40,321 bases of DNA from Phycisphaerae bacterium (GTDB lineage Bacteria; Planctomycetota; Phycisphaerae; Sedimentisphaerales; Anaerobacaceae): positions 1 to 40,321 of the forward strand of contig JAUXAL010000035.1 of NCBI GenBank assembly GCA_030619925.1. The letters are read 5' to 3'. The notes under the pieces are model-generated. The model searched no databases, was not told the origin of the DNA, and was given only the letters and a program-made list of their open reading frames with translations. A program made the position numbers and the translations under genes. Below, in pieces: positions 1 to 40,321 of this stretch. Each line of letters begins with the position of its first letter. The stretch's first letter is position 1.

Positions 1-25
1 TATATCGGGAAGGCCAAGGCGGCAG

Positions 26-76
26 GCCAAAAATGCTCGGAGGCGTGGTTTTCTCCACGTTGAGAACGTTTTTGGC
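26..76. repeat. Imperfect inverted repeat downstream of the FG-GAP operon
   Basis: The outer arms GCCAAAAA and TTTTTGGC and the inner arms GTGG and CCAC fold into an imperfect hairpin about 60 bp beyond the last stop codon of the minus-strand operon. No T-run follows on either strand, so it is not a convincing intrinsic terminator. The rest of 1-138 shows no gene I can support; short open frames run off the left edge but have no recognisable content. Confidence 0.4.
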
Positions 77-138
77 TGACAACGCAGGCATCGGGCTTTG
101 CAGCCGGCCGCAATAGAGCGGGTTATTTGGATAGGCTC

Positions 139-1527
139 TTAATCTTGTTTATTTGCAAGCTGTCGTACACATTCCGTGGAGAAAAACTCAAGAGTTATCC
201 AAGAATCCCTCTCAGCAACTATTCTTCGGTCTTCACACAGCCGGCTCATCCCACCCAAGCTGAGCGGTGCGATAGTGGCCGAAGGTAAGTCACCTTTTCT
301 GCTCGAGAGATGGACCCAGGTCCCGGATTTGTTTTCCCACATCTCGATGGGCTGATAACCGCCGCTCCAGTTTGCACCTATGATGTCTATATCGCCGTCG
401 TTTCCAATATCCGCTGCGCGGATGAAGTGTGACCCTCTGGAAGATATGGTCTGCTTTCTCCAGGATGAACCGTTTGCGCGATTTATATAAACAGCTACTT
501 CGTCGGGGTCGGCCCCCTGGTGCATTTCCGCTGACACCACATCTATTGCGCCATCGCCGTTAAGATCGGCGGTTACCAATCCGTGAATAACGCATTCGAC
601 CGGTTCGGCGATGATATGTTCAGCCCAATTTTCCTTCTTGGGGTCGGACGGTGCTTCGAACCAGGACATCTTGTAAAAGTTCCCCTTCAGTTCGGATGGG
701 GAAAGAACTACGTCCGGCAGGGCGTCACCGTTGATGTCGGCTATCTGTACCGTTGCACTTGGATGCCAGTGGGCAAACCGATGTGCAGTCCAGGGACCGT
801 TGACTATATCTTGGGTATTTTCAAACCAGATGCCGCCGATAACGATGTCGAGGTCGGCGTCCTTATCGATATCGCCCAGAGCGATGCTTTCTCCATGAGG
901 ACAATCGATGACCCTTTCAGTCCAGGTGTCGGTTCCATCCGCCGTAAGGCGTCCTGTGGACTGACGCCATATATGGATTTTGTTGCCTGCTTTATGGCCG
1001 AACTCGGACTGATCTCGCGTGATAATGTCCAAGTCTCCATCACCGTCCAGGTCGCCAAGCTCTATATCATGGGTCGGGTGATTGGCAATCTTATGTGCTT
1101 TCCAAATCTTCTTAGCCGGATCATCATGAGGTCGTGGGTTTTCGTACCATATCAAACCTCCCATGACAACGTCCAAATCACCATCGCCATCCACGTCCCC
1201 GAGTTCTCCATCAACGGTTTTGTATCCGCCTTCAGCGATGATGGCTTTGGACCAGGTTGGATACGAATACCATACCAGAGGACCCTTACGCCCCCCAATA
1301 ATGATGTCTAAGAATCCGTCGCCGTTGATATCTCCGACTATCTTCGCCCAGGGGTCTTTCGGCCCTTCGCTGTCTATAACCACATGACGAAACGGTATAT
1401 CAGCGGCCATCGAAAATGAGGAGCTCTCCGTAAGGAGTCCTTCGGACAACAACAGTAAGACCCCAATTCCTGCTGCGATTTTATGGGTTAACCCGACGTG
1501 GGTTGGGCGGGTTAATGTTGGATTCAT
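139..1527 (-). CDS. Secreted FG-GAP/VCBS repeat protein (1)
   Basis: This 462-residue protein starts with a basic, hydrophobic signal-peptide-like stretch (residues 1-42), so export is likely. The rest is built from about seven FG-GAP/VCBS repeats, each with a calcium-binding loop of the form D-x-D/N-G-D-x-x-x-D (for example GDINGDGFLD and GDVDGDGDLD). Such repeats form beta-propeller blades as in integrin alpha chains and are common in secreted planctomycete proteins, where the ligand is usually unknown. It is the last gene of the operon, and its ATG overlaps the stop of the preceding FG-GAP gene by 4 bp (ATGA), suggesting translational coupling. No catalytic domain is visible. Function is unassigned; binding of carbohydrate or a surface partner is an inference. 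Confidence 0.85.
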   Translation of the reverse strand: MNPTLTRPTHVGLTHKIAAGIGVLLLLSEGLLTESSSFSMAADIPFRHVVIDSEGPKDPWAKIVGDINGDGFLDIIIGGRKGPLVWYSYPTWSKAIIAEGGYKTVDGELGDVDGDGDLDVVMGGLIWYENPRPHDDPAKKIWKAHKIANHPTHDIELGDLDGDGDLDIITRDQSEFGHKAGNKIHIWRQSTGRLTADGTDTWTERVIDCPHGESIALGDIDKDADLDIVIGGIWFENTQDIVNGPWTAHRFAHWHPSATVQIADINGDALPDVVLSPSELKGNFYKMSWFEAPSDPKKENWAEHIIAEPVECVIHGLVTADLNGDGAIDVVSAEMHQGADPDEVAVYINRANGSSWRKQTISSRGSHFIRAADIGNDGDIDIIGANWSGGYQPIEMWENKSGTWVHLSSRKGDLPSATIAPLSLGGMSRLCEDRRIVAERDSWITLEFFSTECVRQLANKQD

Positions 1528-3920
1528 TTTTTGCGCCCCTTTCCATTATCATTACGCCATAAGTGAAGGAATTTGTAATTGTCCCAGGCAACACTGACAA
1601 TATCCAGATCGCCGTCATTATCCATATCTGCTACCCTGGCGCCGAGATGGCTTTCTTTGCCGCGGTCGGCAAAGTGCTCGGTGAAGTTTCCTTTACTATC
1701 GTTTTCAAAGATTTGCAGTCGGAATTTACCCTTGGGGCCTTTGTGTTCGCATGTAATGATGTCGAGGTCACCATCTCTGTCCATATCGGCCACATCCAGA
1801 TTATTAAGGGAGTATTCCGTAACAACGATATGTTTTTTCCAGGTCTGGCTCTTTGGATAACGGGGTTGCTCGAACCAATACAGACTGGCGTCGGGGTCGG
1901 GGCCGGGATACCGTTCCTCGGAGACCACGACATCAAGACGTGAATCACCATTTATTTCGGCAATAACGATACGGTCGGGTGCAAAAGCGGTTTGGCTAAC
2001 AAGATGGCCTTTCCAGTCGGCACTGCCGTTGCCGGGGTTTTCATACCATATCACCATAAAGGTTTCTCCCTCTTTTTTACCGGTTGCGATGTCAATGTCG
2101 CCATCGCCATCAATGTCACCCACACCGATACCTTCGTCCATAGTTTCGGAGGCGATTCTGGTTTTAGGCCAGTTTCCGTTCTCGGGATTGCCAGGAATCT
2201 GGAAATAGTAGATGCCATCGCCGCAGGCGAGTATGATTTCAGGTTTCCCTCCCGGTATGATTTGCCCTAACATATAGCCCTGACCATTGACATGACCGGT
2301 TTTGGGTAATGTGCCGATTTTTTTCGCTTTCCAGGAATTGCCCGGTCTGTCTTCGGCTTCGAGCCAATATACATCCGGCAGGGCTTCGGCGATAGCATCA
2401 GCAAAAGAATCACCATCAACATCGACAACGAGCATAGCGTCCACATTGATACTGAAGGTGATGCGCTGCCATCTGCCGCTCATATTGCCGCCGGGATTAC
2501 GGTAGAAATAACGCCCGGCGATAATGTCCTTGTATCCGTCACCGGTGACATCCGCCATAGCCAGTCCGAAGTACTTTAGCCAATTCGGCTCATCCCAGTC
2601 ACCCCATTTGCCTCGCTTATTATCAACCTCGATATAGGTCCAATCATCCAAGATAGGTTTATTCCAGTTTGGATCCGCTCCGGCTTCAGGTTCATTGTAT
2701 TTTACCATTAAAACCATACCGGGCCACTGGACCTCAATACCGTGGTGCGTAGTCGTGCTGTGAGAGTATAGAGTATTCGTACCGGACTTGATTAGATTCA
2801 GCGGGACGTCGAACTCGTCATAGCTTAAATCATGGTTTTTACCGACCCTGGTGACAACCTTTTTGTCGTTTATTCCGATTTCATCCGCTGCCACTCCGTT
2901 CCATGTGGCCATAATGATTTTCGCGGCAACGGCCTTGCTTAAGTCATCATCTATATCGGTTTTACACTTGTGCGTATTGCCCACGCGAGTTGACCACCTC
3001 TTGGGAACGTCATACGGCTTGTACATCCTGACCGTTCTGTCGCGAACAAGATGGATATCTTCCACGGGTGATGTCATATAACACATTCCGGCAGCATCAA
3101 CGATTCGAGCCATTATCTTGATGGGCCGGTCCTGAGTGGGTACCCAGGAATTGTCCCATATCACTTCGTAGGGCTTTTTGGCAGCAGTGCCAATATGACT
3201 TTTTATTTCGTTGTATAGATAACGATAGTGCCACTGATGATAATTCCCATCGCCTTCCCAGTTGAAATCTTCATAGAAACCGATGAAATCAACCTGCTTA
3301 ATCGGATTAGGACCTGTGGCCCTGGCTTCGAGAACGGGTGAGTCTCCGATAGTCGAACCGCAAGATGGTTTTGTAATCGTGCCGGCCGGATGGGGCCTGG
3401 AACTGTTATAGTAAATCCTGAACGTTACGCCGTAAAGAATCCACTGGGGCCACCGCCCGCCCAATGATGTGCCTGGGCTGCATGTAAATTCAAACGTGTT
3501 ATTTCCCTGCCGCAAATACTCCGTAGGAATCCGGACGCAAGGATAGCGCATATACTGGTATTCCGAATTCGGCGGACCTTGCCCTGCCTTGCCTGGAATA
3601 AGGGATGATTCAGGAATGGGTATCCAGGGATTTGCATTAATACGGATTTTTTTGTCCACAGTTCCGCCGTGGCATAGCAGCATTTCGATGTACGCTTCGA
3701 CTTTGTCGGCTCGTTGGCGAAGGTCATCGATGCGAATGGTGTTTACGGAATTGGGCAGAAATTCTTTTGCCCCTTCGGCTGTTGCCTCCGGACCGGTTAC
3801 ACGCTGCCATTTTCCATCAGGCCGCCACTTATATTCGCGAAAAACATCTCCGGGTTCAGGCTCTGCCCAAGCCATAGAAGCCATCCACAAAAGTATGATA
3901 ATTATTAAAATTCGCTTCAT
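1524..3920 (-). CDS. Large secreted FG-GAP/VCBS repeat protein (2) with N-terminal beta-sandwich-like region
   Basis: The protein has about 798 residues from the preferred start. An upstream in-frame ATG at 3950 exists, but AAAGGA lies 6-8 nt before the ATG at 3920, and this start gives a clean signal peptide (MKRILIIIILLWMASMAWA). About 400 residues of non-repeat sequence follow, rich in W, Y and G and looking like beta-sandwich modules. The C-terminal half carries at least six FG-GAP calcium loops (GDVTGDGYKD-type, VDVDGDSFAD, GDIDGDGDID, MDRDGDLD, MDNDGDLD). It lies 61 bp after the isomerase gene and overlaps the next FG-GAP gene by 4 bp. The N-terminal half could bind or act on carbohydrate, but I see no recognisable active site. 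Confidence 0.85.
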   Translation of the reverse strand: MKRILIIIILLWMASMAWAEPEPGDVFREYKWRPDGKWQRVTGPEATAEGAKEFLPNSVNTIRIDDLRQRADKVEAYIEMLLCHGGTVDKKIRINANPWIPIPESSLIPGKAGQGPPNSEYQYMRYPCVRIPTEYLRQGNNTFEFTCSPGTSLGGRWPQWILYGVTFRIYYNSSRPHPAGTITKPSCGSTIGDSPVLEARATGPNPIKQVDFIGFYEDFNWEGDGNYHQWHYRYLYNEIKSHIGTAAKKPYEVIWDNSWVPTQDRPIKIMARIVDAAGMCYMTSPVEDIHLVRDRTVRMYKPYDVPKRWSTRVGNTHKCKTDIDDDLSKAVAAKIIMATWNGVAADEIGINDKKVVTRVGKNHDLSYDEFDVPLNLIKSGTNTLYSHSTTTHHGIEVQWPGMVLMVKYNEPEAGADPNWNKPILDDWTYIEVDNKRGKWGDWDEPNWLKYFGLAMADVTGDGYKDIIAGRYFYRNPGGNMSGRWQRITFSINVDAMLVVDVDGDSFADAIAEALPDVYWLEAEDRPGNSWKAKKIGTLPKTGHVNGQGYMLGQIIPGGKPEIILACGDGIYYFQIPGNPENGNWPKTRIASETMDEGIGVGDIDGDGDIDIATGKKEGETFMVIWYENPGNGSADWKGHLVSQTAFAPDRIVIAEINGDSRLDVVVSEERYPGPDPDASLYWFEQPRYPKSQTWKKHIVVTEYSLNNLDVADMDRDGDLDIITCEHKGPKGKFRLQIFENDSKGNFTEHFADRGKESHLGARVADMDNDGDLDIVSVAWDNYKFLHLWRNDNGKGRKK

Positions 3921-3981
3921 TTGTAATCCTTTCTTATGCGAATCAAACATTGGGACCTTCTATCCTGCTCATAATAACCTC

Positions 3982-4974
3982 CTATTTTGCCTGCCTGATA
4001 CAATCTCGTATAAGTCTGGACATTGCCGGGCCGTCCGTGCCTTTGGCCCGCAATTCTTTGGCTCCCTTTTTGTTCATCAAGTCGACAACGCTTTGTGCAA
4101 GTCTAAGGTTCTCCACAGACAGCTTCATAAAATCTATCGGGTCATCCCGATAGGGGAACAGATCCAGGCCGAACCAGCCGTCGTATGCCATCTGGTCGAG
4201 AACATAGATAATACTCACCAGGCGAATGAAGTTAGCACAGCCGGGCGGAATATCGCAGTCGGCCTGCTGGTCGTTATCGTCGAAATGCGTGTGGAACAGC
4301 TTTTTCGCCCGAAGGACCAGCGAGAACATATCCTCGACATTTTCCTTGGCAATCAAGCTGTGGCCGACATCGATGTTAATTCCGAAGTTCGGGTCATCAA
4401 CCTCCTGAACGATGCTCAGTGCAGCGGCGGTCGTCCCCATCATGATCCAGGAGCGGGGCTCGAATGGTTTGGGTTCTATGCATATTCTTGTGGTGTAGTC
4501 GTTCTTATGAAGATAATTGAGAATCTGACGCACAGAATCCACATAACGGTCATAAAGAGCAACATAGTCCGTTTGCAGAGGAAAATCGTTGCCATCGGTC
4601 GCGGGCCAGAGCACACTGATAGGCACATTGAACCTGGCGCCCATATCCAGTGCCCATTTGACCCGGTCAATTGCAGCAGAGCGTACCTTTGTATCGGTGT
4701 CACCGAGAGCGCCGAACTTGTATTGCCGCTCCGTCCAGGTGTGGCCGCAAAGCTGAACCATCTGAAGATCGTAGTCACTGAGCACTTTTTCAATCTCGTC
4801 GGCATTCTTCTCGTCGATCTCCGTTGGGACGTGAAGCTCAATGCCGTCAATGCCTTCTGTTTCGCCAACCTTCTTGATTCTGTCGATAACTCCGACTTCT
4901 TCTCCGAAACCATTTACGTTAAAGCGGTCGCGCAGATTTGTCATCCCCCATATACCCATGCATATCTTGTTCAT
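3982..4974 (-). CDS. Xylose-isomerase-like TIM-barrel sugar isomerase/epimerase
   Basis: This 330-residue protein belongs to the AP-endonuclease-2/xylose-isomerase-like TIM-barrel superfamily. The segment CIEPKPFEPR (around E167) closely resembles the EPKPNEPR metal-binding motif of xylose isomerase. NIDVGHS (D202, H205) and FHTHFDDND (H228, H230, D232-D235) supply further likely divalent-metal ligands. It probably interconverts an aldose and a ketose, or epimerises a ketose, in the cytoplasm; the substrate cannot be read from sequence. The start is supported by GAGGAG 6 nt before the ATG. It lies 23 bp after the PfkB kinase gene, so isomerisation followed by phosphorylation is a natural reading. 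It is shorter than classical XylA (about 390-440 residues) and is unlikely to be orthologous. Confidence 0.85.
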   Translation of the reverse strand: MNKICMGIWGMTNLRDRFNVNGFGEEVGVIDRIKKVGETEGIDGIELHVPTEIDEKNADEIEKVLSDYDLQMVQLCGHTWTERQYKFGALGDTDTKVRSAAIDRVKWALDMGARFNVPISVLWPATDGNDFPLQTDYVALYDRYVDSVRQILNYLHKNDYTTRICIEPKPFEPRSWIMMGTTAAALSIVQEVDDPNFGINIDVGHSLIAKENVEDMFSLVLRAKKLFHTHFDDNDQQADCDIPPGCANFIRLVSIIYVLDQMAYDGWFGLDLFPYRDDPIDFMKLSVENLRLAQSVVDLMNKKGAKELRAKGTDGPAMSRLIRDCIRQAK

Positions 4975-4997
4975 TTTGGTCTCCTCATATATTCAAA

Positions 4998-5942
4998 TTA
5001 GGAGCTTGTAAATGCTTTCAAATCAGGATGGACAGCGCGTTGACGGTCCTGATTACAAAACCTCTCTATCTCATCCAGCGTCACTAATGATGTCGCGCCT
5101 TCCTTCGCAGCGACCAGCGCGCCTAATACATTGCCGAACTCACATGCCTCTGCGACCGACGCCCCTTGTAAAAGTTTATGCACGAACCCCGCTGAAAAGG
5201 CATCTCCGGAGCCGAGTGAATCCACGAGCGACACTTTATATCCTGGAACATAGACTTCTTGACCATTGTCTGAAAACGCAAAAGCCCCGCTTTCGCCGAG
5301 GGTCACCAGACAATATTTAAGAGACCATTTACTTGATACTTCTTGGCAGAATTCCGGAAGACTTCGGTGTGCGATGCCCAGCATGTCGCCAAGCTGGTGA
5401 GCCTCCTCTTCGTTCAATTTGAGAACATCTGCTTTCTGAAGTGAGGACGTCACAGTCTCTAAATTATAGCACTCTTTTCGCAGGTTTATATCCAGAAATT
5501 TGAGGCTCTTATTCGAGTTTTCCAGAAGCTGCTCAATGGTCTTGCGTGCTTTTCCGGATCTTTGGGACAAAGTTCCAAAGCACAGGCAATCGGCCGCTAA
5601 TGCAACCTCAAGCAGCTCATCAGTCAGTTCAATCTGGTCATACGCAACCTTTGGCGTGATGAAGTAGTCCGGGTTGTTCTGTTCGTCGAAACTGACCTCA
5701 ACCGTACCTGTGAGTAGTTTTTCATCCCACTGGATAAACCTCGTATCCAAACCCAGTCGAACGATTTGGTCGTGTGCTTTGTGGCCGAGCTCATCCCGGC
5801 CGAGCCGGCTTATCATAAGACCCATATCGCCGAGCGAATTCGCCCGGTAGGCGAAATTAAACGGGGCCCCGCCGAGGACCGTACACGAAGGTAGTATATC
5901 CCAGAGTACTTCACCGAAGGCAAGTATCGTCTTTTTCATCAT
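4998..5942 (-). CDS. PfkB-family carbohydrate kinase (fructokinase-like)
   Basis: This 314-residue ribokinase/PfkB-fold kinase is expected to phosphorylate a sugar, probably a ketose, using ATP. The N-terminal GEVLWDILP and GGAPFNFA motifs match bacterial fructokinases and supply sugar-binding residues. The C-terminal catalytic motif reads DSLGSGDAF where the family usually has D-T-x-G-A-G-D-A-F; the catalytic aspartate and anion-hole glycines are kept, with T-to-S and A-to-S changes. Its ATG overlaps the stop of the upstream phosphatase gene (ATGA, 4 bp). In the operon it sits between phosphatase and isomerase. The likely product is a ketose phosphate for the aldolase; the exact sugar is unknown. 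Confidence 0.9.
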   Translation of the reverse strand: MMKKTILAFGEVLWDILPSCTVLGGAPFNFAYRANSLGDMGLMISRLGRDELGHKAHDQIVRLGLDTRFIQWDEKLLTGTVEVSFDEQNNPDYFITPKVAYDQIELTDELLEVALAADCLCFGTLSQRSGKARKTIEQLLENSNKSLKFLDINLRKECYNLETVTSSLQKADVLKLNEEEAHQLGDMLGIAHRSLPEFCQEVSSKWSLKYCLVTLGESGAFAFSDNGQEVYVPGYKVSLVDSLGSGDAFSAGFVHKLLQGASVAEACEFGNVLGALVAAKEGATSLVTLDEIERFCNQDRQRAVHPDLKAFTSS

Positions 5943-6667
5943 TTACTTTGGCGCCTTTTCCCAACGATATTTCTGATAGCCTCCAGAGTCACCTGGACGT
6001 TCGGCGGGTCGCCGAGTTCGGAGACCACAAGGTCTGCCTCTGTAAAATCCTCATCTTTTGTGTAGCCGTTTGTTGTGATAACGCAATACATGCCTGCGGC
6101 TTTCGCCGCGAGCAGACCATTACGGTTGTCTTCTATCACAACACACTCGGATGGTTCAAGCCTCAGTCTCTCTGAAGCCAGGTTGTATATTTCAGGGTCG
6201 GGTTTTTTCTTTGACACAACATCTCCGGCTAAAATCGCACTGAAGCGAGCCTTTCGTTTGGAACCGAGCAGCTTCTCTGCTACGAGATTGACAGCCCGCT
6301 CGTGGGAGGTAGAGCAAACGGCCAAAGTGACATCCGCGGCAATAGCCTCGTCTACAAGTCTTGCCACGCCGGGACGCAAAGGTAGTTCTCCTGATTCAAT
6401 GATTTGTATAAAGAAGTCCGTTTTGAGTTTATGCAGCTCTTTGATAAAGGCGTCCTTATCCTCAACGTCGCCGGGCCAACCATGGCTGTCGAAGTAGTGT
6501 CTCATGCGTTCTTTGCCGCCGGAAACTTCTAACAGTTTTCCGTACAGTTCAACACCCCACTCTGTCGCGCATCCTTTTTTCTCAAATGCCTTGTTGAAAG
6601 CAACTCTGTGCCCATCCCGTTCGGTATCAGCCAGAACGCCGTCACAATCGAAAATAATGGCTTTCAT
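5939..6667 (-). CDS. cbbY: HAD phosphatase of the CbbY (xylulose-1,5-bisphosphatase) type
   Basis: This 242-residue haloacid-dehalogenase hydrolase has motif I FDCDGVLADTERDGH (nucleophile D7, acid/base D9), motif II CSTSHERAV, motif III lysine in KKKPDPEIYNLA and motif IV VIEDNRNG. The sequence after motif I, including RVAFNKAF, LYGKLLE..GGKERM and LPLRPGV, strongly recalls plant and proteobacterial CbbY, which removes the 1-phosphate from xylulose-1,5-bisphosphate. Beta-phosphoglucomutase-like HADs are the alternative. The start has a strong AAGGAGG 5 nt upstream. No RuBisCO or Calvin-cycle gene is nearby, so it more likely cleans up or makes a sugar phosphate in this operon. It overlaps the kinase gene by 4 bp. 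Confidence 0.85.
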   Translation of the reverse strand: MKAIIFDCDGVLADTERDGHRVAFNKAFEKKGCATEWGVELYGKLLEVSGGKERMRHYFDSHGWPGDVEDKDAFIKELHKLKTDFFIQIIESGELPLRPGVARLVDEAIAADVTLAVCSTSHERAVNLVAEKLLGSKRKARFSAILAGDVVSKKKPDPEIYNLASERLRLEPSECVVIEDNRNGLLAAKAAGMYCVITTNGYTKDEDFTEADLVVSELGDPPNVQVTLEAIRNIVGKRRQSK

Positions 6668-6795
6668 TACAGCCTCCTTTGTTTCATCTGTGGCAGGCCA
6701 GCAGCGCGGGCCATGATCCCGTTTTTATGTCTTGTTTCACCTGCGGCATGACGATTGCTTTGGGCATTGCGTATTCTCCTCTGCCTGCACTTATG

Positions 6796-6821
6796 TTTGC
6801 CTGCGCAGGTAAACGCAGGCA
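6796..6821. repeat. Overlapping short palindromes between aldolase and phosphatase genes
   Basis: TGCCTGCG (6798-6805) pairs perfectly with CGCAGGCA (6814-6821) across an 8-nt loop. The overlapping segment 6796-6813 is itself a near-perfect palindrome centred on GCGC. It lies just past the aldolase stop codon inside a 160-bp gap that holds nothing else I can name. It could be a REP-like element or an attenuator/processing site within the operon message. Confidence 0.55.
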
Positions 6822-6827
6822 TGGGTG

Positions 6828-7694
6828 TCAGGCCTTTCCTGCGCTGCCGAACAGCTTCATTTTCTCAATAATGCCCGCTTTAAGCTTATTGAACTGAGCA
6901 TCAATGACTTTCAGCGGGTTGTACTGCGTGTTGTGCGCCTCGTGGTAAGCGACAAATCCGTCGATGAACGCATACTTGAGCTGAGTCGATATGTTTACCT
7001 TCGCACAACCAAGCGAAATACACTTCTTGAATACGTTATCTGCAAGCCCTGTCCCACCGTGCAGAGCTATAGGGACAGCCGTCTTTGTTGCGATTTCTTC
7101 GAGCCGGTCGTAAGCAATCCTGGGTTCGCCCTTATAAACTCCGTGAGCGGTCCCAATGGCAGGCGCGAAACAGTCCGGCTTGACTTCCGCACAAAACCTG
7201 ATTGCTTGTTCAGAGTCAGCCAGATGGGCCTGCTGCTCCTTTACGTGGATGTCGTCCTCCACACCCACGATAGCTCCGATCTCGGCTTCAACAGTAACAT
7301 CTTTGGGTCGTGCCATTTGCACGACCTGCCGACTTAATACAAGGTTCTCCTCAAATGGCTTTGCAGAGGCATCAATCATAACCGAGGTCCATCCCGAGTC
7401 GATGCACTCTTTGATAAGGTCTAAGTCCTTGCAGTGGTCAAGGTGCAGAGCAATCGGGCCGGACTTCGGCGGGCTTGATGAGCCGACAAGCTGTCTCACC
7501 CAGGAGATGATGGCCGCGGCGCCCCAGAAGATAACCGTCTTGGCTGATGTTTGAATTATCACCGGAGCGTTTGCTTCCTGTGCAGCCTGGACGACGGCCT
7601 TGGCGGAATTGTAGTCAAGGATATTAAAGGCACCGACAGCGTAGCCCTCAGTGGCGGCCTTACTCAGCATAGCTTTCATATTCTCAAGTGGCAT
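6828..7694 (-). CDS. fba: Class II (zinc) fructose-bisphosphate-type aldolase
   Basis: This 288-residue class II aldolase is of the FbaA/GatY/KbaY type. It cleaves a ketose (bis)phosphate to dihydroxyacetone phosphate and an aldehyde using Zn2+. The motif LHLDHC (H84, D86, H87) carries the catalytic aspartate and first zinc histidine. E136 (EAEIG), H184 (GTAHGVY) and H212 (LHGGTG) complete the metal site, and KVNIST is the phosphate-binding segment. Length is typical of the 280-290-residue subgroup that includes tagatose-bisphosphate aldolases. GGGAGG precedes the ATG. The gene lies between an FG-GAP gene (32 bp upstream) and, after a palindrome-bearing gap, the CbbY-like gene. The substrate is likely the product of the neighbouring isomerase and kinase. 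Confidence 0.9.
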   Translation of the reverse strand: MPLENMKAMLSKAATEGYAVGAFNILDYNSAKAVVQAAQEANAPVIIQTSAKTVIFWGAAAIISWVRQLVGSSSPPKSGPIALHLDHCKDLDLIKECIDSGWTSVMIDASAKPFEENLVLSRQVVQMARPKDVTVEAEIGAIVGVEDDIHVKEQQAHLADSEQAIRFCAEVKPDCFAPAIGTAHGVYKGEPRIAYDRLEEIATKTAVPIALHGGTGLADNVFKKCISLGCAKVNISTQLKYAFIDGFVAYHEAHNTQYNPLKVIDAQFNKLKAGIIEKMKLFGSAGKA

Positions 7695-7726
7695 CGTTTT
7701 TCCTCCCGTCTGATATAACTAAAAAC

Positions 7727-8896
7727 TCAAAATTCTTGCAGCCAAACTCCTACGCCGGGAGCATCATAGCTATATGGTTTTCCCAGAATGTCGATATCAC
7801 TGTCGCCATCGAGGTCACCAAGTTTAGATTCATGGTTGGCCTTGCCGATGTCAATAACATCCTTAGTGAAGTTTCCTTTGCTGTTTCCCCAATAGACCCT
7901 TGTCTTTGCCTTTGCTCCAGCCCCCGGCCTGCCCATCTCAGCGACAAAAATATCCAGGTGTCCATCATTGTTTATGTCACGTACCGCAAGGCTGTGTCCA
8001 TGAATAATTTTTTCATGCAATTGGTGAGCAACCCATGAGCCATTCTTCCACTGATACCATTTCAACGGTCCGTCGGCGTCTCCGGGAACTATGACCACTT
8101 CCGGCCTGCCGCCGGCAACTATCTGACCGGCCGCACTGCGGGTGAACTCTCTGCCCTTACCGCCATCGATCACATTTTCCTTGAATGTCGTGGCGTTCTC
8201 GTGCTTGAACCAGCGGCCGGCACCGATAATGTCGGTCTTGCCGTCAAGATCAATATCTGCCGCTGCTAATCCCTCGTATTTGCCAGTGGCCTTAAAGATT
8301 ACATTTCGATCCCATTCTCTGCTAACTCTGGGATTATTTGGAATTTCAATTAGCAGTAGATGTCCGGCCCCTTGGTTCCACGATACAAGTTCCGTTTTGC
8401 CGTCACCGTCGAAATCACCGAATATTTGGTCGTGGTGCTTATTCTTGTATGAATTCTTGATGATGTAACGCTTCCAGGGAGTGTCCTTCTTGAAATTCGG
8501 ATAGGGATTTTCCCACCACCAAATCTGGTTGCTGCGGGAATCTCCTCCGAAAACAATATCCAGATCACCGTCGCTGTCGATGTCGAAGTAATCACCGCCG
8601 GCCTCGATTCGTAAATATGTATTGTCGATTACAAACCTGGCCCAATTGCCGTCGCCTTGGTATTTGTACCAGACCACCGAGGGAGTTTTCGTTCGTTCCG
8701 TGATAACGAAATCATCCGTCCGGTCCTTGTCGATATCAAGTACAAGACTTGCCGTTTGTTGGCTACCTGCATTAGGCTGCGGGATATTTCCCCTTTCGGT
8801 CGAATAGTACGTCCACGAAGCTCGTCCTGCCCCAACGGCATTTCCTGCTATCCATATTGCAGCGGCTATTGCCCGGACGATCATTTTCCTATCCAT
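7727..8896 (-). CDS. Secreted FG-GAP/VCBS repeat protein (3), first gene of the sugar operon
   Basis: This protein of about 389 residues starts at the ATG at 8896, chosen over an ATG at 8929 because GGAAAGGAG lies 8 nt upstream and the product then begins with a signal-peptide-like MDRKMIVRAIAAAIWIAGN. About six FG-GAP calcium loops follow (LDIDKDRTDD, FDIDSDGDLD, GDFDGDGKTE, ADIDLDGKTD, RDINNDGHLD, GDLDGDSDID), consistent with a seven-bladed propeller, one blade being degenerate. It is the promoter-proximal gene of the seven-gene minus-strand operon. All three FG-GAP proteins in the operon share the tryptophan-rich WYENP/WWENPYP-type segments between blades, so they probably arose by duplication. 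The ligand is unknown. Confidence 0.85.
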   Translation of the reverse strand: MDRKMIVRAIAAAIWIAGNAVGAGRASWTYYSTERGNIPQPNAGSQQTASLVLDIDKDRTDDFVITERTKTPSVVWYKYQGDGNWARFVIDNTYLRIEAGGDYFDIDSDGDLDIVFGGDSRSNQIWWWENPYPNFKKDTPWKRYIIKNSYKNKHHDQIFGDFDGDGKTELVSWNQGAGHLLLIEIPNNPRVSREWDRNVIFKATGKYEGLAAADIDLDGKTDIIGAGRWFKHENATTFKENVIDGGKGREFTRSAAGQIVAGGRPEVVIVPGDADGPLKWYQWKNGSWVAHQLHEKIIHGHSLAVRDINNDGHLDIFVAEMGRPGAGAKAKTRVYWGNSKGNFTKDVIDIGKANHESKLGDLDGDSDIDILGKPYSYDAPGVGVWLQEF

Positions 8897-9265
8897 CTTG
8901 TACGCTCCTTTCCTGAACACAAACAACAAAACAACTGCACCGAGGTCCCTTGCTATTGACTTAACGCACTAACATACCTTCTGAAAATCTCACTTTCAAG
9001 CTTTTTAACATTTTCCCATGGAAAATAGCTCTTTGTCCTAAGTATCGGAGGGTTCGAGGGTTATAGCACTAAGTTTTATGGATTTAATGTAAAGGCCACA
9101 GGAAAGAACCGAACTGGATTAATTTTACCTAACCCAAATATATCCTCCGCAAAGTTAACAAAAACATTTCTTCTAACTATCAGTATATATTATAATGCCT
9201 CGACAAGAAGTCTTTTGTGTGCGTAATCGCGGTTTTCTTGTTTGTTAATCGAGAGAAACCAAAAA
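8897..9265. promoter_or_regulatory. Divergent intergenic region between sugar operon and Nuo/Nfn operon
   Basis: This 369-bp AT-rich gap must hold promoters in both directions. On the plus strand TATAAT lies at 9191-9196, about 70 bp before the nuoE-like start, but no good -35 box is found 17 bp upstream. A 17-bp inverted repeat with arms ATTTTCC and GGAAAAT (9010-9026) lies 114 bp upstream of the FG-GAP start and is a possible operator. No riboswitch or coding region is recognised. Confidence 0.45.
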
Positions 9266-9784
9266 ATGTCGCAGAAAACTGAATCGAAAAATGTATCCAG
9301 GCGGGCAAAGGAGAATTTATCTAAGATGAAGCATATTTTATCGCAGCACCTTGGGAAAAGGAGCAGCCTGATACCATTTCTTCAAGATATACAGAAAGAA
9401 TTTGGATATTTATCGACCAAAGCTATAGACGAGCTGAGCCGGTCGACTGATATATCTGCAAACGAGATATACGGCGTTGCCACGTTTTATACGCAGTTTC
9501 GTTTTAGCCCGCCGGGCGAACACACTGTCCGAGTCTGTCAAGGAACAGCTTGCCATGTACGACGTGGCCGTCAGATACTTAATGAAGTAGAGCAACAGTT
9601 AAAAATTAAGGCCGGCCAAACAACCGAAGACCGTAAGTTTGATCTGGAACGGGTAGCTTGTCTGGGCTGCTGTGCGCTGGCGCCGGTTGTCGTAGTGGAT
9701 GATAAGGTTCACGCCCGAATGACCGCAAAGAAGATTTCATCCGTACTTTCGCAATATAAGGGGAGGCAAACCAGGAAAAAATGA
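9266..9784 (+). CDS. nuoE: NuoE/HydC-like [2Fe-2S] thioredoxin-fold subunit
   Basis: This protein of about 172 residues belongs to the 24-kDa NADH dehydrogenase subunit family. The C-terminal thioredoxin-like domain binds one [2Fe-2S] cluster through CQGTACH and CLGCC. The upstream YGVATFYTQFRF segment is diagnostic for NuoE/HydC/HoxE. The ATG at 9266 was chosen over a TTG at 9242 because GAGAG lies 8-10 nt before it. It is the first gene of a four-gene set and its stop overlaps the start of the NuoF-like gene by 4 bp. In this family the subunit relays electrons next to the NuoF flavin; here it most likely serves a soluble complex because no membrane subunits are present. Confidence 0.9.
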   Translation: MSQKTESKNVSRRAKENLSKMKHILSQHLGKRSSLIPFLQDIQKEFGYLSTKAIDELSRSTDISANEIYGVATFYTQFRFSPPGEHTVRVCQGTACHVRRGRQILNEVEQQLKIKAGQTTEDRKFDLERVACLGCCALAPVVVVDDKVHARMTAKKISSVLSQYKGRQTRKK

Positions 9785-11694
9785 CATCATTGCAAGAAGC
9801 CTTCACCAAAGCTCGAATTCAGTGGGATAAGCTACAAGACAGCAAGGTCCCTATCTTCTTTGTTGGGGCGGCCACGTGCGGCCGTGCTGCTGGTGCTTCA
9901 GAAATGCTGGAGCGACTTCGCGGCTATATCAAGGCCAAAAGTGTAGATGCTCTGGTTATTGAAGTGGGCTGTTTAGGCCTGTGCTATCTGGAGCCGCTGG
10001 TGATTGTGCACAAGCCCGGCGCACCTCGCGTATGCTACGGGAATGTAGGGCCGGATGAGATAATTGCTATTCTGGAAAATCACGTTCTCGGTAACGACCC
10101 GTGCGCTCAATGGGCACTGGGGAAGGTGACTGCGGGAGAATTGGAGGGCATCGGTGATTTCAACGAGCATCCGATGTTGCGACGGCAGGTACGGCGCATC
10201 CTGCGTAACTGTGGACTAATTGACCCGGAAAACTCGTATCACTACCTGGCCCGCGATGGCTACCGTGGATTTCTAAAGGCCCTGGAAATAGGGCCCGGCA
10301 AGACTCTCGAAGAGGTAAAAGCATCAGGATTGAGAGGACGCGGAGGTGCGGGGTTCCCCACATGGCGTAAGTGGCAGTTCTGTCGTAATGCCCCCGGCGA
10401 AACAAAATACTTGATCTGCAATGCAGATGAGGGCGACCCAGGGGCGTTTATGAATCGTTCGCTGATTGAGGGTGACCCGCACGCCGTGCTGGAGGGTGTG
10501 CTGATTGCAGGCTTCACGCTGGGTGCCTCGCAAGGTTATATTTATTGCCGAGCTGAATACCCGTTGGCCATACATCGATTAGAACTCGCTATCGGTCAGA
10601 TGCGCGAGCTGGGTCTGTTAGGCGAAAACATACAAGCCTCAGGGTTTTCTTTTGATCTGACTATTAAGAAGGGAGCAGGGGCGTTTGTGTGTGGTGAAGA
10701 GACGGCATTGATAGCCTCGATAGAAGGGGGGCGAGGAATGCCGCGTCCTCGGCCGCCATTTCCTGCCGAAAGTGGTTTATGGGGCAAGCCGACAGTTATT
10801 CAAAATGTGGAATCACTCGGCAATCTGCCGTTGATTCTTAACAACGGGGCCAAGTGGTATGCTCAATACGGCAGTGAGTCCAGCAAGGGAACAAAAACTT
10901 TCGCGTTGGCCGGTAAGGTCGAGAGGACAGGTCTAGTTGAAGTGCCGCTGGGTATTACGCTGAAAGATGTAATTTATGATATCGGCGGAGGTATTCCATC
11001 AGATAAAGTGCTCAAGGCTGTCCAGACCGGTGGGCCTTCGGGCGGCTGCATCCCCGCTGAAAAAATGGACCTGACGGTTGACTATGAATCGCTCACCGAA
11101 GCGGGCAGCATTATGGGCTCCGGTGGTATGATTGTGCTCGACGAAGATAACTGCATGGTTGATATCGCAAAATACTTTCTATCGTTCACGCAGGAAGAAT
11201 CCTGCGGCAAATGTCCGCCGTGCCGCGTCGGAACACGGGCGATGCTGAGCATCTTAGAACGCATCTCAGCCGGAGAAGGTGAAATGGCCGACCTTGATAA
11301 GCTTGAAACAATCGCGCAGACAGTCAAAGATGGTTCGTTGTGCGGACTCGGCCAAACTGCACCCAACCCGGTATTAACGACTTTGCGATACTTCCGCAAA
11401 GAGTATGAAGACCACATTGAAAAATGCCGGTGTCCTGCATTTGTCTGCAGCCAGATGATTAGCTATCACATTGACCGTGACAGGTGCACGGGGTGCGGTG
11501 CATGTGCACGGATCTGCCCTGTTAAGGCCATCAGCGGCGAGGCGAAAAAACCACACGTTATTGACCAGCATGTGTGCATTCACTGCGGCGCATGTCTGAG
11601 CACATGTCCGGATGTCTATGCCGCCGTCTACCGTCGTAGCGGCGAACTCACCAGGTACGAGGCACGTAGAGAAAAGAGGGACAAGACTAACTAA
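9781..11694 (+). CDS. nuoF: HydB/NuoF-like NAD(P)H-binding flavin subunit with extra Fe-S domains
   Basis: This 637-residue subunit has the HydB architecture rather than that of complex I. An N-terminal thioredoxin-like [2Fe-2S] domain carries TCGRAAGA and GCLGLC. The FMN/NADH-binding NuoF core follows, with GRGGAGFP around residue 186, NADEGDPGAF around 214 and GEETALIASIEG around 304. Next come an SLBB-like region and the C-terminal [4Fe-4S] motif ESCGKCPPC near 474 with its fourth cysteine in LCGLG. A C-terminal pair of ferredoxin motifs (CTGCGACARIC and CIHCGACLSTC, after residue 565) is typical of bifurcating hydrogenase HydB and NADP-reducing enzymes. It presumably oxidises or reduces NAD(H) in a cytoplasmic complex with the flanking subunits. 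Confidence 0.9.
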   Translation: MTSLQEAFTKARIQWDKLQDSKVPIFFVGAATCGRAAGASEMLERLRGYIKAKSVDALVIEVGCLGLCYLEPLVIVHKPGAPRVCYGNVGPDEIIAILENHVLGNDPCAQWALGKVTAGELEGIGDFNEHPMLRRQVRRILRNCGLIDPENSYHYLARDGYRGFLKALEIGPGKTLEEVKASGLRGRGGAGFPTWRKWQFCRNAPGETKYLICNADEGDPGAFMNRSLIEGDPHAVLEGVLIAGFTLGASQGYIYCRAEYPLAIHRLELAIGQMRELGLLGENIQASGFSFDLTIKKGAGAFVCGEETALIASIEGGRGMPRPRPPFPAESGLWGKPTVIQNVESLGNLPLILNNGAKWYAQYGSESSKGTKTFALAGKVERTGLVEVPLGITLKDVIYDIGGGIPSDKVLKAVQTGGPSGGCIPAEKMDLTVDYESLTEAGSIMGSGGMIVLDEDNCMVDIAKYFLSFTQEESCGKCPPCRVGTRAMLSILERISAGEGEMADLDKLETIAQTVKDGSLCGLGQTAPNPVLTTLRYFRKEYEDHIEKCRCPAFVCSQMISYHIDRDRCTGCGACARICPVKAISGEAKKPHVIDQHVCIHCGACLSTCPDVYAAVYRRSGELTRYEARREKRDKTN

Positions 11695-11712
11695 GCAAAG
11701 GAATCGGTTGAA

Positions 11713-14199
11713 GTGAAGCTGACCATTGACAGAAAAGCAGTAACCGCCAAGAAAGACGAAACCGTTTTGCAATGTGCTCTGCGGCATGATATCTCGATTC
11801 CCCATCTCTGTACGCACTCGCATTTGTCGCCATTTGGCGCTTGTCGGCTGTGCGTGGTCGAAATCGAAGATATGCCCGGATATCCGACTTCGTGCACAAC
11901 ACCAGCGGCTGAAGCAATGGTGGTGCGAACGGACACGGCGGCTCTGCAAAACTTGCGCCGAAATATTCTTGCTCTTATGATGCTTGAACACCCAAGCGCG
12001 TGCCTCATCTGTGGCAGGCGTGATCTTTGTGAAGAATATCGGCCTGTTGCCGAAAAAGCCGGGCGTACCACGGGCTGTCATACTTGTAACAACAAAAACG
12101 TCTGCGAAGTACGTACTTTGGCTGAGGAGCTGGGGTTTTGCGACTTGCCGATTCCGCCGTCTTATCACCATCGACCGGTTGACCGGTCAAATCCATTTAT
12201 TGACCGCGACCTCAACCTTTGCATTCTTTGCGGACGCTGTGTACGCATTTGCAAGCATCAGCACGGCACAGCGACTATCGACTTTGTCGACCGAAGCAGT
12301 AAAACACATATCAGCCAGGCGTTTGATCGCTCTCTGCTCGATGCCGGATGCCGCTTCTGTGGTTCATGTGTTGACGTTTGTCCGACCGGTACACTCGCTG
12401 ACCGCTATGCAAAGTGGTATCCCAAGCCCGACACGATTACAAAATCAACCTGCATCTTCTGCGAACAGGCCTGTGCACTGAAGCTCGAAGCCAACAAGGG
12501 AGAACTGGTTACAGCGAGAGCGGTTAATGAGGACATCCCCATTTGTGTGCTTGGCCGATTCGCTATCCCTGAATTTTTGAACAGTACTGACCGGTTGCGT
12601 ATGCCGTATGTGCGGGTAGGCAAGGTATTACGCGAAACACAATGGAAAGAAGCTCTCAAAACAACAGCTGCAAAACTAAAGGAATTTATCGGCGATGGTT
12701 TTATGCTGGTTTGCGATACTACGAGCACCCTTGAGGATAGGTTCGTCTTTAAGAAGTTCACGCGTAAGGTAATGAAATCGAAGAACTATATCGAGATTGA
12801 GCCTAATTACCGGGGTATTTCGCTTAGTTCCCTTCCGAAAGGCACAAAAGCGGTGCTGCTGACCGGCAAATTTGTTCCTTCGAGCCAGCTTAATGGGCTG
12901 GAGTTGCTCATTGTGCAGGACTGTTTCGGCACCAACGTAAGCCAACGTGCCGATGTTGTGCTTCCGGCAGCCATTTTCGCCGAGGTTAATGGGACAATCC
13001 TTGATGGCTCCGGTCAAAAAAGGCCCCTGCATAAGGCGTGCGACCCACCGGGCCAGGCAAAGGCTGAATGGTGGATTATCAGCAAGCTGGCCCAGGCAAT
13101 GGGGGCCAAAGGTTTTGCATACAGGTCAGCCGGTGCGATTTCAAAGGAACTGGGAATCTCAAAAGCCAAATTGTGGGTCAAGAGAGACCAGGCACCTGAG
13201 GCGGCTCAGGATCTGGAACGACGGCGAACATTTTTCCGCGGACATCGCATCTGCGAAAAAGTCTTTGCTTTACGGGAGTTGCCGATTCGTGATTCCTCCG
13301 TACCATCAAGAGCGGTAAGCAAAAGAACAGATGGGTTCCAAATTCTTGAAAAATACGAAATTGCTCCAAACGTCCACGAAATTGTTATCCAAGCGCCGAA
13401 TGTCGCAAAAAAAGCCCAGCCCGGTCAGTTTGTTATTGTGATGGTCGATGAAAAATCAGAACGAGTGCCCTTTACGTTGTGCGACTGGGATGCTGAAAAG
13501 GGAACGATCACCTTAATAGTGCTGGAAGTGGGGCAATCCAGCCGAAAGCTCGTGCTCCTCGAAGCTGGAGATAGAATAGACCACATGGTAGGACCGCTGG
13601 GGATTCCGCTGGAAATCAAGCAATACGGTACTGTGGTCTTAACTGGCGGATGCTACGGAATCGGAGCGATTCTACGGATTGCTGCTGCGCTAAGAGAAGC
13701 CGGCAACCATGTTATCGTTATCGTTGAAGGGCGCAGCCATTATAAGCACTATTACAAGGAAAAACTCGAGACTGTTTGCGATGAGCTGATCCAGACAACT
13801 ATTGACGGCTCTCTGGGCATCAGGGGACATGCTGTTGATGTAGTTGGACAAAAACTGAAAGACGGCGAGAAAATCGATTGTGTGGTCGCGGTCGGATGTC
13901 TATTTATGATGATGCTCACAACGAGGGAAACCAAGCCATACGGCGTAAAAACATTGGTGGCACTGAATCCAATCATGCTGGACGGGACCGGCATGTGCGG
14001 AGCGTGCCGTGTGACAGTTGATAAAGAAATGAAATTCGCCTGCGTGGATGGTCCTTTCTTCGATGCCCATCTGGTCGATTGGGATGAGCTACGGGACCGC
14101 CGTGTCGCATACAGTGCCGAAGAGATACACCTGGTTGGGCGCACTGAGTCTGTGGCACCATACCCGGGACACGGCGATAATTGCAGGTGCTTGCGTTGA
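11713..14199 (+). CDS. NuoG-like Fe-S protein fused to an NfnA (ferredoxin-NADP reductase alpha) module
   Basis: This 828-residue protein is a fusion. Residues 1-80 form a [2Fe-2S] domain (C33, C44, C47, C61). They are followed by the HxxxCxxCxxxxxC cluster (HPSACLICGRRDLC), two [4Fe-4S] motifs (CILCGRCVRIC and CRFCGSCVDVC) and a molybdopterin-type Fe4S4 head (CIFCEQAC with ICVLGRF). The following molybdopterin-oxidoreductase region is greatly shortened, so no Mo/W cofactor is expected. From about residue 540 the sequence is NfnA/SudB-like: FAD motif RVPFTL, a nucleotide-binding GGCYGIGA segment, and a terminal [2Fe-2S] motif DGTGMCGACRV with ACVDGPFFDAH. No hydrogenase H-cluster motifs are present. 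It likely bridges the NuoEF-like module to the NfnB-like partner. It begins 18 bp after the nuoF-like gene. Confidence 0.88.
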   Translation: MKLTIDRKAVTAKKDETVLQCALRHDISIPHLCTHSHLSPFGACRLCVVEIEDMPGYPTSCTTPAAEAMVVRTDTAALQNLRRNILALMMLEHPSACLICGRRDLCEEYRPVAEKAGRTTGCHTCNNKNVCEVRTLAEELGFCDLPIPPSYHHRPVDRSNPFIDRDLNLCILCGRCVRICKHQHGTATIDFVDRSSKTHISQAFDRSLLDAGCRFCGSCVDVCPTGTLADRYAKWYPKPDTITKSTCIFCEQACALKLEANKGELVTARAVNEDIPICVLGRFAIPEFLNSTDRLRMPYVRVGKVLRETQWKEALKTTAAKLKEFIGDGFMLVCDTTSTLEDRFVFKKFTRKVMKSKNYIEIEPNYRGISLSSLPKGTKAVLLTGKFVPSSQLNGLELLIVQDCFGTNVSQRADVVLPAAIFAEVNGTILDGSGQKRPLHKACDPPGQAKAEWWIISKLAQAMGAKGFAYRSAGAISKELGISKAKLWVKRDQAPEAAQDLERRRTFFRGHRICEKVFALRELPIRDSSVPSRAVSKRTDGFQILEKYEIAPNVHEIVIQAPNVAKKAQPGQFVIVMVDEKSERVPFTLCDWDAEKGTITLIVLEVGQSSRKLVLLEAGDRIDHMVGPLGIPLEIKQYGTVVLTGGCYGIGAILRIAAALREAGNHVIVIVEGRSHYKHYYKEKLETVCDELIQTTIDGSLGIRGHAVDVVGQKLKDGEKIDCVVAVGCLFMMMLTTRETKPYGVKTLVALNPIMLDGTGMCGACRVTVDKEMKFACVDGPFFDAHLVDWDELRDRRVAYSAEEIHLVGRTESVAPYPGHGDNCRCLR

Positions 14200-14220
14200 T
14201 ATAAAGAATGAAAGCAACAA

Positions 14221-15630
14221 ATGGCTAAGGAAAAGATACCAAGGCAGCCAATGCCGGAGCAGGCCCCCGAAGACCGGGCCAGAAACTTCGAGGAGGTGCC
14301 GTACGGCTACAGCGAAGAGACGGCTATCCTGGAAGCAAGCCGTTGTCTTAAGTGCAAAAAGCCGCGCTGCGTGGCTGGCTGTCCCGTCAATATTGATATA
14401 CCTGGTTTCATTGCACTCGTGCAGGAAGGCAAGTTTCTTGAGGCAGCCAGAAAAGTCAAGGAACAAAATGCCCTGCCCGCCGTTTGTGGACGTGTATGTC
14501 CCCAGGAAGATCAGTGCGAGAAACTGTGCGTCCTGGGCGTCAAGGACGAGCCGGTAGCCGTGGGCAGACTGGAACGGTTCGTCGCTGATTATGAGCGCAA
14601 CAGTGGTAATATCAAGCTGCCCCAAATCCCTCCAAAAACCGGCAAAAAGGTTGCATGTGTGGGTGGTGGGCCTGCAGGGCTGACTGTCGCCGGCGATTTG
14701 ATTAAACTCGGCCACGAGGTCACTGTCTTCGAAGCACTTCAGGAACCGGGCGGTGTACTGACTTATGGCATTCCTGAGTTTCGTCTGCCAAAAGCAACAG
14801 TAAAAGCGGAAGTAAGCTACCTCAAAAAGCTCGGTGTCAATTTCATAATGGACTTTGTCGTTGGCCGCAACAGCACCGTCCGGGAACTGATGGATGAAGA
14901 AGACTTCGACGCTGTATTCATCGGCAGCGGGGCAGGTCTGCCGTCATTCATGAGAATTCCCGGCGAGAACCTGGTCGGCGTTTACTCAGCCAATGAATAT
15001 CTGACTCGCTCAAATCTGATGAAGGCATATTTGTTTCCGAAGTATGATACACCACCGATAAGACGCGAACGTGTCGCTGTTATCGGCGGCGGCAACGTGG
15101 CTATGGACTCGGCACGAACGGCACTGCGGCTGGGAGCCGATGTGACCATTGTCTATCGCCGGGCACGGGAACAAATGCCTGCCCGAGCTGAGGAAATCCA
15201 CCATGCCGAGGAAGAGGGTGTCAAGCTCAAGCTACTAAATAATCCCGTTCGAATCATCGGTGACGGTCATCATCACGTTGTGGCGATGCAATGCATCAGA
15301 ATGGAACTCGGCGAACCTGATGATTCCGGACGACGAAGACCTGTTCGAATCGAAGGCTCAGAGTTTACTATGGAGCTCGATACAGTTATTGTAGCCATCG
15401 GTAATAAACCCAACCCTCTCATACCGCAAACAATGCCGGAGCTCGAAATCACCGACTGGGGTACAGTTGTTGTCGATGAAAATACCATGCAAACCTCGAT
15501 TGCCGGTGTGTATGCCGGGGGTGACATTGTCTCAGGCGCAGCAACAGTTATTCTCGCAATGGGCCAAGGCAGAATCGCAGCACGATCCATACATGAATAT
15601 TTGACGGGAGAAAATTTTCCCAAAGTGTAG
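14221..15630 (+). CDS. nfnB: NfnB/GltD-type NADPH-binding flavoprotein
   Basis: This 469-residue protein matches the small subunit of glutamate synthase and NfnB. The N-terminal Fe-S domain has CLKCKKPRCVAGCP and VCGRVCPQEDQCEKLC, binding [4Fe-4S] clusters. The FAD Rossmann motif VGGGPAGLTVAG lies near residue 146, the NADPH motif VIGGGNVAMDSAR near 286, and the C-terminal FAD segment GVYAGGDIVSGAATV. In Nfn the equivalent subunit carries the bifurcating FAD and the NADP site. Its position 21 bp behind an NfnA-bearing fusion makes an Nfn role far more likely than glutamate synthesis; no large glutamate synthase gene is nearby. It ends the operon and converges on the CBS gene. Confidence 0.88.
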   Translation: MAKEKIPRQPMPEQAPEDRARNFEEVPYGYSEETAILEASRCLKCKKPRCVAGCPVNIDIPGFIALVQEGKFLEAARKVKEQNALPAVCGRVCPQEDQCEKLCVLGVKDEPVAVGRLERFVADYERNSGNIKLPQIPPKTGKKVACVGGGPAGLTVAGDLIKLGHEVTVFEALQEPGGVLTYGIPEFRLPKATVKAEVSYLKKLGVNFIMDFVVGRNSTVRELMDEEDFDAVFIGSGAGLPSFMRIPGENLVGVYSANEYLTRSNLMKAYLFPKYDTPPIRRERVAVIGGGNVAMDSARTALRLGADVTIVYRRAREQMPARAEEIHHAEEEGVKLKLLNNPVRIIGDGHHHVVAMQCIRMELGEPDDSGRRRPVRIEGSEFTMELDTVIVAIGNKPNPLIPQTMPELEITDWGTVVVDENTMQTSIAGVYAGGDIVSGAATVILAMGQGRIAARSIHEYLTGENFPKV

Positions 15631-15736
15631 TCTGTCTAAAGTAAATTCAAGTCGTTATTTGCCGGTCTCCCCGGGCTGGTTTGGCGATTGGCATTTTCTG
15701 CCGCAGCACCTGTCGCAAGCACAGCAACCGGTGTTA

Positions 15737-16153
15737 TTATTTTGACGCGCCGGCGGCTGGGACGGTGTTTCCCTGCCATTGTCGAAGGATATATTCAATG
15801 ATATCGGTTCTGCTGATAATGCCGACCACTTTGCCATTTGATGTGACAGGGACCCTTCTAAGAAAGTAATTCATCAAACAGTCACAGACATCCGGCAGAG
15901 TTTCGTTCTCATCAAAGTGCACTGCAGGTTGTGTCATAAAACTACTAACCGTCTCATTCTTCTGGTCTTCATGGGCATAGAATAATCTTAGTACGTCTTT
16001 TTCTGTAAGAATCCCCACCAAAGTCATATCATCTTCGACCACGGGGATACCGGTAATGTCGTTTTTTGCCAGAAGTTCTAAGGCTTCAAAAATAGGAGTG
16101 TCTTTTCTTACGGTAATTACTTCCTTGGTCATAATGTCTTTTGCTTTGAGCAT
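15737..16153 (-). CDS. Tandem CBS-domain protein
   Basis: This 138-residue protein consists of two CBS motifs (roughly residues 8-58 and 77-126), with typical IMTKEVITV, GIPVVEDD, VGILTEKDVL, RRVPVTSNGKVVGIISRTDI segments. Paired CBS domains bind adenine nucleotides and act as energy or redox sensors, usually controlling a partner. No effector domain is attached. AAAAGGGG precedes the ATG by 5 nt. It is convergent with the NfnB-like gene, separated by 106 bp in which I see no clear terminator. A functional link to the transhydrogenase is possible but rests only on position. Confidence 0.85.
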   Translation of the reverse strand: MLKAKDIMTKEVITVRKDTPIFEALELLAKNDITGIPVVEDDMTLVGILTEKDVLRLFYAHEDQKNETVSSFMTQPAVHFDENETLPDVCDCLMNYFLRRVPVTSNGKVVGIISRTDIIEYILRQWQGNTVPAAGASK

Positions 16154-16452
16154 CGCAACCCCTTTTTACCAATTTATTTTGTGGATACCGGAGCATTTTG
16201 GAAAAGTAGCAAGAAGCTTCGGCGGCAGTTTAATTCTCTGACGGCAGATAGTTTGGAATTTCATAACTTTATCTATGTTAAGTTTCGCACTTTTTATTAA
16301 GGAAAACCTTATGAAACAAGCAGTTACACGCCATTTTGTATTTTATGCATGTTCGGTAAAAACCTCGAACTTGCCAAAAATAATCCGACCGTTGTGAAAT
16401 CGGCTCTTCCGTGCAAATTACCCAAATTGACACATTGTTAAAAGTGCGAAAG
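16154..16452. other. Non-coding gap dominated by an inverted-repeat-bounded segment
   Basis: This 299-bp gap lies between two minus-strand genes. It carries the upstream region of the CBS gene and, from 16277, the interior of the MITE-like element described separately. A short open frame on the minus strand (16278-16505) has no recognisable content and is probably fortuitous. Confidence 0.5.
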
Positions 16453-16457
16453 TTAAC
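16277..16457. mobile_element. MITE-like 181-bp element with terminal inverted repeats
   Basis: GTTAAGTTTCGCACTTTT reads inward from 16277. Its near copy GTTAACTTTCGCACTTTT reads inward on the other strand from 16457, with one mismatch in 18 and partial similarity beyond. The interior has no credible gene. The right arm contains the TAA stop of the FkbM-like gene, so the insertion may have replaced that gene's 3' end. No unambiguous target duplication was found. Confidence 0.55.
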
Positions 16458-17193
16458 AATAACATTCCCTCCTGAATTTCTGAGTAGACGGACGTGTGGC
16501 GCCATAAGTTGGTTTATTGGAAATTATGAAGTCTCCGCCATAGCCGGTTATAAAATATGTTAAATGTATAGTGGGTGCTATCAGTTTTAAATCTACTTCA
16601 TAACTCTCAAACATGCTAAAGTCCGAAGATTTAACAAAGAAACAATTAGTATCGGTCATTGCAACTAGACGGTATCCTTTTTTTCTCTCCGCCAGTTTAA
16701 CTAATGAAAGAGCTGAACAGCCAAAATAGTTTCCTTTTTCAGCTATGAGGTCCATATGAACAGGTATAGTAGGGTTATACTCGCAAGCGATTACCTTAGG
16801 CCTCAATTCTGTTAAGCTCTCAAAAATATAGTAATCATCCCCATCTATATCTATAGATAAGAAATCTATATCATCGGACACTCCTTCCCGCCTTAGGATA
16901 TTTTCAATAGTATTATGTCCCTTATAACTTATGAATGCTTTAATGCAACGAACGTCATACCCTTTGACATTTTCTACCAAGGATAAATATTTCTCATCAT
17001 CAGGTTCAATGAGAATTGCTTCCCATCCTTTAGTCCATAGGTTTGCAGTATTTGATAGATGGAAGCCATCCCAAGCACCAAACTCAATACATATTTTAGA
17101 TGAGGTACCGATAATCTTGAATATTTGCTCGATTATGCCATCCTCTCCAAACTGAGAGTAAACATTGTAACGATAATCAGAAAGTCTTTTCAT
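16453..17193 (-). CDS. FkbM-like SAM-dependent methyltransferase, probably acquired
   Basis: This 246-residue protein has a Rossmann methyltransferase look: a SAM-binding glycine-rich segment CIEFGAWDGFHLSNT near residue 36, an acidic turn LIEPDD near 61, and FLSIDIDGDDYYIFESL near 114, the D-x-D-G region of FkbM-type O-methyltransferases. The gene is visibly richer in A and T than its neighbours, suggesting horizontal acquisition. AAGGGG lies 8 nt before the ATG. It sits 64 bp downstream of fliS on the same strand, so methylation of a flagellin glycan or surface sugar is plausible but inferred. Its last residues (ECYC) and stop lie at or in a MITE-like arm, so the C-terminus may be altered. 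Confidence 0.65.
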   Translation of the reverse strand: MKRLSDYRYNVYSQFGEDGIIEQIFKIIGTSSKICIEFGAWDGFHLSNTANLWTKGWEAILIEPDDEKYLSLVENVKGYDVRCIKAFISYKGHNTIENILRREGVSDDIDFLSIDIDGDDYYIFESLTELRPKVIACEYNPTIPVHMDLIAEKGNYFGCSALSLVKLAERKKGYRLVAMTDTNCFFVKSSDFSMFESYEVDLKLIAPTIHLTYFITGYGGDFIISNKPTYGATRPSTQKFRRECYC

Positions 17194-17257
17194 ATTGATT
17201 TCCCCTTATTTTCATTGTGTGTTAAAGTTAACTCTATGATACCTCCAGGCAAATTGA

Positions 17258-17617
17258 TTAGCCGGCGATAGCTTTCCAGCTTTGGTTTAGTTCTTCCATT
17301 AGTTTTATTACCTCACGAATTATTTGAGGGTCACGTTTTATATTAGCCTCGGAGAGGCGTCTATCCATAAAACAATAGAGCTTGCGAAGGTTAGTGGCTA
17401 TTTCGCCGCCGGCGTCCATGTCCAAAACCACATTGAGCTCATTGATTATGTCCTGGGCTTTGTTTATGTATTGACCCTTTGCCTCGTGGTTGCCCGCCTC
17501 TATTTCCTTGATTGCCAGCTTCATAAATTTGATTGCGCCTTCGTAAAGCAGGACAATGAGACGGCCTTTGCTCTGTGTGGTAACTGAGCCATCCTGATAT
17601 GCTGCGATTCCCTTCAT
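17258..17617 (-). CDS. fliS: Flagellin export chaperone FliS
   Basis: This 119-residue, mostly helical protein has the FliS pattern: an N-terminal AYQDGSV, the long helix GRLIVLLYEGAIKFMKLAIKEIE, the KAQDIINELNVVLD segment, and LRKLYCFMDRRLSEANIKRD. FliS binds the C-terminus of unpolymerised flagellin in the cytoplasm and delivers it to the export gate. CGGAG lies 7 nt before the ATG. It follows fliC on the same strand after a 184-bp gap with a strong hairpin and a heptamer array, so it may be transcribed by read-through from the fliC sigma-28 promoter. Length is normal for the family. Confidence 0.92.
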   Translation of the reverse strand: MKGIAAYQDGSVTTQSKGRLIVLLYEGAIKFMKLAIKEIEAGNHEAKGQYINKAQDIINELNVVLDMDAGGEIATNLRKLYCFMDRRLSEANIKRDPQIIREVIKLMEELNQSWKAIAG

Positions 17618-17637
17618 GGTATTGCTCCGTTGATTCT

Positions 17638-17708
17638 CGTATTGCGTATATCGTATATCGTATTGCGTTTTTGTTTTGCGCGATACACATCACGCAATAC
17701 GCACGACG
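17638..17708. repeat. Heptamer tandem repeat site A with inverted partner
   Basis: CGTATTG, CGTATAT, CGTATAT and CGTATTG follow one another from 17638 with an exact 7-bp period. From 17679 to 17708 the opposite strand reads CGTCGTG, CGTATTG, CGTGATG, again in period 7. The two arrays pair over about two thirds of their positions. The site lies between fliS and fliC. Confidence 0.8.
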
Positions 17709-17730
17709 AATTAGCTGGCATTTTAACTTA

Positions 17731-17772
17731 CGGGGAGATGACCCAAGGGTTCCTGTCCCGGTCATCTCCCCG
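17731..17772 (-). terminator. Strong hairpin downstream of fliC
   Basis: CGGGGAGATGACC (17731-17743) pairs perfectly over 13 bp with GGTCATCTCCCCG (17760-17772) around a 16-nt loop, 29 bp past the flagellin stop codon. The T-tract that should follow on the minus strand is weak, so this may be a terminator, an attenuator before fliS, or an mRNA 3'-end stabiliser. Confidence 0.6.
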
Positions 17773-17801
17773 CTGGTCATTCAAATATTTGAGTGCTGCT
17801 G

Positions 17802-19025
17802 CTATCTCAGTAGAGTCAATGCCATTTGTGGCATGGCATTCGCCTGTGCCAACATCGCGACACCGGCTTGTGCCAGCACTTGCGTTCTGGTCATCTCTGC
17901 CATTTCGGTGGCAACGTCAACATCGGAAATTCGGGACTCTGATGTCAGCAGGTTCTCGGCCTGGACGTTCAAGACCGATTCGGCAACCTCCAGACGGTTC
18001 ATCCAGTACCCGAGCTTCGCACGGTAGGTGTCCTTGACCGTAATAGCGGCATCGATGGTCGTCAATGCGGCCACTGCACCGGTGGCCGACGTCAGGTCGT
18101 TGCCCACGCCGCCGCTTGCACCGTCTACGCTCTCAGTGAAGTCGGCGGTGCTATTCAATACAGCAATGCTATCGCCCCCGGTGTCGTGAACTTCAAAGTC
18201 ATACGAACCGGCAGTTCTGGCCTGGAGCTGCAGAGTGTACCTGCCGCCCATTTCCGAAGAGTAAAGAGTAGATGCAGCCGTATACGCTGTGCCCGTCTGA
18301 CTCGTCACCTCAGCGTTGATTTTAGTAACCAGTGCGTTCAGGCTTATGCCGGTGCCCGTGTAGTTGGTAAGGTCAATGCCAATCGTTGTCGCATTAGTAT
18401 CACCGAAACGGTAAACGAACATGTCGGTGGTGCCCCCCACGATCTCGGTGTCCAAAATGTAAATCTCACTGGCCGATGTAACGCTTCTCATGTGGACGTG
18501 CGTTTCCGTTGTCTCCAACGTGGTACCGACGGTCAGCGAGGCAGCATCCATTTTCTCCGGAGTGATATTAATATAGCCACTGCCGACGTGGATGCCGACG
18601 CCAACGGTTGAGTTGAGCAAGAAGTTGTCATTAAAGTCGGTACTCTCGGCAATCCGGGTGATCTCTTCCTGCAACTCGACATACTCATTGTGCATAATTT
18701 GCCGCTGGTCTGAAGAGTATGACCCGGTGGAGGCTTGCTCGGCCAGCTCCCTCATACGAACAAGGATGCTGTCAACCTCGCCCATTGCGCCTTCGGCCGT
18801 CTGAATCATGCTGATGCCGTCGGCGGCGTTTCGCCCTGCCTGCCGGAGCACAGCAATGTCGGCGCGAAGCAGCTCTCGAACGGCCAGGCCGGCTGCGTCG
18901 TCCTTTGCACTGTTAATGCGCAAGCCTGACGACAGCCTTTCGACCGATCTGGCCAGGGCGTTGTAGCTTTTGCCCAAGTGCCTTGCGGCGTTTGCTGCCA
19001 TAATGTTGTTCTTAATTGCTAACAT
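17802..19025 (-). CDS. fliC: Flagellin
   Basis: This 407-residue flagellin has both conserved D0/D1 ends. The N-terminus includes RHLGKSYNALARSVERLSSGLRI-type sequence, the DDAAGLAV segment and the ISMIQTAEGAM helix. The C-terminus includes ISDVDVATEMAEMTRTQVLAQAGVAML. The variable centre (about residues 140-300) is rich in Thr, Ser and Gly and could be a glycosylation target. Flagellin is exported by the flagellar type III system and polymerises into the filament. AAGGAG lies 9 nt before the ATG, and a near-perfect sigma-28 promoter lies about 125 bp upstream. Glycosyltransferase genes follow on the far side of its promoter. Confidence 0.97.
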   Translation of the reverse strand: MLAIKNNIMAANAARHLGKSYNALARSVERLSSGLRINSAKDDAAGLAVRELLRADIAVLRQAGRNAADGISMIQTAEGAMGEVDSILVRMRELAEQASTGSYSSDQRQIMHNEYVELQEEITRIAESTDFNDNFLLNSTVGVGIHVGSGYINITPEKMDAASLTVGTTLETTETHVHMRSVTSASEIYILDTEIVGGTTDMFVYRFGDTNATTIGIDLTNYTGTGISLNALVTKINAEVTSQTGTAYTAASTLYSSEMGGRYTLQLQARTAGSYDFEVHDTGGDSIAVLNSTADFTESVDGASGGVGNDLTSATGAVAALTTIDAAITVKDTYRAKLGYWMNRLEVAESVLNVQAENLLTSESRISDVDVATEMAEMTRTQVLAQAGVAMLAQANAMPQMALTLLR

Positions 19026-19148
19026 ACTTTTTACTCCTTAAAAAACAAACGTTCATTTTTTCGAGGTCTAACATACCCCCTGTTAACATTATTTAACCTC
19101 ATTTAACCTCTAACCATTATGTCCTGAAGATTAAGCTTCCACTGGCCA

Positions 19149-19175
19149 TTATCGGCAAGGAGGAAAGGAACTTTA
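19149..19175 (-). promoter_or_regulatory. Sigma-28 (FliA) promoter of fliC
   Basis: On the minus strand TAAAGTTC is separated by exactly 11 bp from GCCGATAA. The sigma-28 consensus is TAAAGTTT-N11-GCCGATAA, so only one position differs. The position, about 125 bp upstream of the flagellin start, implies a long untranslated leader. This predicts late-class expression under FliA and FlgM control. Confidence 0.9.
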
Positions 19176-19440
19176 GGTATTTGTTAATGGAAAGTGACTA
19201 CAAAATCGTAAGACCGGTAATCTCAATGAATCGGGGTTAATATTGGAAACAGGCCGGTAAAAACAGCGCAAAAAAAGGAAAAAGTTCGCTAAGTTATCGG
19301 TCTTTCCGACGGGAATTTGCAGATTGATGGTCCGAGTCTCCGGAAAATACCCTTATCTACAAAAAAAGGCTTTATAACAAAAGAATAATTCTTGCTCAAA
19401 TTACTCTAAGCAAGTATAGTTCAAGGTAATGGTGCACGCT

Positions 19441-19496
19441 GGTAACTGGTAACTGGTAAATGGTAAATGGTAACTGGTAACGAATCACCAATTACC
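19441..19496. repeat. Heptamer tandem repeat site B
   Basis: Six units with exact 7-bp period run from 19441 to 19482: GGTAACT twice, GGTAAAT twice, GGTAACT, GGTAACG. They are followed by AATCACC and AATTACC (19483-19496), whose complements GGTGATT and GGTAATT are again related heptamers, so an inverted pair can form. The array ends 19 bp before the GT4 start codon. Confidence 0.85.
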
Positions 19497-19515
19497 AATA
19501 TAGTCCAGGCAATAT

Positions 19516-20544
19516 ATGCAGAAACAACAAGCACAAACTCACAAAAAGACGCTGCTCGTATTTAACTGTCACGAGGCATGGGTGTATCAACTGAGGGTAT
19601 TGGGCTATAACCTCGATATAATCACAGGGCTTGAAGGCAGATATAAAGAAAACTGGGATGAGCAGATGCGTCCCGTGCCCGCTGATTCCCGGTTAGTCAG
19701 CTTATCGCAAGCACATAGCACGAAAATACCATATTACTGTATCATAGCATATAACATAACCGATTTGCTGGATGTTAAGCATCTATCCGGGCCTCGGCTT
19801 ATAGTTATTCACTCTACACTTGAGAGACGAGTGGTGGAAGAAAAATCAAATATTGCACCGGAAAAGATGAGAGCGGCGTTGCACAAATACCTTCAATTAA
19901 TCGGTGGGCATGCGGTGGCTGTCTCTGCGCTGAAGGGTAAATCGTGGGGGATTACTGACGATATTGTGCCCTTTGGAGTTGACGCGGATGATTACTTGCC
20001 ATATTCCGGGGAGAAATGCAGCGGTCTTCGGATCTGCAATTTTGTTGAGAACCGCTGGAAGATTTTTTTATGGGACTTTTATGAAACGGCATTTAACGGC
20101 ATCCCGGTGCAGCTCGTCGGGCACGATCCGAATATTCCGGAAGCCAAAGCTGCCCAGAGCTGGGAGCAGCTAAAGAAGATATTGCAGTCTCATCGGTTCT
20201 ATATACATACTGCAGACCAGAGATACGAAGACGGATACAATATGGCCACGCTGGAGGCAATGGCTGCCGGGCTGCCGGTTTTAGGTAATCGGCACTTCAA
20301 CTCACCTGTTGAACACGGCGTAAGCGGGTTTCTGAGCGACGATGCCGGAGAATTGGCGAAATACGCCCGGATGTTGCTGGCGGATAGAGATTTGGCGGTC
20401 AGCATGGGGCAGGAAGCTCGCAAAGCTGTTATTGAGCGTTTCTCTATGGACAAACTCAAAAAAGCCTTTCTGCAATCTATCGAAACGGCCCGGGTTAAAT
20501 ATCAAAGCCCAGTGGATACGATTCCGGCTTCTCAGCAGAGCTGA
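19516..20544 (+). CDS. GT4-family glycosyltransferase, probably for flagellin
   Basis: This 342-residue protein has GT-B-fold features of family GT4. A C-terminal nucleotide-sugar-binding segment has DGYNMATLEAMAAGLPVLG (D-x7-E in place of the usual E-x7-E) followed by VEHGVSGFL. A basic, aspartate-rich mid region IVPFGVDADDY resembles the linker between domains. It lacks a signal peptide and should act in the cytoplasm. Its position between fliC and fliK, opposite the GT41-like gene, suggests flagellin or surface glycosylation, which is an inference. AGG lies 6-8 nt before the ATG. The last 50 bp overlap the end of the convergent GT41-like gene. Confidence 0.8.
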   Translation: MQKQQAQTHKKTLLVFNCHEAWVYQLRVLGYNLDIITGLEGRYKENWDEQMRPVPADSRLVSLSQAHSTKIPYYCIIAYNITDLLDVKHLSGPRLIVIHSTLERRVVEEKSNIAPEKMRAALHKYLQLIGGHAVAVSALKGKSWGITDDIVPFGVDADDYLPYSGEKCSGLRICNFVENRWKIFLWDFYETAFNGIPVQLVGHDPNIPEAKAAQSWEQLKKILQSHRFYIHTADQRYEDGYNMATLEAMAAGLPVLGNRHFNSPVEHGVSGFLSDDAGELAKYARMLLADRDLAVSMGQEARKAVIERFSMDKLKKAFLQSIETARVKYQSPVDTIPASQQS

Positions 20545-23350
20545 CTGCCGCTGTATCTATTGAAATCGTCGGGTGATGTATAAAGGGTTTGGCTTCTTCG
20601 ATATCTGGATAATTGAGCAGTTTCAACGCCTGCCGGTAGTCGTCGCTTTGGCGGAATCTTTGCAGAAGCTCCGGCGAGACCGAAGGCCGCCGATGCGGTT
20701 GAATCTGCCCGGGTTTTGAGCCGCAGGATTGTCTTTCTGTATCGCCGGTGATGCGGTCGTAATCGTGCCATTTTTGCAAAAAGTCTTCATCAAATTCAAG
20801 CCGCAGCTTTTCACAAATAATTTTCATCTGCCAGAGAGGCTGGGCAGTAAAGTCTTCGTAACGGACAAACCCAATCCTAACGCTGTGTTCGGCAAACCTC
20901 AGGTATCCCCGCAGGAACATTTCAAGGGTTAATTTTCCCTGCATAAGCGCCAGCTTGCTCAAACTAAGCCACTGGTCCACGGGATGTCGTACGAGAGCGA
21001 CCTGTATGACGTCGAAAGCTGGTGCAAGTACTTCGGCCAACAGCATTCGATAGCTTGGGTGCTTGAGGAAGGGCACGGCCATAAAGTCAAGATGTCCCCA
21101 GTCGCGAATTACGAGGCTCCGGCCGGTCTCGGCGCAGGGGGTCTCAATGAGGCCGATAGCATCGACGAAATCGACGTTTTTCCTCGCGTTGAGGGTGCGG
21201 ATATCCTCCGTGGTCAGAAGATTGTGCCAGTCGTGGGCCTGCATTACGGGATTGAAGTATGCGGTGCCGAGTGGATGAATTTCGCTCAAAAGCACTATGT
21301 TGTTCATACAGCCCAGGCACTTGCAGACCACGGTTCCCCCAGCTTGGGCAAGGTTGTGAAAGATACGGATGGGGGGCTTTTCTAATGAGTCTCTCGGTGT
21401 CTTGTGCTCCAACTGTTTAGGCGCCGGCTCAATAGAGCTTACAGAACGGATTTCTGCGTCGGCACCGCAGCTTTGGTCATCCGAGGTAACTTGTTCAGCA
21501 GTGACCTCGGCACTGCGGCCCCGACACCATCGGTGCCACATTTCTCGATAGGCGGCTTCCACATTTTTGACGAATCTATTTGTATTGCACAACGAAGCGC
21601 CGGCTATTGTTTTTCGCATTAAAGAGCGCATTTCTACAAGGTTCTGTCGTTTTGCTGCAAGGGCAGTGGTTCTGGTGACATACTCTTGAGGCGTCGAGGC
21701 CGCCAGGAACGCCATACCAAAACGGGTCAATATGGTCAACCCGACTCTGGACATGTGATGTTGCCCGACCAGCGAGATTACAGGTACGCCCATCCATAAT
21801 GCCTCGAAAGTTGTTGTCGTACCATTGTAAGGATAGGTATCCAGGGCAATGTCAATTTGGCCGTATAATTTCAAGTGCTCGACGCGATGTTTTGGGCCGT
21901 GGATATCTACCCGGTCTGTATGGATTCCAAGTTGCTCGAACTTGTGTAGGTAATGGTCCCTTAGCGGCTCGTCCTGGCCACCTCTGAACTTCAGCAGAAA
22001 ACGCGAACCGTCATTGGCCTTGAGAACTTCGGCCCAGAGTGATATAATAAGTGGGTTTATCTTACAGTTATTGTTAAATGAGCCAAAGGTAATATAACCA
22101 TTTTTAAGGGCGGGCAGAGGCGCAACCGGTGGAGCATAATCAACAGGTTTGTAGCAGAGAAAGCCATCCGGCAGATAGACCAATTCCTCAGTGTAAAATT
22201 GTTGTGATTCGGGGGGGTCGGCCAATTCGTCGGTCAAACGATAATCGACCTGCTCCATTCCGGTTGTATCGGGATATCCGAGGTAGGTAACCTGGATTGG
22301 AGCCGGCTTGTGTGCCAGCACAGGCAGACGATTATTGCCCGTGTGGCCGGCAAGGTCCACCAAAATATCGACTTTGTCCTTTTCGATCATTTCGATGACC
22401 GCTTTGTCGCTGACTCCGTAGATGTTTTGGAAGTGATCGAATTTGAACTTCAGGCGTTCAGTAACCTCGTCAGGCCGCTCGACGCTGCTATATCCATAAG
22501 TTTCCACCGCTTGATGATTTTGTTCCTCCAGAAGTATCTCAAAAAAATACGCGACCGAGTGCTTACGAAAATCGGGTGAGATGTAACCAATTCGAAGCCG
22601 GCGGTCAGGGTCTGGGACATTGTCGTGAGATGTTCTGGCCAAAGTTGTCGGCCCTTGTATCCGGGCCCATCGCTTGTGCTCGTCAAAGAACGATTGGCGG
22701 TCCGGGTCTGACAGATAATGCATAAAAAGCAAGAAGTTGGAATGGACTACCGGGTTGCCGGGTGCCTTTTCGACCGCTTTTCGCAATATCTCGATGCCTT
22801 GTTGTGCTTCACCCATCCGTGCCATGTGCATGCCACAGTTATTCAGCACCACACCGTTATCAGGATTGGCCTCCAAAGCTTTTCTGCGATATTCCATTTC
22901 TTCGGTTCTTCGTCCCAGCTTCTCCTTGATATTTGCCAGTTCGTTGTACACTGTCCAATGTGGTTTTCGCCTCAAAATATTCATGTACCATTCTTCGGCC
23001 TTATCGAGCCGTCCGATACCGACTAAGGTCATCGCAAGTATATACATAACCGCCATTTGGGATGGGTCCTTCTCCACCATTTGTCGAACAATTTCGATAT
23101 TGTCATCATTGATAAGGTCCCTGGCTTCATCGGTCCGTCCAGCTTGAATGGCTTGCCTTGCCCTAATGAGAAATTCCGGCAGGTTGTCTTCTGAGGTGGT
23201 AACTCGCATCCGACCGTCTTTCAAAACGGTAAATTGTATTTCGTCATTCTCACAGGAGGTTCTCCTGGGACCGGACGGCTTTCTCATCATTTGTTTCTTC
23301 TTTCTCTTCTTTTGGCGGTGCGAACGCTTTAGTTTTCTGTTTTGACTCAT
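20495..23350 (-). CDS. TPR - GT41 (OGT/SPINDLY) - sulfotransferase-like fusion protein
   Basis: This 951-residue protein has three parts. After a very basic N-terminus (residues 1-30) come TPR-like helices (about 95-210). The GT41 catalytic region (about 251-610) follows, with RIGYISPDFRKHSVAYF, VDLAGHTGNNRLPVLAHKPAP, FGSFNNNCKINP and DTYPYNGTTTTFEALWMGVPV, typical of bacterial O-GlcNAc-transferase relatives. After a linker, residues 661-900 resemble sulfotransferases: a 5'-phosphosulfate-loop-like start IRIFHNLAQAGGTVVCKCLG and a 3'-phosphate-binding VRHPVDQWLSLSK. Proteins of this type modify Ser/Thr with sugar; the sulfotransferase-like part could add sulfate. Given fliC nearby, flagellin is the obvious candidate target. 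GAAAGG precedes the ATG. Confidence 0.85.
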   Translation of the reverse strand: MSQNRKLKRSHRQKKRKKKQMMRKPSGPRRTSCENDEIQFTVLKDGRMRVTTSEDNLPEFLIRARQAIQAGRTDEARDLINDDNIEIVRQMVEKDPSQMAVMYILAMTLVGIGRLDKAEEWYMNILRRKPHWTVYNELANIKEKLGRRTEEMEYRRKALEANPDNGVVLNNCGMHMARMGEAQQGIEILRKAVEKAPGNPVVHSNFLLFMHYLSDPDRQSFFDEHKRWARIQGPTTLARTSHDNVPDPDRRLRIGYISPDFRKHSVAYFFEILLEEQNHQAVETYGYSSVERPDEVTERLKFKFDHFQNIYGVSDKAVIEMIEKDKVDILVDLAGHTGNNRLPVLAHKPAPIQVTYLGYPDTTGMEQVDYRLTDELADPPESQQFYTEELVYLPDGFLCYKPVDYAPPVAPLPALKNGYITFGSFNNNCKINPLIISLWAEVLKANDGSRFLLKFRGGQDEPLRDHYLHKFEQLGIHTDRVDIHGPKHRVEHLKLYGQIDIALDTYPYNGTTTTFEALWMGVPVISLVGQHHMSRVGLTILTRFGMAFLAASTPQEYVTRTTALAAKRQNLVEMRSLMRKTIAGASLCNTNRFVKNVEAAYREMWHRWCRGRSAEVTAEQVTSDDQSCGADAEIRSVSSIEPAPKQLEHKTPRDSLEKPPIRIFHNLAQAGGTVVCKCLGCMNNIVLLSEIHPLGTAYFNPVMQAHDWHNLLTTEDIRTLNARKNVDFVDAIGLIETPCAETGRSLVIRDWGHLDFMAVPFLKHPSYRMLLAEVLAPAFDVIQVALVRHPVDQWLSLSKLALMQGKLTLEMFLRGYLRFAEHSVRIGFVRYEDFTAQPLWQMKIICEKLRLEFDEDFLQKWHDYDRITGDTERQSCGSKPGQIQPHRRPSVSPELLQRFRQSDDYRQALKLLNYPDIEEAKPFIHHPTISIDTAAVSSAEKPESYPLGFDI

Positions 23351-23444
23351 CTGAACCTTTCTTGCAAAAAAGTCGGCTCAATCAAAATCTCTGTCCATCC
23401 GGTAAAAAGTCGCTCGTGATAGACGAAGAGATTTTTGGATCTGT

Positions 23445-25205
23445 TTATATCAACATATTTATTGAATGATCGCTAACAAACATCTCTTGTAGTTCGTGTA
23501 ATCCAGTATAACTATTGTCGTTTGTCAGCCATTCGTTGGCAGGTGTGTTGTTTGCCCCCGCACCTGGGTTCGCCGAGTCTTGTTGCTGGGCCCAGCCGTT
23601 TTGTGGCGATTGATCTTTAAGAGCCTGTTGCTCTGATTTTTCCCCATCAGATAGCAGAACTTCAAGCCGCTTTATCTGAATACCGCAATCTGCAAGGTCT
23701 CGGATTATCTGCGGCAGTGCCTGCTCAATCTCATATCTGGTTTGTGCCTTGCTGACTTCCAGCAGGCCTGTTATTTGGGCGTCCTGCTCCTGGAATTTTA
23801 TGAAAACCTTCCCCAGTTCCGGTGGATTGAGGCGGACGGTAATTTGCTGGTTCTTGCCTTGTTGGGATAAAGAGTTGTGAATAGATTCAAGAATCTGTTT
23901 GCCAATACCTGCAGAGACATCACTGGACGAAGTCTGCTCTGGCAGATTGGCGGTCTTTGGGGCCTCGGCAGAGGCGGGCGATTGCTCTGTAACGGGAGTT
24001 TGGGGGTTGTTGTGAGAGAGTATCTGCTCAAAATTCGAATTGGAGCTATTGTCGGAGGTCGAGTTGCCACGGTCTTTTGTTTGGCCGGTGGATATTTTGA
24101 CCTCCGTTACATTCAACTTCTGGACAGTAGAATCTCCTGAGAGATTGCCCGCCTGCTCTTTGGCATTGCAGCCTGGCGATTCTGAGAGTGTTTGACCAGG
24201 CTCCGGTTTTGCGACGTTTTGTGAGATGGGGCCCAGGCACTGCTGATCGCCGGTAGCTTTGTTATCGGTTGGTGTCTCAGCGGTAGGAGCGGATTTTTCC
24301 GGACAAATCCCGATAAGCTGGGACTGGGGTTCAGAGGATTTGTCCTGAACCGGTGGACAGTTGGTGTTCAATGGCGGTGTTTCTTGAGTGTCGGAAATAG
24401 CTGGCTTGTCTGCCATAGCCGTTTTTTCGCCGGTAGTGGCTGCCTTGCTGTCGTTGTCAAGAAGAGCTTCGTGTATCAATTCTTTGGTGTTTTCCCCGTT
24501 GTCAGAGGTTGTTGTGGGAACGACTGTTTCATTTGGCATCAGTAGCTCATCGGCGTTTTTGCCTTCCCCAAGCTGGGTATCGGCAGTAGGCGCACCCTTG
24601 GATGTGTCTGGCAGAACGGTTTTGGGCCCGAGTTGGCCGTTGGATGTCTCTGGTAGAACGGTTTTGAGTCCAAGTTGGCCCTTCTCACCAGTAGTTAGAA
24701 GAAGTTTGATTTCGGCTGCCTTGGCAGCTTGTCCAGTAACAGGAGGGGATTTGTCGGTGCTCAAATTGGCGGTCAATTGGGCAAGTAGGTGCCCGGCTTT
24801 CGGTTGCGCTGTTGTAGCGACCTCTTTGACGAGCGGCGCAACTGAAATTATTGACACTGGAGTCGCAAGAAGCTGCGCAGGATTTATCTTAAAAGACGCC
24901 CCAGAGGTCAGGTCTTGTTTTTTTGATGTTGTGTTACCATCTGCTTTCGGGGGTGTTTCAGTCGTTACTGTTTTGCGAAGCGTTTGGCTAAAATCTTGCG
25001 GTGGTTTGTTAACAAGCTCATTTTCGGCGCTAGTGGGTGTATTATCGGTCTTTGTTGTTTCGGGAATGTTAACGGACGGTGGGTTATCATCTGGGGTCGG
25101 GGAGAATTGTGCGGCTTTTTTGACCGCATTGGGTCTTGATGGAACTGGGGCTGCGCTGGCTGTTGCTACGAACATATTATCGATTGTTAACGGACTGGTA
25201 TACAT
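23445..25205 (-). CDS. fliK: Flagellar hook-length control protein FliK
   Basis: This 586-residue protein has a long, low-complexity Thr/Pro/Ser/Lys-rich N-terminal part and a conserved C-terminal Flg_hook domain (about residues 460-545), with QITVRLNPPELGKVFIKFQ, the signature of FliK. FliK is exported, measures the hook and switches the export gate from hook to filament substrates through FlhB. The N-terminal ruler contains a 42-bp tandem duplication. AAGGA lies 7 nt before the ATG. Transcription runs away from the main operon from a sigma-54 promoter about 36 bp upstream. Length is within the wide range of the family. Confidence 0.92.
   Translation of the reverse strand: MYTSPLTIDNMFVATASAAPVPSRPNAVKKAAQFSPTPDDNPPSVNIPETTKTDNTPTSAENELVNKPPQDFSQTLRKTVTTETPPKADGNTTSKKQDLTSGASFKINPAQLLATPVSIISVAPLVKEVATTAQPKAGHLLAQLTANLSTDKSPPVTGQAAKAAEIKLLLTTGEKGQLGLKTVLPETSNGQLGPKTVLPDTSKGAPTADTQLGEGKNADELLMPNETVVPTTTSDNGENTKELIHEALLDNDSKAATTGEKTAMADKPAISDTQETPPLNTNCPPVQDKSSEPQSQLIGICPEKSAPTAETPTDNKATGDQQCLGPISQNVAKPEPGQTLSESPGCNAKEQAGNLSGDSTVQKLNVTEVKISTGQTKDRGNSTSDNSSNSNFEQILSHNNPQTPVTEQSPASAEAPKTANLPEQTSSSDVSAGIGKQILESIHNSLSQQGKNQQITVRLNPPELGKVFIKFQEQDAQITGLLEVSKAQTRYEIEQALPQIIRDLADCGIQIKRLEVLLSDGEKSEQQALKDQSPQNGWAQQQDSANPGAGANNTPANEWLTNDNSYTGLHELQEMFVSDHSINMLI
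24597..24680 (-). repeat. Two tandem 42-bp units within fliK
   Basis: Units 24597-24638 and 24639-24680 differ at only a few positions and encode two 14-residue copies of the form GQLG(L/P)KTVLP(E/D)TS(N/K). The duplication lies in the disordered ruler part of FliK, where length changes are expected to alter hook length. Confidence 0.85.
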
Positions 25206-25240
25206 ATAGCGTCCTTACAAAACAAAACCAACTTGTTTCG

Positions 25241-25256
25241 AGCAACCAACGTGCCA
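25241..25256 (-). promoter_or_regulatory. Sigma-54 promoter of fliK
   Basis: The minus strand reads TGGCAC, five bases, TTGC (25256 down to 25242), matching the -24/-12 consensus TGGCACG-N4-TTGC. The -12 element lies about 36 bp from the fliK start codon, a normal distance. Confidence 0.88.
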
Positions 25257-25593
25257 ACAGTCGAGAAAAAGGTTTCTGTTTAATAATAACTGCTTGCGTG
25301 GACAGAACTTATGAATATTAAAAAGATGGTGATTGCTTGGAAATGTCCTACTGTTAGCTGTATTTGCGGAGAAATATTCCTGGAGGCAGGAAAGAATTTC
25401 CGGTTTGGGTTGATGGCGGGCCCACGCGTAAGTTGAACGGCTTTGCAAGGGGTGTTGATATGTAAAAAACATGTCCGGTTGTATAGAATCCTGACATCGC
25501 TCCTGCCATCCAAATAAGCGATTCCTTGGATTTAAGGCGGTTTTTCGCACAGGATAGGGGGTGATGTGCTGAAAATGGCCGGTTTTGAGCGTT

Positions 25594-25609
25594 TGGCACG
25601 ATTATTGCT
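25594..25609 (+). promoter_or_regulatory. Sigma-54 promoter of the flgB operon
   Basis: TGGCACGATTATTGCT fits the -24/-12 consensus exactly. The predicted transcript starts near 25620, giving an untranslated leader of about 110 nt before flgB that contains three tandem hairpins. An RpoN activator (FlrC/FleR type) would be required; none is in the window. Confidence 0.9.
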
Positions 25610-25639
25610 AATATTTATCTTCAGCAGACAAGGTTTGTG

Positions 25640-25711
25640 CAGGGACCCCGCTTGGCGGGAACCCAGGGACCCCGCTTGGCGGGAAACCAGGGACCCCGCT
25701 TGGCGGGAAAC
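25640..25711. repeat. Three tandem 24-bp hairpin repeats in the flgB leader
   Basis: Three copies of a 24-bp unit start at 25640, 25664 and 25688 with one or two differences. Each contains CCCGC and GCGGG separated by TTG, so each can form a small hairpin. They lie between the sigma-54 promoter and the flgB start codon. There are no spacers, so this is not a CRISPR array. Confidence 0.85.
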
Positions 25712-25732
25712 CATAATATTGGGAAACTTCAG

Positions 25733-26092
25733 ATGTCCAAGACAAACAGCGTAGTAGATCTTCTCGAGGCTGGTATAAGGGCTGAACATCTTCGTCAGAA
25801 AGCGATCGCCAATAACATTGCCAACCTTGAGACCCCGGGATACCGCAGGATTGATGTCAAGTTCGAAGAGTTGCTTGCGAAGGCTTTGGGTTCGCCTGGG
25901 GCAGTTGACCTTAGTGAAATCCAACCACAGATTTATCGGCCCAAACAGACACCGGTAGACTCAAACGGCAACGACGTTAATTTCGAGACTGAAGTGGGCC
26001 AAATGGTCAAAAATACCCTTCGCCACAAGACATATATTCGGCTGCTCAACAAGAAGTACAGCCAAATTGAATTAGCAATGGGCGTAAAGTAG
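25733..26092 (+). CDS. flgB: Flagellar basal-body rod protein FlgB
   Basis: This 119-residue protein carries the rod/hook signature AIANNIANLETPGYRR near its N-terminus and a helical C-terminus (QMVKNTLRHKTYIRLLNKKYSQIELAM). FlgB forms the proximal rod with FlgC and FliE, exported through the flagellar secretion gate. The ATG at 25733 was chosen because a longer open frame starting at 25637 would translate the 24-bp hairpin repeats into a repetitive leader not seen in FlgB. The ribosome-binding site is weak (GGGAAA). It is the first gene of the long operon and is followed by flgC after 72 bp. Confidence 0.93.
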   Translation: MSKTNSVVDLLEAGIRAEHLRQKAIANNIANLETPGYRRIDVKFEELLAKALGSPGAVDLSEIQPQIYRPKQTPVDSNGNDVNFETEVGQMVKNTLRHKTYIRLLNKKYSQIELAMGVK

Positions 26093-26164
26093 TAATCCAC
26101 TGTTAGTTATTGCGGTTCGGCGAATCGAACAGAGACCAGAAAGGAGGGAGAAAGGGTAGAACGA

Positions 26165-26566
26165 ATGGAAGTTGACAATATCTTCAGCCCTATAGATATA
26201 GCGATTTCGGGTTTGCAAGCGCAGCGCAAACAGATGGAAGTGATTTCATCGAATGTTGCCAATGTCCGCACAACCGATGCCGGCAAGGGTGAGCCTTACC
26301 GTAGGCTCGAAGCGGCGTTCAAATCGGATGACGATATAGGCGGCGTTAAGCTGGACAAGATACTTGCGGATATGAGTGATTTTCTTAGGATTTTCGATCC
26401 CGGTAATCCTCATGCGGATGAGGAGGGGTATGTTGCGATGCCCAACGTAAATTTGCCCGTTGAGATGATGAATTTGACTGTTGCGACGCGGGTGTATCGG
26501 GCCAACGCAGCGGTTTTGAAACGTTATCAGCAAATGGTGGAAACCACACTCGAATTACTTCGATAA
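26165..26566 (+). CDS. flgC: Flagellar basal-body rod protein FlgC
   Basis: This 133-residue rod protein starts with a helical segment IAISGLQAQRKQMEVISSNVANVRT, the variant rod signature. It contains GEPYRRLEAAF and ends with VYRANAAVLKRYQQMVETTLELL, the conserved C-terminal helix. With FlgB and FliE it forms the proximal rod in the periplasm. AAAGGAGGGAGAAAGGG precedes the ATG, an unusually purine-rich ribosome-binding region. Length and order are standard for flgB-flgC-fliE. Confidence 0.95.
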   Translation: MEVDNIFSPIDIAISGLQAQRKQMEVISSNVANVRTTDAGKGEPYRRLEAAFKSDDDIGGVKLDKILADMSDFLRIFDPGNPHADEEGYVAMPNVNLPVEMMNLTVATRVYRANAAVLKRYQQMVETTLELLR

Positions 26567-26581
26567 GTTATGGAGTGAGCA

Positions 26582-26944
26582 ATGGTTAACTTGAATGCAA
26601 ATGTAAGTGGGGCCTCAAATGCAATGAAGGGTGTTTGGAAACCCGGCTCGGTACAACCCAGGGCCAATCCCGATTCTTTTGGGATGCCGAAAGTGGGAAG
26701 TTCCGATGCCAAGAAGGCAGACTTTGCTAATGCTGTCAAGGCTGTCGGGAACTACATATCCAAGGTTGATGACCTTCAACAGTCATCAGACATGTCCATA
26801 AAGGATTTATTATCCGGTAAGAATGAGGATATTATCTCGGTGGTCTCGGCGGTGGCTAAAGCTGATATGAGTTTCAAGCTGCTTGTGGGCGTTAGAAATA
26901 AGTTAATTGAAGCGTATAAGCAAACTATGAATATGCCGTTGTAA
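26582..26944 (+). CDS. fliE: Flagellar hook-basal body complex protein FliE
   Basis: This 120-residue protein has the FliE C-terminal pattern DIISVVSAVAKADMSFKLLVGVRNKLIEAYKQTMNMPL. FliE joins the MS ring to the rod and is among the first exported substrates. GGAG lies 6 nt before the ATG and the gene starts 15 bp after flgC. Its stop is followed at once by an AT-rich inverted and heptamer-like repeat that fills the gap to fliF. Confidence 0.93.
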   Translation: MVNLNANVSGASNAMKGVWKPGSVQPRANPDSFGMPKVGSSDAKKADFANAVKAVGNYISKVDDLQQSSDMSIKDLLSGKNEDIISVVSAVAKADMSFKLLVGVRNKLIEAYKQTMNMPL

Positions 26945-27005
26945 TTGATTATATTGATTATTTTTAACGTCTTTTTCAATCACCGGTAATCAATAATCAA
27001 TCAAT
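26944..27005. repeat. AT-rich inverted repeat with partial heptamer period (site C)
   Basis: ATTGATT motifs at 26944 and 26953 face AATCACC, GGTAATC, AATAATC and AATCAAT, consecutive heptamers from 26978 to 27005, on the other strand sense, so a long imperfect hairpin can form. The array ends 11 bp before the fliF start codon. The 7-bp period is less regular than at the other sites. Confidence 0.6.
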
Positions 27006-27016
27006 GAAGGGCTTTA

Positions 27017-28522
27017 ATGGGTTTTCTCGAAAAGATAAACGCAGTTTGGCAAAAGGTAAGTCCGGTTGAGCGGGCTTTGCTTGTTGCGATTGTTCTGATA
27101 TTTGTCAGTGCCGGTGCGCTGCTCACTTATTGGGTCCGCACGCCTGATATGAGAATGCTGTACCAGGAGCTTGCTCCCGAAGAAGCAGGTAAGATTGCAG
27201 AGAAAATCAGTGAAAAGGGCATTGCCTACGAATTGCGAAACGGCGGGACGAGTATCTATGCGCCAGAAGAAAAAGTCTATCAGCTTCGTCTCGATATGGC
27301 GAAAGAGGGACTTCCTGTAGGTGGGCAGGGTGGTTACAAGATATTTGATAATGAAAAAATCGGCGTCAGCCCGTTTGTTCAAAGCGTTAACCTTAAGCGA
27401 GCACTACAGGAAGAACTTGCCAAGAGTATCCAAATGATAGACGGTGTGGATCACGCACGGGTTCATATAGGAAGCACTGAACAGACGCTTTTTACAGCTG
27501 AGGCTGGGAGAACCACTGCTTCTGTTGTTCTTCGACTGAAACCGGGTTATAAATTAAGCGCTTTGAATATAACAGCAATTACCCATTTGGTGTCCGGCAG
27601 TGTTGATGGGCTCAGGTCAGAAAATGTGACCGTGGTAGACAGTCAAGGACGTCTTCTTTCGGGTGAGTCGGACCAGACTATGGCCAGTGGGGCTGGCACG
27701 GTCCAAAGTTATAGGGAAAGAGTGGAGCAGAACTTGGCGGACAAGGTCGAGGATATGCTCACTACTGTTTTGGGGCCTGGGCGGGCTACGGTCAAGGTCA
27801 GTGCCGTTATTGATATGAACAGTGTCAATACTGTTTCAGAAACCTATCAACCAAAGGGAGTTGCTTCAAAAGAAGAGATTACAACCGGCACTGAAACTGA
27901 ACCCGGTATTGTGTCGGCTGAAGGCCAGCCGCCCATACCAGGCGGCACAAAGAAGGACGAAACAATTATTACCGAATACGAGATCGGCAAGACTGTGAAG
28001 CAGGAGGTTGTTTTGCCGGGCGAAATAAAATCTCTGTCGGTGGCTGCTTTTGTTGATTTATCGCCACCCGATGCCAATGAAGCAAGCTCTGGTGGTACGA
28101 CCGCAAAGATAATGGAATTGTCTGAGGTAGAGGAAATTATCAAAAATGCGCTTGGTCTTAAGGAGACAGACTCGCTTACAGTAGTTGACGCCAAGTTCTA
28201 TCGTCCGGTTGTGTTGCTGGTCGATGAAGAGCCGTCCAAGTGGCCTCGCTACATAGCAATTGCCCGCCAGGCTTCTTTAGGGATTATGGCAATTTGTGCG
28301 CTGCTTGTTCTCCGGATGTTCCGTGGTGCAAAGAGAAAAGTGGCCCCGGCGGCCCCGGCAGCGTCGTTGCCCGAAGGTGAGGGGGCCGCCGGCCTTCTTA
28401 CCGGTGGAGGCGGGGCTTCGGAACCATTGGTGTTGCGCGGACAGATAGCCGATGCTTTGGAACGTAATCCTGACCGTGTCAGGCAGTTGTTTACCAGTTG
28501 GATCGAAGAAAAGGGGGAATGA
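27017..28522 (+). CDS. fliF: Flagellar MS-ring protein FliF
   Basis: This 501-residue protein builds the MS ring in the inner membrane. One transmembrane helix is near residues 20-40 (ALLVAIVLIFVSAGALLTYW) and a second near 412-430. Between them are the ring-building motifs, including LYQELAPEEAGKIAEKI and SPFVQSVNLKRALQEELAKSI. The C-terminal tail (QIADALERNPDRVRQLFTSWIEEKG) is the FliG-binding segment. It lies directly before two fliG genes, which presumably bind this tail. The length is slightly below the 520-580 common elsewhere. GAAGGG precedes the ATG. Confidence 0.95.
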   Translation: MGFLEKINAVWQKVSPVERALLVAIVLIFVSAGALLTYWVRTPDMRMLYQELAPEEAGKIAEKISEKGIAYELRNGGTSIYAPEEKVYQLRLDMAKEGLPVGGQGGYKIFDNEKIGVSPFVQSVNLKRALQEELAKSIQMIDGVDHARVHIGSTEQTLFTAEAGRTTASVVLRLKPGYKLSALNITAITHLVSGSVDGLRSENVTVVDSQGRLLSGESDQTMASGAGTVQSYRERVEQNLADKVEDMLTTVLGPGRATVKVSAVIDMNSVNTVSETYQPKGVASKEEITTGTETEPGIVSAEGQPPIPGGTKKDETIITEYEIGKTVKQEVVLPGEIKSLSVAAFVDLSPPDANEASSGGTTAKIMELSEVEEIIKNALGLKETDSLTVVDAKFYRPVVLLVDEEPSKWPRYIAIARQASLGIMAICALLVLRMFRGAKRKVAPAAPAASLPEGEGAAGLLTGGGGASEPLVLRGQIADALERNPDRVRQLFTSWIEEKGE

Positions 28523-28526
28523 ATAA

Positions 28527-29528
28527 GTGGCGTTGACGGGTAAACAGAAAGCTGCGATGCTGTTGATGAGCCTGGATGCAGCAACCGCTGCTGAGCTGCT
28601 TAGAGGTGTTGACGCCGAGGTGGTTCAAGAATTGGCAGTGGAATTGGCGTCTCTGGACGCAGCGGGTTATCGCAGCAGCAGGCAAAGCTTGAAGCTTGCC
28701 CGGCAGTTCTCTAATTCGCTGCAAGCCAGCGAGGGATTTCGCCTTAAGGGTTTCCTAAAGGAAGTGTTAAAAAGTACAGTCGGCCAAGACAAGGCAGACC
28801 AGATCCAGAGCCAGATACAGGATTTGCTGTATAAACGTGATCCTTTCATATCTATTCGTTCCGTCGATTCGCAAACGATGGCATCAGTTCTGGGGAATGA
28901 ACACCCTCAGACTGCTGCGGTGGTTTTATCAGAACTGCCGGCAGAGAAAAACTCAGAGGTACTTGGTTTTTTGGATGGAAGTATCCGATTTAGCATTATC
29001 GGGAGGATGACCGGTTGTGAGACTATGACGGCCGAAGCAAAGGCACAAATAACAAAAACGGTTTGCAGACGTCTTGAGGCTATTATAAGCGGTAGCGCAG
29101 GTGAAGCTTTGCCAGTTCGGCCTGAGCAGTCTTTAAGGAAAGCGGCTGTGGTTTTGCGAAACCTGGGTAAAGAGATTCGAGATGGTCTGCTCGGCGCCAT
29201 ACACGGAAAAGACAACCAAGCTGGTGAAATGGTAGCTAACTTAATGATAATCTGGGAGGATATTCCGCAGATTGCTGACAGGTCGCTGCAAGAGGCCTTG
29301 AGAGGAATTGATGCGAGGGAATTAGCGTTGGCATTGGTCGGGGCCGATGATAGTGTCGTTCAGAAAATAAAGTCCAATATCTCCGAACGAGCGGCCGCTG
29401 CGCTGGATGAGGAAGTATCACTTGTGTCAGTTGCTAAAGAGAAGGATGTTGAAGAGGCCAGAGAGGGAATTGTCCAGGTTTTGCGCGAAATGAATGAGAA
29501 AGGCGAACTTGCGTTTATAGAAGGATAA
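28527..29528 (+). CDS. fliG: Flagellar motor switch protein FliG, copy 1
   Basis: This 333-residue FliG begins at a GTG behind GGGGG. The N-terminal TGKQKAAMLLMSLDAATAAELLRG binds FliF, the EHPQTAAVVLSEL motif in the middle binds FliM, and the C-terminal torque helix reads DIPQIADRSLQEALRGID. The usual acidic pair in DDRS is A-D here. FliG forms the switch ring facing the stator and converts ion flow to rotation. It starts 4 bp after fliF and is followed 56 bp later by a second full-length fliG. It may work beside copy 2 in a mixed ring or serve a distinct motor state. Confidence 0.93.
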   Translation: MALTGKQKAAMLLMSLDAATAAELLRGVDAEVVQELAVELASLDAAGYRSSRQSLKLARQFSNSLQASEGFRLKGFLKEVLKSTVGQDKADQIQSQIQDLLYKRDPFISIRSVDSQTMASVLGNEHPQTAAVVLSELPAEKNSEVLGFLDGSIRFSIIGRMTGCETMTAEAKAQITKTVCRRLEAIISGSAGEALPVRPEQSLRKAAVVLRNLGKEIRDGLLGAIHGKDNQAGEMVANLMIIWEDIPQIADRSLQEALRGIDARELALALVGADDSVVQKIKSNISERAAAALDEEVSLVSVAKEKDVEEAREGIVQVLREMNEKGELAFIEG

Positions 29529-29584
29529 TGTGCGGGATTGCCAAAGATATTGGTGCAAAAAGTTCAAAAGAGAGATTCAAGTAG

Positions 29585-30580
29585 ATGGCATTTACCGGTA
29601 AACAAAAAGCTGCGGTGCTGTTGATGAGTTTGGATGCTGCGACTGGGACTGAGCTGCTCAGGGGACTTGGCGCAGATGATGTTCAAGAGGTTGCTTTGGA
29701 GCTTGCGCGAATCGAGGCATCGCAGCAGCACGATGTCAGGGAGCAGGCGAAGGTTGTCCGAGAGTTCTGTACCTCACTTCAAAGTAAGCAAACTCATAGA
29801 TTTAGTATGAGAGGTTTTCTTAACGAAATGCTTGTAAACGTCCTTGGCAAAGACAGGGCCGAGCAGATTCAGGGTCAGGTTAGAAAGTCGACAGAAATGA
29901 AAGACCTGTTTGTAGATATTCGTTTGGCCAGCATGGACGAACTGATTCTTGCGTTGGAGGGAGAGCACCCACAGACGATTGCTGTAGTACTGTCGGAGCT
30001 GACTCCGAAGAAAAGCCAGGAGGCTCTGTCGCTTTTGAGTGAAGAGGCTCGGCTCAAAGCTGTCTGCAAGATGACGACCCCGGAGCTGGTGGGAGCCGGA
30101 GTAAGGCAGCGGATAGCATCTATGGTTAGTGAACGGCTGAAGAGCTTCAAAGGAGAGACTATTGCGGAAAAACCGGAGCAAACTCTACGAAAACTGGCTA
30201 TTGTGCTAAGTGGTCTGGAGAGAGACCTGCGAGACCAGCTGGTTGATGAGATCGGCAAACATGATGAAGAGACGGCCACTATGGTAAGGCGTTTGATGGT
30301 AACGTGGGAAGATATTCCGTCAATAGCGGACAGGTCTCTGCAGGAAGCGCTGCGAACCGTGGAGTCAGCCAAATTGGCGATGGCGCTTTACGGGGCGGAT
30401 GAAGAGATCGCGCAAAAGATACGCTCAAATATATCTGACAGGGCTGTGGCTATGGTTGACGAAGAGGCTTCACTGATGCAGGAGCCGCTGGAAAAAGAAG
30501 TTCTTTCTGCGAGAGAAGAGGTTGTCAAGCCGTTGCGAGACGCCAATGAGGAGGGCAAACTCAGAATGGTAGGTCGATAG
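29585..30580 (+). CDS. fliG: Flagellar motor switch protein FliG, copy 2
   Basis: This 331-residue paralogue has the same three regions as copy 1: TGKQKAAVLLMSLDAATGTELLRG, EHPQTIAVVLSEL and DIPSIADRSLQEALRTVE. It is full length and all recognisable motifs are intact, so neither copy looks like a pseudogene. The middle and linker parts have diverged clearly, so the duplication is not recent. It also has A-D in place of the D-D pair in the torque helix. It precedes fliH by 4 bp, within the same transcript. Which copy contacts which stator cannot be told from sequence. Confidence 0.93.
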   Translation: MAFTGKQKAAVLLMSLDAATGTELLRGLGADDVQEVALELARIEASQQHDVREQAKVVREFCTSLQSKQTHRFSMRGFLNEMLVNVLGKDRAEQIQGQVRKSTEMKDLFVDIRLASMDELILALEGEHPQTIAVVLSELTPKKSQEALSLLSEEARLKAVCKMTTPELVGAGVRQRIASMVSERLKSFKGETIAEKPEQTLRKLAIVLSGLERDLRDQLVDEIGKHDEETATMVRRLMVTWEDIPSIADRSLQEALRTVESAKLAMALYGADEEIAQKIRSNISDRAVAMVDEEASLMQEPLEKEVLSAREEVVKPLRDANEEGKLRMVGR

Positions 30581-30584
30581 TAGA

Positions 30585-31142
30585 ATGTCGCGGACACTTA
30601 CAGTCCATCTTGAAAGGCCGGTAACGTCGGTACAAATCCTGGATAATTGTCCCGATGGTATCGGGGCTGAATTGTCCGGTCGTGGCGGAGTAAATTCAGG
30701 AACATTAGAGGCCCAGAAAGCTGCATTTTCGCAAGCTTGCCAGAGTCTCAATGGCGTGGTTGCGAAGCTCAATCAGTTTTACGACAAGATGTTTGCCGGG
30801 CATGAAGAAGAAATTGCCAAACTTTCGGTGGAAATCGCTCGAAAGATATTGATGCAAAAAGTCGAAAATGGGGATTATGAAATAGAATCCATCGTCAAAG
30901 AAGCACTCAAACATGCTCCCACGCCTCAGGATGTGGTGGTGCGTTTGAATCCTCAAGACCTTGTGCAGTGCCAAAAGGCCCAGCAGGATGAGCCAAGTGG
31001 CGACTTAGCCGGCATTAAGTTTGTTTCTGACCCCAATATAGGGCGGGCAGAATGCCTGCTTGAGAGTCCAAAAGGGATTATCGAATCGTTGATTAACGGA
31101 CATCTGGAACGAGTTGGTAAAGCACTTAAAAAGGCGGAATGA
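30585..31142 (+). CDS. fliH: Flagellar export ATPase regulator FliH
   Basis: This 185-residue protein has the FliH/HrpE layout: a helical coiled-coil region (about residues 45-100, AKLSVEIARKILMQKVENGDYEI) and a C-terminal globular part with VVVRLNPQDL and VSDPNIGRAECLLESPKGIIESLI. FliH dimers bind FliI, restrain its ATPase activity and link it to the C ring and export gate. It lies between fliG and fliI as in many flagellar operons. Length is slightly short compared with enterobacterial FliH (about 235). The fliI start follows after 3 bp. Confidence 0.88.
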   Translation: MSRTLTVHLERPVTSVQILDNCPDGIGAELSGRGGVNSGTLEAQKAAFSQACQSLNGVVAKLNQFYDKMFAGHEEEIAKLSVEIARKILMQKVENGDYEIESIVKEALKHAPTPQDVVVRLNPQDLVQCQKAQQDEPSGDLAGIKFVSDPNIGRAECLLESPKGIIESLINGHLERVGKALKKAE

Positions 31143-31145
31143 GTT

Positions 31146-32636
31146 ATGGCTACGAGCCCCGTTAGAAATTCTGTGAAAGGTGGTATGACCCCGTTAGAAG
31201 TCCCTGCTGTTAGCAGGACAGACGAGAGGTCTCTTAGCTCTAATGGGGCGATACAAAAAGGAAAGATTTCTAACGGGGCCAGCGAGGTTGGTAACTGTTC
31301 GATTGATTTTGAGAAGTTTCACTCGGCGCTGCGTAAGGTAAATTTGTTGGATTGTCAGGGTTCTGTGGTGCGAGTCTCTGGTCTGACGGTTGAATCTACC
31401 GGTCCGACAGTGGGCTTGGGAGAGCTTTGCGGCATCCAAATTCGTGATGGCCGGCGTGTGCTGGCTGAAGTGGTGGGTTTCCAGAAGGACCATCTTGTTC
31501 TGCTGCCGTTGGAGCATATAGATGGTATATCACCGGGCGATACGGTAACCGCCCGGACTACTACACGCCATATTATCTTAAACGAAAGTGTCTTAGGCAG
31601 GGTAGTAAACGGGTTGGGAGAACCTATAGATAATAAGGGACCGTTGGCAGGGACGGACAAGAAGGCGTTAGATGCGAGTAGTCCGCCACCTTTGAGTCGA
31701 GAGAAAATTACCAGTCCTTTGGCCTTGGGGATCAGGTCGATAGACGGCGTATTAACCTGTGGCAAGGGACAGCGGATAGGCATTTTCTCAGGCAGCGGAG
31801 TGGGCAAGAGCGTTCTGCTTGGCGATATTGCCAATTCGAGTGAGGCCGAGGTCAATGTCGTAGCATTGATAGGTGAGCGTGGTCGGGAGGTTCGCGAATT
31901 TCTCGAGGCAGACCTTGGTCCGGAAGGCTTGGCACGCAGTGTTGTTGTCGTTGCCACCTCGGATTCGCCTCCGATTCAGCGAGTAAAGGCGGCATTCGTA
32001 GCTGTTACAATTGCCGAATATTTCAGGGACAAACGCAAAGATGTTCTGTTTATGATGGACTCGGTCACTCGCTTCGCCCAGGCCCAGCGTGAAATAGGTC
32101 TTGCTGCAGGTGAGCCGCCGGCGGCAAAGGGCTACTGTCCGAGTGTTTTTTCACTAATGCCAAGACTAATCGAACGTTTAGGGTGTGCCGAGACTGGAAG
32201 CATCACGGGTATTATAACTGTCCTGGTGGAGAACGATGATTTGGCTGACCCTGTGGCTGATAGTGCCAGGAGTCTGCTGGACGGCCATATTGTTCTGTCC
32301 AGGAAATTGGCTGAGAGGGGCCATTATCCTGCTGTTGACATTTTACAGAGTATCAGCCGATTGATGCCTGCGGTGGTGAGCAAAGAGCATAAGCTTGCTG
32401 CACAGAAGCTCAGAGAGATATATGCCATTTATGCTGACGCTGAAGACCTAATAAACATTGGGGCGTTTTCACGGGGCAGCAATCGGCGTATTGACGGAGC
32501 AATAGCCCTGATTGACAAGATAAACGGCTTTCTTATTCAGCCTATTCGAGAGAGAACCGATTTCGAGGAAACCGTCAAGCGAATGACTACCATTACCCAG
32601 TCGTGGGATAAGCTGTTGGGTTCTAAAGCGCAATAA
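31146..32636 (+). CDS. fliI: Flagellum-specific export ATPase FliI
   Basis: This 496-residue P-loop ATPase has Walker A GSGVGKSVL near residue 213 and Walker B VLFMMDSVTRFAQAQRE near 298, with the FliI-type LAAGEPPAAKGYCPSVFSLMPRL following. It hydrolyses ATP as a hexamer at the export gate. Family members are usually about 440 residues; the excess is an N-terminal stretch (about residues 4-45) encoded by a palindromic repeat element at 31157-31278. The conserved domain begins near VRVSGLTVESTGPTVGLGELC. Internal ATGs such as 31185 fall inside the element, so a shorter product is possible. The frame through the element is open. Confidence 0.93.
   Translation: MATSPVRNSVKGGMTPLEVPAVSRTDERSLSSNGAIQKGKISNGASEVGNCSIDFEKFHSALRKVNLLDCQGSVVRVSGLTVESTGPTVGLGELCGIQIRDGRRVLAEVVGFQKDHLVLLPLEHIDGISPGDTVTARTTTRHIILNESVLGRVVNGLGEPIDNKGPLAGTDKKALDASSPPPLSREKITSPLALGIRSIDGVLTCGKGQRIGIFSGSGVGKSVLLGDIANSSEAEVNVVALIGERGREVREFLEADLGPEGLARSVVVVATSDSPPIQRVKAAFVAVTIAEYFRDKRKDVLFMMDSVTRFAQAQREIGLAAGEPPAAKGYCPSVFSLMPRLIERLGCAETGSITGIITVLVENDDLADPVADSARSLLDGHIVLSRKLAERGHYPAVDILQSISRLMPAVVSKEHKLAAQKLREIYAIYADAEDLINIGAFSRGSNRRIDGAIALIDKINGFLIQPIRERTDFEETVKRMTTITQSWDKLLGSKAQ
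31157..31278. repeat. Nested palindromic element inside the 5' end of fliI
   Basis: CCCCGTTAGAAATTCT (31157) and CCCCGTTAGAAGTCC (31189) are direct copies. GATTTCTAACGGGG (31265-31278) is the inverted partner of the first, and CTCTAATGGGG (31238-31248) of the second. CCTGCT and AGCAGG (31203-31217) form the central stem. The whole can fold into a cruciform. It is translated in frame as roughly residues 4-45 of FliI. Confidence 0.8.
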
Positions 32637-32658
32637 ATTGCGTTTGGGGTATCAGTTA

Positions 32659-32679
32659 AGTATTGAGAGTTGAGAATCG
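32659..32679. repeat. Heptamer tandem repeat site D
   Basis: AGTATTG, AGAGTTG and AGAATCG follow each other in exact 7-bp steps between fliI and fliJ. The array ends 8 bp before the fliJ ATG and provides the only purine-rich GAG-like sequence in the position of a ribosome-binding site. Confidence 0.65.
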
Positions 32680-32687
32680 GAAATTAA

Positions 32688-33152
32688 ATGAAACGGTTCG
32701 TATGGCGGTTGCAGCGTGTCCTTGACATAAAGAAAAAGCAAGAACAGAAAACCAGAGCTGAATTGCTTGAGCTGACGGGAAAGATAGCCCAGAGGCGAGG
32801 GGAGCTGCTGTCAAAGCAGATGATATTGGAAGATATAATAAATGGTTTGAGCGCCGAAGATCCTAAGAAGCGATTAGGCAAACAAGAATTCTTCTTGAGA
32901 TATTCGGTGGCAAGTAATGAGCAGATTAAGAAGCTCAAAGATAAAGTAAGCGAACTGGAATCACAACAAAGAGAGAAAATTGCTGAGCTTTTAAAAGTCA
33001 AAAGGTTCAAAGAAGGTTTGGAAAGATTGCAAGCTGAAGCAAAGATACAATTTATAAAGGAGCAAGAAAAGCTTGAGCAAAAAGAATTAGATGAGGGAGC
33101 TACGGTTTCATTTGTTCGAAAGAAGAGCTCGTCTTTATCACGCACCCATTAG
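32688..33152 (+). CDS. fliJ: Flagellar FliJ protein
   Basis: This 154-residue, lysine- and glutamate-rich coiled-coil protein starts with FVWRLQRVLDIKKKQEQK, a form of the FliJ N-terminal signature (F-x-L-x-x-V-L-x-x-K). FliJ is the central stalk of the export ATPase, comparable to the gamma subunit of F1, and links FliI to FlhA. It follows fliI directly, as in most operons. The last 20 residues are low-complexity and probably disordered. Confidence 0.85.
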   Translation: MKRFVWRLQRVLDIKKKQEQKTRAELLELTGKIAQRRGELLSKQMILEDIINGLSAEDPKKRLGKQEFFLRYSVASNEQIKKLKDKVSELESQQREKIAELLKVKRFKEGLERLQAEAKIQFIKEQEKLEQKELDEGATVSFVRKKSSSLSRTH

Positions 33153-33329
33153 AGAGTCCCATTTTGCAAAAAAGTTGCAGAACCGAAACCCCGGTGTGAG
33201 CTTAAGTTCGATTAGGGCCGGATTGCAAATGAAAGCCCGATAATATAGAAAGACAAAGTTGACAGTAAAAAGGATTGAGATGTTTGCTTCCTTTCACGAA
33301 GGCGGTAGCACGAAATTAGGAGAAAACCA

Positions 33330-34049
33330 GTGAGTAAGAAACTGATAATAATCACAGCAGCGGCAGGATTAGTAAGCTTTGCCGGGGCATTTATCTTCGG
33401 GTGGCTTACTAAACCGTCTCCGGCAAGCCGTCCCGATGAGTTAAGTCAGCCGACAGTTGTTAGCGAGGAAGCTGAGCTGGAGCTGCCCCAGCTGGAAGCC
33501 GACACGATGGACACCGTCGTCGCGGCTTCTAAGACGGCAAAAGAAACTATGGCGGAAAAGCAGCTCAAGATTCTTGTCTATGAGGTCCGGGAAAAAAAGC
33601 GAGAGTATGACAATAAACTGCAGAGCCTTGAGGTGCGGGAACAGAGGTTGCAGGTGGTCCAGGATGTGTCAAAGAAGGACATCGAAGACCTCAGCAATCT
33701 GCGAATCGAACTTGCTTCAATCATTGCCAGTCTTAAGAAAGAGCGGGATAATCTATTTAAGGGCAGGCTTGAGATTGCCGATGCAGAGAAGGCCAACCTG
33801 GTAACGATAGCAGCCGCCTATGATAAGATGGAGGTGACCAGCGCCGGCAAGATAGTGACTACCATGTGTGCGGACCAAATGCAAGGTGGCAGGGTTGATA
33901 GCGGGGGTAGTGGCCTTGATGAGGCAGTCAAGATTCTGCACTATATGACCGATAGGACCAAAGCGAAACTATTGGCTGAATTGGCCACTTCGGAGCCGCA
34001 GCTTGCAGCGGCTTTGTCCCGGAGGTTAAAACAAATAATCGAAAGATAG
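33330..34049 (+). CDS. MotE-like membrane-anchored coiled-coil protein
   Basis: This 239-residue protein has a GTG start preceded by AGGAG. One N-terminal transmembrane helix (about residues 5-26) is followed by a long periplasmic-side or cytoplasmic coiled coil (about 75-165). A C-terminal domain (KIVTTMCADQMQGG..AVKILHYMTDRTKAKLLAELATSEPQLAAALSRRLK) resembles the MgtE N-terminal/MotE domain. Proteins of this layout commonly sit between fliJ and motA and are annotated MotE; a chaperone or motor-assembly role is known in alphaproteobacteria. The 177 bp before it contain no clear promoter. The motA gene begins 7 bp after it. Confidence 0.75.
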   Translation: MSKKLIIITAAAGLVSFAGAFIFGWLTKPSPASRPDELSQPTVVSEEAELELPQLEADTMDTVVAASKTAKETMAEKQLKILVYEVREKKREYDNKLQSLEVREQRLQVVQDVSKKDIEDLSNLRIELASIIASLKKERDNLFKGRLEIADAEKANLVTIAAAYDKMEVTSAGKIVTTMCADQMQGGRVDSGGSGLDEAVKILHYMTDRTKAKLLAELATSEPQLAAALSRRLKQIIER

Positions 34050-34056
34050 CAGTTCC

Positions 34057-34827
34057 ATGGACATTGCAACAATAATAGGAATACTTCTTGGTTTTTTGGT
34101 CATTACGGGCGCCATTGTCGTTGGTGGTGGTTGGCAGATGTTTATCCATCTTCCCTCACTGGGGATCACCATAGGGGGAATGCTGTGCGCTACGCTTATA
34201 CATTTTTCGCTGCCACAGTTTTTGGGAATATTCTCGGTAATCAAGAAAACAATAATCGCAAAAATACCCTCACAGTCAGAGCTAATTCAAAAAATGGTTA
34301 ACTACGCTGCTATCAACAGGCGTGACGGAGCATTAGCTTTGGAGCAGGAGGTTTCCAAGTTAGACGATTCGTTTTTCATCAAGGGCTTGCAGATGCTTGT
34401 GGATGGGCGGGAAGCTGACTCTATTCGGGAATTTATGGGCCTGGAACTCCAATATCTTGAAGAGCGTCATTCAACCGGTAAAAAGATTTTGGAGTTTATG
34501 GGTGCAGCCGCTCCTGCCTTCGGGATGATAGGCACACTTATCGGCTTGATTCAAATGCTCAGGAGCCTGGATTCGCCTGAATCGATTGGCGCGGGCATGG
34601 CGGTAGCTTTGCTTACCACTTTTTATGGTGCACTATCTGCCAATTTGATTTTCATTCCATTGGCGGGCAAACTGGGGATTTATTCCAAGGCAGAAACGAC
34701 CACAATGGAGATGATTACAGAAGGTATCTGCGCTATTGCACAAGGTGATAATCCGACCGTTGTTCGAGAAAAATTGCAGGCATTTGTCTCCGAGGGCAGG
34801 CGGGAGGAAGTAAAGGCTAATATATAA
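34057..34827 (+). CDS. motA: Flagellar stator subunit MotA/PomA
   Basis: This 256-residue protein has four predicted transmembrane helices: two near the N-terminus (residues 5-55) and two near 145-205. The motif PAFGMIGTLIGLIQMLRSLDSPESIG carries the conserved proline, and LLTTFYGALSANL is the last helix. The cytoplasmic loop between helices 2 and 3 holds charged residues that touch FliG (DSIREFMGLELQYLEERH). Five MotA copies surround two MotB copies and drive rotation with H+ or Na+. It overlaps motB copy 1 by one base (TAATG). Confidence 0.94.
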   Translation: MDIATIIGILLGFLVITGAIVVGGGWQMFIHLPSLGITIGGMLCATLIHFSLPQFLGIFSVIKKTIIAKIPSQSELIQKMVNYAAINRRDGALALEQEVSKLDDSFFIKGLQMLVDGREADSIREFMGLELQYLEERHSTGKKILEFMGAAAPAFGMIGTLIGLIQMLRSLDSPESIGAGMAVALLTTFYGALSANLIFIPLAGKLGIYSKAETTTMEMITEGICAIAQGDNPTVVREKLQAFVSEGRREEVKANI

Positions 34828-35555
34828 TGGCCTATGGAAGCAAACGAATACAACCCGAAGGGGCACCGGGCGCACCGGAATGGATGGTAACTTTCAGTGA
34901 TTGCATGACGCTGCTGCTGACGTTCTTTGTGCTTCTTCTAAGTTTTTCATCTTTTGATGACGATGTTTTTGAGCAATTGACCACAGTTTTCTTTGATGGC
35001 ATGCCTCAGGTTGGGGAGGAACAAAAGAGTGAAGACAGAAGTGCCTTTTTGCCGACGAAGCAAATTGATGCTTCACAAAATGTCGTGAAAGGCAGCGAGA
35101 AATCAAGTTTAGCTACAGGATTGGAGGATGGCGTACGAGAAGAAACAGAGTCTGAGGATTTCCACCGCCAAAAAGTATTCTTAATCTCATCGAATACAAT
35201 TTTTTGGGGTAAAAGCTCAGTTATTTCGTCTGAGGGCCGCAATATTATGGCTACTATGGCGTCGTTCTTAAGACAGATGCCCAGCCGGGTAGTTGTCAGC
35301 GAAAACGGGCCGGTGGACGATGAGAGCAGTAGGCAATTTGGTCTGTCGCGGGCATGGGCGGTGGTGGAGTATCTTACAACAAAGCAAAATCTTGACAAGA
35401 ACTGGTTCAGCATCGCAGCAGCAACTACTCTGGCTGGGTCCCCGCGAAGCGGGGGCCCTCAAGAGGGCCCCGGAAGCAATGAGCCGGCCCGCACAGGCAC
35501 GGAACCTGAACGTAAACTTGAAGTGGTTTTGTTAGAACGGAGCATCTACGATTGA
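34827..35555 (+). CDS. motB: Flagellar stator subunit MotB, copy 1
   Basis: This 242-residue protein has the plug and transmembrane segment EWMVTFSDCMTLLLTFFVLLLSF, with the essential ion-binding aspartate at D25. After a long acidic linker comes a divergent OmpA-like peptidoglycan-binding domain (about residues 135-240; FGLSRAWAVVEYL). The usual NRRVE motif near the end reads PERKLEVVL. Just before it, a double palindrome encodes a Gly/Pro-rich loop (residues about 205-216). It lies between motA and a second motB, overlapping each by 1-4 bp. The unusual C-terminal loop could alter cell-wall anchoring. Confidence 0.9.
   Translation: MAYGSKRIQPEGAPGAPEWMVTFSDCMTLLLTFFVLLLSFSSFDDDVFEQLTTVFFDGMPQVGEEQKSEDRSAFLPTKQIDASQNVVKGSEKSSLATGLEDGVREETESEDFHRQKVFLISSNTIFWGKSSVISSEGRNIMATMASFLRQMPSRVVVSENGPVDDESSRQFGLSRAWAVVEYLTTKQNLDKNWFSIAAATTLAGSPRSGGPQEGPGSNEPARTGTEPERKLEVVLLERSIYD
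35440..35471. repeat. Double palindrome inside motB copy 1
   Basis: CCCCGC-GAA-GCGGGG (35440-35454) overlaps GGGGCCCTC-AA-GAGGGCCCC (35452-35471). Both are perfect. They lie in frame in the loop just before the C-terminal strand of the OmpA-like domain and contribute a run of Gly, Pro and Ser codons. Confidence 0.85.
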
Positions 35556-36283
35556 AGCGTCAAGTACTGGCAATCAAGGATAAAGGTACCAAGGTCCCAG
35601 CGTATATCGTTACATTTTCGGATATGGTAACGTTGCTGCTGACGTTCTTTGTGATGCTGCTGAGCTTGGCGAAGGTCCAGGACCCGGAATTATTTAACAT
35701 AGGCCGAGGATCCTTTGTGCAGTCGATTAAACGCCTCGGACTTGGAGTGCTTTCTGGTGCAAAGCCAACACTGGATTTTGGTCATCGCAAAATCAAGTAT
35801 TCTGTAGACAACCCTGACGAGTCATTCGAGGGCAGGAGCATACACCCAAAGGAAGAACAAGTTCGTCGCCTTTTTAGTGATCTAAGCCGGTCTATGAACA
35901 CCATGGGTTCACAAATAGTCGCAAAAGCCCCCAGTTTTTCGGTAACCAATGTTCGCTTTCCAAGGGGTGGCGCACGCCTGGATGAGTCGGCAAGGCGGTT
36001 CTTAACGGAATTTTGCCTTAATTTGCAAGATTCCGGTCCGAAGTCTGTCAAGCTTTATGTGCTTGGTTTGGCCGGCGATGAAGCAACTGAGAAAGAGCAG
36101 TGGATAGTGTCGGCCAGACGGGCTCAAGCGGTTGCGGATTTACTACACGGCGTTTTGCCTTTGGGGGCAGAGCGGCGGGTTTACTCCTGGGGAGCAGGGC
36201 CGGGAGGTGATTGGGTGCGGCAGGATAGCCCGATTTCCAAACGGTCGCAGATCCTAATCGCAATTCTAAGAGAGAGCGATTAA
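35552..36283 (+). CDS. motB: Flagellar stator subunit MotB, copy 2
   Basis: This 243-residue protein starts at TTG, overlapping the stop of copy 1 (TTGA). Its transmembrane segment YIVTFSDMVTLLLTFFVMLLSL keeps the essential aspartate (D24). The C-terminal OmpA-like domain includes VSARRAQAVADLL and ends SKRSQILIAIL, matching the conserved NRRVEI region in position. It is clearly divergent from copy 1. With only one motA present, the stator may be a MotA5-MotB1-MotB2 heteromer, or the two B subunits may alternate. It is the last gene before a 220-bp gap with a new sigma-54 promoter. Confidence 0.9.
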   Translation: MKRQVLAIKDKGTKVPAYIVTFSDMVTLLLTFFVMLLSLAKVQDPELFNIGRGSFVQSIKRLGLGVLSGAKPTLDFGHRKIKYSVDNPDESFEGRSIHPKEEQVRRLFSDLSRSMNTMGSQIVAKAPSFSVTNVRFPRGGARLDESARRFLTEFCLNLQDSGPKSVKLYVLGLAGDEATEKEQWIVSARRAQAVADLLHGVLPLGAERRVYSWGAGPGGDWVRQDSPISKRSQILIAILRESD

Positions 36284-36384
36284 TTTGTGCGCTTGTCAAG
36301 TTTTTCGACAATTTGCCTGATTATGCGGCCAATTCTTGCGCCAAAATCGTCGCTGGTGGTGTATTAATGCCCATTTTAGCATTT

Positions 36385-36399
36385 CGGCACGCTGTTTGC
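36385..36399 (+). promoter_or_regulatory. Sigma-54 promoter upstream of fliO
   Basis: CGGCACGCTGTTTGC has the invariant GG and GC exactly 12 bp apart, with one mismatch to TGGCAC in the -24 box. It lies about 105 bp before the fliO start and would give the export-gate genes their own RpoN-dependent promoter. Confidence 0.75.
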
Positions 36400-36441
36400 G
36401 TACAAAATGACCAAGAGGCGTTGCATTTGCGGGAGAGCTTG

Positions 36442-36459
36442 CCCCTGCGGAGACAGGGG
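36442..36459. repeat. Palindrome in the fliO leader
   Basis: CCCCTG (36442-36447) and CAGGGG (36454-36459) pair perfectly around CGGAGA. It lies between the sigma-54 promoter and the fliO start and so would be in the mRNA leader. A role in translation control is possible but untested. Confidence 0.65.
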
Positions 36460-36503
36460 GCCGCGATGCGCCGTAGAATAAGAGTCCAGGAATTATATTT
36501 GAC

Positions 36504-36995
36504 GTGTTTTACAGCGTGGTCGGATTTAAGAAAAAAATCGTTGCGTTCTTGGTAACAATTGCATTGGGCAGCGGTGTGCTCGTTCTCTGCTCGGCTCAAT
36601 CGGCTACTGACCGAACAGTACCCGCCGATGGCGGGTCGAAATCCAAAACCGGTTCCCTATTTGCGAATGACCCCAATTTTTCTGAGAGACAGAGCGATAG
36701 CGCTGGTAGCCGAGAACTGTTCTATAAGATGGTGCTTTCGGTTTTGCTCGTTGTTGCGCTGGGTGTAGCTGCGATTTACGTTTCAAAAAAGCTTCTCCCA
36801 AAGATTACTAACCTGCCGGGCAAAGAGATTCGTATTGTCGAAACAGTCCACCTCGGACCACGCAAAGCGGTGCATCTGCTCGAGATAGGCGTTCGACGGT
36901 TCCTTATAGGCAGTACAAATGAGAACATCACGAAATTGGCTGACATAACCGGTACCTTAACGGATTTAACAGCGCAAGAAATGAATAATAATTAG
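36504..36995 (+). CDS. fliO: Flagellar export-gate assembly protein FliO
   Basis: This 163-residue protein begins at GTG (36504), with a second in-frame GTG at 36516. A signal-peptide-like stretch (AFLVTIALGSGVLVLCSA) is followed by a polar linker, one transmembrane helix (MVLSVLLVVALGVAAIYVSKKLLP) and the FliO core KEIRIVETVHLGPRKAVHLLEIGVRRFLIGST. FliO helps FliP assemble in the export gate. The linker contains an in-frame palindrome (36620-36636). It precedes fliP by 8 bp, the standard order fliOPQR. Confidence 0.87.
   Translation: MFYSVVGFKKKIVAFLVTIALGSGVLVLCSAQSATDRTVPADGGSKSKTGSLFANDPNFSERQSDSAGSRELFYKMVLSVLLVVALGVAAIYVSKKLLPKITNLPGKEIRIVETVHLGPRKAVHLLEIGVRRFLIGSTNENITKLADITGTLTDLTAQEMNNN
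36620..36636. repeat. Palindrome inside the fliO linker
   Basis: ACCCGCC and GGCGGGT pair perfectly around GAT. The sequence encodes part of VPADGGSK in the flexible region between signal peptide and membrane helix. The core CCGCC-NNN-GGCGG is the same as in the intergenic hairpins at 37867 and 38991. Confidence 0.75.
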
Positions 36996-37003
36996 GAATA
37001 TAA

Positions 37004-37849
37004 ATGACTGGTAAGCTTATTAGAATGGCTTTTCTGGGGTTTGTTGTTTTGACGCCGGCTGGGTTGTGTTTTGGCCAGGGTGCCAATGCGTTCGGGCAAC
37101 CTGGGCTGCCGGGGCAGCCCGGCGATACTTCCGGAGTAAGTGCCCCGACAAACGCGGTTCCAAGCATCAGCGATTTGATGACAGTCATAGATAAGGTGAC
37201 CACCAAAGAGGCCGAAGGCAAAGATTGGTCAACACCTGTCAAACTTGTAATCATCTTTACGGGCCTGGCGATTTTGCCGAGTCTTTTGGTGATGATGACG
37301 TCTTTTACGAGAATAGTTATTGTTTTGGCCTTTGTTCGACGTGCTTTGACCACGCAAACCATACCGCCTACTATTGCAATTATAGGTTTGGCCTTGTTTC
37401 TGACGTTGTATGTGATGGCTCCTACCTTTGCGAAGGTCAACACCAACTCCATCCAGCCGTATCTTGCAGACGAGATTGATTTTCAAGCGGCAGGGAGTAG
37501 GGCCGTCGATTGTATAAAGGAATTTATGCTTCGACAGTGCCGAGAAGCTGATTTGGCTCTTTTTGTGCAGATGGCCAAGATAGAGCCTCCTACCAGTCTG
37601 ATGGATGTGGATATGTATATTGTCATTCCGGCATTTATTATCAGTGAATTCCGCACCGCATTTGAAATAGGCTGCCTTTTGTTTATTCCTTTTCTGCTGA
37701 TAGATATGGTTATTGCCAGTGTCTTGCTTAGTGCCGGTATGATGCTGCTGCCACCGGTGATGATTTCGCTGCCTTTCAAGCTGATATTATTCATTCTTGT
37801 TGATGGGTGGGCGTTACTGGCGAAGAGTCTTAGTCTGGGTTTCAAATAG
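37004..37849 (+). CDS. fliP: Flagellar export-gate protein FliP
   Basis: This 281-residue membrane protein starts with a cleavable-looking signal peptide (residues 1-24), as in other FliP. The conserved helices follow: VIIFTGLAILPSLLVMMTSFTRIVIVL, ALFLTLYVMAPTF, and the C-terminal IPFLLIDMVIASVLLSAGMMLLPP with KLILFILVDGW, diagnostic for FliP/SctR. FliP5-FliQ4-FliR1 forms the core of the type III export gate. The short linker after the signal peptide contains a perfect palindrome (37103-37120) encoding a Gly/Pro/Gln stretch. Confidence 0.95.
   Translation: MTGKLIRMAFLGFVVLTPAGLCFGQGANAFGQPGLPGQPGDTSGVSAPTNAVPSISDLMTVIDKVTTKEAEGKDWSTPVKLVIIFTGLAILPSLLVMMTSFTRIVIVLAFVRRALTTQTIPPTIAIIGLALFLTLYVMAPTFAKVNTNSIQPYLADEIDFQAAGSRAVDCIKEFMLRQCREADLALFVQMAKIEPPTSLMDVDMYIVIPAFIISEFRTAFEIGCLLFIPFLLIDMVIASVLLSAGMMLLPPVMISLPFKLILFILVDGWALLAKSLSLGFK
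37103..37120. repeat. Palindrome inside the fliP linker
   Basis: GGGCTGCC and GGCAGCCC pair perfectly around GG. The segment codes for the low-complexity linker after the FliP signal peptide. It may be another in-frame palindromic unit or a chance result of Gly/Pro codons. Confidence 0.5.
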
Positions 37850-37866
37850 CCTAAAGTGTGAAGCGT

Positions 37867-37883
37867 GCCCGCCATAGGCGGGC
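37867..37883. repeat. Short palindrome between fliP and fliQ
   Basis: GCCCGCC and GGCGGGC pair perfectly around ATA, 18 bp after the fliP stop. It directly precedes heptamer site E. Confidence 0.8.
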
Positions 37884-37884
37884 T

Positions 37885-37941
37885 GGATACTTGGTGCTAC
37901 ATGCTGGAGCGAGTATCAAGTGTCGAGTATCGAGTATTGAG
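37885..37941. repeat. Heptamer tandem repeat site E
   Basis: GAGTATC, AAGTGTC, GAGTATC and GAGTATT run from 37911 to 37938 in exact 7-bp steps. The preceding stretch reads AAGTATC, TAGCACC and CAGCATG on the opposite strand, an inverted, decayed partner. A final GAG lies 5 bp before the fliQ ATG and could serve as a weak ribosome-binding site. Confidence 0.85.
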
Positions 37942-37943
37942 TT

Positions 37944-38213
37944 ATGGATAGTAGTTTCGTTCTTTATCTGGGTCGGCATACTCTCGAGACGGCTTTGCTT
38001 TTAGCAGCTCCGATTCTGCTGACATGTATGATTGTGGGCCTGACGGTGACATTGCTTCAGGCAATTACTTCTATACGCGATATGACCCTAACGATAGTCC
38101 CTAAGCTTCTGGCTGTTGGCGTCGTTATATTGTTTTGTGGTGGCTGGATGCTCCAGGTGATGCTTAGATTTGCCAACGAGTTTTTTGGGCACATCCAAAA
38201 TATCGGGCACTGA
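37944..38213 (+). CDS. fliQ: Flagellar export-gate protein FliQ
   Basis: This 89-residue protein has two hydrophobic helices (about residues 14-40 and 53-75) and the FliQ motifs LLLAAPILLTCMIVGLTVTLLQAITSIRDMTLTIVPKLLAV. It is a core component of the export gate. Its start follows heptamer site E with no other ribosome-binding site. It ends 13 bp before fliR. Confidence 0.95.
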   Translation: MDSSFVLYLGRHTLETALLLAAPILLTCMIVGLTVTLLQAITSIRDMTLTIVPKLLAVGVVILFCGGWMLQVMLRFANEFFGHIQNIGH

Positions 38214-38226
38214 TTGTAGGCGTGAG

Positions 38227-38970
38227 ATGTTCGAAAAACTGCTTGCTTTCGTTATGGTGCTGACAAGGATTTCGGCGTTCTTTTTGGTTCTTCCTGTTTT
38301 TGGGTGGAAAAGCATTCCGGTGAGGATCAAAGTTGCATTGACCGTTCTGATGGCCCTTTTCTTTTCGGTGATAACACCTTTGGCTATCGAGCCGAAGTCG
38401 ATTTCTGTGTTGGAGGCAATATTGCTGATAGCTAATGAAGCTACGTACGGTTTAGCTCTGGGATTAATCGCTGCTCTTATATTTACCGCGGTTAAGCTCA
38501 GCGGGCGGCTTATCGAACGGCAGATGGGTTTTGCTATGGCCCAGATTATGGACCCATTGACAGGTGAGAGAGCTCAACCGCTGGGTAGCTTGTTGGAGAT
38601 GATATTTATAATCGTATTTCTAAGTGCCAATGGTCACCATTTCTTTTTGCTGATTATCTCACGAAGTTACGAGACATTTCCGGCGGGCAGCGTGCCGACG
38701 ATTCTGGTTTTGGCCGACGGAGTAATTAAAGCCGGTTCAACAATGTTTTTGCTTGGTCTGAGGTTGGCTGCACCGATGTTGGCTGCGTTTTTATTGTTGA
38801 TGGTTGTGTTAGCTGTGTTGGCGCGTATGGTCCCGGAAATGAACATTCTGTTTATCAGTTTGCCATTGCGTGTAGGTCTGGGGTTATTAATGGCAGCGAT
38901 ATTTTTGCCACTTATTAATGCATTTGTGGGTGAATTTGCTGAGTGGATGGGCAAACTGTTGCCTTTGTAA
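38227..38970 (+). CDS. fliR: Flagellar export-gate protein FliR
   Basis: This 247-residue membrane protein begins at MFEKLLAFVMVLTRISAFFLVLPVFG, which matches the start of FliR. An in-frame upstream ATG at 38170 would overlap fliQ and add 19 unrelated residues. Five or six transmembrane helices follow; SGRLIERQMGFAMAQIMDPLTGERAQPLG is a conserved cytoplasmic loop. FliR is a single-copy member of the export gate next to FlhB. Length is typical. Confidence 0.93.
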   Translation: MFEKLLAFVMVLTRISAFFLVLPVFGWKSIPVRIKVALTVLMALFFSVITPLAIEPKSISVLEAILLIANEATYGLALGLIAALIFTAVKLSGRLIERQMGFAMAQIMDPLTGERAQPLGSLLEMIFIIVFLSANGHHFFLLIISRSYETFPAGSVPTILVLADGVIKAGSTMFLLGLRLAAPMLAAFLLLMVVLAVLARMVPEMNILFISLPLRVGLGLLMAAIFLPLINAFVGEFAEWMGKLLPL

Positions 38971-38990
38971 ATCGTGGACCGTGACTGGTT

Positions 38991-39009
38991 AATCCGCCTA
39001 TGGCGGATT
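38991..39009. repeat. Short palindrome between fliR and flhB
   Basis: AATCCGCC and GGCGGATT pair perfectly around TAT. It interrupts a stretch of heptamer-like sequence after fliR, just as the palindrome at 37867 precedes site E. Confidence 0.8.
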
Positions 39010-39031
39010 TGACTACTCACCATTTTTGCGA

Positions 39032-39073
39032 GCATCGATTATCAAGGATCGAACATCGAGCGACGAGCCACAA
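39032..39073. repeat. Heptamer tandem repeat site F
   Basis: GCATCGA, TTATCAA, GGATCGA, ACATCGA, GCGACGA and GCCACAA are six consecutive 7-bp units with the loose consensus NNATCGA. The array ends 13 bp before the flhB start codon. Confidence 0.8.
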
Positions 39074-39086
39074 ATAGGGACAAATT

Positions 39087-40151
39087 ATGCCGGAGAAGCC
39101 AGCCGCCGAAAGGACAGAATTACCAACACCAAGGAGATTGCAGAAAGCCCGGGAGAAAGGGCGGGTGCCCCAGAGCCAGGAGTTGATGTCGATTGTGACA
39201 CTTCTGGTGTTGGTAGCGATGGTTGCTCTGCTGGCTCCGAGTCTGCTGCAATGGTTCATAATACAAGTCAGAGACGGGATGTCGGGTGAAAATACCGTTT
39301 TTGCCGGCAGCAAATCGTTTTCGGATTTCGCCAGTAGAAAAACGGTCGATTTGATACTTATTATCTGCCCCATTCTCGCAGCACTTTTTGCAGGTGCTGT
39401 CTTGACCGGCGTTGCTATCAGCGGCCTGAATTTTGCGCCGGGAGCTATAAACTTGAAATTCAGTCAGCTTAATCCGGTCGCAGGGTTAGGGAGGTTGGTA
39501 AACGCTCAATCTATGGTAAAACTCTTAACATCAGTGCTGAAACTGTTTTTTATCTCACTCATTGTCTGGTTCTATCTTCAGAGCAAGCTCGATGTGCTTG
39601 CTGCTCTTCGATGGGCCTGGTCTGGGCAAATACTTGCGGTTATCGCAAAGATAATACTTGGGTTGATGATACGCGTTGGCATTGCGCTTATGATTATAGC
39701 GATTGCCGAGGCCTTTTATCAGAAATGGAAATACATCCAGGATCTGAAGATGACGCGTCAGGAAGTGAGACAAGAGCGGAGGGATAGAGAAGGTGCGCCT
39801 GAGGTCAAAAGCCGAATGCGGAAAATCCAGCTTGAAATGACCATGAAGCGTATGTTGCAGGAAGTGCCCAAGGCCAGCGTAGTTCTTGTTAACCCGACAC
39901 ATGTAGCTGTTGCGCTTCGTTATGAGCCCAAGACAATGGAATCACCTGTGATGGTGGCCAAAGGAGCAGACCATTTGGCGGAAAGAATCAGAGAAATCGC
40001 ACGGGCTCACGGGGTGCCTGTCATAAGGAGGCCGGAGTTGGCCAGGGCGATATATTCAACAGTAGAAATCGGCAGCCCTATACCACAGACTCTATACGTG
40101 GCGGTAGCGGAGGTGTTAGCTATGATTTACCGTCTGCGGCATAGGAAATAG
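39087..40151 (+). CDS. flhB: Flagellar export switch protein FlhB
   Basis: This 354-residue protein has a charged N-terminus ending in LPTPRRLQKAREKGRVPQSQEL, four transmembrane helices (about residues 30-210) and a cytoplasmic domain with the autocleavage motif NPTH (about residues 268-271; VLVNPTHVAVALRYEP). Cleavage between N and P lets FlhB switch substrate class after FliK signals hook completion. It is the last gene of the visible operon. In many bacteria flhA follows, but here an insertion-sequence-like end begins about 40 bp later. The stop codon lies within heptamer site G. Confidence 0.95.
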   Translation: MPEKPAAERTELPTPRRLQKAREKGRVPQSQELMSIVTLLVLVAMVALLAPSLLQWFIIQVRDGMSGENTVFAGSKSFSDFASRKTVDLILIICPILAALFAGAVLTGVAISGLNFAPGAINLKFSQLNPVAGLGRLVNAQSMVKLLTSVLKLFFISLIVWFYLQSKLDVLAALRWAWSGQILAVIAKIILGLMIRVGIALMIIAIAEAFYQKWKYIQDLKMTRQEVRQERRDREGAPEVKSRMRKIQLEMTMKRMLQEVPKASVVLVNPTHVAVALRYEPKTMESPVMVAKGADHLAERIREIARAHGVPVIRRPELARAIYSTVEIGSPIPQTLYVAVAEVLAMIYRLRHRK

Positions 40152-40184
40152 GAAATGGCCAGTAGTAATCAGTCACCAATCACT
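40141..40184. repeat. Heptamer tandem repeat site G, overlapping the flhB stop codon
   Basis: ATAGGAA occurs twice in tandem (40141-40154), followed in register by ATGGCCA and GTAGTAA and then AGTCACC and AATCACT. Read on the other strand, the whole stretch divides into heptamers (AGTGATT, GGTGACT, GATTACT, ACTGGCC, ATTTCCT, ATTTCCT). The first unit is inside the flhB coding sequence. Confidence 0.75.
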
Positions 40185-40238
40185 ATGCTCTGTTGAAAAG
40201 GTTGGATTTTCTGGTGGAAGTTAGCCGATTTATGATAT

Positions 40239-40321
40239 ATGAAAACGAAAAGAAAAATGACCAAATCGCCAGTAGCACTGGCCAAAGTAGCGTTGCGCAC
40301 AGCCAAAGACTCTCTGCCGGC
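40239..40321 (+). CDS. 5' fragment of a putative IS transposase (runs off the window)
   Basis: An ATG at 40239 opens a frame that runs to the window edge and starts with MTKSPVALAKVALRTAKDSL (second methionine at 40257). From memory this resembles the N-termini of IS4/IS5-like DDE transposases, and it does not resemble FlhA, FlhF or other expected flagellar proteins. The preceding 40190-40238 could be the IS left end. Only 28 codons are visible, so the call is tentative. A second, overlapping frame from 40232 is also open. Confidence 0.4.
   Translation, partial: MKTKRKMTKSPVALAKVALRTAKDSLP

Follow-up and report, generated by a model that had tools for sequence, protein, structure and literature searches.

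Heptanucleotide tandem repeats of many sequences in the intergenic DNA of a Phycisphaerae genome

Results and Discussion

Tandem heptamers in the gaps of a flagellar locus

The window, a stretch of 40,321 nucleotides from a Phycisphaerae bacterium, carries a flagellar locus in which seven intergenic sites had been described as runs of consecutive heptamers, differing in sequence from site to site (Table 1). All 21 gaps of at least 30 bases in the window, each taken with 20 flanking bases, were compared with 1000 first-order Markov resamples per gap, yielding P values that are uncorrected for the 21 gaps. Five of the seven sites are clearly heptameric (P<=0.002), while two are weak (P=0.016 and 0.037). 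The description of every site as heptameric does not extend to the left arm at 26944, which has a period of 9; in this gap another period outscores 7 (9.8 vs 8.0), and period 7 is confined to the right arm (26987-27001). At the 32656 site period 7 scores 6.6, with another period nearly equal (5.8). The site at 40141 begins inside the flhB frame, in the codons just ahead of its stop (40149-40151). No Rfam model matched the window at its gathering score.

Among the remaining 14 gaps, 13 gave P>0.1; the other (7717-7735, P=0.021), in the "sugar" half, is the sole gap below 0.05 outside the seven reported sites. The preliminary description saw no arrays in the sugar or Nuo/Nfn half, but this absence means little: at the genome rate (44 per 63.5 kb), the 1147 non-coding bases of the first half would be expected to hold fewer than one strong array.

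Table 1. Heptamer tracts and associated arms in the window
Feature	Position	Location	Evidence
Array CGTATTG/CGTATAT, period 7	17637..17671	fliS-flagellin frame gap	P=0.001 (17638-17671)
Inverted partner arm, imperfect, of array at 17637	17680..17709		sequence; fold z -1.5, n.s.
Array GGTAACT/GGTAAAT, period 7	19439..19480		strongest in window; P=0.001 (19439-19499)
Inverted partner arm, short, AATCACCAATTACCAAT	19483..19499		sequence; fold z -0.9, n.s.
Left arm, period 9 not 7, ATTGATTAT x2	26944..26961	fliE-fliF gap	
Right arm TAATCAA x2.1, period 7, inverted to left arm	26987..27001		P=0.016; fold z -2.5
Degenerate period-7 tract, weak, AGTATTG AGAGTTG AGAATCG	32656..32684	fliI-fliJ frame gap	P=0.037
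Degenerate left arm GGATACT TGGTGCT ACATGCT	37884..37908	gap between fliP and next frame	sequence; fold z -4.3 (37866-37946)
Array CGAGTAT, period 7	37910..37942		P=0.001 (37912-37942)
Degenerate period-7 tract ATCGAnn	39029..39071	fliR-flhB gap	P=0.001
ATAGGAA x2.3 overlapping flhB frame end	40141..40156		P=0.002 (40141-40183)
Degenerate right tract AGTAATC AGTCACC AATCAC	40163..40183		sequence; fold n.s.

A sharp line at seven bases throughout the genome

In 499,288 bases sampled elsewhere in the genome we found 59 period-7 arrays; the other periods between 4 and 13 gave 0-19 arrays each, and one Markov control replicate of this sample contained none of period 7. Most of the arrays (44 of 59) lie largely outside open reading frames of at least 90 aa. 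Exact runs of at least 9 bases in 63.5 kb of non-coding DNA number 0, 27, 1 and 1 at lags of 6, 7, 8 and 9, respectively, and coding DNA has no peak at lag 7. Period 7 is a sharp line rather than an edge, and the genome-wide excess in gaps that had been proposed as a check is present. Tandem units of exactly seven bases, above chance and mostly non-coding, place the tracts in the class of intergenic heptanucleotide repeats already in print.

The suggested tie to the flagellar locus did not hold, since arrays occur on many further contigs and without clear regard to gene orientation: densities per kb are 0.48, 0.66 and 0.72 in co-directional, divergent and convergent gaps, with no clear bias over the 16, 12 and 7 arrays involved. 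These densities likewise lend no support to a terminator or promoter preference.

One period, many sequences

The STRR of heterocystous cyanobacteria are tandem seven-base units like those described here, with fixed sequences, unlike those described here. The sampled genome contains 82 distinct heptamer classes, the commonest in 12 arrays, and no single heptamer dominates in the manner of TAACTGA, GGGAATC or STRR repeats. Four tandem copies of TATCGAG were found in 45 stretches across many phyla. When GATACTC-like heptamers are excluded, 8 of 79 heptamers from these loci match those here, a level expected from permuted letters (P=0.36), and the same comparison for array-rich unrelated genomes gives 6 of 43 (P=0.25). 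One universal heptamer is thereby rejected, and the view that the period is conserved without a common sequence is borne out between unrelated genomes. With GATACTC-like heptamers retained, 12 of 61 are shared with array-rich genomes of other phyla (P=0.02), a figure biased because those genomes were picked by that very heptamer; array-rich and diverse sets share 14 of 43 (P=0.007), both being drawn from the same genomes. Relatives share 10 of 36 heptamers with the window's genome (P=0.003).

Two exact heptamers are sparsely distributed in the phylum: counting the window's genome in both cases, three copies of GATACTC occur in 2 and three of CAGAAGA in 4 of its 392 genomes. The backwards control for CAGAAGA is uninformative, since its reversal is its own rotation. 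Three copies of CAGARRW occur in 7 of 20 genomes (590 places) and of its backwards control in 5 of 20 (15 places), so that the genome counts barely differ.

Variation along the heptamer is uneven in this genome, falling on positions 4 and 7 in GATACTC arrays (array-level P=0.0005) and also uneven in CAGAAGA arrays (P=0.001 or 0.0125, depending on cut-off); an earlier per-unit test overstated the bias because units within one array are not independent. Universal fixed positions are rejected, as the bias is significant solely in this genome. Selection could also cause such unevenness, which is a counterpoint to neutral slippage and would suit a protein that reads spacing more than sequence on RNA or DNA (a cold-shock protein, S1 or a nucleoid protein), with selection keeping the seven-base unit through its predicted binding. 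MacGregor (PMC4679880) invokes S1, Csp and Csr proteins in the case of TAACTGA repeats, pointing to CspB, of which one molecule occupies each heptamer with a weak preference for sequence, and Subirana and Messeguer (PMC8161180) suggest a size constraint for other repeats. We nevertheless consider such a protein unlikely, given the lack of a clear orientation preference, single-base indels that are not rare within arrays (117 indel vs 894 mismatch columns), the patchiness of arrays (59 per 499 kb here vs 7 per 394 kb in nine other genomes of the order), and a positional bias that fails to reach significance in other phyla (P=0.07, 0.18).

Inverted arms

Imperfect hairpins had been proposed at several sites. 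When segments were folded as single-stranded DNA, three of the seven stood out from their 200 shuffles: 37866-37946 outfolds all 200 (z -4.3), a separate GC-rich palindrome supplying part of the effect; 26940-27012 has z -2.5 (3 of 200 equally good); and 38985-39072 has z -2.2 (4 of 200), with a palindrome inside this segment too. The other four were not significant, namely 17630-17718 (z -1.5; 15 of 200), 19432-19505 (z -0.9; 30 of 200), 32640-32690 (z +1.1) and 40138-40192 (z +0.5). An inverted partner exceeds its 95% null in 18 of 77 sampled arrays, a count to which a single hairpin contributes both its arms; for direct partners, judged by their own null, the figure is 14 of 77. Inverted arms are thus real at some places without being a defining feature, and hairpins as a general rule are rejected.

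A dispersed repeat with a variable heptamer segment

A dispersed intergenic repeat bearing heptamer arrays has at least 47 matches in the genome, with 40 of 100 candidates scored. At least 15 copies are anchored on both sides; 11 of these contain 1, 3, 3, 3, 3, 4, 4, 5, 5, 6 and 10 whole GTTC heptamers, and the other four carry GATACTC- or CGTATAT-type heptamers at the same place. Heptamer arrays change by whole units, as these 11 of the 15 anchored copies show; this gain and loss was observed between repeat copies, all 40 relatives belonging to other genera.

The repeat raises the possibility that the arrays are parts of a MITE- or REP-like mobile element, conceivably moved by Y1 transposases of the genome, which has four Y1_Tnp matches slightly over the Pfam cut-off; on the sequence holding one of them (L145), an array of the dispersed-repeat type lies a few hundred bases off. 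REP/REPIN elements are moved by RAYT, a Y1 transposase. A Y1 transposase is found in the genome, but a conserved palindromic unit beside the arrays is not: of 23 GC palindromes of one pattern, 1 falls within 80 bases of an array, without enrichment, as does the single palindrome (1 of 1) of another pattern. The window's contig (C93) is absent among the at least 47 matches listed, most of the 77 sampled arrays appear by eye to lack the repeat anchors, and array sequences differ between orthologous gaps. On balance we regard a mobile element as an improbable general account.

Orthologous gaps and relatives

Of 54 flagellar gene pairs tested in relatives, 44 have a gap that could be assessed; 16 of the 54 show period 7 at P<0.05, for the most part with different heptamers. 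Orthologous flagellar gaps gain and lose arrays. On the other hand, 33 of 36 bases of the fliI-fliJ tract (32656) are kept, by eye, in the orthologous gap of a genome of another genus (G023), and this retention of a short array between genera is a second counterpoint to neutral slippage.

The abundance of arrays here and their scarcity in most of the relatives sampled might suggest that loss of mismatch repair makes the genome repeat-prone. Loss of MutS is, however, ruled out in this genome: the MutS mismatch-binding domain was detected here and, whether arrays were many or few, in 14 of 15 genomes tested, with no match in an array-rich draft (G058); we give this explanation almost no credence.

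Relation to known heptamer systems

The supposition that only heptamers of fixed sequence are known is contradicted by published descriptions (PMC6344855; PMC4679880, for mixed heptamers; PMC8161180, for other bacterial repeats). Mrazek, Guo and Shah (2007), as quoted in PMC4679880 and PMC4692102, found heptanucleotides to be the commonest class of longer repeats, in most prokaryote genomes, and proposed slippage, with 7 nt corresponding to the polymerase contact. Their repeats, as quoted, were long arrays judged against expectation, whereas the tracts here are degenerate and of many families and would partly escape such a search. The SPADE survey (PMC6344855) ranks heptamers of unknown function first in abundance among the intergenic tandem repeats of widely differing prokaryotes; these are likewise intergenic and tandem, and the portions of its text used here contain no test of sequence independence or unit change.

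According to PMC4679880, two Cyanothece strains differ by indels in 7-nt steps, and Microcystis has mixed heptamers of various kinds. The TAACTGA repeats treated there (Beggiatoaceae, cyanobacteria, Bacteroidetes) are similarly intergenic and patchy, with 7-nt indels between close strains; in the BOGUAY genome, however, the account is of one heptamer lying mostly right before start codons, as opposed to the many heptamers without clear orientation bias found here. GGGAATC and GGGGA(T/C)T repeats of Xanthomonas and Nostoc (PMC4692102) are intergenic and vary in length and sequence among close species, with inverted repeats mentioned, as here; unlike the present arrays, they are G-rich single families studied for quadruplexes. 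Repeats in PMC8161180 combine constant size with sequence varying within and between species, like the period here, but their units measure 20-21 and 52 nt (search minimum 10 nt) rather than 7.

A possible origin of the arrays

The findings are most easily reconciled with near-neutral slippage in 7-base steps, together with copying within the genome, as what makes and keeps the heptamer repeats, a reading to which we assign a probability of roughly 0.6. Strand misalignment in 7-base steps would expand whichever short sequence seeds an array; point mutation would degrade the units while slippage held their register, so that the period would be inherited and the sequence would not. Arrays would also be copied to further places in the same genome, which would explain why some heptamers recur. 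The inverted second arm at some arrays perhaps reflects template switching to the opposite strand. Replication slippage seems a likelier cause than recombination, and the arrays are presumably without function, their non-coding location reflecting tolerance rather than any service to the flagellar genes. Local slippage had been put forward as a generator in the preliminary description, and the period-7 excess, the unshared sequence and the whole-unit gain and loss between repeat copies are as expected from it.

The templated process named as its alternative fared less well, no evidence for one having been found. Such a dedicated, sequence-independent process, adding or copying DNA in exact 7-nt steps, would act in scattered bacterial lineages and write new heptamers into intergenic gaps, in many cases together with an inverted arm; the line at 7 would then mirror the constant step size of some enzyme or complex. 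It would accommodate that line, the sequence independence between phyla and the exchange of heptamers at one place in the dispersed repeat. Ordinary slippage, however, accounts for the unit differences, and no candidate enzyme other than Y1_Tnp and MutS, the two sought, came to light; we hold the process to be quite unlikely.

The preference for exactly seven bases was on record by 2007 (as quoted in PMC4679880) and was called unexplained in 2018 (PMC6344855). The dispersed repeat described here provides a natural experiment on it, in which at least 15 anchored copies vary in both the number and the sequence of their heptamers and thereby part period from sequence. A polymerase footprint would produce an edge, leaving periods 8 and 9 almost as frequent as 7; the line at seven observed in this genome speaks against such a bare footprint threshold.

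Heptamer arrays in the window and across the genome

A local period-7 score was evaluated over 21 gaps with 1000 Markov resamples per gap; each of the seven sites came in at P<0.05, five of them at P<=0.002. In the window's non-coding DNA, autocorrelation reaches 0.298 at lag 7, 0.294 at lag 14 and 0.298 at lag 21, the remaining lags within 3-24 giving 0.246-0.273; a lag-7 peak was looked for in the window's coding DNA and none was seen. The two GC-rich palindromes listed in the table resemble each other, and palindromes of that kind show no enrichment near arrays elsewhere in the sampled sequence.

Coordinates of repeat features in the window and in sampled stretches
Feature	Position	Remarks
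Heptamer site	17638
Heptamer site	19441	array from 19439; period-10 repeat at 19083 in the same gap
Heptamer site	26944	in the 26945 gap a period other than 7 outscores 7
Heptamer site	32659	tract from 32656; a different period almost equals period 7 in score
Heptamer site	37885
Heptamer site	39032
Heptamer site	40141
GC-rich palindrome	37867-37883	CCGCCATAGGCGG; directly adjoins a site
GC-rich palindrome	38992-39010	CCGCCTATGGCGG; directly adjoins a site
24-base unit x3.1	25640-25713	CAGGGACCCCGCTTGGCGGGAAAC
42-base unit x2	24598-24680
Dispersed intergenic repeat, ~600 bases	L119:9875-10500	with copies elsewhere
346-base array	L069:2854-3199	Deltaproteobacteria bacterium Meg22_46_Bin_1; register drift CAGTGAT to CAGAGGT to TATCGAG

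The genome containing the window is a draft of 4,018,566 bases in 141 contigs. Forty stretches of it were sampled, and nine chosen for matching a window site were excluded from rates, leaving 31 stretches (499,288 bases). These hold 59 arrays at period 7, against none in a Markov control (one replicate; a smaller set gave a mean of 0 over three replicates). A further 38 arrays occur at period 14, as expected of harmonics of 7; other periods yield 19 (period 9), 11 (period 11), 8 (period 10), 6 (period 8), 4 (period 12) and 2 (period 6), with zero at periods 4, 5 and 13. Exact runs of at least 9 bases in 63.5 kb of non-coding DNA number 27, 29 and 21 at lags 7, 14 and 21, and 0, 1, 1, 5 and 9 at lags 6, 8, 9, 10 and 11, the majority of the lag-11 runs coming from a CAAACCCAATT repeat. 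Period 7 is thus a line rather than an edge. The preliminary description had placed the repeats in gaps of the flagellar locus and looked to a genome-wide excess of period 7 in gaps as support; the repeat pattern and the excess are borne out, whereas the flagellar framing is not, this locus being an ordinary portion of the genome as regards heptamer arrays.

Turnover of arrays at corresponding places

The window's FlhB shares 72% identity with FlhB from a member of the same family (G023). Locus L065 in Phycisphaerae MAG CSMAG_1316 (G051) yields this match again, with identical coordinates, so that G023 and G051 were treated as one genome; the window probably belongs to a relative of that MAG. 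Among ten proteins adjoining the sites, Pfam matches above cut-off identify FliS, flagellin, a glycosyltransferase, FliE, FliF, a FliI-type ATPase, FliP, a FliR-type export protein and FlhB, with FliJ scoring under its cut-off; the putative FliQ and FliH labels are assigned by position.

Nine other genomes of the order contain seven arrays in 394 kb, found in three members of the same family (1 in 80 kb, 4 in 60 kb and 2 in 40 kb), the sampled sequence of the remaining six containing none. Five flagellar gene pairs were followed in relatives (300 resamples each, P values uncorrected for multiple testing), and period 7 reached P<0.05 in 2 of 8 fliE-fliF, 4 of 9 fliI-fliJ, 2 of 12 fliP-fliQ, 2 of 12 fliQ-fliR and 6 of 13 fliR-flhB pairs. 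The total is 16 of 54, where chance predicts about 2 among the 44 gaps that could be tested (ten pairs have no gap or overlapping genes); some of the 16 are weak, with two units, and one fliP-fliQ positive is plain GC-rich sequence. The fliE-fliF gaps with arrays measure 59 and 89 bases, and those without 32, 32, 35, 39, 40 and 245. Heptamers differ across orthologous gaps: G003 has CGTGAAG, G024 has ATTGCGG together with an inverted second arm, and the window has a TTGATTA type. The exception is the window's fliI-fliJ tract, which, counted by eye, is identical to that of G023 at 33 of 36 bases. At a given place, arrays arise and vanish with new sequence, and a short array can persist too.

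The dispersed repeat combines a TATAAT-like box, a heptamer segment and CAAACCCAATT blocks; its first third has at least 47 matches in the genome (40 of 100 candidates scored) and its last part more than 80 local matches in sampled sequence. The heptamer segment sits between two conserved anchors, the left with 32 matches in sampled sequence, 15 of which also have the right. Eleven of these 15 carry 1, 3, 3, 3, 3, 4, 4, 5, 5, 6 and 10 whole GTTC-type heptamers; the other four have GATACTC- or CGTATAT-type heptamers in that place, in one case followed by two GTTC units. Among the 17 lacking the right anchor, arrays of GATACTC or CGTATAT are present in three (L006, L023, L028); the remaining 14 seem to fit the loose left pattern by chance. 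The copies show gain and loss of whole units and the swapping of one heptamer for another, and are compatible with either direction and with slippage or recombination. The copy in stretch L169 has a CCTGTCCTGAGCGAAGTCGAAGGA palindrome within its heptamer segment. Four Y1_Tnp matches slightly over the Pfam cut-off (L144, L145, L146, L147) are presumably RAYT-like, judging by their motif, and L145 also bears an array of the dispersed-repeat type.

Period without sequence in unrelated genomes

An exact scan for four copies of TATCGAG returned 45 stretches, from Bacteroidota, Photobacterium, Anaerolineae, Atribacterota, Omnitrophota, Phycisphaerae and others. Period 7 ranks first in samples of six of eight such genomes (22 arrays in 65.5 kb of G057, 8 in 58.0 kb of G052, 8 in 34.7 kb of G051, 7 in 24.9 kb of G053, 3 in 4.7 kb of G058 and 1 in 14.1 kb of G046); it ties with period 12 in G041 and trails it in G056 (2 vs 3 arrays). 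Because all eight were picked for one heptamer, the sample is biased as a survey. With that heptamer's kin included, 12 of 61 heptamers are common to the window's genome (P=0.02); with them excluded, sharing does not exceed that of permuted letters (8 of 79, P=0.36; 6 of 43, P=0.25). The proposal that the period is conserved while the sequence is not is therefore supported between unrelated genomes. Relatives share 10 of 36 heptamers with the window's genome (P=0.003). The genome of Meg22_46_Bin_1 has three copies of CAGARRW at 471 places.

Selection, and the proposed copying and slippage

In gaps between called ORFs, array density per kb is 0.48 in co-directional (n=16), 0.66 in divergent (n=12) and 0.72 in convergent (n=7) gaps, and period-7 alignments contain 117 indel vs 894 mismatch columns; therefore neither the place nor the spacing of arrays appears strongly selected. 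For 18 of 77 arrays the inverted partner scores above the 95% null (about 4 expected), and for 14 of 77 the direct partner does. Within the window's genome, variation in GATACTC is concentrated on its fourth and seventh positions (array-level P=0.0005). In CAGAAGA it is concentrated on the fifth and sixth, a less firm result (P=0.001 at one cut-off, 0.0125 at another). A positional constraint on the heptamers is a possible cause of such unevenness; concentration in either heptamer is not significant in other phyla, and we read the bias as a few variants spreading inside the genome. MutS is present in that genome.

The idea of slippage with polymerase contact for heptamers originates with Mrazek 2007, as quoted in PMC4679880; none of five heptamer terms has a match in PMC12699852. 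A literature search that covered few subscription papers returned no recognisable account of such arrays in Phycisphaerae and no recognisable test of heptamer sequence independence. Slippage would change arrays by whole heptamers and copying would spread them within the genome, and the two together are the best account of the arrays, which are a real, dense and genome-wide instance of an already known class.
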